This document shows, piece after piece, positions 1 to 64,000 of a stretch of 64,000 bases of DNA; within the stretch, counting starts at the first letter, position 1; each line of letters begins with the position of its first letter. This stretch comes from a virus, in IMG/VR virus record IMGVR_UViG_3300021197_000592, positions 1 through 64,000 of that record; one strand, given 5' to 3'. Below the pieces are notes generated by a model, which was not told where the DNA came from, did not search any database, and worked only from the letters and a program-made list of their open reading frames with translations. The translations under genes were made by a program, and so were the position numbers.

Positions 1-68
1 ATACTATTCTTATTCTGGAAATGGAATAAACAAAAAAAATAAATCGGCGCAAGTGCTAAAAAAATACC

Positions 69-98
69 GTGACAATTTCTGAGAAAGTATGGTATAAT
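69..98 (+). promoter_or_regulatory. Candidate promoter of the leftmost gene
   Basis: Within the AT-rich leader (1-172) there is GTGACA at 69-74, an 18-nt spacer, and TGG plus TATAAT at 90-98. This is a near-consensus sigma70 element with an extended -10. The same stretch could be read as an archaeal TATA region. The rest of 1-172 holds no gene that I can support. Confidence 0.4.
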
Positions 99-172
99 GT
101 TTTTATCCAGCATGCAAAAGGTAGATGTTCGTTCGATTATTCGATTATGTCGTAGTCCGGGCGGTGAACGAT

Positions 173-451
173 ATGGAATGGTTCGATAATGTGCGAAAAA
201 ATAGCATGAATGAGCGATTGTATGAGATTACGATGAGAAACAAGGCAAAATTAGACGTAATGTTGGATGAACACTATGAATTTGTCGAATCAGAGGTCAA
301 AAGGATGGTTTCTATGGGTATTTCCGAGGAAAATGCGAAAAAACTCGTTGCTGACATGAGTGAGGAGACTAGAAAGGTAATTTTAGATGGAATTGAGGAA
401 AATAAGAAGAATCTAGAGCGAATTATCTCTACTCAAATTATTGAAGAGTAA
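173..451 (+). CDS. Small Trp-tag protein, 92 aa, function unknown
   Basis: The protein opens with MEWFDNVRKN, a variant of the N-terminal Trp tag that recurs through the left 21 kb. The rest is charged and probably helical and matches no family I know. An in-frame ATG lies upstream at 125. I prefer 173 because GGTGA at 163-167 sits five bases before it and because the tag then falls at the N-terminus, as in its relatives. It is the first gene after the candidate promoter. The capsid-targeting role proposed for the tag is an inference. Confidence 0.7.
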   Translation: MEWFDNVRKNSMNERLYEITMRNKAKLDVMLDEHYEFVESEVKRMVSMGISEENAKKLVADMSEETRKVILDGIEENKKNLERIISTQIIEE

Positions 452-503
452 ATTTCGATAATTCAGAACAATAAAGTGTTACCTTCAAGTGGAACTCGTT
501 TAG

Positions 504-767
504 ATGGTAGAGGATTCTCAAAATGAGTTGGGAAATGACCCTTCTAAATTGATTGAGTTGTCAAGGGATGAAAATGACTGGTTTACCGTGCTTAGAGGGG
601 CAGGAGCGGTAACTAGCACATCAGCAGGAACGGCTCCGTTGTTCAATATCTCGTATGGAAAGTATTTGAGAGTAAAACCGAAGAAAAAGAAGAAACTAGA
701 GGGAACCATCTTTGAGAATTTAGAGAAAGATGGGGAACATGAGGAGGGATGTGGTTGTGGCTGCTAA
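504..767 (+). CDS. Small protein with internal Trp motif and Cys-Gly tail, 87 aa
   Basis: Unrecognised. Residues about 24-33 read DENDWFTVLR, an internal copy of the tag-like motif. A lysine-rich patch (KPKKKKK) lies in the middle and the protein ends in EEGCGCGC. The alternating Cys-Gly end could bind metal or form disulfides, but no family is assigned. The end overlaps the candidate start of the next gene. Confidence 0.6.
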   Translation: MVEDSQNELGNDPSKLIELSRDENDWFTVLRGAGAVTSTSAGTAPLFNISYGKYLRVKPKKKKKLEGTIFENLEKDGEHEEGCGCGC

Positions 768-1890
768 GAAGTTGAAGAAGGACAGAGTTTCCCTTAATCT
801 CGGCAAGTATAAGTTGAATTCTCGTAGGAACTACAAATTGTTCACCAAGGACTGGTCTAATTGGTTGCGAACCACGAAGGGACTCAGTGGGGATGCGATA
901 GGGAACGCCAAACTCAGTGAGTCACTATTCGATATGGTTGAGGGTCAGGGAATCTCAGGTCGTCAGGCTGGTAACAGCGGTCCTGATGGCGAGCCTTGGT
1001 CAAGAGATGCGATAGCAGACATGAGAGACATCGAGAAGTTCTTCCGAACTCAGAACTACAGCGAGGAGCATCTGAATAAACTGATGGCACTGGACAAGCA
1101 GATGGATGATTGGAAGAACAGTAGTGAGGTCGGTGGAGGAAATGCGGCTAACATCAAGTTCACACAACCTGCTGCATGGGATGACGAGGATGGAACCATT
1201 GCCGAGTATGAGTTTGTCTATGGTCACTATCTGACAGACAAGTATGTCGAGTATCGAAACAACTTCAAGGATGATAATCTGTCTGCTGTTTCCTCTGAGT
1301 GGTATTCTGACACGCCCGGAAGCGCTAGGCCTCCGATGTGGCAAGCAATGTATGCAGAGGGGAACTTCCTCGGTAAGAACTCGATGAGTCTGCATAAGAT
1401 AATCAAGGATGCAATCAAAGACCTACAGGAGTTGGACTTTGAGTTAGACCAATCCACGCCAATTCCAATCGAAGGACAAGGCAGTGCGAAACTAGCCTTG
1501 GAGATTCCTGAGATTGCCAAGATGTTCAAGATGATGGTTGACCATGAGGAGTACACCACAAGCAGTGGTAACTTCGCAACGACAAGAGCGGCTAGTCAAA
1601 TCAAGAACGTTCCAATCATGCTCAAGACGAACAGGGAGGTCAACATCGTCAAGAGGATAGCAGATGAGATGGGTGGAATACCCAACGACATAGAGAAGAT
1701 ATTCATCACGATGTCAAGGAGGCAGATGGCTAACATGGCGAAACTCGCTGGATGGAAGCCACATCCAGAATCGACCTACATGAAGAGGAAGAAGAGAGAG
1801 GCCGAGGAAGCACAGGAGACTGATGAGGTGAAGACCAGTGCTGATGTCGAGGAGACTGATTGGAGAACCATAATGAAGGTGAATGCATGA
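757..1890 (+). CDS. Unknown protein with C-terminal Trp motif, 377 aa
   Basis: No family is recognised. The N-terminus is basic (KKLKKDR), KDWSNWLRTTKG lies near residues 29-40, and the body is mixed helical. The C-terminus is Glu/Lys-rich and ends in TDWRTIMKVNA, a copy of the Trp motif at the opposite end from most relatives. I chose GTG at 757 because GGAGG at 743-747 is nine bases upstream. ATG at 730 or 739 in the same frame is possible and would overlap the previous gene more. The stop overlaps the next start. Confidence 0.65.
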   Translation: MAAKKLKKDRVSLNLGKYKLNSRRNYKLFTKDWSNWLRTTKGLSGDAIGNAKLSESLFDMVEGQGISGRQAGNSGPDGEPWSRDAIADMRDIEKFFRTQNYSEEHLNKLMALDKQMDDWKNSSEVGGGNAANIKFTQPAAWDDEDGTIAEYEFVYGHYLTDKYVEYRNNFKDDNLSAVSSEWYSDTPGSARPPMWQAMYAEGNFLGKNSMSLHKIIKDAIKDLQELDFELDQSTPIPIEGQGSAKLALEIPEIAKMFKMMVDHEEYTTSSGNFATTRAASQIKNVPIMLKTNREVNIVKRIADEMGGIPNDIEKIFITMSRRQMANMAKLAGWKPHPESTYMKRKKREAEEAQETDEVKTSADVEETDWRTIMKVNA

Positions 1891-1976
1891 AATTACCATG
1901 CTGTGGAGTGAACGTTTCAAATGATAACTATGCAATGGCAATTTGCATGTATTGTTTTGGGAGAGGAAAGAAATGA
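1887..1976 (+). CDS. 29-aa cysteine micro-protein
   Basis: This tiny ORF, MKLPCCGVN...CMYCFGRGKK, is linked by ATGA overlaps to the genes on both sides, which is the main reason to believe it is translated. It has a CC pair and a CxxC pair spaced like half of a zinc ribbon. No function is known. It may instead be a coupling leader for the next gene. Confidence 0.45.
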   Translation: MKLPCCGVNVSNDNYAMAICMYCFGRGKK

Positions 1977-2200
1977 ATTGGAAGAGTAATGTAGAGAAGG
2001 CCATAGAGATTCTAGATTCAGATATGGTAGCAGAGAACAAGGTTGCTAGAGCCTTGGATTTCCTTGTAGCGTCATTGCGAGTGGGTATAGCGATGGAGCA
2101 TGAGAACAGAATGGAGAAAGCAGACTGGTTTGAAACCATCAAGGGAGATTGCGGAACTCACAAGATTGACGATGAGGAAGATGAGGAGGAGATGGATTAG
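1973..2200 (+). CDS. Small protein with Trp motifs at both ends, 75 aa
   Basis: The start is MNWKSNVEKAIEIL, a relaxed version of the N-terminal tag. A second copy, KADWFETIKGD, lies near the C-terminus and is followed by an acidic tail (DDEEDEEEMD). An in-frame start further upstream exists, but the ATGA overlap with the preceding micro-ORF and the tag favour 1973. The next gene begins immediately after the stop. Confidence 0.65.
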   Translation: MNWKSNVEKAIEILDSDMVAENKVARALDFLVASLRVGIAMEHENRMEKADWFETIKGDCGTHKIDDEEDEEEMD

Positions 2201-2689
2201 ATGAGTTGGTTTGAGATATTGAAGGAACTATCGGATTATGAGAGAGCAGTAGCGGAGGAGTTCGCTACAGATGAGGATATGGATAGACCTGACTACAGTA
2301 AGACTGGTCCGTTTGCAAACATGCCTGAGTTTCCGAAGATGAGAACCAAGGATTCCACTACACAAGACGAGGATGCCAAAAGGAGAACAGAGGAGAACGA
2401 AGCAGAACTCCTCGCTCGCTTGAAGGCACGAAACCAGAAGAGCAGAGAGAGGATAGGCAAACAAGTCCCGATTCCACCACCGCCTACTGGTGGCCCTATG
2501 CCCCCACCCCCACCGATGGATGGTATGGGAATGCCACCACCACCAATGGGGATGCCACCAGAGCAGCCGGAGAAGCCGGTAGTCAATCCAGAGAACGCAT
2601 CGGAATTTCCCGTTGACCCTGAGCAGGATGACGACATGGAAGACAAGACTGGTATCAGAGTGAAGAAGTGGTTTGAACAGTTGAAGTGA
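2201..2689 (+). CDS. Trp-tag protein with Pro/Gly/Met-rich linker, 162 aa
   Basis: Opens with a textbook tag, MSWFEILKEL, and ends in VKKWFEQLK, so the motif is present at both ends. Between them are an acidic/charged segment and a low-complexity proline-glycine-methionine stretch (about residues 88-125), which should be disordered. No enzymatic family is visible. The architecture suggests a flexible tether between two short binding helices. Confidence 0.75.
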   Translation: MSWFEILKELSDYERAVAEEFATDEDMDRPDYSKTGPFANMPEFPKMRTKDSTTQDEDAKRRTEENEAELLARLKARNQKSRERIGKQVPIPPPPTGGPMPPPPPMDGMGMPPPPMGMPPEQPEKPVVNPENASEFPVDPEQDDDMEDKTGIRVKKWFEQLK

Positions 2690-2693
2690 TAGC

Positions 2694-3881
2694 ATGAATT
2701 GGATGACTGTGCTAAAGCAAACCGAGGATGACCCCGGTAACGTCAACACGGCGGCTAATGCACAGGCACAAGAAAACGCGAGAAAGCAAAAAGCGGCTGA
2801 ATTGGAACAGCAGAGGACTGCCAGCGCTAGGGCTAGGAACACGACTTCTCCTGTGCAAAGCCAAATGCCAGCAAGAGCAAGACAGGCTACTGATTTAGCA
2901 GGACGGGGAGCGAGGGCTTTGGGTCGCATGGGTAGCAACTATCTTGATGATATGAGAAACACTGCTCTACCGATTTCCAGTAAAGATGTGCTAAGGCAGA
3001 ATCAACTGTCAGGAGCGGCACAGGGAGCAAGAGCAGATGCAAAGTCTGGTAAGAACACCTACTACCAAGATGTGTACGGTGTTGACCCTTCAAGTTCAAA
3101 GGAACTAGGAGGAGCGATTGCCCAAGACAGAGCAGGGTATGAGGAATTCTTGGAGAGTGGTGCTGAGGGATTGGACACTAAAGATGTGGCAACTCAAGGT
3201 TGGCGTGGTAAGGTGAAGGGAGCGTTGGGTTTCGGTCCAACGGCCTCTGACCAAGCAAGAGCATCTTCCGCAAATCTAGAGTTGTATAGGCAACAGCAGA
3301 AACAACGTATGGAAAGGGACAAGATGGCTGATGAGGCCACTGCTAGAGCGCAACAGACAAAGAAGCCAATGGGTGGTCAATATGATGCTCTACTTGAAGC
3401 CGCAGGAAAACTAGAACAACCCGCATTGGATGACAAGGGTAAGATAAATCCAGCATTTGTAGAAGAAGCACAAACTGCAAGAGATGTTTTGGAGGAGAGC
3501 AATCAAGGATTATCACAACAGGCGCAAGAACAATTGCAAGCCCCTAGTTCCACACAATCGACAGATTGGCAAGGAGAAATCAGAGATGATGGACAGGCTA
3601 CTTTTGGTTCTAGTATTGTAACTGATGGTTCGGAAGAATCTCCGGCGGCTAAAGCGGCAAGAGAAGCCGAGCAAAAGAGGCAAGCGAACAAACCAAAAAC
3701 CAAGCAAACTAAACTAGGTAGGAATCTGAAAGGACACTGGTTGCCGGGTTATGGTGGTAGCAAGAACGTAGCCGCAGTTACGAATTTAGAGAGAACAAAG
3801 AACGTCAGACAAGACCTTGCTGATAAAAGAAAGAGAGAGCAAGAATCTATGTCTGGTAAACAAGGAACATTGGATGTGTGA
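2694..3881 (+). CDS. Trp-tag protein, Ala/Gln-rich, 395 aa
   Basis: Starts MNWMTVLKQTEDD (tag). The body is rich in Ala, Gln, Arg and Lys with many coiled or disordered stretches, and no domain is recognised. The composition resembles internal virion or ejection proteins more than an enzyme, but that is inference. The stop overlaps the start region of the next gene. Confidence 0.75.
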   Translation: MNWMTVLKQTEDDPGNVNTAANAQAQENARKQKAAELEQQRTASARARNTTSPVQSQMPARARQATDLAGRGARALGRMGSNYLDDMRNTALPISSKDVLRQNQLSGAAQGARADAKSGKNTYYQDVYGVDPSSSKELGGAIAQDRAGYEEFLESGAEGLDTKDVATQGWRGKVKGALGFGPTASDQARASSANLELYRQQQKQRMERDKMADEATARAQQTKKPMGGQYDALLEAAGKLEQPALDDKGKINPAFVEEAQTARDVLEESNQGLSQQAQEQLQAPSSTQSTDWQGEIRDDGQATFGSSIVTDGSEESPAAKAAREAEQKRQANKPKTKQTKLGRNLKGHWLPGYGGSKNVAAVTNLERTKNVRQDLADKRKREQESMSGKQGTLDV

Positions 3882-3883
3882 TG

Positions 3884-4777
3884 ATGGCTTGGTTTGATTT
3901 GGTTAGAAAAGACTTCTATTTCGGAGACAATGACCCTAACGCGGCTAATCTTGCATATCAACAACAAATGGAAGCGGCGGCACAGAATCCAGATACGATG
4001 GCTAGATTAAGAGCAGAAAGCCGTGCAAGAAACGAAAAAAGGAGTCAACTTGCGAACTTAGGTAGTGGTAAAGAATATGGGTATGCTAGAAACAGGACTC
4101 CATTTTTCGGAACTAATCTTTCAGCAGTCGGTAGAAAGGGAAAAGACCTGCAAGAGAAAGAGTGGTTCAAGGATGAGGATGAAATGGAGGATTACTACAC
4201 TGATATGATTAGTGAGATAGAAACACATGAGGGTACGCATCAAGCAATGAAACCAGCCCTGAGAGATGCGGCTAATGAGGAAAGACAAAAGAGAATTGAA
4301 GAGGCCAAGAAAAGAGGAATTAAGGTTCTCAGAGATAATGAAAGTAAACAAGGTGTGACTAATCTTGAGAATCCTACTCCCCAACAGCATCGAGGAGGAA
4401 AAAACTACTACGAATCAGATGCGAGTCTTCCCACTGAACCTTCTTTCTTCGACAAGGTAAGAAGAAGAAAGATTGCACCAGAGAGTGAATTCAATGTTAA
4501 ACCCGGCCAAATGTCTGAATGGGAGGAGAAGGGTGCTGGCACTGCTCAATTCTACACTCCGGCTCGCGGTGACAAACCGTGGACTAGTGCTACTAACTAT
4601 CCTTACTCATCAACAAGAGTTGACCCTGCGAAGTTCAAAGACCCGCGAGCAACTCAAGACCCCAAACAAATGAGGGACATGCAAATAGATGGCGGATATC
4701 AAGAAATACAAAGAGACAGGGAACAAAGGCAGAAACCATTCAATGAGTATTATGACACAGGGAGGGCTTCGTTTTGA
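3884..4777 (+). CDS. Trp-tag protein, Arg/Glu/Asn-rich, 297 aa
   Basis: Tag MAWFDLVRKDFY at the N-terminus. Three in-frame starts are adjacent (GTG 3878, ATG 3881, ATG 3884). I take the last because it gives MAW, as in the gene at 6716. The rest is highly charged, low in hydrophobic residues and probably partly disordered. No family is recognised. The stop overlaps a TTG start in the next gene. Confidence 0.72.
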   Translation: MAWFDLVRKDFYFGDNDPNAANLAYQQQMEAAAQNPDTMARLRAESRARNEKRSQLANLGSGKEYGYARNRTPFFGTNLSAVGRKGKDLQEKEWFKDEDEMEDYYTDMISEIETHEGTHQAMKPALRDAANEERQKRIEEAKKRGIKVLRDNESKQGVTNLENPTPQQHRGGKNYYESDASLPTEPSFFDKVRRRKIAPESEFNVKPGQMSEWEEKGAGTAQFYTPARGDKPWTSATNYPYSSTRVDPAKFKDPRATQDPKQMRDMQIDGGYQEIQRDREQRQKPFNEYYDTGRASF

Positions 4778-5430
4778 TTACTAGAAAGAGATGCTCACTT
4801 TGCAATCACGAAGACCGTGACCAACTAGAGCATGACTTGGAGTCTATGGCTATCACTTCCGATGAGTTGGACAATCGAATGAACTGGCCTAGTGGCACAT
4901 CATCAAGACATCAGAGGAATCACATGGCTGGTTACACCAACACATCAAACCCAAGGTGCAAGATATGCATACATCCGATTCGCATAGAGATAGAGAAGCA
5001 AGTGCATGATGGGATAATGACACCAACGACTGCGGCAGAGGTAGTCGGTTGTTCGGAAGACCAAATCATGCGACACATGAAGCATCATCTACAACCACTA
5101 GTGCAGCAATCAGCAGCACAACTAATCGCACAGAAGGATGTCGATGAGATTGGAGTTCTCAGTAGCAACATCACTAGGCTTGAGTCGAAGGTTGACGACT
5201 TGTTCGCAGAGGATGGCCTCGACCCCAAGTACATCGACTCGCTGACCAAGTTGGCGAAGGAGATTCGTGAGAGCCTCAAGTACCTCATGGAGTTCAAGGG
5301 CAAGTTGGTTCACAAGAGGCAAGACACAATTATAGTTCATCAGATGCAAGTTATCAAGGAGGTTCTAGCACAGAACCATCCTGAAGTTTGGCTAGATGTC
5401 AGAAAGCAAATGGAGAGTAAGATGCAATGA
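4774..5430 (+). CDS. Tandem Cys/His zinc-finger protein, candidate small terminase
   Basis: Starts with TTG in a TTGA overlap. Two similar modules occupy roughly residues 6-52 and 61-106. Each begins CxxCxH (CSLCNH, CKICIH) and ends with a His cluster (RHQRNHM, RHMKHHL), with a helix-turn-helix-like middle in the second (TTAAEVVGCSEDQIMRH). The C-terminal half is helical and may oligomerise. Zinc-bearing DNA-binding modules of this layout occur in small terminase or regulator proteins of tailed viruses. Without a fold search the terminase role is tentative, and the gene lies 8 kb from the large subunit. It lacks the Trp tag. Confidence 0.6.
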   Translation: MITRKRCSLCNHEDRDQLEHDLESMAITSDELDNRMNWPSGTSSRHQRNHMAGYTNTSNPRCKICIHPIRIEIEKQVHDGIMTPTTAAEVVGCSEDQIMRHMKHHLQPLVQQSAAQLIAQKDVDEIGVLSSNITRLESKVDDLFAEDGLDPKYIDSLTKLAKEIRESLKYLMEFKGKLVHKRQDTIIVHQMQVIKEVLAQNHPEVWLDVRKQMESKMQ

Positions 5431-5792
5431 ATTGGAAAGATATTCTTCTGAAGGACACTAGTACAGCAACTAGGAGTGCTGACCTGTGGGTCATGAATAG
5501 CGAGGAGAATTACTTTCCAATCATACAACTCATTAAGCAGAAGGTGAAATCTTATTTGGATTGGGGTTGGTCTAAGGAAGAAGTAGTAGAGGATATCCTG
5601 AATGCCGTAGCAAAGGAATTGCCTGAGATGCTATCCCAACACAAGGGATTCATGGACGAGTTGTTATCTCCTGTAGATGATAGGGATGAACAGGGAGATA
5701 GCATATCGGATGTGGATTGGCTAGAGGTTGCTAGGAATTTTGAAGAGGATATTGAAGATGCTATGGGGGATTATCCGGAGGAATGGCAATGA
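5427..5792 (+). CDS. Trp-tag protein, 121 aa, with WQ C-terminus
   Basis: Starts MNWKDILLKDTS in an ATGA overlap. The last residues, EDAMGDYPEEWQ, closely resemble the end of the following protein (ENPMRDYAEKWQ). The two genes therefore share both their N-terminal tag and their C-terminal tail while differing in the middle. No family is recognised. Confidence 0.72.
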   Translation: MNWKDILLKDTSTATRSADLWVMNSEENYFPIIQLIKQKVKSYLDWGWSKEEVVEDILNAVAKELPEMLSQHKGFMDELLSPVDDRDEQGDSISDVDWLEVARNFEEDIEDAMGDYPEEWQ

Positions 5793-6055
5793 GTTGGAAA
5801 AATCTAGTTAAAATTGAAGATTATGATACTCTTTCCTATCTAACTAGAGAATCATTAGATTCACTTAAAGATTTAGAAAGACAGTTATTTGAAACAATAT
5901 ACAAGTTACAGTCAAGTAAACTAGGTAGTAACTTAAGGGATAAACCGGAATCAAACCTTGATTTCCAATTTCTTTTACAGTTCAAGAGGCAGTTGGGAGA
6001 ACTTCTGTATGACATTGAAAATCCTATGAGAGACTACGCGGAGAAATGGCAATGA
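5789..6055 (+). CDS. Trp-tag protein, 88 aa, with WQ C-terminus
   Basis: MSWKNLVKIEDYD start. An ATG two codons upstream (5783) is possible, but 5789 gives the ATGA overlap used by most neighbours. The body is helical and AT-rich compared with flanking genes, suggesting different ancestry. The tail ENPMRDYAEKWQ is shared with the previous gene. The junction DNA TGGCAATGAGTTGG is repeated identically at both ends of this gene. Confidence 0.7.
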   Translation: MSWKNLVKIEDYDTLSYLTRESLDSLKDLERQLFETIYKLQSSKLGSNLRDKPESNLDFQFLLQFKRQLGELLYDIENPMRDYAEKWQ

Positions 6056-6711
6056 GTTGGAGCGAAAACAAAGATTGGTTTAATGTGTTAAAGGCTCCAC
6101 GGCCTTTTCGTGATGATACAGGAGCAAAAAGAACGAAGGGAAATATTCCATATTATACATATGATGAATTAGATGATACGGAAAGAGAACAGGCTGACAG
6201 AGGATTGGGAATACAGGCTGACAAGGATGCACGTGCAAGGATGAAAGACCCATCATTGCAAAGCCGCATAGAAATGGAGATGCGAAGAAAGGGAAAACGT
6301 GCAGGGAAGAAAGAGGCTAGAACAAGACTCACGGAAGAAGCGAGAGAAGACCTAGAAGGAAAGAAAGGTGAAAGAGCATTCATGGGAAGAGGGCGCGAAC
6401 CCGGATTGTATGGTCGTTCCGCAGGATATGACATAGACACAGACGAGGGTGTTGCAACGTATGAGTCAGGGTACAAAGGAGCAGAGAGATTCAGGGGATT
6501 CAAACCCGTTCAACTGACTAATTTTTTAAAGGGTGTACTGAGAGAGAAGGGAAAGAAAGAAAACATCGAGTCAAAATTTAGACAAGCCATAGATGACTAT
6601 ATGCGAAATGGTGGTAAGTTTGAGAGACAACACATAACTCTACTGAACAAGGCTGGTCTTGGTGGTTCTGTTATGATGGACATAGTGAGAGACAATTTAG
6701 CAAGAAGGTGA
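6052..6711 (+). CDS. Trp-tag protein, basic, 219 aa
   Basis: The N-terminus reads MSWSENKDWFNVLKAPR, with a degenerate tag followed directly by a good copy (KDWFNVLK). The body is very rich in Arg, Lys and Glu. A helical C-terminal third (FLKGVLREKGKKENIESKF) looks like a compact domain. No known family. Start chosen by the ATGA overlap; ATG 6046 is the alternative. Confidence 0.7.
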   Translation: MSWSENKDWFNVLKAPRPFRDDTGAKRTKGNIPYYTYDELDDTEREQADRGLGIQADKDARARMKDPSLQSRIEMEMRRKGKRAGKKEARTRLTEEAREDLEGKKGERAFMGRGREPGLYGRSAGYDIDTDEGVATYESGYKGAERFRGFKPVQLTNFLKGVLREKGKKENIESKFRQAIDDYMRNGGKFERQHITLLNKAGLGGSVMMDIVRDNLARR

Positions 6712-6715
6712 GACA

Positions 6716-8371
6716 ATGGCATGGGAGTCTTTGTTGAAAGTCAGGCGATTCTTGTCTGATGACGAAGTTAAGATTGCACATGCACTTATTGTGGCAAAGG
6801 CATCTGGTGACCCACTAGATTTGTCAGAATATGAAACACCAGAGAAGAAGAGAACCATCACTATGTTCACTAAGAAGATAGAGCGCGTTGAAGACAAGGA
6901 GTTTGAAGAGAAGTTCCAACAGGTAAAATGGAAGTTGGGAGACAAGGAAGACTACTTGAGAATGCTCAAAGAATATAGACAAACGCAACCTACCCCCAAA
7001 GAAATTGACAAACCGTATCTAAAAGATAAGATTGAGGACTTCTTAGAGGGAAACCACGATGGTCTTTTAGAATTGATAGAAAGGAGTAAAAGAAAGGGAT
7101 TAATTTCTGCTATTCAGAATTGGAATAAAGTCAACAATGATACCTTGAGGGAGTACGTCAAGGACAAGCCCGAACTCGCTGAGAAGATGAAGAAGGTGTT
7201 CAGGCAACTGGAATCATCTGAGGAGATGAAGAGGCAGGTGTCTCCTGCTTCGATTGGGGATGACGTTGCTGCGGAATATGTCAAGATGGTGGTGAATGAT
7301 TTGAAACTAGCATCTACTGGTAATGAGATGAGACTAGGAAAGGAGTCCTACTTGCCAATAAGAGAGGGGTTGTCTCCTAACTTCGCACGTAAGTTGTTTG
7401 GGTTGGGAGCGAATCAAGGAGGGAACCTCCCACCTGTAACCATGTATATTCTAGAGAATGACTCAGTTAACTTTGAGGAGTTCATGGCTGTTGCTGATAC
7501 AAAGTCAAGCACAGTCAAGGAGATGCTGTACAATAAACTCAGGCGAAGCGAGTTCGATAATGACATTCAAGAGGAATGGGATAGAAGCGAAAGCATTGTG
7601 TCGTTTGAGAATACGGTAGCGGCAGACAGGGAGATGAGCAAGGAATTCAAATCCATGTTGGCTAACTTGGGAGAAGGCATGAAAGTAGAGGATGTAACTA
7701 CAGATGTGAAATTCTCCATGCCGAAGGATGACTATGACAAGATGATGAGCGGAAAGTGGGATGAGTCCTTGGAGACATATGGGATAAACTCCGATGACGC
7801 ATTGGAGGACTTGTTGGATGTGCATGAGGAGGACTTGAAGAAACTACAGGAGAAGGTCAAGGGTTTCGTGAGGCTAGTTGACATGGAGACAAAGAAGAGG
7901 TTGGAGGACTCCGAACTCCTACAGGATGAGGGAATAGAACTCTGGAACAATGATGGCTCATTGAAGCAGATAACAACCGAGGAGACTGGTGAGAAGGCTT
8001 TCCCGAAATACCTGCAAACTCTTGCCGAGATAGACAATCCTACCAGAGCCGTATTCCTAGCCGCAGAGGGAAACAAGAACCAAGTGATGCTAGGAGACTT
8101 CATTCTCTACTTAGCAAGAGCAGAACTATCATATCAAGAAAGGACAAGTGATGTGAGAAGCGCGGTCAATGCCTATGCTAAAGAGCAAAGCGATGAGAAC
8201 AAGAAAAAACTAGATGACGAACTCTCCACTGCTAAGTACAAAGAGATTAGAAACGACATGCTACTAGCGATAAAGGAGAAGATGGCAACGCTTCTCAGTG
8301 AGTATGATACTAACATGTTGCACGAAAGAAAGACTATAGAACCGTTGGATTGGTTGAGGGAGAACATATGA
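6716..8371 (+). CDS. Large Trp-tag protein, helical, 551 aa
   Basis: Begins MAWESLLKVRRF (tag) and ends in PLDWLRENI, a tag-like C-terminus. The sequence is almost entirely predicted helix with many Glu/Lys/Leu heptad-like stretches and no catalytic motif I can see. With the next gene it forms a pair of large unknown proteins whose size and composition would suit internal or ejection proteins. That is inference. Confidence 0.75.
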   Translation: MAWESLLKVRRFLSDDEVKIAHALIVAKASGDPLDLSEYETPEKKRTITMFTKKIERVEDKEFEEKFQQVKWKLGDKEDYLRMLKEYRQTQPTPKEIDKPYLKDKIEDFLEGNHDGLLELIERSKRKGLISAIQNWNKVNNDTLREYVKDKPELAEKMKKVFRQLESSEEMKRQVSPASIGDDVAAEYVKMVVNDLKLASTGNEMRLGKESYLPIREGLSPNFARKLFGLGANQGGNLPPVTMYILENDSVNFEEFMAVADTKSSTVKEMLYNKLRRSEFDNDIQEEWDRSESIVSFENTVAADREMSKEFKSMLANLGEGMKVEDVTTDVKFSMPKDDYDKMMSGKWDESLETYGINSDDALEDLLDVHEEDLKKLQEKVKGFVRLVDMETKKRLEDSELLQDEGIELWNNDGSLKQITTEETGEKAFPKYLQTLAEIDNPTRAVFLAAEGNKNQVMLGDFILYLARAELSYQERTSDVRSAVNAYAKEQSDENKKKLDDELSTAKYKEIRNDMLLAIKEKMATLLSEYDTNMLHERKTIEPLDWLRENI

Positions 8372-10977
8372 CTCTAGAGATGCTTAATGATAACAAAATT
8401 GAATTTGTTCGCAAGTTCATCACAGAAGACAAAGGACAGTTCTCAAAGAGCATACAAGAGCATGTTGATGACAAACAGAAAGAAACTTTCTCACTAGAAG
8501 AAGCAGTTGCTTTGGCAAAGCAATTCAGAGGAAGCATCACCAATCAGGAGGTTATGCAAGTAGTGAAGGAAGATGGGGTATTTCCCGCAAAGTTGGATAT
8601 GCCAGCAGAGGAGGCTACACAGAAACTCAAGGAGAGATATCCTAACATTGGTAGATTGAAGAATCTAAAGTCGTATATCACATTCATCCTAACGGCTCTG
8701 AGTGATGATGTCATTGAGGAGATACCTGAACTAACGACAGAACTAGATGAGGTTCTCAGGAACTTCACAGCAGAAGGACAAAGACTGACTTCCAAGATGT
8801 TCCTAACCAATGACGTTCCATCTCTCATCAACCTACAGATTGTAGGTGATACTAGCCCAAGCAAACTCAAGACATACAAGAGAGCGTTGGAGACTGAGAG
8901 AAACAGCAAACTCAGAAACAGGGTCAAGCCAATCATCAACTATCTAACTGGACTAATCCAGAGGGACATGCCGTTCTACGAAGCAGACAAGTTGGATGCT
9001 GATATGCTGATTGGCAAACTCGACCTCAAGTTCCTGACTAGGAGAGAGGGAATCTACGACTATTGGCAGGGAATACATGAGAAGACATTCGATGAACTGG
9101 TGAAGGCTGTTGGTGATTTCGCTGATGGCTTGGAGGATTTCGACACGGAAGACGAGAGACTCAAGGGAATAGTCACCAAGATTGGGAAGTATGCTGATGA
9201 GTTTAACCAGTATCCTCACAGTATGCAATACACCTTCGTAATGAAACCACTCAAGATGCAAGACCACATGGACAAGAGAGACAAGTATCTCATTTTCTTT
9301 GAGAGATTCATGACATTGACTCAGGGACTTGGTAGTGGTCAGTACACTGACAGGAAGATTCGTGATGAGTTGAGAGAGGAGTTAGGAGAACTCGGACCCG
9401 CCATAGTCGGAGAACAAGGAGATATTGTTCCATCAGATGATGATGATTACGGTATCGAAGATGTAGTTGAGGACTTGGATGATGCTAACCCATACGAGTC
9501 ATCTGCAACTGATACTAGAACAACCGATGATGCAAGGGAGTCTGCACAGGAGAGAACCCTACTCGGTAGGAAACTAAAGAGACTGATGGAGGATGTCGAT
9601 GTTGACCCATTGTTCTACTACGTCTATGCACCGCAACAGCAGAAGGAGAACAAGTACAGTGCTTGGCTAGACGGTCCTCTGTTCTTGAAGGAACTCAGGA
9701 AACTTAGTCGTAACTTCGCTATAGCAGGAGCCAAATATACAACTGACATCAGTTCCGAGTTGTCTTCACACATAGACAAACTCATGCAACAGGCATCATC
9801 GACTCGTTCCGAGTATCACCTACCAGTATCACCGAAATTAGTTGCGATGATTGATGATAGAGAACTCTACTCGGAGTTGGATGATGATGCGCGTAAACTA
9901 CTACAGGACTACAACAGCACTATGGAAAACATCACTGAATTCCTCAAAGCAGTCGGTGAGATAATTGACAGTAGCGAGAATGAGATGGAGAGACTCTCAA
10001 GCCCATTCACGGCACAGGAGAGAAGCATGGATGCCACAATGGGTACGACTGGTTTCGGAACGGGTCGCAAGAAGACATTCACATCCGAGTTAGGAGACTT
10101 GAAGGATGACTTCGACAGGATGCTAGATGCCATCTTTGAGTATTATGTCAAGCCAATCAACAGCAGGTACAAGCCATTCGATGATGCGATAGCATTCGGT
10201 GATAGCGGGGAACTAGGTTCTGCAATTGACTTGTTCAAGACCCTTGCTCAGGACAACAAGGAAGCAAATGCATTCTTCATGCTACTATGGGCTGAGAGCA
10301 TAGGACAGGGTGGATTGATTATACCATCACAACTAGAAAAGATGAGCAGGGCATTGAAGGAACTCAGCAACCCATCCAAGTTCAAGGACATGAACAAGTT
10401 AGAGAATGCCCTCGTTGACTTGAAGAAAGCGGCAATGGAGATAATGGCTGTCGGAGGCAGGTCATTCAAGGATGCCATTGACATAGAGATTGGATACTGG
10501 TATCACAACTTCCTACAGAAGAACAACAAGTCAGATAGGACATTCGGTGGCAAGTCAGTAGCAGAACTAGCAGAGAGTTGGGACAAGGCGGAGATTTATC
10601 CAATCGAAGCGATAGAATCCTACTTGGAGAGAAGCAGTTCTGTCTATGAGAAGGCCGGGATGGAGAAGGAAGTAGCGGAGTTCCGCTCTGCATTGGATGA
10701 CATGAACATCATCAAGTCCAATGAGATACCAGTCCTAGAGGTACATGACACAATCAGGAAGATGATGGACAAGCCCATCTACTACAACACATCGAAACTA
10801 GACAACTTCAATCATATCTCAAAGGCGATGGGTATCATGGAGAAGGAGTACAGTGTGGAAGTATCCGCTGGTGAGATTGAGAATATCGTTACAGATATGG
10901 ATTCGATGGACAATCTAAGCAAAAAGTATGGTGTCCCCAAGGAGAGCATCTACTTCCTCAAGGCGACATTCCGGTGA
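8368..10977 (+). CDS. Very large helical protein, 869 aa, unknown
   Basis: Start MTLEMLNDNKIEF in an ATGA overlap with the previous gene. An in-frame TTG at 8350 is less likely. The whole protein is charged and helical, with an acidic linker near residues 355-390 (SDDDDYGIEDVVEDLDD). No N-terminal Trp tag is present. No signal peptide, transmembrane segment or enzyme motif was found. It is probably co-produced with the 551-aa neighbour. Confidence 0.75.
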   Translation: MTLEMLNDNKIEFVRKFITEDKGQFSKSIQEHVDDKQKETFSLEEAVALAKQFRGSITNQEVMQVVKEDGVFPAKLDMPAEEATQKLKERYPNIGRLKNLKSYITFILTALSDDVIEEIPELTTELDEVLRNFTAEGQRLTSKMFLTNDVPSLINLQIVGDTSPSKLKTYKRALETERNSKLRNRVKPIINYLTGLIQRDMPFYEADKLDADMLIGKLDLKFLTRREGIYDYWQGIHEKTFDELVKAVGDFADGLEDFDTEDERLKGIVTKIGKYADEFNQYPHSMQYTFVMKPLKMQDHMDKRDKYLIFFERFMTLTQGLGSGQYTDRKIRDELREELGELGPAIVGEQGDIVPSDDDDYGIEDVVEDLDDANPYESSATDTRTTDDARESAQERTLLGRKLKRLMEDVDVDPLFYYVYAPQQQKENKYSAWLDGPLFLKELRKLSRNFAIAGAKYTTDISSELSSHIDKLMQQASSTRSEYHLPVSPKLVAMIDDRELYSELDDDARKLLQDYNSTMENITEFLKAVGEIIDSSENEMERLSSPFTAQERSMDATMGTTGFGTGRKKTFTSELGDLKDDFDRMLDAIFEYYVKPINSRYKPFDDAIAFGDSGELGSAIDLFKTLAQDNKEANAFFMLLWAESIGQGGLIIPSQLEKMSRALKELSNPSKFKDMNKLENALVDLKKAAMEIMAVGGRSFKDAIDIEIGYWYHNFLQKNNKSDRTFGGKSVAELAESWDKAEIYPIEAIESYLERSSSVYEKAGMEKEVAEFRSALDDMNIIKSNEIPVLEVHDTIRKMMDKPIYYNTSKLDNFNHISKAMGIMEKEYSVEVSAGEIENIVTDMDSMDNLSKKYGVPKESIYFLKATFR

Positions 10978-10981
10978 TTAG

Positions 10982-11770
10982 ATGGCAGAGTTTCAGATTT
11001 CACCTCCATTGTCGGAAGATGAGGTCAAAGCGCGTTTTGCAGAACACGGCATAGACTACCAAACGAGAGCAGATAGATACCAGATGCTCACTAATACTCC
11101 CTTTGGTCAGGCCAATCCGAAGTATTACATTGCATACTACCCAACGGTAGAAGACGGTAAGCCAATTGCAGTTCAAGGAATCGCACCATACAAGAACGTC
11201 TATCTTCTAACTGGTTTGAAAAGCCACGCGAAGGAGTCTGGTCTTAGCAAAGAAGAGACAAGGGGTGCTGGTAGTTGGATATCAAACAAAGTAATTGACA
11301 TGCATAGTAACAGACCAATCGTAGGAGCGGCAAAACCAGCAGGTGTACCAGTTTTTGAACAACAGGGATTCAACCCCATACAATTTGACTCAAATAACAA
11401 GGTCATGAACCAAGATGATATCCCTGACGACATAAGAGAGGTCTTCACGATGTTGGAGAATGAAGGAAGTTCGACAACCGCAATCAGGAAACTATTCTAC
11501 AAACCAAGCATACAATGGTTCGCCCTAGTCAAAGCACAATGCAAGGGACCAACGAAGAAGACCAGTTCAACTTCCAAGGGCAAGAAGTGGATGAAGTGCG
11601 TCAGCAAACCCGGTGGAGGATACAAGCGAGTTCATTGGGGACAGAGGGGAGTAACAGTATCAGGCAAGAGGTCAGGCAAGAGGAGAAAGTCATTCAGGGC
11701 TAGACACAAATGTTCCACTTGCAAGGGTGGTGACAACTCCCCTAGATGCATGGCTTGTAGGGATTGGTGA
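10982..11770 (+). CDS. GNAT-like domain fused to marine-virus Cys motif, 262 aa
   Basis: Residues about 1-160 have the feel of a GNAT acetyltransferase fold: AVQGIAPYKNVYLLTGL, then GAGSWISNKVIDMH, then VPVFEQQGFNPI, as in beta5 and the C-terminal strand. The acyl-CoA loop is not convincing, so activity is uncertain. A tag-like IQWFALVKAQ at about 179-188 marks the domain boundary. The C-terminal part has KRRKSFRARHKC and CMACRDW, resembling a short conserved tail seen in marine phage proteins. Confidence 0.6.
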   Translation: MAEFQISPPLSEDEVKARFAEHGIDYQTRADRYQMLTNTPFGQANPKYYIAYYPTVEDGKPIAVQGIAPYKNVYLLTGLKSHAKESGLSKEETRGAGSWISNKVIDMHSNRPIVGAAKPAGVPVFEQQGFNPIQFDSNNKVMNQDDIPDDIREVFTMLENEGSSTTAIRKLFYKPSIQWFALVKAQCKGPTKKTSSTSKGKKWMKCVSKPGGGYKRVHWGQRGVTVSGKRSGKRRKSFRARHKCSTCKGGDNSPRCMACRDW

Positions 11771-11774
11771 TAGC

Positions 11775-12755
11775 ATGGAACTCTGGTTTGAGGACTTGAA
11801 GAAGAAGAAAGATGCTTGCTATCGCAAGGTCAGGAGCCGATACGACAAGTGGCCTTCTGCATATGCGTCAGGTGCGTTGGTACAGTGCCGAAAGGTCGGC
11901 GCAGCAAATTGGGGTAACTCAAAAAAAAAAGCATTGACCAAAGCAGAGTCAAAATGGGTAGATAAACTACCAGACGACAAGCAGAAACTTCTGGAAAAGA
12001 CTCCTAGTTTCGATGTGACATTCCCTGAGTATTCACATCCATCCAACGAGGAGGAACTCCCCAAGGTCATCGAGATGATGAAGGATAAGAAAATCGATGA
12101 GAGTGAGATAGAAGACCTAGACATGAACAACCATGAGATGATGTTGAAGATAGTCGGGGAGGAGATGGAAGATAGGGAGAAACTAATCGAGGACATCGAT
12201 ATCCACATAATCAAACTCAAGATGAAGTACAGAAGACCTAGACCGTATGAGATATCCGATAAGATAGAATCCATGACTAGCACGGATGACACACCGTCAT
12301 TCCCAAGTGGACATGCAACAGAATCGTATGCCCTTGCGAAGATACTAGGGAAGGAGCATCCCGATAAGCAGAAGGAACTCAATGAGATGGCAGAGAAGAT
12401 ATCCATGTCAAGGATACAGATGGGAAATCATTTCCCAAGTGATGTCGAGACTGGGAAGAAAGTCGGTGCATTGATTGCTGATGCGTATCTTGATTCGGAT
12501 AAAGTCAGTAAGAGTTGGCAGGAAGTAATATCCAAGGATTGGGTTAGTTGTTCGTCTTGCACAGATGACAAACCCGGAACAGAGCCTTGTGGTAGGAAGG
12601 ATGCATCAAAGGGACAGAAGAGAAGATGCAGACCGACTTGCTCTGCTTGTAGAGACTACAAGAGAAGGGGCGGAAAGCCGAAGAAAAGAAAGGCCGGAAC
12701 GTTCAGTAGAGAGAAGGACGAGGGGCTTCACGGTTGGTTCAAGAGGAGGGGTTGA
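11775..12755 (+). CDS. PAP2-superfamily phosphatase with flanking Cys motifs, 326 aa
   Basis: The three PAP2/haloperoxidase-type acid phosphatase signatures are complete and correctly ordered: K-x6-RP (K149 to P157), PSGH (177-180), and SR-x5-H-x3-D (S212, R213, H219, D223). No transmembrane segments are evident, so a soluble phosphatase is likely. The substrate is unknown. The N-terminus MELWFEDLKKKK is a tag variant. It is followed by CYRKVRSRYDKWPSAYASG, a motif I associate with many marine virus proteins. The C-terminus carries PCGRK...RRCRPTCSAC, another Cys module. Start 11775 is the first ATG after the upstream stop that gives the tag. Confidence 0.78.
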   Translation: MELWFEDLKKKKDACYRKVRSRYDKWPSAYASGALVQCRKVGAANWGNSKKKALTKAESKWVDKLPDDKQKLLEKTPSFDVTFPEYSHPSNEEELPKVIEMMKDKKIDESEIEDLDMNNHEMMLKIVGEEMEDREKLIEDIDIHIIKLKMKYRRPRPYEISDKIESMTSTDDTPSFPSGHATESYALAKILGKEHPDKQKELNEMAEKISMSRIQMGNHFPSDVETGKKVGALIADAYLDSDKVSKSWQEVISKDWVSCSSCTDDKPGTEPCGRKDASKGQKRRCRPTCSACRDYKRRGGKPKKRKAGTFSREKDEGLHGWFKRRG

Positions 12756-12818
12756 ATGAGTTGGTTCGACATCCTAAAAATAAGTGGACCGCCTAACATA
12801 TTCGGAGGTAAGGCCTGA
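12756..12818 (+). CDS. 20-aa peptide consisting mainly of the Trp tag
   Basis: This tiny ORF encodes MSWFDILKISGPPNIFGGKA. It starts on the base after the phosphatase stop, and its own stop overlaps the terminase start (TGATG). The first eight residues match the tag of the 182-aa protein at 19195 exactly. It could be a free tag peptide, a decayed gene, or a translational-coupling leader for the terminase. The exact tag and tight spacing make chance unlikely. Confidence 0.6.
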   Translation: MSWFDILKISGPPNIFGGKA

Positions 12819-14260
12819 TGGAACTAGATGACATGGACTTCGTATCTGCGATGGACATGGAGTTGTCAAAGACATCGTTCCCTTACTTCTTCCAGAACGT
12901 ACTCGGCATGATGTTCCCACCATACATGGAAGAGTGGTTGGAATCCATGCAGAACACGGATAGGACTGTCATAATCTGTAGTCGTGACCACGGCAAGTCT
13001 GTTTTCATGCATTGTTGGGTGGTATGGAATCTAGTCTTCCAAGAACCGCCATATCAGATGCTATACATCTCATCGAACCAGAAGCAGACTCTAGTTCACA
13101 TGAGGGAGATTGACAGGTACTTCAATCATCCAGCACTAAAGAAGTTCCGACCCTCACGCAATTGGGCTATTGGTAACATACAACTCACAAACGGTAATGC
13201 GATACTTGAGAGGTCAGTAGGCTCTCAGATTCGTGGTCTTCACCCACAGGAGATTGTCATTGACGACCCCTTGAAGGAGTTCAGTCTATCAGCAATACAG
13301 AGAGTTACAGATTGGTTCTTCGGTGACATGATACCAACGCTTCACCATACATCCAACCTTCGTATGATTGGTACGCCATTCACATACACTGACATCTTTG
13401 CACAATTGGAGGAGAACCAAGCATACACCGTAACCAAGTATCCCTGTTTCAATGCATTGAACGAACCGCTTTGGCCTGAGCGTTGGGACCATGATGCACT
13501 CTTGCAGAGGAAGGCTGAGATAGGCTCTCTCAAGTTCACAAGGGAATACTTGTGCGTACCGATATCAACAGGTACTTCGTTGTTCAACCCTGAGTTCATA
13601 GAGAATTGCAAGAACAAGGAATACGTTCTGAAACTAGGGAATAGGAGGGATAAGGGATACAAGTATTACGTTGGGGTTGACCCAGCGATATCCACTGACG
13701 GTGACTACAATGTAATCACGGTGCTTGAGGTTGATGATGAGGCAAACAAGACAATTGTGCATGTTGACCGAGCCAAGAACGTTGAGTTCAGGGAGAACAT
13801 AGAGAAGATTAGATTGATTGGGAAGATATTCCAACCAGAGGTAGTTCTCTATGAGACTAACACATTCGCTAAGGCGTTCACTCAGGAATTGAGAAGCATC
13901 TCTGACTTGAACGTCAAGGACTTCGACACGACAAGGAAGAAGAAGCAGGAGATAATCTTGAACTTGCAGATGAACATAGAAAACAAAAAATTCAACTTTC
14001 CCTATGGCGATAACGCCAGCAGAAGGTTGACTAACCTCTTGATTGAGGAACTTTCTATGTTCAGCATCACGGACTCCGGTAGGTTTGAGGGAGTTGGTGC
14101 GCATGACGACTTGGTTATGAGCCTCGCTTTGGCTAATGCCGCTACCCAATCACCGGGGGAGAACTTTATTCTGCTAGACGACATGGACTTGTTTGATACG
14201 GCTCCGACATCGCCGGTAGGTAGTGGGATACCACCGGGTATTTTGGGATTGAATCTATAG
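12818..14260 (+). CDS. terL: Terminase large subunit
   Basis: This is the ATP-driven DNA packaging motor with a headful or end-cutting nuclease. The ATPase domain has Walker A CSRDHGKS (54-61), Walker B EIVIDD (145-150) and coupling motif MIGTPF (183-188). The RNase H-like nuclease has GVDPA (D288), VLYETN (E346) and GAHDDLVMS (D430, D431), giving the expected acidic triad. The 480-aa length is normal and uninterrupted, with no intein. It lies directly before a homing endonuclease gene and the portal. Confidence 0.95.
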   Translation: MELDDMDFVSAMDMELSKTSFPYFFQNVLGMMFPPYMEEWLESMQNTDRTVIICSRDHGKSVFMHCWVVWNLVFQEPPYQMLYISSNQKQTLVHMREIDRYFNHPALKKFRPSRNWAIGNIQLTNGNAILERSVGSQIRGLHPQEIVIDDPLKEFSLSAIQRVTDWFFGDMIPTLHHTSNLRMIGTPFTYTDIFAQLEENQAYTVTKYPCFNALNEPLWPERWDHDALLQRKAEIGSLKFTREYLCVPISTGTSLFNPEFIENCKNKEYVLKLGNRRDKGYKYYVGVDPAISTDGDYNVITVLEVDDEANKTIVHVDRAKNVEFRENIEKIRLIGKIFQPEVVLYETNTFAKAFTQELRSISDLNVKDFDTTRKKKQEIILNLQMNIENKKFNFPYGDNASRRLTNLLIEELSMFSITDSGRFEGVGAHDDLVMSLALANAATQSPGENFILLDDMDLFDTAPTSPVGSGIPPGILGLNL

Positions 14261-14269
14261 GTGAATACA

Positions 14270-15604
14270 ATGGGAGAAAAAGGAGATAAACTCAGGGAGA
14301 TGGCTTCTCTCGCTGATGAGGAACAAACCCTAGTTGAAGAGCAGAAGAGGCTCTCTGACGAACTCAAGAGGTCTTGGTTATCAGAGCAGAACACGACCAA
14401 TCACTTTGACATAGAGAAGAAGTTCGCAGTAGAATATAGCATCTCCCTATCAGATGCCAAAAAGCAACTCAATGACGAGTTCAAGAAGTATGAGGTAGAG
14501 GGCAAGGACATTCCATCCCTCATCAAGGAACTCAAGGATTACCGAAGAACATTGAAAGGAGAGCAAAAGATAGCCATCACGGAATCGATTGACAATCTAA
14601 TCAAAGGATACGCATCTCATTTGGATAATACAATAGACAGAATATACTGGATTGCCAAGTACAAACCTGTAGTCAAGGAGATGGTTTGTTCCGAAGAGCA
14701 ACTAATCAAACTCTCATACATACATGACGAGAACACTAGAAGAGATGCGATTGATTCTCTATGCAAGTATTGGGAAGCCAAGTTGCATAGAGCAGATATA
14801 CCATATAACTCCGATTACTCATCCCTGTCGAAAGAAATGACAAATGGGAAGAGGGAGTTCAAGAAGATAATCAAGAATCATATGCCGAGCATCAGCCCGA
14901 AGGAGGTAATCAAACAAGAGATTCTTCACGCTGTCTGTGAGGAACCCGGCATATCGGCTAGACAGATTCATGAGAGACTACCGAAGAACCTGTTCAAGAA
15001 AACCTCGCCTAGTATAATTTCAAAGATGGCTAGGACTCAGAACATTACCACGATTGACGGTGCTTTCTACAAATTCAGTGATGAAATAAAGAAGGATATC
15101 TATGCATACACTGCCGCTTTCATAGACTCTGATGGATACATTACAATGGATAAAAACTTTAATCCAAGAGTCGGCCTAGTAGCAACAGGAGACAGGGGTA
15201 AGGCGTTCATGTTGGAGATGCACAAGTCCCTTGGGTGTGGTAGATTGCATCTAGACCAGAAATCCCCACAGGATACCAAACCTGTCAACAGACTAAACTT
15301 CTACTCTGCGGCGGATGTAAATGAGATTCTTACAAAATGCAAACCCTTCTTGAAGATGAAAGGAGCAAATGCAGACATACTATTGGAATTACTTAGAATG
15401 AAGAAGTCGCACAAGAAGGCAGAGTGGTACAAACCACGAAGGCAAGAGTTGTTTCAACTGATGAAGTACGAAAACCACAAAGACAATGCCAACTATGATT
15501 TTATTCAATATGGCATAGACAGAGACACAGTATCCAAATTCCATGAAAACTCTAAGATGACAGAGATGGATGTCATTGAAGGGGTCATAAAGACGGAGGC
15601 ATAG
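14270..15604 (+). CDS. Free-standing LAGLIDADG-type homing endonuclease with HTH
   Basis: The C-terminal half contains AYTAAFIDSDGYITM (about residues 277-291), a LAGLIDADG helix. It is followed by a typical alpha-beta core (RVGLVATGDRGKAFMLEM, KPFLKMKGANADILLELL). One copy is seen, so a dimer is expected. The N-terminal half is helical and contains a winged-helix-like segment (EEPGISARQIHERLPK) that may bind DNA. It sits between terminase and portal, a common site for such elements. ATG 14270 follows GGTGA by five bases; GTG 14261 is the alternative. Whether it still cuts is unknown. Confidence 0.8.
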   Translation: MGEKGDKLREMASLADEEQTLVEEQKRLSDELKRSWLSEQNTTNHFDIEKKFAVEYSISLSDAKKQLNDEFKKYEVEGKDIPSLIKELKDYRRTLKGEQKIAITESIDNLIKGYASHLDNTIDRIYWIAKYKPVVKEMVCSEEQLIKLSYIHDENTRRDAIDSLCKYWEAKLHRADIPYNSDYSSLSKEMTNGKREFKKIIKNHMPSISPKEVIKQEILHAVCEEPGISARQIHERLPKNLFKKTSPSIISKMARTQNITTIDGAFYKFSDEIKKDIYAYTAAFIDSDGYITMDKNFNPRVGLVATGDRGKAFMLEMHKSLGCGRLHLDQKSPQDTKPVNRLNFYSAADVNEILTKCKPFLKMKGANADILLELLRMKKSHKKAEWYKPRRQELFQLMKYENHKDNANYDFIQYGIDRDTVSKFHENSKMTEMDVIEGVIKTEA

Positions 15605-15605
15605 T

Positions 15606-17243
15606 ATGGCAGATGAAAAAAGAAGATTCAGAATAGGAAACCTATTTCGTAGGACAACTCCAAAACCAGCAGATAGAACAATATACAATCCGGGGATTCA
15701 GGAGAAGGACACATCGTATCTACTCACATCTCCTGTGATATACCACATAGCACAGCAATCAGTCATTGTCAGGACTTGCACTACTCAACTCAAGCAGGAG
15801 ATATTCAGAAGAGGATATCTGTGGGAAGAGAAATTCGTGAAGAGATGCAAAGACTGTGGTAAGGAACACCAGTCACCAGTTGAGCAATGTGTAGAGTGTG
15901 GCTCAATGAATCTAGAGAAGCCAAATCCACAACAACTGAAATACGCTCAGAAATTCCTAGGTGGCTACGTCAACAAATCAGAGCAGATGTTCATAGACGT
16001 ATTGAAGGAACTAGAGGATGACTTGAATATCATGGATGATGCATATCTTGTTATGGTGAAGGAATACTTCATAGATAACAACAACGAAATTCGTATGCAT
16101 CGAATCAAGGAGGTCTATCGTGGTGACCCCGTTTCAATGCACATCTATTCCAATGACACTGGTGAGAGAGGCAAAGGAGGATACATCTGTGTCAAACACA
16201 GGGACAGGATAGAAACAAGTCCCACTGGTCTTTGTGAAGAATGCAATTCCGAACTGCATCCTGTTCATTACGTGAACAGAGTCAAGGGAGAGGAACAGTA
16301 TTTCACGAAGGGTGAAGTGTTGCATTTCAGCAAATACTCACCCGGTAGGATGTACGGGCTATCACCAATCATAACGCTATGGAATCATGTTACGACTCTG
16401 ATAGCAATGGAGAACTACGTCAACTCATCATATACCAAGGCTAGAATGCCCAAGGGCCTACTAGCAGTGCAGACTAGGAACATCGATTCGATGAGGTCGT
16501 TTTGGCGAAGCGTCAAGGAGAAGATGGAGAAAGACCCACACTTCATTCCTGTGATGGGAATCGAAGCAGAAGGCGGTAAGGGTTCTGTCGAGTGGGTGAA
16601 GTTCATGGATAGCCTGAAAGAGATGGATTACATGTCTGTCAAGGATGACCTGAGAGATAGAATATCAGGGTTCTATGGAGTGAGCAAGGTATTCATGGCG
16701 GATAACTCTGCTAGTGGTGGGTTGAACAACGAGGGTATGCAGATACTCGTAACCAACCGAGCAGTCGAGATGGCTCAGACAATTTGGAACAACTATGTGT
16801 TCCCATTCATGACATCAGAGTTCGGTATAAGCGATTGGGAATTGAAACTACCACCATCCGAAGAGGAGGATGAGATTGCTAAACTGCGAAAGAGAGAGAT
16901 TGAGGTCAACGTAGCGGCGGCTATCAAGAATCTAGGGTTTGAGGTCAATATGGATGATGAGGGTAGATTCACCTACGTGAAGCCACCACAACCAGAAGAC
17001 CAACAACAAACAGATGACATCGAATTGGACCCATACGCTGGAACTAACATTGACCAATCACAACTCGGTCAGATGATGGAAACCGGAACTAGACCAACTG
17101 GCGAAGAAGCAGGTCAACCCGCGACTGTGAAAGGTAGAAACAAACCAAGCATGAGCGTTGGTCCCGACAAGAGATTCAGTGGTTTGCCAAGGGAAGCAGG
17201 GAATGAAAATGTCGATAGGCGTAGTGAGAGGCGGGTAGGTTGA
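15606..17243 (+). CDS. Portal protein with zinc-ribbon insertions
   Basis: This protein should form the dodecameric DNA channel at the capsid vertex. Portal hallmarks are LHFSKYSPGRMYGLSPI, the long helical stem region, and FYGVSKVFMAD before the C-terminal crown. Two Cys clusters are unusual: CKDCGKE...CVEC near residues 81-97, and CVKH...CEEC near 195-215. Each should hold a zinc ion. A Pro/Gln-rich disordered tail ends the protein. Position after terminase and length of 545 aa fit. Confidence 0.9.
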   Translation: MADEKRRFRIGNLFRRTTPKPADRTIYNPGIQEKDTSYLLTSPVIYHIAQQSVIVRTCTTQLKQEIFRRGYLWEEKFVKRCKDCGKEHQSPVEQCVECGSMNLEKPNPQQLKYAQKFLGGYVNKSEQMFIDVLKELEDDLNIMDDAYLVMVKEYFIDNNNEIRMHRIKEVYRGDPVSMHIYSNDTGERGKGGYICVKHRDRIETSPTGLCEECNSELHPVHYVNRVKGEEQYFTKGEVLHFSKYSPGRMYGLSPIITLWNHVTTLIAMENYVNSSYTKARMPKGLLAVQTRNIDSMRSFWRSVKEKMEKDPHFIPVMGIEAEGGKGSVEWVKFMDSLKEMDYMSVKDDLRDRISGFYGVSKVFMADNSASGGLNNEGMQILVTNRAVEMAQTIWNNYVFPFMTSEFGISDWELKLPPSEEEDEIAKLRKREIEVNVAAAIKNLGFEVNMDDEGRFTYVKPPQPEDQQQTDDIELDPYAGTNIDQSQLGQMMETGTRPTGEEAGQPATVKGRNKPSMSVGPDKRFSGLPREAGNENVDRRSERRVG

Positions 17244-17362
17244 GTCAACTGCTTGAAACCGCGAGAAGATGGAAAGAAGAGATTGACAAACTGAATAAAG
17301 AGACAGACGAGAGAATCAGATTATTTACGGAGGAAGGAATATGGAATGGCAAGAAATATTGA
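17240..17362 (+). CDS. Possible 40-aa coiled-coil peptide (TTG start)
   Basis: A TTG in a TTGA overlap with the portal stop opens a frame encoding a Glu/Lys/Arg-rich helix (LLETARRWKEEIDKLNKETD). It overlaps the next small ORF by 22 nt. Start type and overlap match other genes here, but the length makes it uncertain. Confidence 0.4.
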   Translation: MSQLLETARRWKEEIDKLNKETDERIRLFTEEGIWNGKKY

Positions 17363-17466
17363 AAAAAAATGCAAAGCCCGATTTTATTGACATCGATGGA
17401 GATGGTGATAAGGAAGAGCCAATGCAGGATGCAGTAAAAGACAAGAAAGGTGAAACAAATGAGTGA
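17341..17466 (+). CDS. Trp-tag micro-protein, 41 aa
   Basis: ATG 17341 follows GGAGGAAGG closely. The protein is MEWQEILKKNAKPDF followed by an acidic DIDGDGDKEEP stretch and a short charged tail. The tag is nearly canonical. The Asp repeat looks like half of an EF-hand loop but lacks the closing Glu at position 12. It overlaps the next gene by ATGAGTGA. Confidence 0.6.
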   Translation: MEWQEILKKNAKPDFIDIDGDGDKEEPMQDAVKDKKGETNE

Positions 17467-17683
17467 AAAGAAAGGCGTAAGACAATTGGAAAGAGAATTG
17501 AAAGCAGCAAGGAATGAAGAAAGAAGGGACCATGAGAACAGAATCACGAAGAACCGTGATTTCTCAATAGGAGGCATTGACCCAAATACAAAGTCAAAGC
17601 CACTACCCAACTCCACTGATATCCCTGATGCTATTCTCCTGCCTAAGAAGAAGAAGTTGAAGAAAGAAAACATTCCGTGGTGA
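17459..17683 (+). CDS. Small basic protein, 74 aa
   Basis: Starts MSEKKGVRQLERELKAA in an overlap with the previous ORF; an in-frame ATG at 17450 is less likely. Charged N-terminal helix, a middle segment rich in Pro/Asp/Asn (GGIDPNTKSKPLP) and a basic end (LPKKKKLKKENIPW). Not recognised. Confidence 0.6.
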   Translation: MSEKKGVRQLERELKAARNEERRDHENRITKNRDFSIGGIDPNTKSKPLPNSTDIPDAILLPKKKKLKKENIPW

Positions 17684-17687
17684 TTGA

Positions 17688-18875
17688 ATGTCATTCATGG
17701 ATATCCTCAGAAAGCAGGGTGAGGAAGTCCAATCTGACATATACGACTTGAAGGGAAACTTAACCCCCAAGCAATTGAGAGATGCGGCAGAGACATGGGA
17801 GAAGTACGGGGAGAACTTCGGTCCAAATCTGCTGACTCAACCAGCACCGCTGGAAGATAAGAGAGCAAGAGAAGGAGGAGACTTGAGAAACAATCCGGGT
17901 TTCATGGCCGATGCTACCAAAGCACTACAGATGATTGAGTCACTACCATCGGCTTCCACAGAAGAGGAGTTGATGTCTCCTGAATATCAAGCAAGAGGAG
18001 AGATAGAGGAAGTTCTAGAGATACTTCAAGAGAACTTCATCAAAGAAATAGAGAGAAGAGCAGGACAGAAGAAAACCTTCGTTAGTAGAAAGATGAATGC
18101 TGATAGCCTAGAGGAAATACTACGAATGGTTTCAAAGTTCAACAGTCCAGCAGAGATGGAAGAAAAGTTTCCGAACAAGAAGAAGTTCGCAAAGGAATGG
18201 TCTACACAGTTTGCAACATTCAAGGATAAGATAAACGAGTTCCTCTATCTAGGTGAGAGAATAGCACAGCCCGTTCGTGAGGTGTATCTAGAGAATCCAA
18301 TCAGACTCGCTAGGTTCGATGATGACAAGAAGGAATGGATGCAAGAGGATGAACTAGGATACAAGATGTACAATGGCAAGACATCCAAGGAAGTATGGGA
18401 AGACTTGCTGAACTTCTTGGGTATGGAAGCAATGACACCATACGACAAGAAAGAATCCAGAAGCCGATTAGAGAGATACGTTCGATTCGATGAGAGCAAC
18501 TTAGATGAACTATTCAATCTCATTAAAGAAGACAACTTGATGGAAGCATTTCCTGCTCTGTTTGAAGAATCATCATTCGATGACTTGGAGAGCGCATTAT
18601 ACTTACTTATAGAAGACGTAATGGAAATGCATGACGACTACTTGGATGCAGACGGAGAGGATGAAAAGATAGAGGAGAACATCGAGAAGTACCTCACAGC
18701 AATAGAGTTCCTGATGCATGTGTTTGAGATAACGAGAAGGGATGATTTCATCAACGATGGAGTTGTAAACGAACTCAAGGAGATAGAGGAACCAAGGCCA
18801 TTCCAGTTCCACAGGGAATTCAGAAACATAATAGAGGCCCATGATTTGTACGATGAAGAGGAGGAAGACGAGTGA
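17688..18875 (+). CDS. Trp-tag-like protein (Phe variant), 395 aa
   Basis: N-terminus MSFMDILRKQGEE is the tag with Phe in place of Trp. The body is long, acidic and helical, ending in DEEEEDE. No family is recognised. It overlaps the following gene by GTGA. It resembles the 551- and 869-aa proteins in composition, though I cannot show homology by eye. Confidence 0.72.
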   Translation: MSFMDILRKQGEEVQSDIYDLKGNLTPKQLRDAAETWEKYGENFGPNLLTQPAPLEDKRAREGGDLRNNPGFMADATKALQMIESLPSASTEEELMSPEYQARGEIEEVLEILQENFIKEIERRAGQKKTFVSRKMNADSLEEILRMVSKFNSPAEMEEKFPNKKKFAKEWSTQFATFKDKINEFLYLGERIAQPVREVYLENPIRLARFDDDKKEWMQEDELGYKMYNGKTSKEVWEDLLNFLGMEAMTPYDKKESRSRLERYVRFDESNLDELFNLIKEDNLMEAFPALFEESSFDDLESALYLLIEDVMEMHDDYLDADGEDEKIEENIEKYLTAIEFLMHVFEITRRDDFINDGVVNELKEIEEPRPFQFHREFRNIIEAHDLYDEEEEDE

Positions 18876-19198
18876 GTTGGCAAACAATCCTGAAAGCAAA
18901 TGGTCTAGTGGATAAACTTGACCCAAAGGAGAAGAAGAAGATAAAGAAACTCCTACAGTCTGCTCAACCGTCTGAGTTCATGGGTCAGGAGATAACGCAG
19001 TTGTCTGATTTGCTGACTGCGATGAAGGGTATTGGCTTGGTGAAGAACGACAAGAACATGCAGAAGAAGTTTGAGAAGTTCGATGAAAACAACTTAGACC
19101 TAGTTGCCACAGCATCCGAATTACGGAAGGACTATGAAACACTTTACAACCAGTTGAGAGCAGAGATTTATCCAAAGAAGAAGGGGAAGTTAGAATGA
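18872..19198 (+). CDS. Trp-tag protein, 108 aa
   Basis: GTG start in a GTGA overlap gives MSWQTILKANGL. The remaining sequence is helical, Lys-rich at the end (YPKKKGKLE) and unrecognised. The stop overlaps the ATG of the next tag gene. Confidence 0.72.
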   Translation: MSWQTILKANGLVDKLDPKEKKKIKKLLQSAQPSEFMGQEITQLSDLLTAMKGIGLVKNDKNMQKKFEKFDENNLDLVATASELRKDYETLYNQLRAEIYPKKKGKLE

Positions 19199-19743
19199 GT
19201 TGGTTTGACATACTAAAGTTGTATGGTAATGAAGACGATTATATTCCTGAAGCAATGCGTGAGTTACTTGAAGAGAACGAGTCGCTACAAGATAAATATG
19301 TTAGTTTCATGGATGAACTCAACTATGAGGTATATCAACTAGGAGAAAAAATGGCTAAGATAGCAGAGGAGGATAATCTCGATGATTATGCTACGAAAGC
19401 CATTGACAAGTATATGAACATGAATGTAACTGGCGGTGAACACTTTGAGGATGTATACCAATCAGTCTCAGATGAATACTATACAAGGAAAAGGGATGCA
19501 GGGGAAGAGGAAGACTCAGCCCCTCAACTTGAGTATGGTAATAAGAACCAAAAAACATTAGAAGCCTTAGAAGATTTCCAAGGTCAGTATTATGAAAACG
19601 AATGGACTGATTATCGAACAAACAGAGAGTTGTCTGCATTAATGGCGGCAGTAAGTCGTGGCGATACTGATAATCTAGAAGGAGAATTCCCTGAAGCATA
19701 CCTTATTTTTAATGAAGCCGGACTACTTAATGAGTTGGAGTGA
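19195..19743 (+). CDS. Trp-tag protein, acidic, 182 aa
   Basis: Canonical tag MSWFDILKLYGNEDD. The body is acidic and helical with several Tyr residues, and no enzyme motif is visible. This gene and the next two are more AT-rich than the surroundings, consistent with separate acquisition. Confidence 0.72.
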   Translation: MSWFDILKLYGNEDDYIPEAMRELLEENESLQDKYVSFMDELNYEVYQLGEKMAKIAEEDNLDDYATKAIDKYMNMNVTGGEHFEDVYQSVSDEYYTRKRDAGEEEDSAPQLEYGNKNQKTLEALEDFQGQYYENEWTDYRTNRELSALMAAVSRGDTDNLEGEFPEAYLIFNEAGLLNELE

Positions 19744-19748
19744 TTGAA

Positions 19749-20078
19749 ATGAGTTGGAAAGATATAATCAAAAATGAAAGAGGGTTCTACACTGACAAAG
19801 AGAATGCCAAGGAGAAAGCAAAGAGCCTACCGAGGATGAAGAAAGAGTTGGATAAAACACTTACAGAATTGAAAATGCTTGTAGATGAAATAGGCGGAGA
19901 CGAAATGGATAAAATGTTCGATGGCCCTGATGGTCAAGAGGTAGGAAGCACTACTCAACTGATGGAAGACTTCAATGAGTTCAAGAAAAAGGTTGAAGAT
20001 GCATATGAGGATGCTTTAATATTTAACACTCAACTTGCAGAAATGTCATTTAATGAAGCAAGGTATGGTAGGCGATGA
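19749..20078 (+). CDS. Trp-tag protein, 109 aa
   Basis: Tag MSWKDIIKNERGF. A start three codons upstream (19740) is possible but would hide the tag. The start context TGATTGAAATGAGTTGG recurs in related form at neighbouring genes. Lys/Glu-rich helical body, unrecognised. Confidence 0.7.
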   Translation: MSWKDIIKNERGFYTDKENAKEKAKSLPRMKKELDKTLTELKMLVDEIGGDEMDKMFDGPDGQEVGSTTQLMEDFNEFKKKVEDAYEDALIFNTQLAEMSFNEARYGRR

Positions 20079-20079
20079 A

Positions 20080-20583
20080 ATGAGTTGGCAAGATATCCTG
20101 AAAGACATGGATGCAGAAGAGGAATTTGAGAGAGATGCTCTAAGAAGAGATATTGAAGCGGAGCGATATTCAGAGTCCTATCAAAGCCCTAATTTCAAAA
20201 AGGTTGAAGAGAAGTTGAGGGAGTTAGTGAATATCACTATTCCACAAGATGAGCGAATGTTACAAATTGTAATGAGTGCAGGATTCAAAGAACCACCAGT
20301 CACTAGACAACAACTAACATCTGCTACAAGGAAGATTTATCAAGATTTGAAAGAACTTGATAAGATAAAGAAAGAAGCCAAGGAGTATGCAGATAAAAAC
20401 CCAAAATCCGGTCCTTACGATGACGAATTGATTAATGATGTGTTTAAGGATTCAAATTCAGAATACGCTACTGATAGGGGTTTTGAAATGTTAATGGGTA
20501 ATAAAATTGAAGATATACGCTTAGGCTTCGCTAACACGATAACGAGCAACATGCAACAATACAAGCAATTGTTTGAAAAGTGA
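20080..20583 (+). CDS. Trp-tag protein, 167 aa
   Basis: Tag MSWQDILKDMDAEEE. The open frame extends 15 codons upstream into the previous gene, but the tag and one-base spacing after the preceding stop favour 20080. Helical, charged, no known family. Confidence 0.72.
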   Translation: MSWQDILKDMDAEEEFERDALRRDIEAERYSESYQSPNFKKVEEKLRELVNITIPQDERMLQIVMSAGFKEPPVTRQQLTSATRKIYQDLKELDKIKKEAKEYADKNPKSGPYDDELINDVFKDSNSEYATDRGFEMLMGNKIEDIRLGFANTITSNMQQYKQLFEK

Positions 20584-20588
20584 TTGAA

Positions 20589-20663
20589 ATGAACATGAAA
20601 GGAACACTAAAAAGAAATCTTAAGGAAAAACTAAATGAGTTCAGGAAGGAGGAAGAGGCATGA
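20589..20663 (+). CDS. Possible 24-aa basic peptide
   Basis: ATG 20589 follows the same TGATTGAA context used by neighbours and encodes MNMKGTLKRNLKEKLNEFRK plus a short acidic end. It terminates in an overlap with the next ATG. It could be a leader for coupling or a truncated tag gene, with TLKRNL loosely resembling the tag core. Confidence 0.4.
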   Translation: MNMKGTLKRNLKEKLNEFRKEEEA

Positions 20664-20893
20664 GTGACGAGAAGAACGAGATGCTACTGCTCCTGAAAGA
20701 ACTGGTTGGCAAGGTGAAATCCTTGGAAGAGGTCGTTTATCAGAAAGATAATCTACTGATGAAGAGTGGACTTGTTGTAGTCGATAGTCCACGACCAGCA
20801 ATAAGCAACGAACAATCAGGAATGTCAGGAGACACAATAGCGAAGATGGACTGGTCAGAAATCAATCAAATCATAGAGACAATAGAGGGATAG
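20660..20893 (+). CDS. Small coiled-coil protein with C-terminal Trp motif, 77 aa
   Basis: The N-terminal third is a leucine-rich heptad helix (LLLLKELVGKVKSLEEVV), likely oligomerising. The C-terminus KMDWSEINQIIETIEG resembles the scaffold C-terminus (ISWSDIHNIVERYQ) in spacing of Trp, acidic and hydrophobic positions. It may be a small scaffold or accessory protein. That is inference. Confidence 0.65.
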   Translation: MSDEKNEMLLLLKELVGKVKSLEEVVYQKDNLLMKSGLVVVDSPRPAISNEQSGMSGDTIAKMDWSEINQIIETIEG

Positions 20894-20894
20894 A

Positions 20895-21290
20895 ATGGCA
20901 AACTGGCAAAACTTATTGAAAGTTGACATTCGCAATCCTCAATTCAAAGAGTTACTGGATTCGCTTCCTCCTAAAGCGCGAAAAGAAATTGAATCGAGGA
21001 TGAAAGACCGTGATAGTAGTGAGGACAGCGTAAAGTATAACCTTCAAGTAGAGGGACTTCTAAGTGACCCTAAAGTAGAATCTATGCGAAATGAACTTGA
21101 ATCAATGAAAGAAAAAATGGATGATAAAGCATCTAAGTTGATGAGGTATATGTGGGATAACGACAAGAATCCTGTAGACTCGGATGACCCTGAAGTGGAT
21201 AGATTCGGCCCCGGATTCAAAGCCTCAGAGATACTAGGAAAAGAGATTAACGAGATACAAAGAGAATTTGGTGGATATAAACCGTGGTGA
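20895..21290 (+). CDS. Trp-tag protein, 131 aa
   Basis: Starts MANWQNLLKVDIRN, the tag shifted by one residue. Helical, acidic, no family recognised. It is the last clear N-terminal tag before the ligase and capsid genes. Confidence 0.7.
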   Translation: MANWQNLLKVDIRNPQFKELLDSLPPKARKEIESRMKDRDSSEDSVKYNLQVEGLLSDPKVESMRNELESMKEKMDDKASKLMRYMWDNDKNPVDSDDPEVDRFGPGFKASEILGKEINEIQREFGGYKPW

Positions 21291-21295
21291 GATAA

Positions 21296-21550
21296 ATGAC
21301 AGAAGAAGAAATCATACAGGAAGCCATTGCGAAGGCAAAGGAGATTATACAGGAAGCAGGACATCTAGGAATCCTTGAGAACAAGGATGACCTGATGGGA
21401 GAGGAAATCAAGATGAAGAAGCCGAAGAAGAATCCGTCAGAAGAGCCTATCCCGAAGACGAGCAACATCGAAGGGAAGGAAGATAAGACAAACGATGGCA
21501 CTCTGAAAAAGTCGTCTTGGTTCAACACTGGTGAAGCGAGACAGGTGTGA
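21296..21550 (+). CDS. Small charged protein, 84 aa
   Basis: N-terminal helix (EEEIIQEAIAKAKEIIQEAG) with a Lys/Pro-rich middle. The end, KKSSWFNTGEARQV, holds a weak Trp motif. Unrecognised. Likely part of the same transcript as the ligase, which begins six bases after its stop. Confidence 0.6.
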   Translation: MTEEEIIQEAIAKAKEIIQEAGHLGILENKDDLMGEEIKMKKPKKNPSEEPIPKTSNIEGKEDKTNDGTLKKSSWFNTGEARQV

Positions 21551-21556
21551 GGATGA

Positions 21557-24199
21557 ATGCCTCGTTCTGGTCTAGCATTTGAGAAGGAAGAAGACGGACT
21601 CACTAAGAGAGTCCTTGATTTCTTTGAGCGCACCAGATTCGCATACCTCTCAGCAAAGGCAGACCCATCTGAGTATGGGAAGAAATGGAAGGACATCGTC
21701 AAGAAGATTCGTGAGGACTTCGACCAGATGAGCAACTTCGCTCAGGAGTTGAAGGAGTACGTCACTGAGAAGATTCTGTTCGATGATGATGTCTATGATG
21801 CCAAGTCGGGAACTGCCGAGACTCTGTTCAAGGAAATAAAGGAGATGAGATTCAAGTCGGAGAAGATAAGCGACCCCTTCTCCAAGTTGCTAGGTGATGA
21901 TGTCATTGACACATTCATGGAGAAGCCTGACATCTTCATATCATTCATCCATTATGCGATGCGCTCCCATTCCAACAAGATGCCTGACAAGATATACGAG
22001 TCACAGAAACTCAAGCCCGACCAGATAACTCAGGGAACGATGGGACTTGACTTGAAGGTAGAAGACATTCCACTTTACATCATAGAGCATTACGGAGCAG
22101 AGGGGAAGGACACTCGTAGGGTAAAGAGCAAGTTCAAGTCGTCATTCTCTAGATTGAAGGAGATGTACAACGAGACTTACCCGGAGGACAAGTGGGATGC
22201 TCTCGTTGACTTGGATGTTGTGAAAGCGGAGAAGAGCGAGGAGGAGAAGCAGGAAGTTGACTTCCTCATACCCAACAAGCCGATGTATCGAATCTTTGAG
22301 ACTGATGACTTGAAGCAACTCAAGGGATTCAGTGGTGAGTGGCTCGTTCAGGAGAAGTACGATGGGATGCGAATACAGATTCACAAGGATGGAGACAGCA
22401 TCAAGATATACTCATTCAACAAGAAGGACATCACGGATAAGTGTCCATTGCAAGTCAAGGAGATGGAGAAGAAGAACTTCGGTGACTGCATACTCGATGC
22501 TGAACTCACCCTATTCCTAGAAGATGAGCCATTGCATCGTGCTGATACTGTGGCACATGTGTTCAAGAAGGAAACGAAGGGAAGGCTATCTGCTCACGTT
22601 TTCGACATCATGAAGCATGAGGGCAAGATGATTGCCGATGAGCCACTGAGGGAAAGAGTGAACATTCTCTTCTACCAGTACAGTTCTCATTCCACTGAGA
22701 ATCTAGCATTCCCATCCAAGAAGGACACAAGAATAGCAGACTCAATCAAGGAGGTCGAGGACTACTCTAAGGTGATAATGGAACTACCATCATCAGAGGG
22801 AGTCGTAATCAAGGACATAGAATCCACATACATCATAGGAAAGCAGAAGAATCCTAAGTGGATAAAATGGAAGAAGTTTGTTGACTTGGATGTCGTAGTA
22901 TTGGATTCCAAGAAGACTGCTAGTGGACTCTTCTCTTACACTATGGGAATAGGGCCAGTAAATGCTGAGACAGCAAGAACCTACAAGACCACTGAACTAG
23001 GAGATAAAGCATATCTTTCAGTTGGGAAGGCATTGAACACTAAGGAAAAGGTGGATGTCGGTGATATAGTCAGAGTCAAGGTAGACGAAGTGAAGAAAGG
23101 CAAGGATGGTTTCAGTCTCTATTCGGCCAAGGTTATCGAGATACCAGAGGTAACGGAGTCTGACAAGGTAGAAACTCTAGAGCAACTATCAACCAAGACC
23201 AAGAAATCTCTTGACTCGGCTATAGAGTTCATTGCTGGTAAAGCAGTTGGTGATAGATTCAAAGTGATGAGTGGAGTTCAAAATGCTGCTAAAGCAAAGA
23301 CTGCTGCTGATATCGCTAGAGATAAGAAGAAGAAGAAGGTCAAGAAAGGGTATTACATCACGGATGACATACACGGTACTGCTGAGATAATACTCAAGTC
23401 AGACCTAGATGGGTTTACCATCTACGGTTTCAGCGGTGATGACCTGATGCAGAAGAATGCTCTGTACAACATAGACATCTGGAAGGAGCAAGTTACTGAG
23501 ATACTCAAAACAAAGAGGTCAGAACTGAGGGTTGGAATAAGAAACGATATCATTGAGCATGGTGATGACCCCAAGCCATTCGACAAGATACTGGATTTCG
23601 TAGAAGAACACTACAAGGACACCTACGAAGAACTGTTTGAGATGAAGCCTGACAAACTCATGTCATGGTTGAAGAGACAAGAGGACATACAGTACGTTCA
23701 CCCGAACAAGTTCCAAGCAAGAGATGACGTTCTTGAGAAAGACATTGAAGAGTTGAAAAAAAAAGACACTCCTAACCAAGGTAAATTCAAGTTGTTCCAA
23801 CGTGAAGACGGAAACATAGACTTCGTAATCAGAGCAGGTGGGGAGAAGATGGCTTGGACAATAGACATAGAAGACACAGAGGATGTGTTCAATCTGTTCG
23901 GGAAGTCTGGTAAGTTCCCTGCAATTGTGGCAACTACTGTAAATGAAGAGAAACTACTAGATGCAGGTGACTTGGAACTAGGAGTTCAGAAGGATGGATA
24001 TCATGAGTATAGGTTGGATGGTGATAAGTTCCAGACCAGAATGCACGTGCGAGTTGTTCCATTGGATGAGCAAAAAACATGGTTGGCTTGGACCGGAAAG
24101 AAACAAGAGATGTTAGACAAGACAGATGATGACGGAGTATGGATGATATCAGAAGATAAGTATGCTGATTTGCCATTTCCCAAGAAAAATAGCGAGTAG
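21557..24199 (+). CDS. ATP-dependent DNA ligase with long C-terminal extension
   Basis: Joins nicks using ATP through a lysyl-AMP intermediate. The nucleotidyltransferase domain has motif I EKYDG with the adenylated Lys at 267, motif III-like AHVFDIM, motif IV EGVVIKD and motif V PKWIKWKK, followed by an OB-fold. An all-helical region of about 200 residues precedes it, as in archaeal/eukaryal ligase I. The protein is 880 aa, some 300 longer than typical. The extra C-terminal part includes a beta-rich section (NIDFVIRAGGEKMAW to TWLAWTGKK) vaguely like a LigD phosphoesterase barrel, without clear catalytic residues. Confidence 0.9.
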   Translation: MPRSGLAFEKEEDGLTKRVLDFFERTRFAYLSAKADPSEYGKKWKDIVKKIREDFDQMSNFAQELKEYVTEKILFDDDVYDAKSGTAETLFKEIKEMRFKSEKISDPFSKLLGDDVIDTFMEKPDIFISFIHYAMRSHSNKMPDKIYESQKLKPDQITQGTMGLDLKVEDIPLYIIEHYGAEGKDTRRVKSKFKSSFSRLKEMYNETYPEDKWDALVDLDVVKAEKSEEEKQEVDFLIPNKPMYRIFETDDLKQLKGFSGEWLVQEKYDGMRIQIHKDGDSIKIYSFNKKDITDKCPLQVKEMEKKNFGDCILDAELTLFLEDEPLHRADTVAHVFKKETKGRLSAHVFDIMKHEGKMIADEPLRERVNILFYQYSSHSTENLAFPSKKDTRIADSIKEVEDYSKVIMELPSSEGVVIKDIESTYIIGKQKNPKWIKWKKFVDLDVVVLDSKKTASGLFSYTMGIGPVNAETARTYKTTELGDKAYLSVGKALNTKEKVDVGDIVRVKVDEVKKGKDGFSLYSAKVIEIPEVTESDKVETLEQLSTKTKKSLDSAIEFIAGKAVGDRFKVMSGVQNAAKAKTAADIARDKKKKKVKKGYYITDDIHGTAEIILKSDLDGFTIYGFSGDDLMQKNALYNIDIWKEQVTEILKTKRSELRVGIRNDIIEHGDDPKPFDKILDFVEEHYKDTYEELFEMKPDKLMSWLKRQEDIQYVHPNKFQARDDVLEKDIEELKKKDTPNQGKFKLFQREDGNIDFVIRAGGEKMAWTIDIEDTEDVFNLFGKSGKFPAIVATTVNEEKLLDAGDLELGVQKDGYHEYRLDGDKFQTRMHVRVVPLDEQKTWLAWTGKKQEMLDKTDDDGVWMISEDKYADLPFPKKNSE

Positions 24200-24229
24200 G
24201 TTAAATAGTAAGAAAAAAAGGTGATTTGA
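24200..24229 (+). promoter_or_regulatory. Leader of the capsid operon with ribosome-binding site
   Basis: The short gap reads TTAAATAG, then AGAAAAAAAGGTGATTT, then the GTG start. GGTGAT is complementary to the usual 16S 3' end. A near-identical AGAAAAAAGGTG occurs before the tail chaperone at 35993. The TTAAATA could be a TATA-like box. Confidence 0.4.
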
Positions 24230-25444
24230 GTGTTAGCAACAACAGGAGTATTATTGAAAGCAGAAACTGATGCCGAATTCAGCATTCTAAAATCAGATAA
24301 TCTAGTCATTGGAGGGTATGCATCTATAGAAATTGTAGACAAGCAAAACGACCTAATAACACTAGAAGCATTGGAAGAAGCAGTCAATAAATACATGGAA
24401 GAAGAAAAATACAGAAATGTAATGTCAAATCATTCAAATGTTCAAGTCGGGGAGGTCGTAGAAAAATATCGAGATTCAAACGGTGTCTTACACAAAACAG
24501 GTGTAGATGACGTTGGATTCTATGTAGTAATCAAGATGCGCGATGACATCGAGAAGGCTAAGGAAATCTCAAGAGGTATTAGAAAAGGAACTCTACGGTC
24601 ATTTAGTATAGGTGGACAAGCAATATCAAAGAGACAGAGAAAATCTGAGGAGTTCGGGGAATACAACGAGATAGAAAAACTTGAGTTGCATGAAGTTACT
24701 GTCTGTGAAAAAGGAATAAACCCGGAAGCGAAATTCGACATTTTAAAAATGGAGGAAAAAAATATGAGTGAAAAACTGGAAAAAGCCCTAGAGGAGTTGA
24801 ACAGCCTGATGAAGCAGGTCAATTCGCTCCGAAAGGAAGAAGAAAAAGAAGAAATGGAGAAAGGTGACATGTCAGAGATGATGGACACTGAAGAAATGAT
24901 GATGACCGAGGATGAGAAGATGGGCGGCGAGATGAAAGCCGATGACGATGAAGACATGGAGGAGAAGGCTCTTGATGAAGATTCAACAAGAGACTTTGAG
25001 GCCGGTGAGGAAGTCGTTAGCGGTGGCAACCCCGTTGCAACACCTGCTCCTCTAAAGGTATCAAAGGGATTGGAGAACGCTGATTTCTCTACTCTCGACC
25101 TAACTGTGGAGAATGTCGAAAAGGCATATGAAGCATTCAAGGCCGAGAAGTTAGAGGCAATGGCGTATGATTCCCTTAACAAAGAATTCAGTACCCGTCT
25201 AGAGGCAGAACTATCCGTAAAGAAATCAGTCGCAGAGAGAGCAGAGTACGATGCTCGCAACGATGTGGCTGCTCTTAAGGAAGAGTTCGCTGAACTACGC
25301 AAGTCTCTTTCGGCAGAAAGCGATGAGATAAAGAAGGCAAAGGAAGTTGCATTTGAGATACCAGAAGGCATCCCAAGCAACCTACAAGAGGCTTCTGAGA
25401 TTTCATGGAGTGACATTCACAATATTGTGGAGAGGTATCAGTGA
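24230..25444 (+). CDS. Prohead protease fused to scaffold
   Basis: Residues about 1-170 match the HK97/XkdF-type prohead protease: GYASIEIVDKQNDLI, a conserved His in VMSNHSN (H68), and the serine region LRSFSIGG (S126), then LHEVTVCEKGINPEAKF. Residues from 179 form an acidic coiled coil typical of a scaffold or delta domain, which the protease should remove during maturation. The C-terminus ISWSDIHNIVERYQ probably contacts the capsid protein. FDILK occurs at 173-177, echoing the Trp tag core. GTG start with GGTGAT upstream. The gene lies immediately before the capsid gene. Confidence 0.85.
   Translation: MLATTGVLLKAETDAEFSILKSDNLVIGGYASIEIVDKQNDLITLEALEEAVNKYMEEEKYRNVMSNHSNVQVGEVVEKYRDSNGVLHKTGVDDVGFYVVIKMRDDIEKAKEISRGIRKGTLRSFSIGGQAISKRQRKSEEFGEYNEIEKLELHEVTVCEKGINPEAKFDILKMEEKNMSEKLEKALEELNSLMKQVNSLRKEEEKEEMEKGDMSEMMDTEEMMMTEDEKMGGEMKADDDEDMEEKALDEDSTRDFEAGEEVVSGGNPVATPAPLKVSKGLENADFSTLDLTVENVEKAYEAFKAEKLEAMAYDSLNKEFSTRLEAELSVKKSVAERAEYDARNDVAALKEEFAELRKSLSAESDEIKKAKEVAFEIPEGIPSNLQEASEISWSDIHNIVERYQ
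24764..25444 (+). CDS. Probable nested scaffold protein (internal in-frame start)
   Basis: Met179 of the protease-scaffold gene is preceded by GGAGG at 24751-24755 with eight bases of spacing, better than the outer start. Translation from here would give a 226-aa scaffold without the protease, MSEKLEKALEELNSLMKQ onward. Lambda C/Nu3 and similar systems use the same nested arrangement. Confidence 0.6.
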   Translation: MSEKLEKALEELNSLMKQVNSLRKEEEKEEMEKGDMSEMMDTEEMMMTEDEKMGGEMKADDDEDMEEKALDEDSTRDFEAGEEVVSGGNPVATPAPLKVSKGLENADFSTLDLTVENVEKAYEAFKAEKLEAMAYDSLNKEFSTRLEAELSVKKSVAERAEYDARNDVAALKEEFAELRKSLSAESDEIKKAKEVAFEIPEGIPSNLQEASEISWSDIHNIVERYQ

Positions 25445-25455
25445 GGTGATTAAGT

Positions 25456-26826
25456 ATGAGCAATGGACATATTAGAACAATAACAGACCTAGAAGCCAGC
25501 ACCTATGGCATGGTCGGAGGAACAGGGAACGCCCTGCTGAAGTCAGCAGGAGTAGTTGGAGGATTTGGAACCCCGCACGACAATTCGGGCAACAACTTCA
25601 GCGGTGCAAGTGGGCTTGGTGACCTATACAACTTGCTATACGGACAGAAAGTCTGGTCAATGCTAAATCAGGAAGTCAACGCACTGTCGATGATTTCCAA
25701 GAGGCCATACACTTCCAGTGGTTGGAGGGTTCTCAAGAGCCGACCTGCTGGTGGTAGTGGAAACGCATTCGCGGTTGGTACACAAGACCCCGGTGCAACT
25801 ACGGCTGACCTATCTGGAATATCCGCAGACAAGATTGGTGGTGTTGGAGAGAACGCAGTGCTTGGAGGAGATGCTTCATTCAGAGCATTGTCTCCTGAGT
25901 ACACGAAACTCTACGTCAGTCCAAAGACTGTGGCACACCTCTTTGAGTTCTCTGAACTCGGAATGGAGTTGGCTGCAATCGATGACGGTGTTGGTGACAT
26001 ACGCTCCATAGTCCGTGAGGACATGGGTAAGCACCACGCAGAGGTTCAGAACAAGATGCTTCTGATGCCACTAGAGTTCTACGACAAGGCAGAGTATGAC
26101 GAGATTGAGGAGAACTACACTTCTCTATTGAAGATAGTCTCGTCTGCCGGTGAACTTGCTGCAATGGGTGACGCAGATATGGGTGAGCAGAGTGCTGCCG
26201 CCGCAACACTGCCAGTCACACAGACCAAGATTTTCGGTGCAACCAGAACTGTCGCTAACAGCAGTGGTGACTACACTGGTACTGAGGACTTCCTCTCAGC
26301 AGAGGTTGACTTCGGTGCAGGATATGCCGCTGGTAACGCAAGGGTTCTAACCCTGACCCTCCTAAACGACATGATTAGGAGAATCAGGCAGAACGGAGGT
26401 AACCCCAAGGTCATGATTACTGGATACGATACTATCCAGCACATCTCTGACCTACTACAGAGCCAAGAGAGGTTCATGGACAGGAAGGAAATCGTACCTA
26501 CCCACAACGGAGTTCGTGGAGTAAAGGGTGCAGAGGTCGGATTCAGAGTTGCAACATACTATGACATCCCACTGATTCCAGCCAAGGACATGACACAGAC
26601 TGGTAATGCGACTGCAAACAAGTTGAGTGACATACTCATCCTAGACACTGACCACCTGTGGCTATCTGTAATGAAGCCGACTCAGTATTTCGAGAACGGT
26701 ATCACCAACGGTGACCCATTCGGGGTCGGAAAACTTGGGAACCAAGGCATGTACCGCACAATGGGCGAGACAGGCTGTTCGTTCTTCAAGGGTCAAGGAA
26801 AGATTACCAACATAACGAGTGCGTGA
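25456..26826 (+). CDS. Major capsid protein (HK97-like)
   Basis: The 456-aa protein follows the protease-scaffold gene, as expected for the capsid subunit. The N-terminal 60 residues are Gly/Ser-rich and flexible. The core has typical beta and helix segments such as YTKLYVSPKTVAHLFEFSE and DIPLIPAKDM, and ends in MGETGCSFFKGQGKITNI. Assignment rests on order, length and general character. ATG with GAGGTGAT five bases upstream suggests strong translation. Confidence 0.82.
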   Translation: MSNGHIRTITDLEASTYGMVGGTGNALLKSAGVVGGFGTPHDNSGNNFSGASGLGDLYNLLYGQKVWSMLNQEVNALSMISKRPYTSSGWRVLKSRPAGGSGNAFAVGTQDPGATTADLSGISADKIGGVGENAVLGGDASFRALSPEYTKLYVSPKTVAHLFEFSELGMELAAIDDGVGDIRSIVREDMGKHHAEVQNKMLLMPLEFYDKAEYDEIEENYTSLLKIVSSAGELAAMGDADMGEQSAAAATLPVTQTKIFGATRTVANSSGDYTGTEDFLSAEVDFGAGYAAGNARVLTLTLLNDMIRRIRQNGGNPKVMITGYDTIQHISDLLQSQERFMDRKEIVPTHNGVRGVKGAEVGFRVATYYDIPLIPAKDMTQTGNATANKLSDILILDTDHLWLSVMKPTQYFENGITNGDPFGVGKLGNQGMYRTMGETGCSFFKGQGKITNITSA

Positions 26827-26835
26827 GGTGTTTAA

Positions 26836-27195
26836 GTGGCAGTTACAGTTACTTTAATCGCTGACCATAAGGGCTTTACTGGCCCTAAAGTAATGGGCGA
26901 TGAGTATTGTGTTGACGCGCTTTGCAACGTCACTGCATACACGACTGGCGGAGAAGTGGTAACGGCAGCATCCTTGGGCCTATCTAGCATCAATCAAGTA
27001 TTGATTACTGGTAGGGAAGAGTCTGCTTCCAACGTTATCGTGGACAGCGTGCATACAGAAGTTAGTGCGACAGGGGACTATGAGTCCAATACCTCGTTCA
27101 AACTACACGCGACCATAAAGTCAACTGGTGCGGCTACCGGAAGCGGTGCTACAACAGTCAACATGGTAAGAGTCCGAGTATACGGGCTTCTTTGA
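26836..27195 (+). CDS. Putative capsid decoration protein, 119 aa
   Basis: A small beta-rich, Thr/Val/Gly-rich protein immediately after the capsid gene, with a GTG start. Composition and position match head decoration or cement proteins, but no specific family is recognised. It is followed by the first AGAGTAAC hairpin. Confidence 0.55.
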   Translation: MAVTVTLIADHKGFTGPKVMGDEYCVDALCNVTAYTTGGEVVTAASLGLSSINQVLITGREESASNVIVDSVHTEVSATGDYESNTSFKLHATIKSTGAATGSGATTVNMVRVRVYGLL

Positions 27196-27214
27196 GTAAA
27201 ACATAAAGTAGCGG

Positions 27215-27242
27215 CCCTCTTCCTAGAGTAACAGGAAGGGGG
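27215..27242 (+). ncRNA. mRNA hairpin with AGAGTAAC loop (copy 1)
   Basis: CCCTCTTCCT at 27215-27224 pairs with AGGAAGGGGG at 27233-27242, giving ten pairs with one G-U at the fourth pair from the base. The loop is AGAGTAAC. A second hairpin with the same loop but unrelated stem lies at 35907. No T-run follows, so it is not a standard terminator. Confidence 0.55.
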
Positions 27243-27253
27243 TTGCTACCCCC
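27238..27253 (+). promoter_or_regulatory. GGGGGT/ACCCCC hairpin competing with the AGAGTAAC hairpin
   Basis: GGGGGT at 27238-27243 pairs with ACCCCC at 27248-27253 around a TGCT loop. It shares 27238-27242 with the upstream hairpin, so only one can form fully. It ends eight bases before the GGTG ribosome-binding site of the SAP gene. Confidence 0.4.
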
Positions 27254-27269
27254 AATTTATGGTGTGAAT

Positions 27270-27761
27270 ATGGCAGTAGTAAGAAGCAAAAACGGTGGTA
27301 AAATACAGTGGCAGGGATACACTTTCGATAGGAACGGTACGAGAGTTCCTACCAGAAAGGGTATTCTGCTTTACGGCGATAGAAACGTACATGTAGAATT
27401 CACAGCAGACGACAAGAGAGAGATTCAAAGGTTGATGGAACAGAATCCTCACAAGGTAAGACACCTATCCAAAATGCTGAAACTTCGCGGTCCTGATGGA
27501 AAGGGTGTAATGGATAACCTATATCCAAAATCTAGAACAGAGAAACTAATGGGAAGAAAGAAGGCTCCTGCACCTGAGATAGCAGAGGTAAAGGAAGAGC
27601 CAAAGGAAGAACCAAAGGAAGAGAAGAAGGAGGGAAAACCACTTCCTCCTGACTTAAACAAACTCACAGTGAAAGTCCTAAAGGAACTCTTAGAAGAAAG
27701 AGGACTTTCTACAGAAGGTAGAAAAGCAGACCTGATTAAGACACTAACTGAGGGAGCATAG
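27270..27761 (+). CDS. SAP-domain protein, 163 aa
   Basis: The C-terminal 36 residues read LTVKVLKELLEERGLSTEGR then KADLIKTLTEG, a clear SAP helix-extension-helix DNA-binding motif. A Glu/Lys/Pro repeat (KEEPKEEPKEEKKEGK) links it to a basic N-terminal domain of about 105 residues of unknown type. An upstream in-frame TTG at 27243 is unlikely because it lies inside the hairpin. GGTG at 27261-27264 fits ATG 27270. Position between capsid and connector genes suggests a virion DNA-binding protein. Confidence 0.78.
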   Translation: MAVVRSKNGGKIQWQGYTFDRNGTRVPTRKGILLYGDRNVHVEFTADDKREIQRLMEQNPHKVRHLSKMLKLRGPDGKGVMDNLYPKSRTEKLMGRKKAPAPEIAEVKEEPKEEPKEEKKEGKPLPPDLNKLTVKVLKELLEERGLSTEGRKADLIKTLTEGA

Positions 27762-28072
27762 TGGCAAGCAGTGGGACTTGTTTTACCAGCGGTGTAAGAA
27801 CTGCTGATGCTATCATATGCACGGGTAGATGCAAACTGGTTTCCATACACGCATCTACAGTCACATCTGGAACATTCACCGTCAAGGTCTTTGACAGCGC
27901 TGATAACGACCCAAGTTCAGCAGGTGAGGTAGAGGTGGCACGATTGCAGATTAGTTCGACAGGAGCGACTAACGGGCAATCAATGGAATATGACATGCAT
28001 GGGGTAGTATGCCAAAACGGTATCTTTGTCGATGTGACAGGTACTGGTGCTTACTCGATAGAATTTGCGTGA
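27761..28072 (+). CDS. Putative beta-sandwich decoration or head fibre protein, 103 aa
   Basis: GTG start overlapping the previous stop. The protein is Thr/Ser/Gly/Val-rich with alternating beta strands (KLVSIHASTVTSGTFTVKVF), similar in character to the 119-aa protein after the capsid gene. No family is certain. Confidence 0.5.
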   Translation: MASSGTCFTSGVRTADAIICTGRCKLVSIHASTVTSGTFTVKVFDSADNDPSSAGEVEVARLQISSTGATNGQSMEYDMHGVVCQNGIFVDVTGTGAYSIEFA

Positions 28073-28077
28073 TAAAT

Positions 28078-28500
28078 ATGCCAAGTATAGATACAGACAC
28101 AAGATTAGTGATGACAATACTGTTCGTAGGAGCAGTCAGTGGAATAAACATTTACTTCTATTCCCAATACGGAATGAGTTTCCCATACGGAGCAGAGGAA
28201 CATGCTGTCCTCTTCGGTATATCCACCATAGGTGGGATTATGATTTTAAAAGCCCTATTCGATATGATTCTCAATGATTGGATTGAGGAATTCTTGCTAC
28301 AGAGGAGAATAGACGCTTATTGGTCTAGGAAGGCTAGGGAAGAGGAGAACAGAAAGAGAGTCAGGGACTCTTTCAGGCAGTTCCAACAGAACTGGAACCA
28401 GACAGTGGTTTCTCCCCCTAACGTCTATGGTGACAGCAACCTTCCAAACCTGAACCCAAACACACCGGGTTCTTTCCTAACCTTGGAGACAGAACAGTGA
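28078..28500 (+). CDS. Two-pass membrane protein with charged tail, 140 aa
   Basis: Two hydrophobic segments are clear: LVMTILFVGAVSGINIYFY (about 12-30) and VLFGISTIGGIMILKALFDM (about 44-63). A long Arg/Glu-rich helix (RRIDAYWSRKAREEENRKR) and a Pro/Asn tail follow. It is placed two genes before the GTPase, so a membrane-docking role for that protein is plausible but unproven. The frame continues upstream, but ATG 28078 after the previous stop is the natural start. Confidence 0.65.
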   Translation: MPSIDTDTRLVMTILFVGAVSGINIYFYSQYGMSFPYGAEEHAVLFGISTIGGIMILKALFDMILNDWIEEFLLQRRIDAYWSRKAREEENRKRVRDSFRQFQQNWNQTVVSPPNVYGDSNLPNLNPNTPGSFLTLETEQ

Positions 28501-28513
28501 GGGAGTGATGTGA

Positions 28514-28738
28514 GTGGTCAGCGAAATCCTATTTGGAATGGATGAGTCAACACTTGCATATGACTTACAAAGAGCGCATTCTGCTGATATCTGGTTCTTA
28601 CGGGCTAGGTTCTGGTTTTGGGGGATAGTATCCTGTCTCTCTAGTTTTGTAGTGGGACAGGCCTTGGCTGTCTTTGGGATTAATACTCTATCCATAGCAT
28701 GGAATGGCTTAGTGGATTTCTGGAATCATCTGTGGTGA
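28514..28738 (+). CDS. Small membrane protein, 74 aa
   Basis: GTG start. One long hydrophobic stretch, FWFWGIVSCLSSFVVGQALA, extends toward AVFGI and probably crosses the membrane once or as a hairpin. It ends with a Trp-rich segment (LSIAWNGLVDFWNHLW). It lies directly before the GTPase and after another membrane protein. Confidence 0.6.
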   Translation: MVSEILFGMDESTLAYDLQRAHSADIWFLRARFWFWGIVSCLSSFVVGQALAVFGINTLSIAWNGLVDFWNHLW

Positions 28739-28742
28739 TATC

Positions 28743-29414
28743 TTGTCAGTAATGGCAGGATTTGCCATATTGATTGTCGAGGGACTTAACAAGATATACC
28801 AGAGAATACATGCAATTAACTTTGGAATATACGGTGCAAGTCAAGCGGGGAAGACAACATTGAATCACCAGTTGAGAACAAGGGGTGAGGTTCCGGATAT
28901 TCGACATAGGACAGAGGGATTGCAACGTGCAAGTAGGAAGTACGTCAAACTAGATGGAGATGCACATACAGTCAAGACGGCTGACTTAGGAGGACAGACG
29001 GTCTATTGGCAAGAGTGGATTAAGGACATGAAAGAGAGGAAAGTGAAGTATGTCATATTCATGATTGACGATAGACACATGAACAAGCATTATGACATCG
29101 AACAGCAATTGTGTTGGACGTTCCTAGTAGATACAATCTGTGAACCATATTGGCATCACAATGGTAAGAAGAAGAAAAAGAGGGAGGCAGATTACCCAAT
29201 TGCAGTGTCAATATGGGCTAACAAATATGACTTGTGGAAGGATAGGTATGAACACGATGGACCGATAGAAAGCCATCCTATTTTCGCCGCATTCAGAGAA
29301 GGAATGCAGAAGTTAAACGACAAGGGAATACCCTGTCACAAGTACATTGTAAGTGCCAAATCTGACTCGGAGATGGTTTACAGGGGTGTCCTAACAATGA
29401 TAAAGGACTACTAG
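28743..29414 (+). CDS. Arf/SR-beta-like small GTPase, 223 aa
   Basis: G1 is GASQAGKTT (31-39). G3 is DLGGQ (81-85), the GGQ form typical of Arf, SR-beta and G-alpha proteins rather than Ras. G4 is NKYD (160-163) and G5 is SAK (204-206). Thr57 in RHRTEG may be the switch I residue. A hydrophobic N-terminal helix (MAGFAILIVEGL) could bind a membrane, as in Arf. A Lys run (GKKKKKR) at 141-147 is an insertion. TTG 28743 follows GGTGAT; ATG 28752 is the alternative. Such a GTPase among virion genes is unexpected. Confidence 0.82.
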   Translation: MSVMAGFAILIVEGLNKIYQRIHAINFGIYGASQAGKTTLNHQLRTRGEVPDIRHRTEGLQRASRKYVKLDGDAHTVKTADLGGQTVYWQEWIKDMKERKVKYVIFMIDDRHMNKHYDIEQQLCWTFLVDTICEPYWHHNGKKKKKREADYPIAVSIWANKYDLWKDRYEHDGPIESHPIFAAFREGMQKLNDKGIPCHKYIVSAKSDSEMVYRGVLTMIKDY

Positions 29415-29426
29415 AGGTGAACCAGC

Positions 29427-30101
29427 ATGAGCATGCAGTTTACACCACCTAGCCTCATCGGGGCTAACTCGACAAACGTGACGAACAAAGCATTCATGGA
29501 TAGGGAAGACGCTGCAAGAGCAGCCGGTCCAGTGATGCAATATGAGTACAAAAGTCTCAAGCAAAAGAAACAATTGAAGGAGATAATGAAAGTCCTGAAA
29601 CCAGAGAACAAAACTTTCATGAAAGTACCTTACAAGTTCAAGTACAACATAAAGGACAGATGTGTAGTTTGTGGCACACATAAGGTTTGGGAGGCTGGTG
29701 ATAACCTAAGACCACCACTTCCACTGCACAAAGTAAGGAAGGGATATCCAATGAGAGGAACATACTGTGAGAAACACGCAGCAATACACCGACAATATGA
29801 GATGCTAGAACAGCAGATACTAGCAGAGGAACATGGTCTTTCTTTCAGTGCATACATTCCAAAGGCTCCTTCTATGCAATCCTTGAATCCCTTGGCGAGT
29901 GGTCCCCTAACAAGTCTGAAAGCAACCGACATTGCTTCCTTGAGTTCATTGGGATGGACTATTAAGCCTCCTTCATCCAATGAGGAAAGCAAAGAAGAGG
30001 AATTATTTCGCCTAACAGTGGAATCAGACACACTTAACTCAAGAGTGAAAACATTATTGACTGAGGGTGCTAAGGTTGCTGTAGTGGAGAGTGAGCAGTA
30101 A
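29427..30101 (+). CDS. Zinc-binding protein, 224 aa
   Basis: A central module has CVVCGTHKVWEAG about 71-83 and YCEKHAAIH about 110-118, giving CxxC plus CxxH ligands for one zinc. The N-terminus is Gln/Lys-rich helix. The C-terminus is Ser/Leu-rich then acidic. No family is recognised. Its place between the GTPase and connector genes suggests a virion or assembly role. Confidence 0.6.
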   Translation: MSMQFTPPSLIGANSTNVTNKAFMDREDAARAAGPVMQYEYKSLKQKKQLKEIMKVLKPENKTFMKVPYKFKYNIKDRCVVCGTHKVWEAGDNLRPPLPLHKVRKGYPMRGTYCEKHAAIHRQYEMLEQQILAEEHGLSFSAYIPKAPSMQSLNPLASGPLTSLKATDIASLSSLGWTIKPPSSNEESKEEELFRLTVESDTLNSRVKTLLTEGAKVAVVESEQ

Positions 30102-30805
30102 TGGGATTATTCGGCACTAGTAACGGCACATTGATGAATACAATGGCGTCCAATCAACAATCACAGTTCAAAACAATGAACAATCTTTTGACCCTACAAG
30201 AGAACCATGTAGAGGATTTCTTTCAGTATCATGGTGAGGCTTTCCTTGCGGCTTTCGCACAACTTATCGAGGATACTGTGCAGAAGGTATTGGGACAAAT
30301 GCTCCCTCAATTGAAGTTCACAACTGACAGTGCTGGTGTAATGAATATGCATGCTGATGCTACCACAGCATTTGGCGCGATTACAGATGCTAACATAAAC
30401 CTAGACCTACAGACCCTCCTTGCTTCTGCAATTAACTCAGAGGTAGTAATGCAAAGGAGAATGGCAAAAGCACAGTATTTGGAATCTCAAGGGTTCGCTA
30501 CGCCAGCAGGAGAGCAGCAAATGTCGATGGGCGGCATGGGACAGATGAATCCGGGTGGAATAGACCCCTCACAGATACAAGGTAACAGTGCCGCAGTTGG
30601 AATGAACAATACCATGATGCAACAGCAACAGGCGTTCAACAACCAATCAGGATATCCTGTTCCACCTGCTGGATATGACAACATGAATAATCCATACTGG
30701 ATTGACCCTGTGTCAGGTCAGATGTCCTATACACCACCTGCAAGTGGTCTTGGTCTTGCTAATGCTATGAGTAAGGGCATTGCATGGGCTAAGTGGCTTG
30801 CATAG
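30101..30805 (+). CDS. Gln/Met/Gly-rich protein, 234 aa
   Basis: The N-terminal half is helical (VEDFFQYHGEAFLAAFAQLI). The second half is low complexity with Gln, Met, Asn, Gly and Pro (QQQMSMGGMGQMNPGG in shortened form), probably disordered. It overlaps the previous gene by one base. Unknown function. Confidence 0.6.
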   Translation: MGLFGTSNGTLMNTMASNQQSQFKTMNNLLTLQENHVEDFFQYHGEAFLAAFAQLIEDTVQKVLGQMLPQLKFTTDSAGVMNMHADATTAFGAITDANINLDLQTLLASAINSEVVMQRRMAKAQYLESQGFATPAGEQQMSMGGMGQMNPGGIDPSQIQGNSAAVGMNNTMMQQQQAFNNQSGYPVPPAGYDNMNNPYWIDPVSGQMSYTPPASGLGLANAMSKGIAWAKWLA

Positions 30806-30814
30806 GTGGGGTGA

Positions 30815-32500
30815 ATGGGTAGAATCTATCTGGATGAAGACGTAAGCGCAGATGGGCAGACGTTGATTCTAGATGCCAATAAGAACGCAGATTATCAGAC
30901 TCTCATCGAAGAGAAGTTCTTTCGACAGATGTTAGCATATCCCTTCTCTTGGATAAGCAACAGGAAATCCAATATTAAACTGGATATGATACAGGGTAGA
31001 ATGGGTGGACTTCTCACCTACACCCAAGAAGAGTTTGATAGAGAATCAGAAGGCAAGGGATATGAATTTGATGAAGAAGACTTTGAAGACTATCAGAAAA
31101 AATTCCTAGACACAATGGAAAGTCAATTGATTGACGAGATAGTCAAGGACTTACAACGTGAAAATTTACTTCCAGATGACATCCTGTCTACTTCGATTCT
31201 TGCAAAGATGAAGGAAATGGGTTTCATCCTATCTGATTTGGATAACAACAACAAACTGCAAAGAACGATGAAAGCAAAGAAGACCGAAGAGGGATTCAAG
31301 GAAGGATTGCCATTTGGTGCTATGGATGATGATACTACAGGTGGATTCATTGAAGCCTTCCTTGATTCCAGACCGATACTGTATGAGGAGATAAAAGACC
31401 ACATAGAGGTTAAGGGAAACCAAATCATATTCGATACTGAGAAGTACATTGAACAGATATCAGTAGCAGAGGGCTATGGGAAGTTAGAGAAGGAAGACTC
31501 CAAACTAACCATTGCCAGCCCAAAGAGTGGTGAAGTAGACGAGACAGTTGAGATATTCAGCATATATAGAACCAATGATGGTAGATACAGAATGGAAGGG
31601 TTTGGTAAAACCAGACTAGTTAGTAATGTAGAGGAGACATGGGATGTGTACCAGAATCTACTTTCGATGGACAACTTGGAGAAGTACATCGAGAAGGTCG
31701 TTCTATCACAGAAGCAATCTCCGTTGAAAAACGTTCTACTGTCATTGGTCGAACCAGAGGATAGAATGCTGAACGTAGGTAAACTAGACATATTCGTGGA
31801 TAACCTATCTGCCGGTGACATGAAGAACGTTGGTTTCGGACTAAACAACCCGTTGACTAAGGAGACTTGGATGAAGTACGTGAGAAGTCTAGAGGGCAAG
31901 GCTGTAGAGGGAAGCAAGAAGGTCGGTGTTGTTGAGGAACTAATGATGTACGCATTCAACCTATTTTCAAGAGATAGACCATTCAGTGACTTAGACGACT
32001 CAAAGCAGATGGAAAAGGTAAGAGGATTGAAAGACTCTAAGAAAAAGGAGATACTAGACGATTTGACTTCTGAACAACTCTACGACATTTGGGAGGACAA
32101 CGGAAAACCTACGGGTGCTGACCTAAACAAGATTGATGATTTAGCAAATGCTCTGTACAATCAGGCTATGGGTAAGGATATCATTGAAGAAACGAAAGAC
32201 AGGGATGGCAATCCAATACCAGTGATGGAATCAGGAAAAGCAAGAAGGGGCATGGTTAGACTAAGGGTAAATTTCAGACCAACCAAACTAGTCAGTGCTA
32301 GGGACTATGAGATATATCAAAAAAGAATTGACGATAAGGGCAAGCCGATGAAAGACCTTGGAAGAAGGTCCTTGGGTGGTGAGGGACCAAGAACCGCCAT
32401 AGAACTAGACAGACAGAAGATGCAGGATACGGACAAGGATTTCAAAAGCATAATGGAGTTGAAGTTGGGATACAATAGATTGAAGGGGCTGGTGAACTAA
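30815..32500 (+). CDS. Large protein in head-tail region, 561 aa, unknown
   Basis: Acidic, mixed alpha/beta protein with no recognised motif. It overlaps the adaptor gene by one base and precedes it, so a role in the head or neck is possible. There is no signal or membrane segment. Confidence 0.65.
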   Translation: MGRIYLDEDVSADGQTLILDANKNADYQTLIEEKFFRQMLAYPFSWISNRKSNIKLDMIQGRMGGLLTYTQEEFDRESEGKGYEFDEEDFEDYQKKFLDTMESQLIDEIVKDLQRENLLPDDILSTSILAKMKEMGFILSDLDNNNKLQRTMKAKKTEEGFKEGLPFGAMDDDTTGGFIEAFLDSRPILYEEIKDHIEVKGNQIIFDTEKYIEQISVAEGYGKLEKEDSKLTIASPKSGEVDETVEIFSIYRTNDGRYRMEGFGKTRLVSNVEETWDVYQNLLSMDNLEKYIEKVVLSQKQSPLKNVLLSLVEPEDRMLNVGKLDIFVDNLSAGDMKNVGFGLNNPLTKETWMKYVRSLEGKAVEGSKKVGVVEELMMYAFNLFSRDRPFSDLDDSKQMEKVRGLKDSKKKEILDDLTSEQLYDIWEDNGKPTGADLNKIDDLANALYNQAMGKDIIEETKDRDGNPIPVMESGKARRGMVRLRVNFRPTKLVSARDYEIYQKRIDDKGKPMKDLGRRSLGGEGPRTAIELDRQKMQDTDKDFKSIMELKLGYNRLKGLVN

Positions 32501-33597
32501 TGGGCAAGGTATCCTCCCCTAGTGATTTCACCTCAATCAATCCTAACTACACCACTGGTTTAGGCTACTATACCACACATACAGATGTATCCAACCTCCT
32601 ACAGATAAACTCCTTCACTTCTAGCACTACTCCTACGATAGCGGAAGTAGGCAAGATAATCAAGAGAGTGGAGGAGAAGATAGATGATAAGACAAAGACA
32701 TCCTATCGACCAACCATCTACAAGGATGAGTTTCATGAATTTGAAGGATTCAGCAAAAGTGCATATCCACTAAGGTCATACAAGGACTATGTTGGTTTTG
32801 TCCAATTGTCATATCCCAAGGTACAGAAGATTGTCAGACTAGAGGTTTGGCAAGGTAATGACTACAAGGACTTGGCTTCTGCTACTGCATCTCTTGACGT
32901 TCCTGAGTCAGCAACCACAAGTGACTGGACAATCACGCTAACCGTTGGTATTCCTACTACATACACATTCACAATACGAAACCTAGCGAACAACTCAGTC
33001 AGGGACTTCTATGACAACTTCGGTGCTAAGACAACTGCTAGTCAGATAGTAGACGTAATCAATGAAGTATACCCAATGAAGACTGCTAAGTTCACTGGTG
33101 AGACAGCGGCAAAAACGCTGAAAGATACTACCAATGCAGTCAATATCTCTGACTTCTTCTATGCGACCACAGACAGTGAAGACAGTTCAAAGGTAATCAT
33201 ATCCTCACTCTTGATGGGAGAGGATGGAACGAATTGCACATTAGCATCCACATATGGGACAGTAACAGGATTCACAGACAACCAAGACCAACGTAGGCTA
33301 GGTGACTATTGGAGCATTGGTGACGAGGGAAAGATATTCTTCCATTCAGAATACCCATTCACGGCACATAACTCAGTGCGTGTAACTTATCTTGCCGGAG
33401 AGGGAAGAGTACCTGCTACAATACACGATGCTGCTACTAAGTTAGTTGCCGCAGAGGTGATACGACATGATGACAATTCTATTCTGATTGCAGAGACTAA
33501 CTCTAACATCGACTTGAAGACCAAACATGACATTCTGATAGAAGAAGCCAACAAGACCCTAGAGGGCAAGGCAAACATGGTATACTTCATTGGGTGA
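32500..33597 (+). CDS. Head-tail adaptor (gp6-like) with extra domain
   Basis: The segment EVGKIIKRVEEKIDDKTKTS (about 48-67), then YRPTIYKDEFHEF, then SYPKVQKIVRLEVWQG, fits phage connector proteins of the HK97 gp6 class, which ring the portal. An inserted beta-rich domain from about 125 to 260 makes the protein longer than usual. The C-terminus ends with helix HDAATKLVAAEVIRHDD, common in this family. Confidence comes from motif pattern and gene order. Confidence 0.6.
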   Translation: MGKVSSPSDFTSINPNYTTGLGYYTTHTDVSNLLQINSFTSSTTPTIAEVGKIIKRVEEKIDDKTKTSYRPTIYKDEFHEFEGFSKSAYPLRSYKDYVGFVQLSYPKVQKIVRLEVWQGNDYKDLASATASLDVPESATTSDWTITLTVGIPTTYTFTIRNLANNSVRDFYDNFGAKTTASQIVDVINEVYPMKTAKFTGETAAKTLKDTTNAVNISDFFYATTDSEDSSKVIISSLLMGEDGTNCTLASTYGTVTGFTDNQDQRRLGDYWSIGDEGKIFFHSEYPFTAHNSVRVTYLAGEGRVPATIHDAATKLVAAEVIRHDDNSILIAETNSNIDLKTKHDILIEEANKTLEGKANMVYFIG

Positions 33598-33601
33598 TAT
33601 T

Positions 33602-33802
33602 ATGTTAGATGCAAACCCGACTAGGATACTAGAAGAGATACTAGACCGGGAAAAGGAAAGAAATGAATTGCTAAAGGACAGTGCTTATGCCGCCTTTGCT
33701 TTATCTGATGAATCTGTAATAGAAGAAGCACAGAAGGCATATCACGCTCGTATGTTGAAAGAGATACAGAAGGCGACCAAAGAGGTGTTGAACGGTGGAT
33801 GA
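33602..33802 (+). CDS. Small helical protein, 66 aa
   Basis: ATG 33602 after GGTGAT. An upstream in-frame TTG is unlikely. The protein is a charged helix (RILEEILDREKERNELLKD). It lies between the adaptor and tail-completion genes, where small connector accessories are common. No specific family. Confidence 0.55.
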   Translation: MLDANPTRILEEILDREKERNELLKDSAYAAFALSDESVIEEAQKAYHARMLKEIQKATKEVLNGG

Positions 33803-34322
33803 AGTGACGTTCATCATACGATTGCTAAGTGACAACTGGTCGTCTGCGGCTAGTGCCTTGATTTCAAGTGGAGATATCACATCCAGTCACAATGAAACCC
33901 CTAACTTCATTGATGTGCGTTCCATTGCCCCTAACGAGGGAAGAAGAGTTGACATGGACTCAAAGTCTGCCATAATAGTATACGAGGATAGTGGTGCTAC
34001 GGAGTATCCAACGATTGACTATGCAGTGAGAAACGAAGTGTTTGGCTTTACTGTTCACATAAGAACACTACACAGAAGAGACTTCTCGGAGTTGACCTTT
34101 TCAAGAGATAGGCTACAGGCACTTTACAGAATAACAAGATACATCTTTGAGAACAATAGCCTTCAACCCAAGGTGTATGTCAGTGGTAACAGTAGCAATT
34201 CAGTAGAAGATAGCGCACAATTAGTCAAACTACAGAGTCGAAGCGAAGCCAATGATAGGGGCAAAAGGTTATTGGGCTACAAGTTAACGGTTGAGATGAA
34301 GAGGATGGCTATCAGCGTATAG
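33795..34322 (+). CDS. Putative tail terminator or completion protein, 175 aa
   Basis: GTG start overlapping the previous stop. Features such as SAIIVYEDSGATEYPTIDYA and FGFTVHIRTLHRRDFSEL, then helix RDRLQALYRITRYIFEN, resemble tail terminator proteins that cap the tail tube. Gene order directly before the tube gene supports it. Confidence 0.55.
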   Translation: MDEVTFIIRLLSDNWSSAASALISSGDITSSHNETPNFIDVRSIAPNEGRRVDMDSKSAIIVYEDSGATEYPTIDYAVRNEVFGFTVHIRTLHRRDFSELTFSRDRLQALYRITRYIFENNSLQPKVYVSGNSSNSVEDSAQLVKLQSRSEANDRGKRLLGYKLTVEMKRMAISV

Positions 34323-34334
34323 GGAGATGAATAA

Positions 34335-35906
34335 ATGGCAACAGGAGCAACGTTAGGAAATCAAGTATGGGTAGGTGCAGGTTCAGCGGCAACAATGATA
34401 CCGGAGACAGATATCTACCTAGTTAGCGCAAATGCAGTAGCAACGAACAGGGCCAACGGATTTGAAACTGAGTTACAAGATATGGTTTCGGGGTTGTATG
34501 TAGGATGCATGGCAACTGTAACCGATGACAGTAATTCTGATTTAGAAACTGTAGCCATGATTACCGCCAATGACGGGGACAGCATAACTTTCGATAGGGA
34601 TGTCGCTAATGCAACTAGCAATGTCCTACATGTGAGAATACATGCCTTTGGCGCACCTGTCCCAGCAAAGACGGTGAACTTAGGAAGCGCAGACAGGCCA
34701 GTTCTTCTAGGAGACAACTGGTTGGGTCTTGTAAACAGCATCACTCCTCCAACGGTGGATGTCGAACTAGGAGAAGTTCCCCTAGCATTGACTGGTAGGA
34801 ACATGGGGTTCAGATTCAAGAAGGGAGAGACTGTCACTGGTGGTTCGATGGACTTGTCCATGAGCAACGGAATGTGGTTGTACTACGCACTAGGAAAAAT
34901 AAATTCGGTAGGCCACACAAAGGGTGCTGCCGCAGATACTAACACAAATGATTTCGTGACTTTAGGAGATAACTCCACAACCTTCGTAAGAGCAGAGAGT
35001 AACAAATTGTATCCTCCTGTTTTCGCTCCAAGTAGTCAAACTGATTATACTACGATGAAAGCACCGGCAAATGCCTTTGTTCTTGGAACCGGAGCGATAA
35101 CATATGGTTTCTCTGAACACAATGGGGATACTCTGCCCTCCTTCGCATTAGAAGTCACGATGGAGAAAGACGGTCTTGCCAATGCCAACTACTATGTTGG
35201 CTCTGAGGGGACAGACACGGATGACACCACTAGGCCATTCAAGGACATTTACTCAAGGATATTCACTGGATGTCAAGTGAACACACTAACGATGAACTTT
35301 GAGGAAGGGCAAGAACTCAAGGCAAACCTAGACCTAGTGAGTAGAAGAGCATTCGATTCTCCAAATGGCTATGTTCCCAAGAAGAACCAGAGAAGCACAA
35401 CCAGTCTCAAGAATTACTCAAGCACCGAGGCAGACAACCAACCATACCTTTTCTCTGAGGGGTTGATTCAGGTGTTCGGACAGGATGTCGCTAGAGTGAA
35501 GAGTGGAAGTCTGACTATAAACAACAACATCGCACCTCAAAGATTCATCGGCACATACGACAGAGGAATAACATCTGCTCACATTCCCGGTGCTAGGACA
35601 TACGAGGTTTCCCTGAATCTACTAGTGACCGACACGGATGTGTGGGATAACTTGAGAGCGGCTAACGAACATGGCTCTGGTGAGACACTAACTCTCAAAT
35701 TCACAAAATCAGCAAATGATATCATACAGATACAATTACAGGACTACATAGTGCAATCACTAGACGTACCCTTCCCCGAAGACAAGGGACCAATCGAGTA
35801 TGCAATCACGCTTACGGCTAGAACTCTAGTGGCGGGAAGCGGTGTGACTGGCACTCCTGCTGGAACGTTCTACAAAGGTAAGTGGGTAATTCAAAACATA
35901 GATTAG
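34335..35906 (+). CDS. Major tail tube protein, 523 aa
   Basis: Beta-rich protein with the typical ending of tube subunits: YEVSLNLLVTDTDVWDNLRA, then ETLTLKFTKSANDIIQIQLQ, then GPIEYAITLTART. At 523 residues it is larger than common tube proteins, consistent with an added outer domain. It is followed by the AGAGTAAC hairpin and the frameshifted chaperone, as expected for this module. Confidence 0.72.
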   Translation: MATGATLGNQVWVGAGSAATMIPETDIYLVSANAVATNRANGFETELQDMVSGLYVGCMATVTDDSNSDLETVAMITANDGDSITFDRDVANATSNVLHVRIHAFGAPVPAKTVNLGSADRPVLLGDNWLGLVNSITPPTVDVELGEVPLALTGRNMGFRFKKGETVTGGSMDLSMSNGMWLYYALGKINSVGHTKGAAADTNTNDFVTLGDNSTTFVRAESNKLYPPVFAPSSQTDYTTMKAPANAFVLGTGAITYGFSEHNGDTLPSFALEVTMEKDGLANANYYVGSEGTDTDDTTRPFKDIYSRIFTGCQVNTLTMNFEEGQELKANLDLVSRRAFDSPNGYVPKKNQRSTTSLKNYSSTEADNQPYLFSEGLIQVFGQDVARVKSGSLTINNNIAPQRFIGTYDRGITSAHIPGARTYEVSLNLLVTDTDVWDNLRAANEHGSGETLTLKFTKSANDIIQIQLQDYIVQSLDVPFPEDKGPIEYAITLTARTLVAGSGVTGTPAGTFYKGKWVIQNID

Positions 35907-35935
35907 GAGGGATATCAAGAGTAACGATATCTCTC
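35907..35935 (+). ncRNA. mRNA hairpin with AGAGTAAC loop (copy 2)
   Basis: GAGGGATATC at 35907-35916 pairs with GATATCTCTC at 35926-35935: ten pairs with a G-U at the fourth from the base, enclosing AAGAGTAAC. The stem differs completely from copy 1 at 27215, while loop and wobble position agree. It begins on the base after the tube gene stop. Confidence 0.6.
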
Positions 35936-35941
35936 AAAAAC

Positions 35942-35987
35942 ATTCCACCAACATCTGTTTGTTTGTTGGTTAGAAAAAAGGTGGAAT
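35942..35987 (+). promoter_or_regulatory. Stem that can hide the chaperone ribosome-binding site
   Basis: ATTCCACC at 35942-35949 is perfectly complementary to GGTGGAAT at 35980-35987, which contains the GGTGG ribosome-binding site of the gene at 35993. An alternative inner hairpin, ACCAACA with TGTTGGT, uses part of the left arm and would free the site. This looks like a two-state translational control. Confidence 0.5.
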
Positions 35988-35992
35988 AAAAT

Positions 35993-36352
35993 ATGACAAA
36001 TGTAGTAAATGATAAGAGTATGCTGTTCGCAAGAACAGAAACCGAATGCCATGAGTTGAGGGTCAGCCCTGACTCAGATGAAATAATGAAAGTGTGGGTA
36101 AAGGAACCTACTTGGCTTCAAGTCGAGAAGGCTACCTCTCAGTTGATGAAGGTAAATTCCAGAACCCAAGAGATGGAAGTTGACATGAACAGTCTCTACA
36201 AGTACCTAGTGACGGAGTTTGTAGAGAAGACAGAACCGCCATTAGAAGCGATAGACATGTTGAGGCTGAGTCCTTACATCGGCGCACAACTCAAGGAAGT
36301 CCTCCCAAATCCATTCATGGATGTGGAGGATGATATGGGAAAAGCAAGTTAA
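35993..36352 (+). CDS. Tail assembly chaperone, short (G-like) form
   Basis: The 119-aa zero-frame product ends in DDMGKAS. Position between tube and tape measure genes, a size near 120 aa, and a downstream overlapping frame entered by -1 slippage identify it as the G component of a G/GT chaperone. It would coat the tape measure protein and recruit tube subunits. It is not part of the virion. Confidence 0.78.
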   Translation: MTNVVNDKSMLFARTETECHELRVSPDSDEIMKVWVKEPTWLQVEKATSQLMKVNSRTQEMEVDMNSLYKYLVTEFVEKTEPPLEAIDMLRLSPYIGAQLKEVLPNPFMDVEDDMGKAS

Positions 36353-36555
36353 TTCAAAAGGCACTAAGAGGAGGAGAAATAGAACCGGAGTTAGCAATGA
36401 ACATGATGCTATACTCCTACTGTAGAATATTCAATATCAATCCAATGGAGGCAAAGGATACACCGATTTCAAGAATGTTAGGAATGTTGCAGATACATGG
36501 GGAAGTTGAGACATACAAGAATGAAGAGTTAGAACGAAAAGCAAAGAAGAAGTGA
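35993..36555 (+). CDS. Tail assembly chaperone, frameshifted (GT-like) form
   Basis: Ribosomes slipping back one base at GGGAAAA continue from 36343 in the -1 frame for 70 codons. The extension reads SKLIQKALRGGEIEPELAMN and ends ELERKAKKK with a stop at 36553-36555. The fusion is 187 aa. The extension has no start of its own near its beginning and fills the gap before the tape measure gene. Confidence 0.75.
36337..36343 (+). promoter_or_regulatory. -1 ribosomal frameshift slippery heptamer GGGAAAA
   Basis: In the zero frame the site is read ..G GGA AAA, a perfect X XXY YYZ slippery sequence. The zero-frame stop is two codons downstream. An AGGAGGAG stretch lies downstream at about 36367-36374 rather than upstream. 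Confidence 0.8.
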
Positions 36556-36559
36556 GTGA

Positions 36560-37837
36560 ATGGCAACCAAGGAGATTTATTCGATATCTGCGGCTAACAA
36601 AGCACTTGCAAGTAGTTATGATGAGTTATCTGAGAGTCTTTTATTGAATGACAAATTTCTGAAAGGCTGGACTATTGTTGCTAGAATTACCTCTGGTAGT
36701 GCTTTTTGGAGGGCGCAAAACAAGATACGTGCAATTGCAGACGCTTATGCTGTTATGGATAAGGCACAGAAAGATAATATCGAAAGCATGAGCAAAGCCG
36801 CTGAGACAATGGAGATGTTGAGAAAGGCTCAGAAGAAAATGCCAAAGCGTAGTGAAATCACTAAAAAGTTTGACCCCGAAGAAATTAGGAAGACCAAGGA
36901 ATTCAAGAACCAAAGAAAGGCATTCGCTATGGCTTATGGTAGTGAGGAAAAAGGCGATAAAGCACTAGAAAGCCAAATCATAGGTCAACTGACAACCAAC
37001 GAGGATGTGATGGCTGGTATGCATAAGAGACAAGCAGAGGCTATTCGATATCAGGCAATGGGTTGGAGATTGGACAAGAAACTCGCATTCAAGACCATGA
37101 AGTTCATGCAATTCGTTGGTGGCGTTCTGAAAATGTCTGCCAAGTTCTTAGGCAATGCATTGCTATGGTCGTTCCTTCTCATACTGCTCATCCCACTTGC
37201 ACTCAAGTTCTTCAAGAACTTCAAGAACATTTTGGGAGAAATGGGCATATCATTAGGGTTGGAAGACATCAAGAAAGCGTTGAACTTTGCAGTTGATATA
37301 CTCAAGACGTTGTTTGAAGTATTTCAATTGGCCTTCTCAGGGGATGTGGTAGGCGCGTTGAAATTGTATGTTGGTGAGATACTAATCCCAATATTCGGGT
37401 TGGTTATGAAAGCCCTTCCAAAGATAATACTAGTAGTATCCGCTTTGTTTGGTGCATTTGTCAGAACTCTCATAGAAACGGCCAAGGCCATACCCGGTAT
37501 CATAATGAAAGAATTAAAGGCATCATTATTCAAAGGCATGAAATCTGGTTTGGGCGGCAGCGTAAGTAAAGGAAGGATGTTTGCAAGTGGAGGTACTTCG
37601 GCTGGCGGTATGGCTTTAGTCGGTGAAAGAGGACCGGAACTGGTGAATCTCCCTCCCGGTGCTAGGGTGCATTCCAATGCCGCTAGTAGGAACATGGGCG
37701 GTGGAGGGGCGATACACGTTCATGTCAACGGCAGAGTGGGTGCATCTGATGCTGAGATAAGGGACATCGCTCAGAAGGTCGCTAGGGAAATCAAACTACA
37801 GATGAACAGAACAGGAAGCGCGGTAGGTAGATTCTGA
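36560..37837 (+). CDS. Tape measure protein (short)
   Basis: Sets tail length. The N-terminal half is long helix. Hydrophobic segments FLGNALLWSFLLILLIPLAL and KIILVVSALFGAFV lie in the middle. The C-terminal signature FASGGTSAGGMALVGERGPE and VNLPPGARVHSN is classic for tape measure proteins. At 425 residues, and about 1.5 angstrom per residue, the tail should be near 60 nm. No lysozyme or peptidase domain is seen. Confidence 0.9.
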   Translation: MATKEIYSISAANKALASSYDELSESLLLNDKFLKGWTIVARITSGSAFWRAQNKIRAIADAYAVMDKAQKDNIESMSKAAETMEMLRKAQKKMPKRSEITKKFDPEEIRKTKEFKNQRKAFAMAYGSEEKGDKALESQIIGQLTTNEDVMAGMHKRQAEAIRYQAMGWRLDKKLAFKTMKFMQFVGGVLKMSAKFLGNALLWSFLLILLIPLALKFFKNFKNILGEMGISLGLEDIKKALNFAVDILKTLFEVFQLAFSGDVVGALKLYVGEILIPIFGLVMKALPKIILVVSALFGAFVRTLIETAKAIPGIIMKELKASLFKGMKSGLGGSVSKGRMFASGGTSAGGMALVGERGPELVNLPPGARVHSNAASRNMGGGGAIHVHVNGRVGASDAEIRDIAQKVAREIKLQMNRTGSAVGRF

Positions 37838-38538
37838 TGACAGGTGAGAACTTCTCCAACTTTCAGGTGTTCCTAGAACTACAAAGAAGAAACGATGAGG
37901 GTATTGGAATACAAACCGGAAACGTGAACAGGATACCACTGATGGCTGACTCAATCACCATAAACACATCAAAGACCGTGATGAACATGGGGGTTCCATT
38001 CTCAGGAGCCGTGACTGGTGAATCACTGAACCTAGCCTTTGACACTGGCATGGCACAGAAAACCGTGAATATCTCTGGTACTCTTCTAGGGCAGACGATA
38101 ACGAAGAAGAGAGATGGTGAAGATGCGAAGAGCAGAAAACTAACGTCATATGAACTGGCCCAGTTGATTCACACATATGTAGACTCAAGCGCATTCCAAG
38201 ACGACCAAAGCCTGAACAAACTCATCATACTAATTCCAAGTAGGGTTAATCAGGCATTTGAATACAGAAATGCGGCAGATGAGGATAAGGATTTACTTGA
38301 GTTGCCTAAAATACCATTCACTTTCAAGAATCGTGGGTATGACAACGTATTCACATCACAGGGTAGCAACGAGGAGTTCTACGCGGCATACACCGGCTCA
38401 GAAGCAGATTCTATAGGATTAATGGGTTTCATACGGTCTTTCAATACTACATTGACAGGAATGGATTTCCCAGCAGTTACATTTACTCTCGACTTTGAGG
38501 AGGCGTTCGTTCTCGCTGAGAACTTCTTGGATGGGTGA
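37837..38538 (+). CDS. Distal tail (Dit)-like protein, 233 aa
   Basis: ATG overlaps the tape measure stop. Beta-rich segments SITINTSKTVMNMGVPFSGA and TVNISGTLLGQTI fit proteins that join tube to baseplate, and the position after the tape measure is where Dit is encoded. No motif settles the family. Confidence 0.55.
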   Translation: MTGENFSNFQVFLELQRRNDEGIGIQTGNVNRIPLMADSITINTSKTVMNMGVPFSGAVTGESLNLAFDTGMAQKTVNISGTLLGQTITKKRDGEDAKSRKLTSYELAQLIHTYVDSSAFQDDQSLNKLIILIPSRVNQAFEYRNAADEDKDLLELPKIPFTFKNRGYDNVFTSQGSNEEFYAAYTGSEADSIGLMGFIRSFNTTLTGMDFPAVTFTLDFEEAFVLAENFLDG

Positions 38539-41500
38539 ATATGGTCAATGCGTTTATTGAGAACTCGTACAAATTGGTATTTCCCCTAATGTCCAATGGG
38601 TATCTCAATCTTGATTACGACAAGGCTGTGAATCATGCGGCTGGTGCTGTTGAATCAAGTGGTGTTCTAGTTAACAATGGTAGTGGAATAGGAGCCACCT
38701 CTACAACAACGATAGCAGTTGATACTGTTGATGCTACAACCAAGTTCTCAATCGAAGACAACGTGTTCGATGATACTGGTGCTTTGGTTGGAGTTGTAAG
38801 TGCAGTAACAGCCACACAGATAACACTGGTGGCAAACAACGCAGTTGCATTGAACAACAATGAGAATCTCAAAAAAAACATAACACCAACGTCATCGTTG
38901 AGAGACAGAAGCATCTGGTCTGATAACGCTGACATAGGCATAGCAAACGGTTTCGTGTTAGAAGCCATAATTACCCCATACGATGTGAATGGAGCGGGTT
39001 CTAGGGCTTCGGGTAGGCATGGAGTGCTTGACTCCCAAAGAACGCCTCCATACCCCACAGATGCGATAACCGATAGAACGGTATACGAGAGTATAGATTA
39101 CCTCGGTGCGTCTGCTTATCTAACTCAGAAGATGATGCTGTTTCACAATCAATATCTCAAGTTCTACTTGCAGAACACTACAAGCAGTTCTTACAATCAA
39201 CCAGCAGAATACAAGTTGAAGGCTGAACTCAGCAATGCGGCTGGCTCCTCGGTTAGCATAGAGAGCGGTACTATCATCAGTGCGGATAGTGCCTTACAGG
39301 GATACTATGACGCAAGTGGATACTACAAAGGTCTGACTACCAGTCATAGTAGGGTATCGGCATCTGCTAGTGGTAGTAATCCAAGCAACGTTGTGACCAT
39401 TGGCACATTTGGTAATCTTGAGAAGAATACGAAGGCAACTGGTCAGATTGTGGTTTCGGGTGATATAGCAAATTATATCAGTCCAGTTAACGCTACGGCT
39501 ACTATAGGGATAGTAGATAGAAACGCATTGAACACTGATGTATTTCCAGTGCTGGAACAGGGAGAGGTAGTCTTCGGTCCGACCAATCCGACAGATGCAG
39601 TATCGGCAGGTCTTATCAATAATCATATTCAACTAGTACATGAGTTGGGCGGTGAAACAACAAAATGGTATGCTATAGCATCCGGAGGAAGTGTAAGCAA
39701 TGGTGATGCTTTATCTGGTAACAATGGTGCTTTCACATATCCTAGTGGTTCCAGAGCATATCTGATAGGAGGCGATTTAGATACAACAGCATCTAATTTT
39801 GCAACTGCTGTAAATGCATATGATGCCGGTTTTGCTGGTACTGCTTCAAGTCCTAGAAACACGACAGACCTAAGCGGGGCCACCACAAAGAGCGTTACAC
39901 TGACTGTAGTGCAAACTGCTTCTGCTCCAAACAGAATAGGCATCACTAGTGCCGCATTGACCACAGGCGCACAGGTTTCCAGTGGACAATTGAAGACAAA
40001 CGATTTCAGTAGTGGTGCGGCGGTTGGTGCTGGACTTAATGCCGGAGTCAATGAGTTGATTCTAGGTGAGTCTACTGGTTCAAATGACAACACAATCAAC
40101 TACTTCACGATAACAGATAGTGCTGGTAATGTGAAGAACTACTTTCCAGCACACGATTCATCTCAGTCTACTGGTTCTACTGGCACTAGGACATTAGATG
40201 ACAGTAGCACTGTATCTGTGGTTTACTTCAATTTCGCAAGTAATGCAAGCAATACTACGGCGGCTATTGCATTAATATCAGCAATCAATGGGTCATCTGG
40301 ACACCCAAGCACAATAACAGCACAGAACAACGGTAGTGGAAACATCGGATTATCTCATGATGTAACTGGAACTGCTGGTAACGGTGCGGCCTTAGCAAAG
40401 GCAAACATCGCTAACGGCGTAGGGACCATCTCTGGTGCTAATTTCACAGGAGGGGTCAATGAGGCAAATGCGACTAGCACCCCTTTCATACAACTAATAG
40501 ACAACGAATCAAGCCCAACTACGAAGAAGTATGTCCCGGTAAAGAACGGGGATGCCTTGGGTAACGGAAATAACGGTGGAGGAAGCATCGGGGATGTCAG
40601 TGGTGGAATAGCGTTCCAAGAGGGAGGTAGTGCTTCTGCTACTGCTGATAATCTAAGAACTGCTATTGCTCATAGTAATGGTCACAATGGAACCATACTC
40701 ACAGACTCAGCGGGTAGTGCTACAATCAACCTGACTCAGAACAAGATAGGTGCTAATACCGCCGCAATAACTCTAACCAATCTGCCTTCAAACATCAGCA
40801 GGACTAATTTCAGCGGTGGTGGAACACCCGATAACTTCCTTGGTCTGACAGATGCCGCTGGTACATTGAAGAAGTACAAGGCATCACAACATGAAACCAC
40901 TGGAACAACAGATGGCACATATGTATTCTACAAAGCAGAAAGCAACAACGACACAACTGCCGCAAATCTAGAGACTGCTATAGACGGAGCAAATGGGCAT
41001 AATGGTACTCTCATCACAACTAGAGCCAGCAATGCAGTTACAGTGAAGTTGAATCAAGCCGGAGCCGGAAGTTCAGCAGTAACAGAGAATGTCACAGGAT
41101 TATCCACAAATCCAACTAGTGGAAATGGGTTCTCCACTAGCACTGCTAACACAGTTGAAGTCGGAAGCGGTGAAGCAGAGGGTATCAGTGCAGGAAACAA
41201 GATATACGATTCATCGACCACTCTCATAGGTACAGTGCAGAGCGTATCCGGAGATACAATCACGCTCGATGCCACACCTGCTACGGCTATTACTAGTACA
41301 GTATACACTGACCAATTGAAGGAGGCTCTATATCTTGAACAGGTATACAAGGTAGCATTAGTATATACCAAAAGTACATTGTCTTTGTTTCTAAATGAGG
41401 AGTTAGTAAAGAAAGACACCCACACTCTCAATCCTTTCCATCTGCATCACAGTGATTGCAAGATAGGAAGGGGAGCGAACAACGCAGAGCAGTTCTTCGG

Positions 41501-41609
41501 TGAACTGTTTGAGATAGCAATGCACAAGGGAAAGAGGCCATCTTCCACACAAAAGACACTCACGCCGGGATTCTCGGACATCTTGTTTTACTATACGTTT
41601 GGTGAGTGA
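38535..41609 (+). CDS. Tail adhesin with split LamG-like domain and tandem repeats, 1024 aa
   Basis: GTG in a GTGA overlap, or ATG 38541. The ends look like one LamG/concanavalin-like jelly roll: IANGFVLEAIITPYDV near residue 140 and ALVYTKSTLSLFLNEELV to FGELFEIAMHKGKRPS at the end. Between them lie about four loosely repeated units of about 100 residues with TAxNLxTAI and GHNGTI signatures. A small beta module (FSIEDNVFDDTGALVGVV) near residues 70-100 and its relative near 880-920 recur in the next protein. Likely host or glycan binding. Confidence 0.65.
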   Translation: MNMVNAFIENSYKLVFPLMSNGYLNLDYDKAVNHAAGAVESSGVLVNNGSGIGATSTTTIAVDTVDATTKFSIEDNVFDDTGALVGVVSAVTATQITLVANNAVALNNNENLKKNITPTSSLRDRSIWSDNADIGIANGFVLEAIITPYDVNGAGSRASGRHGVLDSQRTPPYPTDAITDRTVYESIDYLGASAYLTQKMMLFHNQYLKFYLQNTTSSSYNQPAEYKLKAELSNAAGSSVSIESGTIISADSALQGYYDASGYYKGLTTSHSRVSASASGSNPSNVVTIGTFGNLEKNTKATGQIVVSGDIANYISPVNATATIGIVDRNALNTDVFPVLEQGEVVFGPTNPTDAVSAGLINNHIQLVHELGGETTKWYAIASGGSVSNGDALSGNNGAFTYPSGSRAYLIGGDLDTTASNFATAVNAYDAGFAGTASSPRNTTDLSGATTKSVTLTVVQTASAPNRIGITSAALTTGAQVSSGQLKTNDFSSGAAVGAGLNAGVNELILGESTGSNDNTINYFTITDSAGNVKNYFPAHDSSQSTGSTGTRTLDDSSTVSVVYFNFASNASNTTAAIALISAINGSSGHPSTITAQNNGSGNIGLSHDVTGTAGNGAALAKANIANGVGTISGANFTGGVNEANATSTPFIQLIDNESSPTTKKYVPVKNGDALGNGNNGGGSIGDVSGGIAFQEGGSASATADNLRTAIAHSNGHNGTILTDSAGSATINLTQNKIGANTAAITLTNLPSNISRTNFSGGGTPDNFLGLTDAAGTLKKYKASQHETTGTTDGTYVFYKAESNNDTTAANLETAIDGANGHNGTLITTRASNAVTVKLNQAGAGSSAVTENVTGLSTNPTSGNGFSTSTANTVEVGSGEAEGISAGNKIYDSSTTLIGTVQSVSGDTITLDATPATAITSTVYTDQLKEALYLEQVYKVALVYTKSTLSLFLNEELVKKDTHTLNPFHLHHSDCKIGRGANNAEQFFGELFEIAMHKGKRPSSTQKTLTPGFSDILFYYTFGE

Positions 41610-44600
41610 ATGGGTACGACAGACAAGGGCAAGGCACTATTCGTGATGAATGCTGGTAAAACGGAGTCAGACATCACAGACGACAGTACGTCATTTGACT
41701 ATGGTGACCATGCTACGAAGAAAACAGAGGCATATCTATCTACATCTGTAAATCCTCTATTCGTACAGAACAATCTACAGTACGAGAACTCATTAATAGG
41801 CACAGACTCTACGTGTGATTACAATAATGACCCTACTATTACAATGGATGATACGTCTATTTTAGTAGTGGGAATGGGAGTTTCGGGAACTGGAATACCA
41901 TCAGGAGCAACAGTTGCAAGCATCACCAATAGTACAACATTTGAGTTAAGTGTATCTACTACTGGTGGTGCTGTAACTAATGGCACACTTACTTTTAGCA
42001 AACTTGTCAATTCAGCGAACTTCATAGAGATAAGAAAGGACTCTCATGGCGGGTCTATCAGCAATGATTTGGCAGATAAGGTAGGAAACAGATTGTATCC
42101 CGGTAACACTACGCTGACTTCCTTCGCTCAGAACAGAAATGAGACACATTCCTTCAAACTAAAAGTATTTGACTCACAGGTTGCTAACTCTGAAACAAAC
42201 AGGAAGTTAGTCTACTCCACATCTAATTATCCTGCTACCGAGGAGATAGGGCTGGATATAGAGAACTATGACTACTTCGTTCTCTTGAATCCCGATACGG
42301 TCCAGATGGGTGCTGATGCAGTAAGACCACACTTTGCAAAGGTAACTAGAATCATAACGTTCGATGAGTTTGGAGATGGCTTAGAGTTCAGTCCACCGTA
42401 CCCAACCGAGGTTCCCCTCAACACCAAGTTTGAGATATACAAGGGACCAGCGAAGACCGCTACTGATATCGTAGCAGTCAGTTATGGATTGAGAGGAGAT
42501 ACATCCTCTTCTACTCCGAAGCATGATAGGGTCAATGTATGCAGTAGACCAACTTGGTACTTCTATGATGAGAGACTGGATGAGAAAAACCAGTTGGATT
42601 ACATGACCAAGTACAACGCTACTCATCTACGATGGTGGGGATACTCAACGAACATATCCATCACCGAGGTAAAGGAACACGCACAGTTCGCAGTCGGCTC
42701 TAACACTGTCAAGTTCATCACTAGTGGTAGCAGTGATACAAACAAACTCTCTGTGGGTATGTCTCTGTTCAATGCCAGTGATGTGTATCTAGGAAACATA
42801 GAAAGCATATCAAGCAACGATGTACTTCTGGACTTTGCAAGAATAGCAGTCAGTGCGACCACATCTGACTTCAACGTGAAAGTAGGTAAGACGATACAGA
42901 ATGTGATATTCAGGACAGAGGGCAAGTTTGACAATACGATACCAAGTCTAGGTAAAGAGAGATTAGATGCTGTTCTTGTTGATGCGAATCTGACCAGTGA
43001 CGACTCAAATTCTAGTGATTTCTATCGATGGCAAAATGCATTCCCGAAGATGCATCGCCATACAGCGAATTCAGATACAACCACTGCTACTACATTGGAT
43101 GGTAATCTTACTGGACCCGGAAAGTATGTTACCTTTGAATTAGCGAATTTTAAGAACAATAGGATTCCTCATGTTATAGATGCTATAGTTAACAATCCTC
43201 GCAATAAAATGAGCCAAATAGGAAAGTTCAGCATAATAGACAACAGTGGACTGCAACACTTGAAGGTTCAAGAAGAGGACGATTTGATTATTCAGAAAAA
43301 TATCCACAATGATGATTTAAAATTAATCGCTTTTCATGGCACAGCAGCAAGGGATTCATCTAACACCTCCTTGATTGTATTGAGTGATATCAAGAAGGAA
43401 ACTGAACTGAGAGCAATACTCTCAACAAACGACATCGTTGAGATTGATGGCTATCAGTATGTGGTCAATGCGGTAAACGCACAGTCTAGCGGTACGCAAT
43501 CATTCACGGTAAAGGACAAGAAACTCAGGACTGCCAATACTTGGACTGGCAGTGCAGTAGCAGAGAACTTCACTGGAAAGACGCTGTTCTTGACTCCTTA
43601 CACAGGAGTTCTCAATACGGAGTTAGAACCTGATACCGAGTTCAACTATACGCAAAGCAGGTTGAATATTGATGGCATCACCGTAGAGAAGGAGAAGACC
43701 AAACTCTACAACGCTAGATTGGTGAATGGCATATTCAACGGTCACGACAATAAGATAGACTATGGTGACAGGGACAACAAGTATCTCAAGATGCAAGACT
43801 CAGACAGGGTGTTCTACCAAAGAAGTAATGAGAACCTCAGTCGTTTCTACTACTACAAAGGAGCATATGCAGTCAGTGACACTGTATTCACTGGGATAGT
43901 GGAGGATGTGACCAGTAGTGCGGAGAATGGCCTCAGTACCCTGAACATCGTGGGCAGGGATGAGACATCCCAACTACTCACTCAAACCATCACTAGGGAT
44001 ACTTTGCTCTTGGATGATGTGGTGCATACCAATGTGCCACCAACATTGAGTCACGCAACTACCCTGACTGGTTTCGCTACGGAGGACAGTGGCGTGAATG
44101 TCAATGGCGCATTGAGTGCCGGGGCTTACAATTCGATTGTCGTGGATGGTACTGACCCTAGAACTAAATTCGTGGTAGGTGATAAAATCTACAAAGACGA
44201 TGGAACATTCATTGGTGTCATTACTGTTATGGCAAATGCCAATACAATCTCCTTAGACTCTGCTGATTTAAGCACAAGACCAGCACTGGCTGATAATCAC
44301 AATCTGCACAAGTCTGTAATCATAGACAACGGACAAGTCGTTGAAACTCTTTCTGGTAATGTAAATGCAACTGGATACATTAGCCTGTCTCCGGGTGGAC
44401 TAAGTGACCTTAACGTTGCTCCGAAAAGAGGAGGAATACTGATGAACCAAGCGGGGGAGTTCGTTGGGGTTGTCAAGGACACAAGCAATAATAGCGTCTT
44501 GTATCTATTCAATTCGCCTGTTTCCACGGCTACAGTCACAACCGACTTGAAGTATTACCATCCGTATGATAGTTCATTCGTGAACGTAATGACCGGAACG

Positions 44601-47600
44601 AAGGTGTTAGCAAGCAACCCGAATAACTCTGGTCTACAGGGAATGGAATCCACCAGTGAACAGGGAATAAACTTCAACAGTGGATTGAAACTCATCTCGA
44701 CTCCGGCTAACACCACTCAAACCATTACCACTAGTAAACTGAGAGCAACCTCAAACGAAGGAACATACTCCAAAGATAGAACACTTGGATATGACATATC
44801 CAATGTCAAGTCGCTCTCTACAAATGACTCCTTCTTCTCCTTCAACCTTGCAAATGAGAACGGAGTAAGTTCCACAACTCAGGATATTAAGACTGTAGCG
44901 AAAGATATGTTCCACGTGGTTGACGTACAAGAGAAAGCAGAGGGTACGACTACGATGACTCTTGCTCCTAATATGCCAGTTGTGCTTGGAAGACTTGATT
45001 CCAACACCTCTGACACTAGAGGTAATACCGCCTTGTACTTCGTTAATTCCAACTTGGATACTGGTGGTTTCGTTCATCGTCTAGCAGATACACACGTAGG
45101 CGCACATCTGAGTTTTGACCACGTTAACGGAGGAGGAACCACGAAGGAACCCGGAATATACGGGACCAAGGAGACAATGAGGTATTGGGATTTTCAAAGA
45201 TTGACGCCCGGCATACTAAGCACGACATACGATAGCATATACAACATTGGTCTAACACCTCAGAAGATACAGGGATATGCAATTGCCTACGGAACGAAAC
45301 TAGATGGCACAGTAACCACCCCCTCTACCACTCCTACAGGAAAGCCGATTCATGGTAGTAATACCCTCAAGGGTTGGGAGTATATTGGTAATTTCTATGG
45401 GGGCGGAATAGACCCCGATACCCTTGTCGAATCATATGATGCCTCCGATAGTGAGACTGCGTATGAGGCGGATATAGACTATGATGTCTTTGAGCAGATA
45501 GACCCACGGGCTACTACTTACGAACTACTGGCTACTGGTGATATATTGCCAAACTCAAAACTAAGAGATAATAACATTGGATACCACACTTTTAGTTTCG
45601 ATGAGTTCGGTGTTCTTCTAGAATCAGAGCCTAACGTAACGGGGACAACCAACCATGAGAAGTACACTGGAACAAGCCAAACTACATCCCAAACAGAGAA
45701 CATGTTTGAGGAGAACTCAATACAATCTGCAACGATAACCACTAACCAAATCAGGAGATTCGGGGTAATGAGACTAGTGGAGGCTACCTTTGATTGGCAT
45801 TTCAATCCGGTTGAATTCGATGCTCTGAAGAAAAGCGATGAGATTCCACTAGTAGGATACTTTGACTACATCACAATGAAAGACCCTACAGAACATCAAG
45901 ACACTGGTAGCATCACTGTAAACAATAGTGGTACTATAACTTCTGAATCCGTGACTGACACTGCGGGAGATATGTTCTATTCCTCTAACCTTGTCGGAGA
46001 TTTCCCATTTAAATCCACACTGCCTACCCAAGTAGCGGGTATCAATGGGTTAGTTGCTATCAAGAAGACTGATAATAGTAGTTTTGTGAGTAATAATGCA
46101 TTCACAATAAGCGGTGTAAATGGCTTTACTACTAGTGGGGAACTATTGAAATTTGCAGGAAGCAGTTCTAAACAAGGAGTACACCACTACAAGGTCTTTG
46201 GAACCACTGACTACAACATTGAAAGTCTAACCACTAGGGGCGGTCATGCTAATCTATTGACAGATTTGACACAGGGCAAGAACGCAATTAGATGGACTGA
46301 TGTATTTATTGCTAGACCTAGTTACTTTGGAACGAACTTCAAGTATGCCTTATTACAAGAGGACAGTGGTGACGGGTCTGACACATACAACCCGCATAAT
46401 ATCATACTGCCATTGATTGTGGAGGAACAATCTGCTAATGGGACTAATCGGACATCCAGAACCAAGCACCCATTCAGTATAGATGGGTTCACTGGATACA
46501 ATCACATCTCAAGGGTGATTTGTGGATTGTCTGATAGAACCTTCGCTACTCACGGTAGTAATTTCGGTGTAGGGGATAAGTTCGGACATGGGAATAGTGC
46601 CGCGATTGATGAGGGTAGCGCACACCCATATGCAGGTTGCATAGCACTGTTCAAGGATGTCAGAAGCAGTGCGGCGGGGGTCAAGTACGAATTGATGAGC
46701 AGTCCTTTGCAGTTGGACTCACACTCTAATTACACAGGATATATCTCAACTATATCAGGTGAGAACGACCACGACCAGCACACTAGGAATTGCATGATAC
46801 AAGAGTATGGCACTAACAATTTCCTTGCTATGCTAGGAACCAAGACAAAGGATGTCCAATACTTGCAGAATCTAGATGATAGCAATCACGATAGGCTATT
46901 TGAGAACACAACAACTAATACCGCATTGGAAGCATCAGGAGTAACACTCAACGATGGTGGCGGTATTAATGCTAATTCTACAACTACTCTTACCGTTGAT
47001 GGTAAGGATGCTACTGACCATTTCTCTGTAGGTGATATTGTATTTGATGAGAGTAGCGTACTCATAGGTGTGGTGGCATCACTTGTGGATGACGAAATAA
47101 CACTAGTTGCTAACAATGCAATTGCTGTGTCTGATAATGAGAACCTAAAGAAGCATGTTGTTCCTATCTCAACTCGTCTTAGAGTTGATGACCATAACAG
47201 CCTAGTTAACTCTTCTAAGGGGACTAAGGTAGATTCAGCCCAACTGTTGTTGAAACCCACACTCAGGCTAGGCACTGGGCAGGGAGTAACATACAGTAAT
47301 AGCAATAAAACGGCTACCTTCGTATTAGATGAATTGAACTATGTTAGTAATGGGAACCCTTGGTTGAGTTACATGCCTGATTTGACGGGACATTACATTG
47401 TCTCAGAGGAAACTACCCTTGGAGTAGATATCACTGAGACACAAACAAAGAGTTCACCTAAGTTCATCTCTAAGATAACCAGCCATGTAATCTCCACCGC
47501 CCCTTCCGGCTTTACTAATGAGCAACACACAATTACATTTGATAGGGCTATCGACACCAGCACCAACGGCAATGACTATCGTTTGATGCGTCCAGCAGAA

Positions 47601-49226
47601 ACGACCTTTGATTCCAAGAGAGATAACGTGGAATTCAACATTATGGATGATACTGGGCTAAGAGGAGATGTAGTTGTTAGTGATTTCAGAGATGGTTCAA
47701 CTAGTGGTGTCAGTGACAAGTACCGAGAAGGTGTGTTCTCCATGTACCTGTTAGTAGACATTGACCATTCCAATACGACTGGTAATCAGAACAAATACCT
47801 AGAGAAGAGAACTGGAACCGATGCGATTGCAGGTTTCACTAATGGTGAGTCCATCGATGTGTTTGTCACTGATGGTATTAACTCTCAAAGAACTCTGTTG
47901 AATGTGAGTACGACTAGGAAAAAGGGAGGGGGTGCTGCTACGGAAAACATACTGAGTTTCACTTTCGATGGTACACTAGACGGTAATGGAGTCGTATCCG
48001 TTGGGGGAGTGTTTGACATAACGCTTGGAAAGAGGCCACAATTGCAAAACCCGACTCGTTGTCATATAGGAACGACATACAGTGTTTCGTCACAATTGGA
48101 AAAAGAAGTCGAGAAGATTGTGAAGGAGGCTAACTTGGACTACGACAATGCACGTAGTTTCGCTAACCCAACCGGCATGATAGTGAATAGCGGTACGACT
48201 TCCTCAACCTCGATAACATGCACAGAGAATGTAACTGGAATAAGCGCAGGTGACGTTCTATTCTCCTTTGATGGACATCTGATTGGTGAAGTAGCGAATG
48301 GTGGGATATCGAATGCAGTCATAACACTGACAAAGAAATATTTCACTCCTTTGCAGTATGATGAATTAGTAAAGATAAACAAGAAGACGTTCGTAACTAA
48401 CATTAAATTCAACAATGAGAATATGTATAGCGCAGTCAACTCTTTAATCTCAAAACGCGGTTTAGATTACACTATCAAGAATGGGTCTTTCATTACAAGG
48501 AACATAGAGGACACTAGCATTCTCAGGAAACACGCATTGTCTTACAAGGAATCAAGTCGTTTGATAAAGGTCGGAAGCAACAAATCTATGTTTGACAAGG
48601 CGAATAAGATAATCGTTATTGGAGACAGGGTTCAATACGAACTAGAACAACCTACCAAGAAACAAACAAGAGCCATAAAGGTAGTTGATTCAACGATAAA
48701 AACAAGAGTGGATGCTGAGACAAAGGCAGTTGAATTAATGAGTATCTACAGCGGTGAAACTAGAAAGATAAACGTGGAAGTACAGAAGAAGGGACTTGAA
48801 CTGATAGAGGCAGGTGACATAATCAGAATGAACTTCCCTAACCACAACATACCAGTCAATGACTACATCGTGTTTGAGATAGAGAACGTTCTATCTGGAA
48901 CCCTGAAACTACAAGTCGGTACGTTTGACAAGACAATAGCAGAGAGATTAAGCGAACTGTCTTCTCAACAATCAGGGGACAGTACAGTGTTACTAGGTAG
49001 AGATGCTGAAATAAACAGTTCAGGTAAGTTCCTATTCGATGCAATTAAACTAAAGAACATCAGTTTGTCCTATACAATTACAGGGTCTTCCAATGCACTT
49101 TCTCGTAACTCTAACATGGGATTCGATGACTTGGTTGGATTCACCGAAGAAGTAGGATTTGAGCATAGTGTCGTTACCAAGAAGAGTTACAGAGATAGGT
49201 TCTACGAACAGGAGGACTACACATGA
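41610..49226 (+). CDS. Giant baseplate hub protein with inserted modules, 2538 aa
   Basis: Hub-like pieces are visible: TVFTGIVEDVTSSAENGLST then LNIVGRDETSQLLTQ (about 755-800), and a C-terminal part with YSAVNSLISKRGLDYTIKNG and IEAGDIIRMNFPNHNIPVN (about 2270-2430) typical of tail hub or Tal-type proteins. The 1400 residues between are beta-rich. They include at least five copies of a 60-75 residue module with the pattern FxVGDxxFxxxxxxIGxV. Very large for a hub. Probably trimeric at the tail tip. Confidence 0.65.
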   Translation: MGTTDKGKALFVMNAGKTESDITDDSTSFDYGDHATKKTEAYLSTSVNPLFVQNNLQYENSLIGTDSTCDYNNDPTITMDDTSILVVGMGVSGTGIPSGATVASITNSTTFELSVSTTGGAVTNGTLTFSKLVNSANFIEIRKDSHGGSISNDLADKVGNRLYPGNTTLTSFAQNRNETHSFKLKVFDSQVANSETNRKLVYSTSNYPATEEIGLDIENYDYFVLLNPDTVQMGADAVRPHFAKVTRIITFDEFGDGLEFSPPYPTEVPLNTKFEIYKGPAKTATDIVAVSYGLRGDTSSSTPKHDRVNVCSRPTWYFYDERLDEKNQLDYMTKYNATHLRWWGYSTNISITEVKEHAQFAVGSNTVKFITSGSSDTNKLSVGMSLFNASDVYLGNIESISSNDVLLDFARIAVSATTSDFNVKVGKTIQNVIFRTEGKFDNTIPSLGKERLDAVLVDANLTSDDSNSSDFYRWQNAFPKMHRHTANSDTTTATTLDGNLTGPGKYVTFELANFKNNRIPHVIDAIVNNPRNKMSQIGKFSIIDNSGLQHLKVQEEDDLIIQKNIHNDDLKLIAFHGTAARDSSNTSLIVLSDIKKETELRAILSTNDIVEIDGYQYVVNAVNAQSSGTQSFTVKDKKLRTANTWTGSAVAENFTGKTLFLTPYTGVLNTELEPDTEFNYTQSRLNIDGITVEKEKTKLYNARLVNGIFNGHDNKIDYGDRDNKYLKMQDSDRVFYQRSNENLSRFYYYKGAYAVSDTVFTGIVEDVTSSAENGLSTLNIVGRDETSQLLTQTITRDTLLLDDVVHTNVPPTLSHATTLTGFATEDSGVNVNGALSAGAYNSIVVDGTDPRTKFVVGDKIYKDDGTFIGVITVMANANTISLDSADLSTRPALADNHNLHKSVIIDNGQVVETLSGNVNATGYISLSPGGLSDLNVAPKRGGILMNQAGEFVGVVKDTSNNSVLYLFNSPVSTATVTTDLKYYHPYDSSFVNVMTGTKVLASNPNNSGLQGMESTSEQGINFNSGLKLISTPANTTQTITTSKLRATSNEGTYSKDRTLGYDISNVKSLSTNDSFFSFNLANENGVSSTTQDIKTVAKDMFHVVDVQEKAEGTTTMTLAPNMPVVLGRLDSNTSDTRGNTALYFVNSNLDTGGFVHRLADTHVGAHLSFDHVNGGGTTKEPGIYGTKETMRYWDFQRLTPGILSTTYDSIYNIGLTPQKIQGYAIAYGTKLDGTVTTPSTTPTGKPIHGSNTLKGWEYIGNFYGGGIDPDTLVESYDASDSETAYEADIDYDVFEQIDPRATTYELLATGDILPNSKLRDNNIGYHTFSFDEFGVLLESEPNVTGTTNHEKYTGTSQTTSQTENMFEENSIQSATITTNQIRRFGVMRLVEATFDWHFNPVEFDALKKSDEIPLVGYFDYITMKDPTEHQDTGSITVNNSGTITSESVTDTAGDMFYSSNLVGDFPFKSTLPTQVAGINGLVAIKKTDNSSFVSNNAFTISGVNGFTTSGELLKFAGSSSKQGVHHYKVFGTTDYNIESLTTRGGHANLLTDLTQGKNAIRWTDVFIARPSYFGTNFKYALLQEDSGDGSDTYNPHNIILPLIVEEQSANGTNRTSRTKHPFSIDGFTGYNHISRVICGLSDRTFATHGSNFGVGDKFGHGNSAAIDEGSAHPYAGCIALFKDVRSSAAGVKYELMSSPLQLDSHSNYTGYISTISGENDHDQHTRNCMIQEYGTNNFLAMLGTKTKDVQYLQNLDDSNHDRLFENTTTNTALEASGVTLNDGGGINANSTTTLTVDGKDATDHFSVGDIVFDESSVLIGVVASLVDDEITLVANNAIAVSDNENLKKHVVPISTRLRVDDHNSLVNSSKGTKVDSAQLLLKPTLRLGTGQGVTYSNSNKTATFVLDELNYVSNGNPWLSYMPDLTGHYIVSEETTLGVDITETQTKSSPKFISKITSHVISTAPSGFTNEQHTITFDRAIDTSTNGNDYRLMRPAETTFDSKRDNVEFNIMDDTGLRGDVVVSDFRDGSTSGVSDKYREGVFSMYLLVDIDHSNTTGNQNKYLEKRTGTDAIAGFTNGESIDVFVTDGINSQRTLLNVSTTRKKGGGAATENILSFTFDGTLDGNGVVSVGGVFDITLGKRPQLQNPTRCHIGTTYSVSSQLEKEVEKIVKEANLDYDNARSFANPTGMIVNSGTTSSTSITCTENVTGISAGDVLFSFDGHLIGEVANGGISNAVITLTKKYFTPLQYDELVKINKKTFVTNIKFNNENMYSAVNSLISKRGLDYTIKNGSFITRNIEDTSILRKHALSYKESSRLIKVGSNKSMFDKANKIIVIGDRVQYELEQPTKKQTRAIKVVDSTIKTRVDAETKAVELMSIYSGETRKINVEVQKKGLELIEAGDIIRMNFPNHNIPVNDYIVFEIENVLSGTLKLQVGTFDKTIAERLSELSSQQSGDSTVLLGRDAEINSSGKFLFDAIKLKNISLSYTITGSSNALSRNSNMGFDDLVGFTEEVGFEHSVVTKKSYRDRFYEQEDYT

Positions 49227-49555
49227 TAGTTAACACAGGGAAAGAAGCGTTGGCAACAACAATGGCAAGCACATACACGAAGGTAAAGGTTGGAAATGGA
49301 GGGGATGATACTGCTGCTTCACAAAGCGCGTTAGACTCCTTTGTGGCAGAGAAAACTGTCACTCCCTCTGTTATAGGGTCACAATTGGTTTGGACTGCAA
49401 CATTCACAGGTGCAGAGTTAGGGACACAAGGAGTATCAGAACTAGGCATATTCGATACTTCCAACACGTTATTGAGCCGAGTCACGTTCACAAACACCGG
49501 GGTTGTAGCGTCAGCGGATACTGTGACATTTACAATTAGAGTGGAGGTAGACTGA
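49223..49555 (+). CDS. Baseplate or fibre-attachment protein, 110 aa
   Basis: Overlaps hub stop and fibre start. The sequence ALATTMASTYTKVKVGNGG, then ELGTQGVSELGIFDTSN, resembles small phage tail proteins found just before fibre genes (the T at about +12 from GNGG and ELGIFD are typical). It likely connects fibre to baseplate. Confidence 0.55.
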   Translation: MIVNTGKEALATTMASTYTKVKVGNGGDDTAASQSALDSFVAEKTVTPSVIGSQLVWTATFTGAELGTQGVSELGIFDTSNTLLSRVTFTNTGVVASADTVTFTIRVEVD

Positions 49556-52500
49556 TGGTTAATTCAAATCCGGGCTTTCTAACTACTTTATCCGCTACTC
49601 CAAATACAAGAATAGTAGATGGCACAGACAATATCCACAGTGGAATAATCAATGCGCTGAATGTTGCAACTGGCGGTAATGCAGTCATCAGTGGGTTCAA
49701 CATAACACAAGAGGATGGTGGTACATACACACAGTATGATGTTGCGACTGGAAAGATACTGAGAGATGGAATATTAGTCAGCGTATCTGCTAGAAGTGAT
49801 ATCGCTCCGGGTGTAGGAGCAAGAGCAGACAATGACTGGTATGCTACAGTAGTGGTAGATTCTTCAAACGTAATACAAATCAGGACTGGCGGTAGTGGTG
49901 TATCTACTGCGTCTGTATCTACTCTAACGGCGAGCGACATTCCTGTTGCAATCATAAAATATCCAGCAGGAACAGACCATGATGCAGTAGACAGGCCTGT
50001 TCAGTTTCTAGGATACAATGGCTCTACCAGAGGGCTGAGCATACTCAACAGTGGTTCTGAGACACTCAGGATAAACGCAAATGCGACACTGACCAAAGGT
50101 TCAGCAACGCTGACTCTACCATCATCAACAGGAACGATAGCACTCACATCAGACATAACATACACATCTGCCATATCAGAAGGAAATTCTGGACTTATAC
50201 CAAGTGGTGGTGTAGGTACATCAAATATTGCAAATGATGCAGTGACTTACGCTAAGATGCAGAATGTATCAGGCACAGACAAGATACTCGGAAGAGATAG
50301 TTCTGGTGCTGGAATAGTCGAGGAAATGACTCCTGCTAATGTGAGAACGATGCTAGGCATCGAAACAGGTGCTACTGCTGACCAGAGCGATGCTGAGATT
50401 GAAACTGCATATCACAATCAGGTGGCACAAGTGTCCTCTGCTGAAAGAACAGCAGGAAACTCAACCGCAATCAAGAGGTATACTCCTGCTGATATCAAGA
50501 GCATGATTGATGCTCATCAGACAGATACAAACACTGATGTCACTGTTGCTAACCTAAAAACCAAACTAAACTCAGATTTTGGTGGAGACTTTACCATTGG
50601 TACACAATCAAACGACACTGCGATATTAAGTGGTCATCTAACAGTCGGTGGGAATCTTACGGTAAATGGTGCGACCCAAACAATCAACTCGACAGTCGTA
50701 ACAATCGATGACCCTGTATTCACTCTAGGAGGAGATAGTGCAGGAACCAATGATGATAAAGACAGAGGAATTGAATTCAAATGGCATGATGGTGCTAACC
50801 CCAAAGTAGGTTTCTTCGGGTTCGATGACAGTGTAGGTAAGTTCACATTCATACCAGATTCAACAAACTCAAGTGAGGTCTTCTCCGGCACTGCTGGAAC
50901 CATTGTAGCAAACCTAGAGGGAGCAGTTACCGGAAACGCTTCCACTGCAACTGCTTTGGCTACATCTAGGAATTTTAGCATCACTGGTGATGTGACTGCG
51001 GGCGCAATTGGATTCACTGGTGCTGGTAATGTAGCGCTTTCAACTACCCTAGCAGATGATGCTGTGGCAACGGCCAAGATTGCTGACGATGCAGTTACCA
51101 GTGCTAAGATTGCAGATGCTACGATTGCCACAGGAAACTTAGCCGATGATTCTGTTACATTCGCAAAGATGCAGGATACTTCGACTAACAACCGTGTGCT
51201 AGGCGCAACGACTGCTGGAACAATCGGAGAAGTGCAAGTCGCTACTGCAATGGTAGCAGACGATGCGATAACATCGGCAAAGATAGCAGATGATGCTGTT
51301 GGGGCTGACCAACTGGCCTCTAACGCTGTTGTGAACGCAAGTGTCGCTAGTAATGCGGCAATAGCACAAAGCAAGATAGATGGCTTGGTATCCGCTCTGA
51401 GTGGAAAGGAACCAAGTCAAACCATTGGTGATGGACTAGATAGAACTAGTGCTACATTGAAGGTTGACATCGATGGACTGACGATTGAGAACGGCATAGA
51501 CAGAACTGCTGATTTCATAATGTATGATGATGCTACCAATGGGCTTAGGAGAATCAATCCTGCTAACCTCTTTGGGCTACTGATTGCTTCCGATGTTCCT
51601 GATATTAGTTCTGCATACAGAGCAACTGGAACGGCTCTTGTGAATGCAGACATCTCAAACAGTGCTGCAATAAGCGCAGACAAGATTGCTGATGGTTCGA
51701 CTAACAAGGTCTTCACGGCTACACTGAAATCAAAACTTGATGGAGTTGCCGCTGGTGCTACTGCTGGTGCTGACTGGTCTAGCAATGTGTCTAATATTTC
51801 TGTAGCCAACTCCCAACTTGCAGGTAGTATCGCTAATGCAAAACTTGCTAACTCATCAGTTACTATCAATAGCAACTCATTGAATCTCGGTGGGACTCTA
51901 ACATTAGATACTGATGATTTCGCAGAGGGAACTAACAAGTTCTATACTGATGAAAGAGTTGATGACAGAGTAAACACTCTTATCACAGATGGAGAGGGAA
52001 TAACCACTACTTACAATGATAGTTCAAACACCCTTACACTAGCGGCAGAACTCGCTACCACATCGAACAAAGGTGTAGCATCTTTCTCCTCTGCTCACTT
52101 TGATGTAACATCAGGAGCAGTATCGATAAAGGCCGCTAGTATATCTGATTCACAAATAGCAAGTAATGGTAGTATAGCACAAAGCAAAATAGCAAATTTA
52201 GTTTCCAACCTTTCCGATAAGATTGAAAATCTAGGTGATTTGAGCATCACCTCTTCTGCCACTGAGTTAAATGTCTTGGATGGGATACCAGCGACACTCA
52301 CGGCAACTGAATTGGGATATGTTGACGGTGTAACCTCTGCCATACAGACTCAACTAAACAGTAAGTTGTCTTCAGTGGCAGTAGCAGATTTAACCGATAT
52401 AAACTCACTAAGCACAAGCATCAACACTAACTCCACACATACTCAATTAGCCACGGCCAAGGCAGTTAAGGATTACATTACTCAACAGCAGGTAGAGGAC

Positions 52501-55500
52501 CGAACATATACAATATCTGCGACACTAGACGGAGGAAGCACTCCTCTGCTTACGATATCAGACCAGTTTGGAGGTAGTTCTACTGTAGCCGTAACTGGTG
52601 GAGATAGAATAACTACTACGGTGATTTCTGATAGATTACATATTTCTGATTCAGGAAAGGGAGGAGTCGCTAGTGCGGCTTTCAACCAAGGACTACTGAC
52701 GCTAACTCACGATGATGGAACAACTACCACCGCTACTGTTCCTGACTCTACGACTGATGCTCATGGTCTAATGACTGACGACCAGTTTGATAAACTGGCG
52801 GCGATAGAAGCCCAAGCAGATGTTACCGATAAAGCAAATGTGGTGGCTTCTCTTGGACTTCTTAATGAGAGCGACACTCTTTACCTTGGTGACGCTGGCA
52901 ATGATACTACTGTTAGGGTCAGGGGTAATTTCTTCGTAGACGGGACGACCACCACAATTAATCAAACTGAGATTAACGTACAAGACGCAATCAAGTTTGA
53001 GGGGCAGACTGCTGATGACCACGAAACCATCCTTCGTATCATAGACCCGACTGCTGACAGGGTAATTTCTCTACCTGATATCACTGGTACGGTTGTCACA
53101 ACAGGAGATTCACAGACTATTGCTACTGGTATGATAGCAAATCTAGGAGTGACAACAGGCAAGATAGCGAGCAACGCAGTCAGTAGTGGTAAATTAGCAA
53201 CAGGAGCAGTGGCAACTGCTAAGATTGCGGATGACGCTGTAACAGGAGCGAAGATTGATTTCATCGATGACTCAATTGCGGCTACAGATACTCACATAAT
53301 GGTAGCAGATGGGACTGACTACAACAACGTAGCAATGTCGGGTGACGCAACTCTAGCCAATGATGGTGTCCTAACGATAGCAAACCTCGCAGTAGAGACA
53401 GGAATGTTGGCGAATCTAGGAGTGACCACTGCTAAGATTGCCGCAGATGCAATCACTGGTGCTAAGATAGCAGATGATGCAATAAACTCTGAGCATTACA
53501 CTAATGGGTCAATTGATGAGGCTCACATCGCAGACAATGCAGTTACCGTTTCTAAGATAAGTGGGTTAACGAGTCTAGGCAGTGGAACTGTAATTAGTTC
53601 TGCTGAGAGAACCAAACTATCTGGAATAGCGACTTCTGCTGATGTTACTGGCACTACGAATGTAAATGCCGCAGGTGCGGTAATGCACACAGATATCCCT
53701 GATTCAGATACAGGATTCGTAAAGAGGACTGGTTCGGAGACTTATGACATTGATACTAATACATATCTTACTTCTCTAGCCGTTACTGGTTTAAGTGACA
53801 TTGCCCAATTAGAACAGAATCTTGCAAGTATCACTGATGACCATGCAGGGCTTGCTACTGCAAAGGCAGTCAAGGCTTATGTGGATAGCATTCCCGGTGG
53901 CGTAGGTGGAATGTCATTCGTCTTAGAAGACGGTGATGGAACAGAACTTACGATTGCTGATTCTAAGGAAATTAAGTTTGTACCTGCTTCAAGCCTTCTC
54001 ACAATAAACTGGACAGATGTTGACAACGGTACGGATGCTGACCCATACGACCTGACTTTCACAGTAGACAATGACCTTGCAAACTATGACAACTCAAGCA
54101 GTTCATTCGCAACTACGACTGCATTGACTAATGCAACTGCGGCTACTGCGATAACTGGAAAGGTTCTGACAAATCTAGGAAGTGGGACTGGTGGAGCAAT
54201 AGCGGCAGGAGATACGATTCTAGCCGCAATGCAGAAACTAGAGACTAGGACTGCACTGAATGATGCTAAGGTAACCAACACGGATGTCAACGTAAACGTA
54301 TCAAATCTAACTGCTAGACTACCACAGATTACTGAGAGTGTCACAATTGGTGATGCAACAGATGTCACTGTGACAACATCAGGAGCATTGGTCGTCACTG
54401 GTAACTTGACTGTCAACGGCACGACTACCACTCTTGACACTACGAACCTAGCAATCGAGGACAAGAACATAGTTCTAGGAACTGGTAACAGCGGCTCTGA
54501 GGTTCTGGATGCGACTGGTCTGACTCTAGAGGGAGGCTCTGGTGACGATGTTACGTTCCAGTATAATGCAAGTGCAGATAGGATGGAACTCAAGCATGGC
54601 TCTGCATTTGAGGATTTCAAAGCAGGTACAATCCTTGCAGCATTTACTGGTGACTTAACTGGTGATGTGACGGGTAATGCTGACACTGCTACAACTCTCG
54701 CTACGGCTAGAAGCATAGCAGGTAAGTCATTCAATGGCTCTGCTGATATTACCATAGCAACAACTGACCTATCTGACATCAGTGCATTAGATACTGACCT
54801 TTCATCTGTAAGTGCCAATGATGACTCTCTTGCTAGTGCGAAGGCAATCAAGGCTTATGTTGATGCTCAAGTAGATACTGAGGATACGATTGCTGAGTTG
54901 AATGACACGAACATCGGTTCTCTATCAGCAGGTCATCTACTCATCTACGACTCTACTGCTGGTGTATTCGATAACGCTATACCAACAGGAAGCGATACTA
55001 GCACAATAGACATGACCGTAACTGGTGGAGATGGAACACTAGCAATCTCTGCTGATTTGAAAGACCCGAATTCTCTGACTGAGATGACAGACGATGGTGC
55101 TAGTTCTACTCGGACTGCGGCAACTGCTGACCAGATACTAGTTTGGGAGGATGACCCCGGTGCTTTCAGGAAGATGACACTGGCAAACCTATCAGACTTC
55201 GCTGTGCAAAATGGTGCTGGTGGTATCAGCACATTCAAGACGATATCAGTTAGTGGACAGGATGACATTGTAGCAGATGACACTGCTGATACTCTAACAC
55301 TAACTGCGGGTTCAGGAATCACAATAGCAAATACTGCGGCAAGTGATACCATTGCATTCTCGATAGCGGCTGGTGCGATTGCTAATACAATGCTTGCAAA
55401 TGACTCCGTGAGTTTCGGTGGAGTAAGTCTAGACTTAGGACAATCAGATGCCACACCAGCATTTGATTTGGCAGATGCCACTAATTATCCTACTTCATCT

Positions 55501-58500
55501 CTAAGTGGAACAATCACTAATGCTCAACTTGCAGGTTCTATTGCTAATGCGAAACTAGCAAACTCTAGCATTACCGTAAGTGATGGCTCTAACTCAACTG
55601 CTACTGCTCTTGGTGGAACGATTACCTTTGCAGGTACGAGTAATGAAACAACTGTAGCAGAAAGTAGTGGTACAGTTACAATAGGATTACCGGATGCGAT
55701 AACTGCTAATGTTACTGGTGACTTAACAGGTAATGCTGATACGGCAACTGCATTAGCAAATGCAAGAAACATCGGTGGAGTATCATTTGATGGAACTGCA
55801 AACATCAACTTACCGGGAGTAAACTCGGCAGGTAATCAATCAACTTCAAGTCACGCAAGGTTCCTTTATTCTAATGATGATAGAGATTTAGCCCCCGAAG
55901 ATTTGACTTATGGTAGATATGTGCATACGTTTTTCAGCACTAAAACGGGTTTAACTACGGGTTCAGCAGGTTCAGATTATGTAGATGCAATAGTGCTAAA
56001 CACTTATTCAGGACAAAGCGGTGGTGATGCAAACGTTCTCGCCTTTAACAAAAACGCAAGTTCCCCCGCTATTTATCATTACACGGCAGACCAAGCCGGT
56101 ACTAATTGGGGAACGCCAAAAACATTAGCATATACTGATAGCAATATTACAGGTAATGCCGCTACTGCAACTACTGCAACTGCTTTGGCAAATGCACGAA
56201 CAATTAGCGGAGTATCATTTGATGGTTCTGCGAACATAAACCTAGTTACAGATAGTAGTGCTAACACCAACTTCCCTGTTGTTTTCACAAACGAAACCAG
56301 TGGTGCATTGCATGATGACACAGGAGCATTACGATACAATCCTTCTACTGGAACTCTACTTGTTCCTAATTTGAATGTATCAGGAACCACTACTCAAGTG
56401 AATACTGTGACGATGGAAGCGGCGAATGCCATTGTGTTTGAAGGAGCGACATCTGATGCATATGAGACTACTCTTACAATAACAGACCCTACTGCGGATA
56501 GGACAATTACTCTGCCAAATGAAACAGGAACACTCGCATTAATTTCCGATGTAACTTCTGCGGCAGGAGATGGAGTTACTCTAGCAAATGGTGTAGATAA
56601 CAGAATAGTCACGGCTACTGGTGCGGCGGCATTGAATGGTGAGGCAAACCTAACATTCGATGGAAGCGTATTAACTGCACCTGCAATAACAATGGGTAAT
56701 ATTAAACTAAGAAGCACTAATGAAATTGAAACAGATAGTGGTGCAATACATCTACAATACAATACGGGTAATGCTGTCAATATCGGGTATGCTAGTTCAG
56801 ACTCAATCCTAGCGCATTGGGGAGAATATGATTTAACAGGTAGAATACATATTGATAGAAATGTAGATTCTGCTACTGATGCAACGGGTTCTGCTGCTAT
56901 ATTCATTGATTATGATTCATCAGGAACTAATACTCCCGGTCAAGATAATGAGCATTATGCAATTTATATTGACCAAGATAACTCATCAACTGCTGGTGGT
57001 TCAGGTTCAGATGAAATAGAGATGGCAGGTATTTACGTTGACCAAAGACAAAGCGGTGATGCTAACAGACAATATGCTTTCCAAAGTTATCAAGAGTATG
57101 AACCTTCAACTGCACAAACTATTCATTCAATGGCTGCTGTGAGGACTTCTGTTAATTCTCATATGACTCATGCTAGTGCTACTTTAAGCAGCCTATATGG
57201 TCATTACAGCGATGTAAGAATAGAAAAGAATGGAGTTAACACCAATTCCTATGCTGAATATAACTACATTGAAGTTAATGATGATAGGGAAAGTGATGTA
57301 GGGAACATCTATGGTTCATATAACCAAGTAGATATTGAAGGTGGTAATAGCAATTCAATATCAACAGGATATGTATATGGTGGTAGATACACAATAGACC
57401 ACAACGATGACTCAGTTACCACCGCACATGGTTATCTCATGTATCTTGATTGGCAAGGTGCTGCCAACGTAACTAATCCTTGGGGATTATATGTTACTGG
57501 TGAGACAAAGAATTACTTCTCAGGTAATGTCGGTATAGGCACTACGAGTCCTTCTGAAGCCCTGCACATTAGAAGTTCTAGCGACCATCCATTAGTATTG
57601 GAAAATGACCAAAATGCCGCTTATGTTGGTATCCAATTCAGCGACCACGCAGGAGGAAGTTATGCACAGAAGGGCGAGTTCAGATTCAATCACGCAGATG
57701 GTTCATCACAAGGTAGTGGTGCTTCGTTCACCTTTACTACAACAGAATCAGACTTGAGTATAATTGGTGGTAAATTCATCAGCGCAGTTGGTTCAGCGAG
57801 TGAACCCGGATTTGGATTTAGTGGCGATGTGGATAATGGTATGTTCCATCCGGCAACAAATGAAATAGCATTTACTACCGCAGGGGCGGAAGCAGTAAGG
57901 TTAGATGCTTCAGGTAATGTCGGAATAGGCACTACGAGTCCCGATTATGCATTAGACGTAGCAGGTAATATCGGTGTAGACAATATAATTTATCATAATG
58001 GAGATGGTAATACTTACCTCAATTTCCAAGACGATGATTTCAGAATTGTTGTAGGGAATGATTTAGCGTTCCATTATGATGAATCGGGTACTTCTGTCTT
58101 GCACCTATCGTATAACGGGGAAGCAGACGTAAACATTGGTAATGGTCATTTCTTCTTCGGAGGTTCACAAGGTTCGTATGATACTAAAATGGGAATAGGC
58201 ACTACTGCTCCCGGTAAAACTCTACACGTTTCTGATGGTTCAACAAGCGGAATTACAGGTGGGACTAATGCCGCCTTATTGATTACTGATGATGCTAACC
58301 CGCGTATTTACTTTGAAGATGTAGGTGAGGGTTCAGGCGATAGAGTCATGGATATAATGTATGATTCTGAATCATTATCGTTTAACTCCCTAAATGACGC
58401 GGCATCTGCATATGATACTCAAAACATAATGGTGATAAATCGAGATGGTAATGTCGGAATAGGCACTTCAAGCCCTGATGGTAATTTGCATATATCATCA

Positions 58501-59343
58501 GGAACTTCGGGAGATTGCACAGTTATCATAGGGGCAGATACAGATAACAATGCAGAAGGAGATGTGCCTCGTCTTTGGTTTAGAGCAGATAACAACATAA
58601 ACGAAGGTGCTATTCAACTGAGTGATAACGAATTAGATATCATATCAAACGCCAATACAAATAGCGCAATAAGATTCCTAACCGGAACTACTAGCAATAC
58701 AGGAACAACCGACCCCGCTACAAGCGCATCTGAAAGAATGAGAATTACATCTGCTGGTAAAGTTGCAATAGGTAGTACAAGCGCAACTGCCACACTAGAT
58801 GTGACAGTCGTAGGAAGCAACACTAGCACAAGTGGTATTGCTTTCGGTGATGCCAGTAAAGGATATTTGGCCGCAGGTTCAAGTTACGTTTCATTCGCAA
58901 CAAATGACGGCACTACAAGAATAGCCATAGACAATGGTGGAGATAATGTAGGGAACGTAGGGATAGGAACTACAACTCCTACACATAAACTAGAGGTAAA
59001 TGGTTCATTCGCCGCAACTACCAAGTCTTTCGATATAGAACACCCAACGAAAGAAGGCAAGAGATTGCATCACGGTTCTCTTGAAGGGCCGGAACACGGT
59101 GTCTACATCAGAGGTAGATTAGAAGGAGACACAATAGAACTACCTGACTACTGGCTAGGTCTAGTTGATGAGGATACAATCACAGTTCAACTAACTCCTA
59201 ACAAGGGATTCCAACAGATTTACGTTGACCACATAGAGGACAACAAGGTGTATGTCGGAACTCAGACTGATACTCCGATAGACTGCTTCTACTTCATACA
59301 GGCAGAGAGAAAGGATGTCGAGAAAATGGTGGTGGAATACTAA
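49555..59343 (+). CDS. Giant tail fibre with cyanophage-like tip, 3262 aa
   Basis: The N-terminal 170 residues are baseplate-proximal. The shaft has many repeats: DDAVTSAKIADDAVxA segments, LTGDVTGNADTATALANARN with GVSFDGTANINL, NLTVNGTTTTxN strands, and GNVGIGTTSPxxALxV copies toward the end. The last 110 residues (FAATTKSFDIEHPTKEGKRL, SLEGPEHGVYIRGRL) match a domain common at the tips of marine cyanomyovirus fibres. From about 55.8 kb the DNA uses more TTT/TTA/ATT codons than before, hinting at import. Probably the main receptor-binding fibre. Confidence 0.85.
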   Translation: MVNSNPGFLTTLSATPNTRIVDGTDNIHSGIINALNVATGGNAVISGFNITQEDGGTYTQYDVATGKILRDGILVSVSARSDIAPGVGARADNDWYATVVVDSSNVIQIRTGGSGVSTASVSTLTASDIPVAIIKYPAGTDHDAVDRPVQFLGYNGSTRGLSILNSGSETLRINANATLTKGSATLTLPSSTGTIALTSDITYTSAISEGNSGLIPSGGVGTSNIANDAVTYAKMQNVSGTDKILGRDSSGAGIVEEMTPANVRTMLGIETGATADQSDAEIETAYHNQVAQVSSAERTAGNSTAIKRYTPADIKSMIDAHQTDTNTDVTVANLKTKLNSDFGGDFTIGTQSNDTAILSGHLTVGGNLTVNGATQTINSTVVTIDDPVFTLGGDSAGTNDDKDRGIEFKWHDGANPKVGFFGFDDSVGKFTFIPDSTNSSEVFSGTAGTIVANLEGAVTGNASTATALATSRNFSITGDVTAGAIGFTGAGNVALSTTLADDAVATAKIADDAVTSAKIADATIATGNLADDSVTFAKMQDTSTNNRVLGATTAGTIGEVQVATAMVADDAITSAKIADDAVGADQLASNAVVNASVASNAAIAQSKIDGLVSALSGKEPSQTIGDGLDRTSATLKVDIDGLTIENGIDRTADFIMYDDATNGLRRINPANLFGLLIASDVPDISSAYRATGTALVNADISNSAAISADKIADGSTNKVFTATLKSKLDGVAAGATAGADWSSNVSNISVANSQLAGSIANAKLANSSVTINSNSLNLGGTLTLDTDDFAEGTNKFYTDERVDDRVNTLITDGEGITTTYNDSSNTLTLAAELATTSNKGVASFSSAHFDVTSGAVSIKAASISDSQIASNGSIAQSKIANLVSNLSDKIENLGDLSITSSATELNVLDGIPATLTATELGYVDGVTSAIQTQLNSKLSSVAVADLTDINSLSTSINTNSTHTQLATAKAVKDYITQQQVEDRTYTISATLDGGSTPLLTISDQFGGSSTVAVTGGDRITTTVISDRLHISDSGKGGVASAAFNQGLLTLTHDDGTTTTATVPDSTTDAHGLMTDDQFDKLAAIEAQADVTDKANVVASLGLLNESDTLYLGDAGNDTTVRVRGNFFVDGTTTTINQTEINVQDAIKFEGQTADDHETILRIIDPTADRVISLPDITGTVVTTGDSQTIATGMIANLGVTTGKIASNAVSSGKLATGAVATAKIADDAVTGAKIDFIDDSIAATDTHIMVADGTDYNNVAMSGDATLANDGVLTIANLAVETGMLANLGVTTAKIAADAITGAKIADDAINSEHYTNGSIDEAHIADNAVTVSKISGLTSLGSGTVISSAERTKLSGIATSADVTGTTNVNAAGAVMHTDIPDSDTGFVKRTGSETYDIDTNTYLTSLAVTGLSDIAQLEQNLASITDDHAGLATAKAVKAYVDSIPGGVGGMSFVLEDGDGTELTIADSKEIKFVPASSLLTINWTDVDNGTDADPYDLTFTVDNDLANYDNSSSSFATTTALTNATAATAITGKVLTNLGSGTGGAIAAGDTILAAMQKLETRTALNDAKVTNTDVNVNVSNLTARLPQITESVTIGDATDVTVTTSGALVVTGNLTVNGTTTTLDTTNLAIEDKNIVLGTGNSGSEVLDATGLTLEGGSGDDVTFQYNASADRMELKHGSAFEDFKAGTILAAFTGDLTGDVTGNADTATTLATARSIAGKSFNGSADITIATTDLSDISALDTDLSSVSANDDSLASAKAIKAYVDAQVDTEDTIAELNDTNIGSLSAGHLLIYDSTAGVFDNAIPTGSDTSTIDMTVTGGDGTLAISADLKDPNSLTEMTDDGASSTRTAATADQILVWEDDPGAFRKMTLANLSDFAVQNGAGGISTFKTISVSGQDDIVADDTADTLTLTAGSGITIANTAASDTIAFSIAAGAIANTMLANDSVSFGGVSLDLGQSDATPAFDLADATNYPTSSLSGTITNAQLAGSIANAKLANSSITVSDGSNSTATALGGTITFAGTSNETTVAESSGTVTIGLPDAITANVTGDLTGNADTATALANARNIGGVSFDGTANINLPGVNSAGNQSTSSHARFLYSNDDRDLAPEDLTYGRYVHTFFSTKTGLTTGSAGSDYVDAIVLNTYSGQSGGDANVLAFNKNASSPAIYHYTADQAGTNWGTPKTLAYTDSNITGNAATATTATALANARTISGVSFDGSANINLVTDSSANTNFPVVFTNETSGALHDDTGALRYNPSTGTLLVPNLNVSGTTTQVNTVTMEAANAIVFEGATSDAYETTLTITDPTADRTITLPNETGTLALISDVTSAAGDGVTLANGVDNRIVTATGAAALNGEANLTFDGSVLTAPAITMGNIKLRSTNEIETDSGAIHLQYNTGNAVNIGYASSDSILAHWGEYDLTGRIHIDRNVDSATDATGSAAIFIDYDSSGTNTPGQDNEHYAIYIDQDNSSTAGGSGSDEIEMAGIYVDQRQSGDANRQYAFQSYQEYEPSTAQTIHSMAAVRTSVNSHMTHASATLSSLYGHYSDVRIEKNGVNTNSYAEYNYIEVNDDRESDVGNIYGSYNQVDIEGGNSNSISTGYVYGGRYTIDHNDDSVTTAHGYLMYLDWQGAANVTNPWGLYVTGETKNYFSGNVGIGTTSPSEALHIRSSSDHPLVLENDQNAAYVGIQFSDHAGGSYAQKGEFRFNHADGSSQGSGASFTFTTTESDLSIIGGKFISAVGSASEPGFGFSGDVDNGMFHPATNEIAFTTAGAEAVRLDASGNVGIGTTSPDYALDVAGNIGVDNIIYHNGDGNTYLNFQDDDFRIVVGNDLAFHYDESGTSVLHLSYNGEADVNIGNGHFFFGGSQGSYDTKMGIGTTAPGKTLHVSDGSTSGITGGTNAALLITDDANPRIYFEDVGEGSGDRVMDIMYDSESLSFNSLNDAASAYDTQNIMVINRDGNVGIGTSSPDGNLHISSGTSGDCTVIIGADTDNNAEGDVPRLWFRADNNINEGAIQLSDNELDIISNANTNSAIRFLTGTTSNTGTTDPATSASERMRITSAGKVAIGSTSATATLDVTVVGSNTSTSGIAFGDASKGYLAAGSSYVSFATNDGTTRIAIDNGGDNVGNVGIGTTTPTHKLEVNGSFAATTKSFDIEHPTKEGKRLHHGSLEGPEHGVYIRGRLEGDTIELPDYWLGLVDEDTITVQLTPNKGFQQIYVDHIEDNKVYVGTQTDTPIDCFYFIQAERKDVEKMVVEY

Positions 59344-60107
59344 TGCACTACGGGCCGAAGATAGTCGTAGACAGTCTCGTATTCTGCTTCGATGCAGGTA
59401 GTGACAAATGCACAGATGCAGATGACGATTTGGCTAATATGAGAGACATTGGGCCAGTAGAGCATTCTTCTAGGACAGATAGGAGCATGGCTGGCGAGGG
59501 TATAACAGCGAATATCTCATTCCCGACTAATACAGGTGCGGCCAAGGCAATCAACACAGGAGTCACATGGAGAAGAAGCGATGATGACCCTGCTGACCCT
59601 TCTAATTTTAACAATAGAGTAGTAATGACCGATAATCTCGTATTCGCAGACGAATCTGCTTGGTCAATGGAGTTTTGGGCAAAGCCCGATTCTGATTCAG
59701 AACACACCTTCCTAAGTCTAGCAGGAAGGTCGGCAACGAATAACTGGATGATTTGGCAACAGGGAAGTAGCACATGGTATCCTCGTTATCGAGATAACAA
59801 TTCTAATTATTACAGGGATAGTGCTAACACCAATGTTGCAGGACCGGATGACTGGCATCAAGTCGTGTTTACTGCTGATACAAGCAGAAACATCGGGTTC
59901 TATGTAGATGGTGCTTTGCTTGGTGGTACTACTCAAGCCGCAGATACACAAGCAACCGTGAATAGAATCATGGCTGGTTATTCCTCTGGAACTTCTAGGT
60001 ATAATTTCCAAGGAAGTATGCTTTGTGCTAGAATCTACGCTAAGACACTATCAGCCGCAGAGGTATTGCAGAACTTTAATGCCACAAGAGGGAGAGTGGG
60101 GATATGA
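59343..60107 (+). CDS. LamG-type tail protein, 254 aa
   Basis: Core LamG strands: WSMEFWAKPDSDSEHTFLSL, DWHQVVFTADTSRNIGFYVD and ARIYAKTLSAAEVLQNFNAT. It ends RGRVGI. Likely a glycan-binding fibre accessory. It overlaps the fibre stop by one base and starts a run of related genes. Confidence 0.78.
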   Translation: MHYGPKIVVDSLVFCFDAGSDKCTDADDDLANMRDIGPVEHSSRTDRSMAGEGITANISFPTNTGAAKAINTGVTWRRSDDDPADPSNFNNRVVMTDNLVFADESAWSMEFWAKPDSDSEHTFLSLAGRSATNNWMIWQQGSSTWYPRYRDNNSNYYRDSANTNVAGPDDWHQVVFTADTSRNIGFYVDGALLGGTTQAADTQATVNRIMAGYSSGTSRYNFQGSMLCARIYAKTLSAAEVLQNFNATRGRVGI

Positions 60108-60322
60108 AGTATAGAATAAACGGAGTATCTTATACTGAGGAAGAATTACAGAGTATCATCTCTGGTACTAATCCAGAGTATTGTGATGAAGAGGGTAACC
60201 CAATAGTGGAGTATCAAGACGCCGCTTTGGTTGCGATAGAAGGAGGTAGTAGTTTCATTCCACTCACATTTGAAGAGGCTATGATTCAATCTAGATTATT
60301 ATACACTACGGAGGAGGAATAA
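60104..60322 (+). CDS. Small acidic protein, 72 aa
   Basis: ATGA overlap. Begins MKYRINGVSYTEEELQSIIS and ends TTEEE. It has a short strand-helix N-terminus and an acidic tail. Unrecognised; possibly a fibre chaperone given its position among adhesin genes. Confidence 0.55.
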   Translation: MKYRINGVSYTEEELQSIISGTNPEYCDEEGNPIVEYQDAALVAIEGGSSFIPLTFEEAMIQSRLLYTTEEE

Positions 60323-60501
60323 TGTCATTCCACAATGGTGCTAACGTAGTGACTGATGACATATTGATAAATCAGATTGTAGGCTCAAACACCGATGCTA
60401 ACTTTCAAGGAGATGTTGCTCTATTCAGGCATTACGATGTGGGATTGACAGGAGCAGAAGTAATACAGACCTACGAAGCGACTAGAGGTAGGTTTGTATG
60501 A
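60322..60501 (+). CDS. Truncated LamG-like protein, 59 aa
   Basis: TAATG overlap with the previous gene, with a good GGAGGAGG site. The C-terminal half, GDVALFRHYDVGLTGAEVIQ then TYEATRGRFV, is the final strand and helix of the neighbouring LamG proteins, but the rest of the fold is missing. It could be a remnant or a minimal protein. Confidence 0.55.
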   Translation: MSFHNGANVVTDDILINQIVGSNTDANFQGDVALFRHYDVGLTGAEVIQTYEATRGRFV

Positions 60502-60620
60502 ATAAGGATTGCATTACAAGCACATTTCGCAGATTGGAATTCAGGGATGTAATCAAGAGAGTAGAAGAAGAATATGCAGAAGAGCATTTGAATCCCTATA
60601 TAGCATTGGAGGAAGAGTAA
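60498..60620 (+). CDS. Small charged protein, 40 aa
   Basis: ATG 60498 overlaps the previous stop and its own stop overlaps the next ATG. Reads MNKDCITSTFRRLEFRDVIK and ends ALEEE, like the 72-aa gene two positions upstream. Unrecognised. Confidence 0.5.
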   Translation: MNKDCITSTFRRLEFRDVIKRVEEEYAEEHLNPYIALEEE

Positions 60621-61402
60621 TGGGTTTCGGTAATGGTCTTACTCTTGCTTCTCCCCACAGGATTCTCTTCAATGTAGATGCCAAGAATACTAAGTGCTAT
60701 TCTGGTAGTGGTACAACCGTAACTGATTCTATCTCTGGAACCACTCTCTCATTGAACAATGGTGCGGCATTCTCCAATGGAGCGTTTGCCTTTGATGGTT
60801 CAAACGATGGACTGAAAGCAAGTGCGGTTATTCCCGGTATGGATTTCCAATACACTCAGGAGTTCACGTTAGAAGTAGTCGCTAAGGTGAAGGAGACTGG
60901 TAATGGTTTTCTCATAAACAATAGAGGCGCAAGTGATGGTACGCAGAACTATCGTGGTTGGGCGTTATTCTCTTCCGGTAGTAGTCCCAATACGATTATC
61001 AAAGGGACTATCGGAATGTACAAGGATTCAGCACATCATTGGGTTGGGACAGATTGCACCGCCGCAGATTTCACTAACATCGCATACGACAAATGGTGTC
61101 ACATAGTCTACTCATACGCAGGTAATGGTATAGAGGCCAGTCTGTTTCTGAATGGTGTCGATAAGAGCGATTATGCCAACCCACCCAATGATAACACAGA
61201 TGTGATTTATGATGCTAACAACGTAGCAGATACGATAAACTACGATTCTGACAACCTGATTTCAATTGGTATAGATAGCGTGAATGACTCTTCCTACGCA
61301 AGTTATAGTGATATTGCAATCGCTAGAGTATATGATATTGCGCTCACTCCAAAGGAAGTCTTGAAGAACTTCAATTCACTTAGAGGGAGGTTCGGATTGT
61401 AA
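60620..61402 (+). CDS. LamG-type tail protein, 260 aa
   Basis: LamG signatures: GAFAFDGSNDGLKAS, FTLEVVAKVKETGNGFLINN, WCHIVYSYAGNGIEASLFLN and ARVYDIALTPKEVLKNFNSL, ending RGRFGL. The frame is open upstream to 60509, but ATG 60620 overlaps the preceding stop and matches the family's N-terminus. Confidence 0.78.
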   Translation: MGFGNGLTLASPHRILFNVDAKNTKCYSGSGTTVTDSISGTTLSLNNGAAFSNGAFAFDGSNDGLKASAVIPGMDFQYTQEFTLEVVAKVKETGNGFLINNRGASDGTQNYRGWALFSSGSSPNTIIKGTIGMYKDSAHHWVGTDCTAADFTNIAYDKWCHIVYSYAGNGIEASLFLNGVDKSDYANPPNDNTDVIYDANNVADTINYDSDNLISIGIDSVNDSSYASYSDIAIARVYDIALTPKEVLKNFNSLRGRFGL

Positions 61403-62718
61403 TGGGAGTAGCAGGTGGTTCTAATATCGCTACGCCTAGCAGTCTAGGTTTCTCCTTCGACCAATACAACAGTAAGTCACAGAAGGGCAAGGCTTCTATC
61501 AACGTAGTGCTGAATCAAAATCTACATGCTGGATGGTCACAAAGTTATACAGAAGGAATAGAGTGGAATATGATTGACCCGCCAGTAGGTATTACTGCTC
61601 CTGTTGTGTCTTTTCACGATGATGGAACCGGAAATGGTTATTGGTATTCCTACGGTGACCATGCACCACAGGCTAACAGTACCCAATATTCATATTCCAT
61701 ATATGTGAAGACGACAGATAAGACTGGTGCAAATATTAGAATGTACACCGCAAACAATCAGGAGAGCGATAGGGTGACTCTAGCATACAAGTATTTCACA
61801 CCCGAAGGTGAGACAAATTCCTCATATGTTCTGCTTACTGGTGCAGACGAGAACTTAGCAGATGAGAGAGGATGGATTAGATTAGAATGGGACAATGCCT
61901 TTACCACTGATTCGGATTGTGATTCAGATAGCGTCAGTCACAGATACAATAGTCTTCAATCAGACCCACACATAGAGAGACTATATCTCTGCGCTCCACA
62001 ATTAGAGGCGAATGATGTTTGCACTCCTTATGTTCCAGTAGAAGACTTTGCAAATCAGTTAACGAGGAAACAAACTCCGACCAGTGGGTATAATCTAACA
62101 TCGGTGAGAGGCAATGCATTGCACAATCTAGTTACTAGTGACGCTACGGCAACTGAGAACGTGACTTTCTTGGGAGACAATACGATTACCTTCGCAAGCG
62201 GAAATAACTTCCAAACAGGAGATATATCCTATCCTACTGCATTTGACCAAGACTTCTCACTTGAGATATGGATTTACCATGACAGTAGTAATACTTGGGC
62301 GAATTCATACAGGGGGAGATTAGTCGGTAGGGGTTCCTATGCAGGTTCACATGGATTATGGCGACACCCTACTAATGGAGTAGTTAGTGCGTGGGTCAGG
62401 TCTGGTGGAACTAGCAAGGAAAGAACGACTACTTTGAATGATAATGCTTGGAATCATGTAGTGATGACATGGGCAAATGATTCTCTTTTGGCGATATACA
62501 AGAATGGGGAACTAGGGCAATCATATGCCCCCGGCGATATATCAGGAAATGCACCAGATACAGGAACTTGGATAGTCGGAGGTTCCGGTGCGGCAAGTGG
62601 GGCTTCTGGTAGCAACTATATTGGCAAAATCGCCAAAGTACAAATATACAAAAGTGCGCTCACAGCCAATCAGGTGAAGCAGAACTTTGCGGCGCATAGG
62701 GTGAAATTCGGGTTGTGA
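61402..62718 (+). CDS. LamG-type tail protein with extra N-terminal domain, 438 aa
   Basis: The N-terminal half (about 1-215) is a beta-sandwich that resembles carbohydrate-binding modules (YSYSIYVKTTDKTGANIRMY, RGWIRLEWDNAF). The C-terminal half is LamG: FSLEIWIYHDSSNTWANSY, NHVVMTWANDSLLAIYKNGE and AKVQIYKSALTANQVKQNFA, ending HRVKFGL. Likely adhesin. Confidence 0.78.
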   Translation: MGVAGGSNIATPSSLGFSFDQYNSKSQKGKASINVVLNQNLHAGWSQSYTEGIEWNMIDPPVGITAPVVSFHDDGTGNGYWYSYGDHAPQANSTQYSYSIYVKTTDKTGANIRMYTANNQESDRVTLAYKYFTPEGETNSSYVLLTGADENLADERGWIRLEWDNAFTTDSDCDSDSVSHRYNSLQSDPHIERLYLCAPQLEANDVCTPYVPVEDFANQLTRKQTPTSGYNLTSVRGNALHNLVTSDATATENVTFLGDNTITFASGNNFQTGDISYPTAFDQDFSLEIWIYHDSSNTWANSYRGRLVGRGSYAGSHGLWRHPTNGVVSAWVRSGGTSKERTTTLNDNAWNHVVMTWANDSLLAIYKNGELGQSYAPGDISGNAPDTGTWIVGGSGAASGASGSNYIGKIAKVQIYKSALTANQVKQNFAAHRVKFGL

Positions 62719-62722
62719 TTAG

Positions 62723-64000
62723 ATGGCAGATAGTGACAAGGTAATTACGATAACGCCCAATACTAGCGTAGCGACTACGCACCCAGAAATCAAGTTCGTA
62801 GGGAAGGATAACTCTCCCATGTACCTGAGAGTATTGGATGACAATTCACTGTCCTTTGAGGGAGCAGAAGGACAGGTCTTCTCAATGAGTCCCACTCTCT
62901 CTAGTGGAGATATATTCAGCGTGAATGATATCTCAGGAGTCCAAAGCATGTCAGTGAATGCTGATGGTACAATCACAATGGACGCTCAGACCAAATCAGT
63001 CACGATAAAGAACAACGCATCGGCCACTTCTACTCTCATCCTAGAGAATACGAATGCTGATGCGGTTGATGGGCCTATATTGGAGTTCTATCGTAATACT
63101 CCTTCCCCCGCAGATGGTGATGATACTGGTGCTATCGTATGGGCAATGAAGAATGACAATGGAGACAGACACGAATATGGTAGAATAGTCATGGAGTATA
63201 GCGATGCTTCTGATGGTAGTGAAGATGGTGAATTAATATTCAAACTAACAGAAGCAGGTTCGGCAGAACAGGAGTTCATGAGACTTCGTGGTGGTTCTAG
63301 GCAGATTGAGTTGAATACTGCTCAAGATGACATAGACCTATGTTACAATTCTGATGCGACTGCTGATTTCTTCTACATCAATGCGAATACTCAACGGATA
63401 GGAGTTGGAGATGCAGGTACTGCTCCTGACTATCTATTACACCTAGAGGGAATAGATGGTGGCAATGGAGAGTTATTTGTTGAGAGGGCTAGTGGTACAG
63501 GTATTCGTATTCAAGCACAGGCAAGTTTTGGGTCTATTGGGACTACAACCAATGACGATTTTGGTTTGATAAGTAATGGTTCAACTAGAGTGCATGTACA
63601 GAATGATGGCAAGGTTGGAATAGGTACTACTAGTCCGGGCGAACTTCTTCATCTAAGTAGTGGGGCGGCAGGGGATAGCGTTTCCTTGAAGGTCACAAAT
63701 ACTGATGATACTAATAACGCATCCATTGCTTCTCTTCATCTTGAAAGCCAAAAGGGAACAGATAGCAATTTCTATATTGAGCATGATGCTTATGGTGTAA
63801 CTAAATTCTATAACGGTCAGGGAGCAAAGACTCATGCTTTGACTATAAATGCGTCAGGAAATATAGACATAGTTGGAAAATTACAATCAACTAATGATGA
63901 TGGTTGGAATCTTTTCCAGAAACTAACATTCGGTAAGTTGGATTACGGAACTGCCGCAGGTGGTGGTTCAGGACTTACTTCTTTTACTATTGATGACAAT
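62723..64000 (+). CDS. Tail fibre-like protein, partial (runs off the window)
   Basis: Open from ATG 62723 to the window end, 426 codons without a stop. It shares fibre repeats with the giant fibre: RIGVGDAGTAPDYLLHLEG and GKVGIGTTSPGELLHLSSG. The N-terminus (MADSDKVITITPNTSVAT) differs. Probably a second fibre with an exchangeable tip. The C-terminus is not visible. Confidence 0.75.
   Translation, partial: MADSDKVITITPNTSVATTHPEIKFVGKDNSPMYLRVLDDNSLSFEGAEGQVFSMSPTLSSGDIFSVNDISGVQSMSVNADGTITMDAQTKSVTIKNNASATSTLILENTNADAVDGPILEFYRNTPSPADGDDTGAIVWAMKNDNGDRHEYGRIVMEYSDASDGSEDGELIFKLTEAGSAEQEFMRLRGGSRQIELNTAQDDIDLCYNSDATADFFYINANTQRIGVGDAGTAPDYLLHLEGIDGGNGELFVERASGTGIRIQAQASFGSIGTTTNDDFGLISNGSTRVHVQNDGKVGIGTTSPGELLHLSSGAAGDSVSLKVTNTDDTNNASIASLHLESQKGTDSNFYIEHDAYGVTKFYNGQGAKTHALTINASGNIDIVGKLQSTNDDGWNLFQKLTFGKLDYGTAAGGGSGLTSFTIDDN

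Follow-up and report, generated by a model that had tools for sequence, protein, structure and literature searches.

A tryptophan-containing tag on many proteins of a magrovirus-like archaeal virus probably copies the tail of the viral scaffold to load cargo into the capsid

Many otherwise unrelated proteins of a magrovirus-like archaeal tailed virus begin with the same short peptide, M-S-W-x-[D/N/E]-[I/V]-[L/I/V]-K, which is retained while the bodies behind it are exchanged, and whose core also ends the protease-scaffold of the same virus. We consider it probable that the tag serves to load cargo into the capsid and does so by copying the tail through which the scaffold of the virus would bind the shell. 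The DNA analysed here, the window, is a stretch of 64,000 nucleotides and a portion of a 98-kb genome record. The starts below were listed by the first-pass annotation as those of Trp-tagged ORFs, and all of them do open a frame, although at 17688 Phe replaces Trp; the tag is strong at 13, weak at 173 and 1973, shifted at 6052 and 11775, and an F variant at 17688. The same annotation spoke of about 17 unrelated proteins, which is a fair count.

173..202, plus strand: MEWFDNVRKN, weak N-terminal tag
1973..2002, plus strand: MNWKSNVEKA, weak N-terminal tag
2201..2224, plus strand: MSWFEILK, strong N-terminal tag
2694..2717, plus strand: MNWMTVLK, strong N-terminal tag
3884..3907, plus strand: MAWFDLVR, strong N-terminal tag
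5427..5450, plus strand: MNWKDILL, strong N-terminal tag
5789..5812, plus strand: MSWKNLVK, strong N-terminal tag
6073..6093, plus strand: DWFNVLK, shifted tag nine residues into the protein at 6052-6711
6716..6739, plus strand: MAWESLLK, strong N-terminal tag (MTWHTVLK in the orthologue of relative G001)
11775..11804, plus strand: MELWFEDLKK, shifted or variant N-terminal tag on a PAP2-family protein (PAP2, 1e-11)
12756..12818, plus strand: 20-aa ORF MSWFDILKISGPPNIFGGKA, strong tag plus a C-terminal remnant
17341..17364, plus strand: MEWQEILK, strong N-terminal tag
17688..17711, plus strand: MSFMDILR, W-to-F variant tag
18872..18895, plus strand: VSWQTILK, strong N-terminal tag, GTG start
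19195..19218, plus strand: MSWFDILK, strong N-terminal tag
19749..19772, plus strand: MSWKDIIK, strong N-terminal tag
20080..20103, plus strand: MSWQDILK, strong N-terminal tag
20895..20921, plus strand: MANWQNLLK, strong N-terminal tag

Genes homologous to the tagged ones of the window have retained the tag or a near variant; its absence from such homologues, which the first-pass annotation would have counted against its reading, was not observed. The family of the protein at 18872 is the commonest tagged family, with 71 homologues; four are truncated at the end of a contig, the tag is present in 53 of the remaining 67, and the last 14 have, among the distinct examples listed, variants such as MSWQYTLQK. 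More generally, homologues first scored as tagless have, among the examples listed, T, A, or N at W+3, a shifted Trp, or a longer N-terminal extension. Homologues of the PAP2 protein start with MTLWFEELKK, VSWFDAIKE, or MDVWFEVLK, and all seven homologues of the protein at 17688 that could be resolved have F or Y in place of the Trp. The 20-aa ORF is a tag whose body has been deleted in frame relative to a 273-aa gene of G001.

The distribution of the tag is one-sided. A search of related genomes with a slightly looser DNA form of the tag, as the first-pass annotation had proposed, gave 156 matches in 24 relatives, all of them on the strand of the capsid gene, with no match on the opposite strand and none to the reversed pattern; the 24 records had been picked by capsid protein alone and not by the tag. 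The DNA form matched the 98-kb record six times in the forward direction, never in reverse, and never with the control. Scanning the genome with a profile built from 84 tags yielded 23 hits versus 4.2 in shuffles, the strongest being the starts listed above, and an N-terminal tag was found on 82 of 638 ORFs of the morphogenesis strand versus one of 576 on the other (Fisher p = 5e-23). Across 91 contigs, the tag heads 251 distinct proteins that fall into 108 clusters with no detectable homology between the bodies of different clusters, and the number of tagged genes reaches about 18 per genome. Nearly all relatives have the tag, HVTV-1, vir519, and vir335 were found to lack it, and its DNA used alone as a query retrieves mostly the same virus lineage. 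Within the peptide, W+2 strongly prefers D or N and W+5 strongly prefers K, and among 98 families no residue is conserved past about W+7; the suggestion that the prohead protease processes these proteins near the tag thus gained no support, as no conserved protease site was found downstream.

The codons of the tag bear on a further reading, in which gene starts share a DNA- or translation-level element, or a single family has diverged past recognition, with no common function. Ser2 is encoded by AGT in 97% of tags versus 29% genome-wide, a bias that suggests that the first nine bases were copied. However, AGC is in any case ruled out as a tag Ser codon, since the genome contains no AGCT, and the Ser codons of the scaffold C-terminal copies described below differ from those of the N-terminal tags. 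Codons past the first nine bases are synonymously varied and near genome usage, which argues that selection acts on the peptide, and the tagged bodies include unrelated folds rather than one diverged family. We regard this reading as very improbable.

The copy of the motif that is most telling, and that the first-pass annotation overlooked, lies at the C-terminus of the protease-scaffold, the gene for which directly precedes that of the capsid protein.

24230..25444, plus strand: S78-type prohead protease fused to a scaffold region (Pfam Peptidase_S78, 1.6e-9; PHROG head maturation protease, 2.7e-15)
25400..25420, plus strand: ISWSDIH, C-terminal motif of the protease-scaffold
25456..26826, plus strand: major capsid protein, HK97 fold (Pfam SU10_MCP, 2.5e-8), presumed docking partner

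The Trp of ISWSDIH, 11 residues from the end, is the only one in the window protease-scaffold. The motif is kept in 80 of 80 close relatives and in all 78 of the testable distant ones, which reach down to about 45% capsid-protein identity. The consensus of the scaffold tail over 65 sequences is MSWGDIH, with column values of M.83, S.92, W 1.00, D.94, I.80, and H.98. When all non-N-terminal Trp contexts of a genome (118-238) were ranked by tag score, the scaffold-tail Trp came first in 8 of the 11 examined and no lower than fourth in any of them. Past their common core, the tag and the scaffold tail diverge, the former continuing as ILK and the latter as IH. The earlier proposal of a common signal with a shared destination, comparable to that of T4, is strengthened by the lineage-wide presence of this motif at the scaffold end and by the almost exclusive occurrence of tags on the morphogenesis strand.

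The capsid protein of one relative (L018) gave an AF2 model that matches HK97-fold capsids, and PDB sequences searched with the capsid profile gave no match. The scaffold tail was also modelled by AF2 as joined to the capsid protein through a natural in-frame read-through; with 22 rows the pLDDT was 30, and 101 rows gave a good capsid core and a weak tail, helical at a pLDDT of about 50-63. The common partner of the tag and the scaffold tail might instead be not the shell but the portal, protease, terminase, or another core protein, given that portals are also bound by scaffolds in known systems and that a possible small terminase at 4774-5430 ends in the related HPEVWLDVRKQM. Against this, herpesvirus and P22 scaffolds bind the shell through their very C-terminal end, and up to about 18 tagged genes per genome suggest a partner with many sites, so that we think a non-shell partner rather unlikely.

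The first-pass annotation described an N-terminal tag and missed the copies elsewhere, so that a strictly N-terminal position did not hold: in addition to the scaffold at 24230-25444, copies are C-terminal in two proteins and internal in three.

20846..20866, plus strand: MDWSEIN, C-terminal motif of the 77-aa coiled-coil-like protein at 20660-20893
1858..1878, plus strand: DWRTIMK, C-terminal motif of the ~380-aa protein at 730-1890
576..596, plus strand: DWFTVLR, internal tag of the protein at 504-767
11513..11533, plus strand: QWFALVK, internal tag of the protein at 10982-11770
12513..12533, plus strand: SWQEVIS, second and internal tag of the PAP2 protein at 11775-12755 (profile scan score 16.4)

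The motif of the 77-aa protein reads KM[DNE]W[SDE][EDQ]I[HN] in relatives, and 10/10 orthologues of the protein at 730-1890 end in DWRxxMK, NWxDxL, DWxxxx, or SWADILK at body identities down to 22%; both families have the motif in nearly all genomes. The domain at 504-767 has an N-terminal position in G009, whereas in G001 and G004 it lies internally. Homologues of the protein at 10982-11770 stop at the motif, so that their tag is C-terminal, and the homologue in G007 is a GNAT acetyltransferase. The tag is thus modular and flexible in position, being N-terminal, C-terminal, or internal. An internal Trp motif at residue 44 of a ligase-like protein was rejected as a tag since it varies to W-x-x-T-V-K. 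A short W/I/L motif would also fit an amphipathic membrane-binding helix, and the peptide could then be a membrane anchor or other host-directed address and no capsid signal; yet the core is also found at the end of the protease-scaffold and of two further conserved proteins, as well as internally, and the preferences for D or N at W+2 and K at W+5 would be left unexplained. We therefore consider a membrane or host address quite improbable.

The bodies behind the tag include enzymes (a PAP2 phosphatase and a GNAT acetyltransferase), proteins rich in Lys, and numerous small acidic ones, and most receive no name in Pfam and PHROGs searches. Many are acidic and have no recognizable domain, and these could serve in assembly instead of being injected. 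It is possible, if doubtful, that the tag in general recruits proteins to the assembling head as core- or scaffold-like helpers that are later destroyed or expelled and are not cargo of the mature virion. The clearly acidic character of 39 of 98 family representatives and the near-universal motif of the 77-aa protein and the 730-1890 family point that way, whereas tags on PAP2 and GNAT enzymes and on Lys-rich proteins do not, and the tagged repertoire varies strongly between relatives, too much for obligatory assembly factors.

In the cargo-peptide reading that we prefer, the scaffold behind the maturation protease, ending in M-S-W-x-D-I-H, probably as the second helix of a short helix-turn-helix, would dock by this tail on the capsid protein, on the side that faces the interior. 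A protein that starts with M-S-W-x-D-[I/V]-[L/I]-K, or that has the core C-terminally or within a linker, would occupy the same site or one that overlaps it while the procapsid assembles, and would end up enclosed, the cargo bodies being exchangeable behind a constant tag. Some cargo would probably pass into the host together with the ejected DNA, and other tagged proteins may only aid head assembly. Docking on the capsid protein, encapsidation, and delivery are what we infer from these comparisons, delivery into the host being the more speculative. We give about an even chance to the fullest version, in which abundant marine archaeal viruses use a scaffold tail as a portable address on >100 exchangeable proteins, at either chain end, with up to about 18 proteins per head that are destined for the host.

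Magroviruses (order Magrovirales) of Poseidoniales have genomes of about 100 kb in which PolB, RFC, TFB-like, and RNR genes face the morphogenesis strand (PMC10768690, PMC12999244). The present virus is alike in both respects: PolB, RFC, a TFIIB-type Zn ribbon, and RNR are on the minus strand, so that archaeal replisome genes lie opposite a Caudoviricetes morphogenesis module, and the 98-kb record falls within the about 90-110 kb expected of the order. A mention of the tag was looked for in a set of magrovirus texts and none was found there. Among named viruses, haloarchaeal tailed viruses such as HVTV-1 (Druskaviridae) have the nearest capsid proteins, at about 23% identity. The virus family is large and marine, and its hosts are probably Poseidoniales archaea. 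The host assignment rests on gene content because a capsid scan of bacterial and archaeal genomes matched only three contigs, in MAGs labelled Maricaulis or Altibacter; these contigs were taken as misbinned.

To our knowledge, viruses of Poseidoniales are known only from metagenomes. If our reading is correct, a sequence rule would tell from metagenomes alone which of the many unknown proteins of an abundant marine virus group travel in the virion and act first in infection, and much unknown sequence would shrink to a manageable set of candidates for first-strike effectors against these archaea. It would also offer a peptide with which proteins could be loaded into the HK97-fold capsid of an archaeal virus, and scaffold mimicry would have a natural example.

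The tag looks unlike what we take to be the T4 capsid-targeting peptide, and the likeness we claim is one of working and not of homology. In T4, the targeting sequence of IPI, IPII, IPIII, and Alt loads internal proteins and also foreign cargo; like the present tag, it is an N-terminal peptide of about 10 residues on unrelated small proteins, fits loading into the procapsid core, and heads a fast-changing repertoire (PMC3012670, PMC9026906). Unlike it, the tag described here has no conserved protease site behind it, is also C-terminal and internal, is shared with the scaffold end, and belongs to an archaeal virus with >100 clusters of bodies. Encapsulin cargo-loading peptides are likewise short and steer cargo into an HK97-fold shell (PMC10960027, PMC8346489), but they serve the dedicated cargo of a microbial compartment with no viral scaffold, portal, or genome packaging, whereas the full tailed-virus gene set, including terminase, portal, and protease, is present here. 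The herpesvirus UL26/UL26.5 proteins resemble the present scaffold in the fusion of protease and scaffold and in a conserved C-terminal peptide, and in herpesviruses the capsid protein is bound through the scaffold C-termini; the excerpt of the source describes no sharing of that peptide with cargo (PMC12474303), and no sequence relation is claimed. P22 gp8 is similar in its short scaffold C-terminus, a helix-turn-helix that in P22 binds coat, binding being abolished without the last 11 residues (PMC9965877). As with scaffold tails of this shell-binding type, the extreme C-terminus is conserved here, and the protease-scaffold gene lies immediately ahead of that for the capsid protein. P22 also serves for programmed cargo encapsulation (PMC9965877), but its cargo loading is engineered, whereas here, if our reading is right, it is natural and on many genes.

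The first-pass annotation described, at positions 173-21290, an N-terminal M-x-W-x-x-[ILV]-[ILV]-[KR] tag common to some 17 proteins that are not otherwise related, and the starts it listed do encode the tag: 13 are strong, those at 173 and 1973 are weak, and 17688 is a Trp-to-Phe variant; at 6052 and 11775, the tag sits a little off its usual place. Searching with a profile of 84 tags drawn from 11 genomes yielded 23 hits in the window's genome versus 4.2 in shuffled proteins. The 24 related records, which were retrieved by capsid protein alone, contained 156 matches to the tag as DNA (ATG NNN TGG NNN NAN RTN NTN AAR), every one of them on the capsid-gene strand; the other strand and the reversed pattern each gave none. 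The pattern was not found in the more distant archaeal tailed viruses HVTV-1, vir519, and vir335. Using a mechanical ORF set, which includes spurious ORFs on both strands, 82 of 638 ORFs on the morphogenesis strand were tagged versus 1 of 576 on the opposite strand (11 genomes, p = 5e-23). When IMG/VR was scanned by tag DNA without a capsid query, 18 of the 25 large contigs returned held a capsid relative, and four of the other seven, each with at least six tags, appear to be pieces of this lineage too. Among homologues of the window's tagged genes, the tag is either retained or present as a near variant in which W+3 (the third residue after the tag Trp) is T, A, or N.

Across 91 contigs, 324 tagged ORFs encode 251 distinct proteins, which fall into 108 clusters (72 of them singletons) with no detectable body homology between them. 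Named domains are few (PAP2, GNAT), and Lys-rich proteins also occur. The tag in 98 family representatives reads M, S (67/98), W, [FEQK], [DN], [IV], [LIV], K (95/98), and no residue is conserved among them beyond about W+7, which lends no support to processing near the tag by the prohead protease.

The same core lies at the C-terminal end of the protease-scaffold, directly upstream of the capsid gene:

24230-25444, plus strand: S78-type prohead protease fused to a scaffold region
25456-26826, plus strand: capsid protein

The window copy, SEISWSDIHNIVERYQ, contains the only Trp of its protein. The motif was present 10-15 residues before the end in 80/80 close relatives, with column conservation over 65 sequences of M 0.83, S 0.92, W 1.00, D 0.94, I 0.80, and H 0.98; a second scan, of relatives at ~45-50% capsid identity, found a C-terminal Trp in a tag-like context in 78/78 testable cases (e.g., NEMSWDEIHDLFSKHKGGI). 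Ranking every non-N-terminal Trp of each of 11 genomes by its neighbours' similarity to the tag placed the scaffold Trp first in eight and in the top four in all. Some 10-15 residues ahead of the motif, residues 377-383 of the window protein form a conserved [IL]PEG[FI]PT stretch, which may be a hinge or a site of cleavage during maturation.

Nor is the scaffold the only protein with a C-terminal copy. A 77-aa coiled-coil-like protein (window 20660) has KMDWSEIN placed as in the scaffold, its Trp usually ranking 2 to 6, and the family of the 730-1890 protein ends in DWRTIMK, NWQDML, SWADILK, or similar in 10/10 genomes where it was found, despite bodies down to 22% identity. In the family of the 10982 protein, the tag is C-terminal in relatives, one of which is a GNAT acetyltransferase, and internal in the window copy, where a further domain is appended; on the 504-767 domain, it is N-terminal in the related genome G009 and internal elsewhere. 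One relative of the PAP2 protein retains the tag and C-terminus without PAP2, and the 20-aa ORF at 12756-12818 is a tag plus a short C-terminus, corresponding to a 273-aa gene of the related genome G001 minus its body (an in-frame deletion) with the tag intact. In several families, though not all, conservation is clearly higher in the tag than in the body. It is a real, lineage-wide, and position-flexible signal. Separately, a conserved HTH protein adjoining tagged genes (4774-5430), possibly the small terminase, ends in HPEVWLDVRKQM, a distantly tag-like sequence 12 residues from its end.

Selection acts on the peptide, because the tag codons for D, I, V, L, and K vary synonymously and broadly near genome usage. 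Ser2 is AGT in 97% of tags versus 29% genome-wide, a bias suggesting that genes received their first nine bases as copies from one another; Ser codons at scaffold C-termini are TCT, TCA, AGT, and TCG. AGC is absent at Ser2, as expected from the absence of AGCT from these genomes. Both AGCT and GATC number 0 in the 98-kb genome (window, L087, and L088), versus ~370 expected each, and are wholly missing from 10 other large records; 80 loci (1.28 Mb) contain AGCT 0 times and GATC once. GTAC is absent from G001, G004, and G009, and ACGT from G009. This avoidance, probably of restriction sites, was not seen in a few distant relatives, e.g., locus L186.

The window covers bases 1-64,000 of a 98,438-bp record. 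Its plus strand encodes terminase, portal, S78-type protease, SU10-type capsid protein, and ATP-dependent ligase, and the minus strand of the remainder of the record encodes a split PolB, RFC, RNR, and a TFIIB-type zinc ribbon. The family B polymerase occupies two ORFs (L087:6465-9661; genome ~70.5-73.7 kb, minus strand). Magroviruses, associated with Poseidoniales, have the same layout (PMC10768690, PMC12999244), and it is by gene content and layout that the genome is assigned to them; among named capsid proteins, those of haloarchaeal viruses come closest, at ~23% identity. Between terminase and portal, the ORF at 14261-15604 has a FIDSDGYI stretch like LAGLIDADG homing endonucleases and no Pfam match. 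Tandem related proteins at 59343-62718, with similar C-termini (NFNATRGRVGI, NFNSLRGRFGL, NFAAHRVKFGL), are probably repeated lectin-like surface genes. In the related genome G013, the portal gene appears in three separate fragments (29805-31482), possibly through insertion or frameshifts. The 184.7-kb IMG/VR record behind L246 (G030) has two capsid genes, 60% and 66% identical to the window's and separated by ~91 kb, and is either a joined assembly or two genomes.

In P22, two scaffold C-terminal helices bind the coat N-arm, and a scaffold lacking its final 11 residues no longer binds (PMC9965877); the herpesvirus protease-scaffold C-terminus binds capsid protein (PMC12474303). In the simplest reading, the conserved scaffold tail would dock on the shell, and cargo proteins would bear a copy of it. 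AF2 modelled the natural read-through of scaffold tail into capsid as an HK97-type capsid (Foldseek), with the tail predicted, at low confidence, as a pair of short helices, of which the second begins with the Trp. The earlier proposal of a capsid-targeting signal gains from the core ending the scaffold throughout the lineage and from the tags lying almost entirely on the morphogenesis strand; a strictly N-terminal position is not supported, as the tag is also C-terminal or internal. We infer loading, and consider it quite probable that the tag serves capsid loading and arose as a copy of the scaffold tail (scaffold mimicry). Delivery of a customised protein set into the host goes a step further, and its chances seem about even; for some tagged proteins, the role may be limited to helping assembly. 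The bodies of T4 internal proteins are varied factors directed at the host, and a 10-residue peptide at the N-terminus loads these proteins (PMC3012670, PMC9026906). The T4 sequence differs in its protease-site feature, which the tag here does not share, but the tag would work like it, a likeness for which homology is not claimed.

Follow-up and report, generated by a model that had tools for sequence, protein, structure and literature searches.

In T4, the capsid targeting sequence (CTS) is an N-terminal stretch of 10 to 20 residues; it associates with the scaffolding core, is cut off by the gp21 protease, and is all that is conserved among the diverse internal proteins (PMC3012670, PMC5694885). 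In phage P1, the N-terminal signal of DarB is enough for a reporter to be taken into the capsid (PMC9024508), and in encapsulins short peptides load cargo into an HK97-fold shell (PMC8346489, PMC10960027). Scaffolds dock through their ends as well: in herpesviruses, pUL26 and pUL26.5 attach to the major capsid protein by their C-termini (PMC4498786), and the coat-binding part of the P22 scaffolding protein is a C-terminal helical segment (PMC9962691).

We analyzed a window of 64,000 nucleotides taken from a virus record of 98,438 bases. Here, a tag with the consensus M-S-W-x-D-I-L-K, mostly N-terminal and sometimes C-terminal or between domains, is carried by many unrelated proteins, and its core recurs at the C-terminus of the protease-scaffold. 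The likeness to the T4 CTS of IPI to IPIII and Alt is that a short signal, thought to direct proteins to the procapsid, is all that unrelated proteins have in common in a virus with a prohead protease. Unlike the CTS, the present tag also lies at C-termini and between domains, marks far more families, and has a core that recurs in the scaffold tail. A conserved short sequence on unrelated proteins was found, as in T4; the strictly N-terminal position was not, and we do not class the tag as a member of the T4 type. Our best reading, by analogy, is that it would work like the CTS; no sequence homology is claimed. For the Dar proteins of P1 no consensus has been found, whereas one strict consensus serves all tagged proteins here. 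Encapsulins have few dedicated cargo types and lack a scaffold, whereas the present virus has many unrelated tagged proteins and a virus head. With the herpesviruses the locus shares a protease-scaffold fusion, a likely internal start yielding the scaffold alone, and a C-terminal motif; the protease is of family S78 here and S21 in herpesviruses, which are not known to have a family of cargo proteins with the scaffold's motif. The likeness to P22 lies in a C-terminal helical segment on a mostly helical scaffold, which in P22 is a charged helix-turn-helix, whereas the present tail would be a single short helix with W and I as its anchors.

The major capsid protein (MCP) and protease match those of Druskaviridae haloviruses at 23 to 31%. 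Druskaviridae, the nearest cultured group, are without tag and tail; both were looked for in the haloviral relatives HVTV-1 and HCTV-1, and neither was found. Magroviruses are about 90-kb relatives of haloviruses (PMC10160649). Judged by the published description, the present lineage is probably that of the magroviruses, tailed viruses of marine group II archaea, and the viruses with tag and tail make up a large tailed-virus family whose hosts are probably marine archaea. In the haloviruses (L136:14230-23018 and L135:14831-24561; HVTV-1 and HCTV-1), several proteins encoded between the portal and protease genes share V-Y-[IV]-x-x-P-x-E-A-P-...-G-G-Y-Y-Y, a module that is perhaps the counterpart of the tag. 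A literature search for the tag sequences found no paper, and a scan of a genome collection gave a single locus (L149), in a bin titled Maricaulis sp., which is probably a misbinned virus contig.

The tag sites in the window are as follows.

579-596, + strand: tag-like WFTVLR in protein 504-767
1861-1878, + strand: C-terminal tag WRTIMK of protein 730-1890, C-terminal in homologues too
2126-2143, + strand: tag WFETIK in the C-terminal region of protein 1943-2200
2201-2224, + strand: tag MSWFEILK, N-terminus of protein 2201-2689, with a second tag, WFEQLK, at its C-terminus (2669-2686)
2694-2717, + strand: tag MNWMTVLK
3878-3910, + strand: tag MMMAWFDLVRK
5427-5453, + strand: tag MNWKDILLK
5783-5812, + strand: tag MAMSWKNLVK
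6046-6093, + strand: tag ...KDWFNVLK
6716-6739, + strand: tag MAWESLLK
11516-11533, + strand: internal tag WFALVK at a two-domain junction
11784-11801, + strand: weak tag WFEDLK close to the beginning of PAP2 phosphatase 11727-12755 (PF01569, E=1.1e-11), homologues of which are tagged too
12756-12818, + strand: 20-codon ORF MSWFDILKISGPPNIFGGKA, overlapping the terminase and directly upstream of it; a probable remnant of a tagged gene, with a 273-aa counterpart at L090:9027-9845
17341-17364, + strand: tag MEWQEILK of a small ORF
17688-17714, + strand: tag variant MSFMDILRK (F replaces W)
18872-18895, + strand: tag MSWQTILK, of the most widespread tagged family
19195-19218, + strand: tag MSWFDILK
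19740-19772, + strand: tag MIEMSWKDIIK
20080-20103, + strand: tag MSWQDILK
20895-20921, + strand: tag MANWQNLLK

We gathered 207 distinct N-terminal M(x)W starts without conditions on later positions; in this set, +2 was D, N or E in 76%, +3 was I or V in 82%, +4 was L, I or V in 96% and +5 was K in 90%. The 305 distinct tagged proteins of near relatives fell into 117 clusters without detectable mutual similarity. Alignment of 93 tagged cluster representatives gave MSWxDILK as essentially the sole consensus, and 75 representatives from a divergent set and tag-rich records again had essentially the tag alone in common. The tag is mobile as a unit: a basic domain that stands alone in a relative (L341) starts with the tag MWFDTLK, and the window fuses a domain of this type behind another domain, retaining the tag WFALVK at the junction. 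Searches with a reversed pattern gave 0 matches over multiple genomes and 1 match in the window's own record, where the pattern was looser. A blind DNA search of viral contigs with the tag returned mostly records that belonged to this lineage or were rich in tags, and it reached relatives with capsid proteins as little as 50% identical; the tag already serves as a search key for distant relatives. A DNA-level origin, in which the tag would reflect a shared start region, was ruled out because its codons vary and tags also lie C-terminally and internally. Neighboring tagged proteins at L345 4929-7373 and 17698-18393 and at L346 14132-16270 have N-termini that resemble one another ([LMN]WW[DE]ILK...GKAKGKG), as if a gene family had expanded locally.

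Tagged proteins are confined almost entirely to the head block, that is, the genes upstream of the capsid gene. Over ten genomes, 92 of 299 proteins in this block were tagged, compared to 5 of 806 elsewhere (p=9e-51, for genomes that are kin and not independent), and the co-oriented morphogenesis genes downstream contained a single tagged member among 243. This distribution bears on the proposal that the tag is unrelated to the head and serves late or accessory proteins in the host cell as an address or regulatory motif, through a host factor, localization or turnover, the genes merely sharing the head transcription unit. Most tagged proteins have no recognized function, and their presence in the virion is something we infer, which leaves room for such a role. 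However, the near absence of tags outside the head block, the downstream genes included, speaks against it, as does the core that the tag has in common with the tails of the scaffold and of a 77-aa protein, and we consider the proposal improbable.

The scaffold gene, its tail and the capsid gene are arranged as follows.

24230-25444, + strand: protease-scaffold gene (404 aa), with a Peptidase_S78 domain, acidic linker, long helix and C-terminal docking motif
25400-25441, + strand: scaffold C-terminal motif ISWSDIHNIVERYQ, a class II tail of 14 codons (W codon at 25406-25408; stop at 25442-25444)
25456-26826, + strand: major capsid protein, the presumed receptor (PF17236 SU10_MCP, E=2.5e-8; phrog_24667, major head protein)

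The Pfam match to Peptidase_S78 (PF04586, E=1.6e-9) covers residues 26-179 and is followed by a helical scaffold, the order of a protease-scaffold; the SU10-type MCP gene comes next. The first-pass annotation had assigned the scaffold end to 25403-25444; the motif ISWSDIHNIVERYQ is there, beginning one codon earlier. The protease-scaffold is directly preceded, here and in most of the relatives that were examined, by an ATP-dependent DNA ligase gene (21557-24199), and the ligase has a weak tag-like KKWKDIVKK near residue 44.

The tail is strongly conserved. Its W is kept in 80 of 80 nearest relatives, in 20 further loci and in all 18 divergent loci with a readable scaffold (MCP identity down to 50%), and every relative read has W-x-[DE]-[ILV] at the end of its scaffold, following a linker rich in indels. 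When 30 scaffolds were aligned, W was the sole invariant residue past proline 369, with deletions in the linker before it. Divergent scaffolds, from viruses reached by the DNA search with the tag, end in AEMDWSDIHKMVGG, HEMSWDEINELVRELQ, SEMSWEELNDLVSEVQG and similar sequences.

A second protein has a tail of the same kind.

20660-20893, + strand: 77-aa coiled-coil protein, possibly a second scaffold or core protein, with 58 homologues that have the same kind of tail
20846-20890, + strand: the 77-aa protein's class II tail, MDWSEINQIIETIEG, which covaries with the scaffold tail

The coiled-coil nature of this protein was judged by eye. Its ending, MDWSEINQIIETIEG, is the one reported before, and the ORF translations bear out that ISWSDIHNIVERYQ and MDWSEINQIIETIEG both match W-x-[DE]-I-x-x-[IV].

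The likeness between tails and tag was scored with a profile built from N-terminal tags only (positions -1 to +3) and run over ten genomes. Interior windows scored at least as high as the scaffold tail in 9 of 205,362 cases and as the 77-aa tail in 60 of 205,362, giving chance figures of about 5e-4 (for a 16-residue end) and 3.5e-3, which are upper bounds because some of the scoring windows are internal tags, and which are weakened by the many protein ends that were open to choice in the first reading. Among 1,230 other proteins, only one had a C-terminus scoring like the scaffold's, and that C-terminus is itself a tag. Tail conservation is independent support for the likeness, beyond these chance figures. 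The earlier suggestion that the scaffold end resembles the tag thus holds for the W-x-[DE]-I core; it does not extend to positions +4 and +5, which differ, and the two do not covary.

Two motif classes could be distinguished, and both were seen in all clades. Tags read W-x-[DEN]-[IV]-[LIV]-K, whereas the tails of the scaffold and the 77-aa protein read W-x-[DE]-I-[HN]-x-[LIM]-[VA]. Position +4 is L, I or V in tags and mostly H or N in tails; K at +5 is near-invariant in tags, and a hydrophobic pair occupies +6 and +7 in both tails. The difference tracks the role of the protein and not the position in the chain, because C-terminal tags keep the tag form (WADILK, WRTIMK).

Within a virus, the scaffold and 77-aa tails covary: identity over +4 to +7 was 1.66 to 1.70, compared to 1.21 expected. 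The p value was 0.001 to 0.002 at 80 to 85% dereplication (20 to 24 clusters) and 0.03 at 75% (10 clusters), values that lean optimistic because the sequences are related; at 70%, the 3 clusters left were too few for any statement. Such covariation is what two ligands of a single receptor would show, and these sequence data suggest that the two tails probably share one receptor. A different origin for their likeness would be that the 77-aa protein arose from the scaffold, as a duplicate that diverged or as a fragment, and that both resemble the tag by chance. The two do have the same tail class and both seem to be coiled coils, the scaffold helix by modelling and the 77-aa protein by eye. Yet common origin alone leaves the extra resemblance of tails from the same virus unexplained, and both tails match the tag beyond chance, so that we regard this origin as very improbable.

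Covariation of the tags with the scaffold tail or with the 77-aa tail was also tested within viruses, and none was found. The core of the tag may vary too little to reveal any, or the tag may bind elsewhere. The latter would be the case if the tag targets proteins to the procapsid through a different receptor, such as the scaffold core, the portal or another core protein, its likeness to the tails being limited convergence on a W-x-D-I helix. The absent covariation and the two distinct classes across all clades are in agreement with this reading, as is T4, where internal proteins become associated with the core through the CTS (PMC5694885). Against it, the four-residue core, preceded by M-S in many scaffold tails as in the tag, is closer than chance would give; the scaffold tail of divergent clades, MDWSDIHK, departs from the tag mainly at +4; and one group of 77-aa homologues ends in a sequence, TMSWEDIHKMVEK, that scores as a tag. 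A separate receptor therefore seems to us rather unlikely, if by no means far-fetched.

Structure models were examined for the scaffold of a relative. Modelled alone, it reached a pLDDT of 47 overall, with only a long helix (residues 284-365) fairly confident at mostly 67 to 85; after a break, a short helix (384-393) was modelled on the motif at 57 to 69. A read-through fusion of the relative's scaffold and capsid protein gave a pLDDT of 38, too low for use, and the pLDDT of the tail did not rise with the capsid protein attached, both models being poor. Searching solved structures with capsid and scaffold profiles returned no matches. A conserved C-terminal helix, of low confidence, thus follows a variable linker; the shared core, the conservation and this low-confidence helix behind the long helix are as expected of a coat-binding scaffold end.

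We propose that the tag is a procapsid-loading signal in which the scaffold tail's docking core is put to a second use, and we put the chances of this explanation as a whole at about even. The scaffold C-terminus would be a short docking helix, most likely the part that holds the capsid protein by its inner face while the procapsid assembles, and the similar tail of the 77-aa protein would probably dock on the same site. The tag would be a second form of this core, related to the first and carried by many unrelated proteins; it would draw them into the assembling procapsid, bringing them inside the head and, with the DNA, into the host. Against the explanation stand the differences between tags and tails at +4 and +5, the absent covariation of tags with tails (not decisive, since tags vary so little), the poor quality of both models, and the lack of tag and tail in the nearest cultured group, Druskaviridae. 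That tag and scaffold tail use the same or an overlapping pocket is plausible, a little short of an even chance. Only tentatively do we go further, to a single pocket of the HK97-fold capsid protein serving the scaffold tail, the small core protein and more than 100 unrelated tagged proteins: a universal cargo-loading code in which eight residues, at any tag position, recruit almost any protein.

If the proposal is right, an eight-residue address label would define the cargo of widespread uncultured ocean viruses, and many proteins per genome that lack an assigned function would gain a predicted place in the head, possibly with delivery alongside the DNA. Cargo loading would be tied to the scaffold's own docking site, a connection that in T4 is known only loosely, and a ready-made loading peptide would become available for HK97-type shells.

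Two further features lie at the boundary between protease and scaffold.

24734-24748, + strand: FDILK (residues 169-173), where the protease domain ends; inside the S78 match and invariant
24751-24766, + strand: internal ribosome-binding site GGAGG (24751-24755) and in-frame ATG (24764-24766), just past FDILK

FDILK had been numbered 173-177 and listed with the tag evidence. Its position is 169-173, and we rejected it as a tag. The S78 protease fold ends in this sequence, which is constant in relatives and lies within the Pfam match, and its place is taken by KAKFGVVSK in the proteases of the tagless haloviruses (a correspondence drawn by eye). A Shine-Dalgarno-like sequence precedes an in-frame internal start at this domain boundary in 98 of 98 loci, and this arrangement makes an internal start probable, with a scaffold-only protein as its predicted product.

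Nearly all tagged proteins are without known domains. The exceptions are GNAT domains, a marginal S-adenosylmethionine (SAM) lyase match in one protein, and PAP2 phosphatases, which occur in several viruses; several small tagged proteins are highly basic. The SAM lyase match (E=3.5e-6, just under the Pfam cut-off) is in L346:5784-7253, a protein that also has a weak GNAT match and the internal tag WFDLVK. SAM lyases are known anti-restriction enzymes, a role that would suit delivery alongside DNA, and from its sequence the L346 protein is a candidate delivered anti-restriction protein.

Other genes of the window were noted in passing. The portal protein (15606-17243) contains paired CxxC zinc-ribbon-like segments (roughly residues 81-98 and 195-213) that relatives have too. 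An ORF between terminase and portal (14261-15604) has, by eye, a LAGLIDADG-type endonuclease-like segment, AAFIDSDGYI..., found at the same place in relatives. Further downstream, a small GTPase-like protein (28743-29414; weak SRPRB/Arf matches) is kept in the morphogenesis module of the relatives compared and is preceded by short, possibly membrane-associated ORFs at 28009 and 28514. Finally, the protein encoded by 49555-59343 (3,262 aa) has many DDAVTSAKIADD-like repeats, and its end, by eye, is like a self-cleaving fibre chaperone; it is probably the tail fibre.
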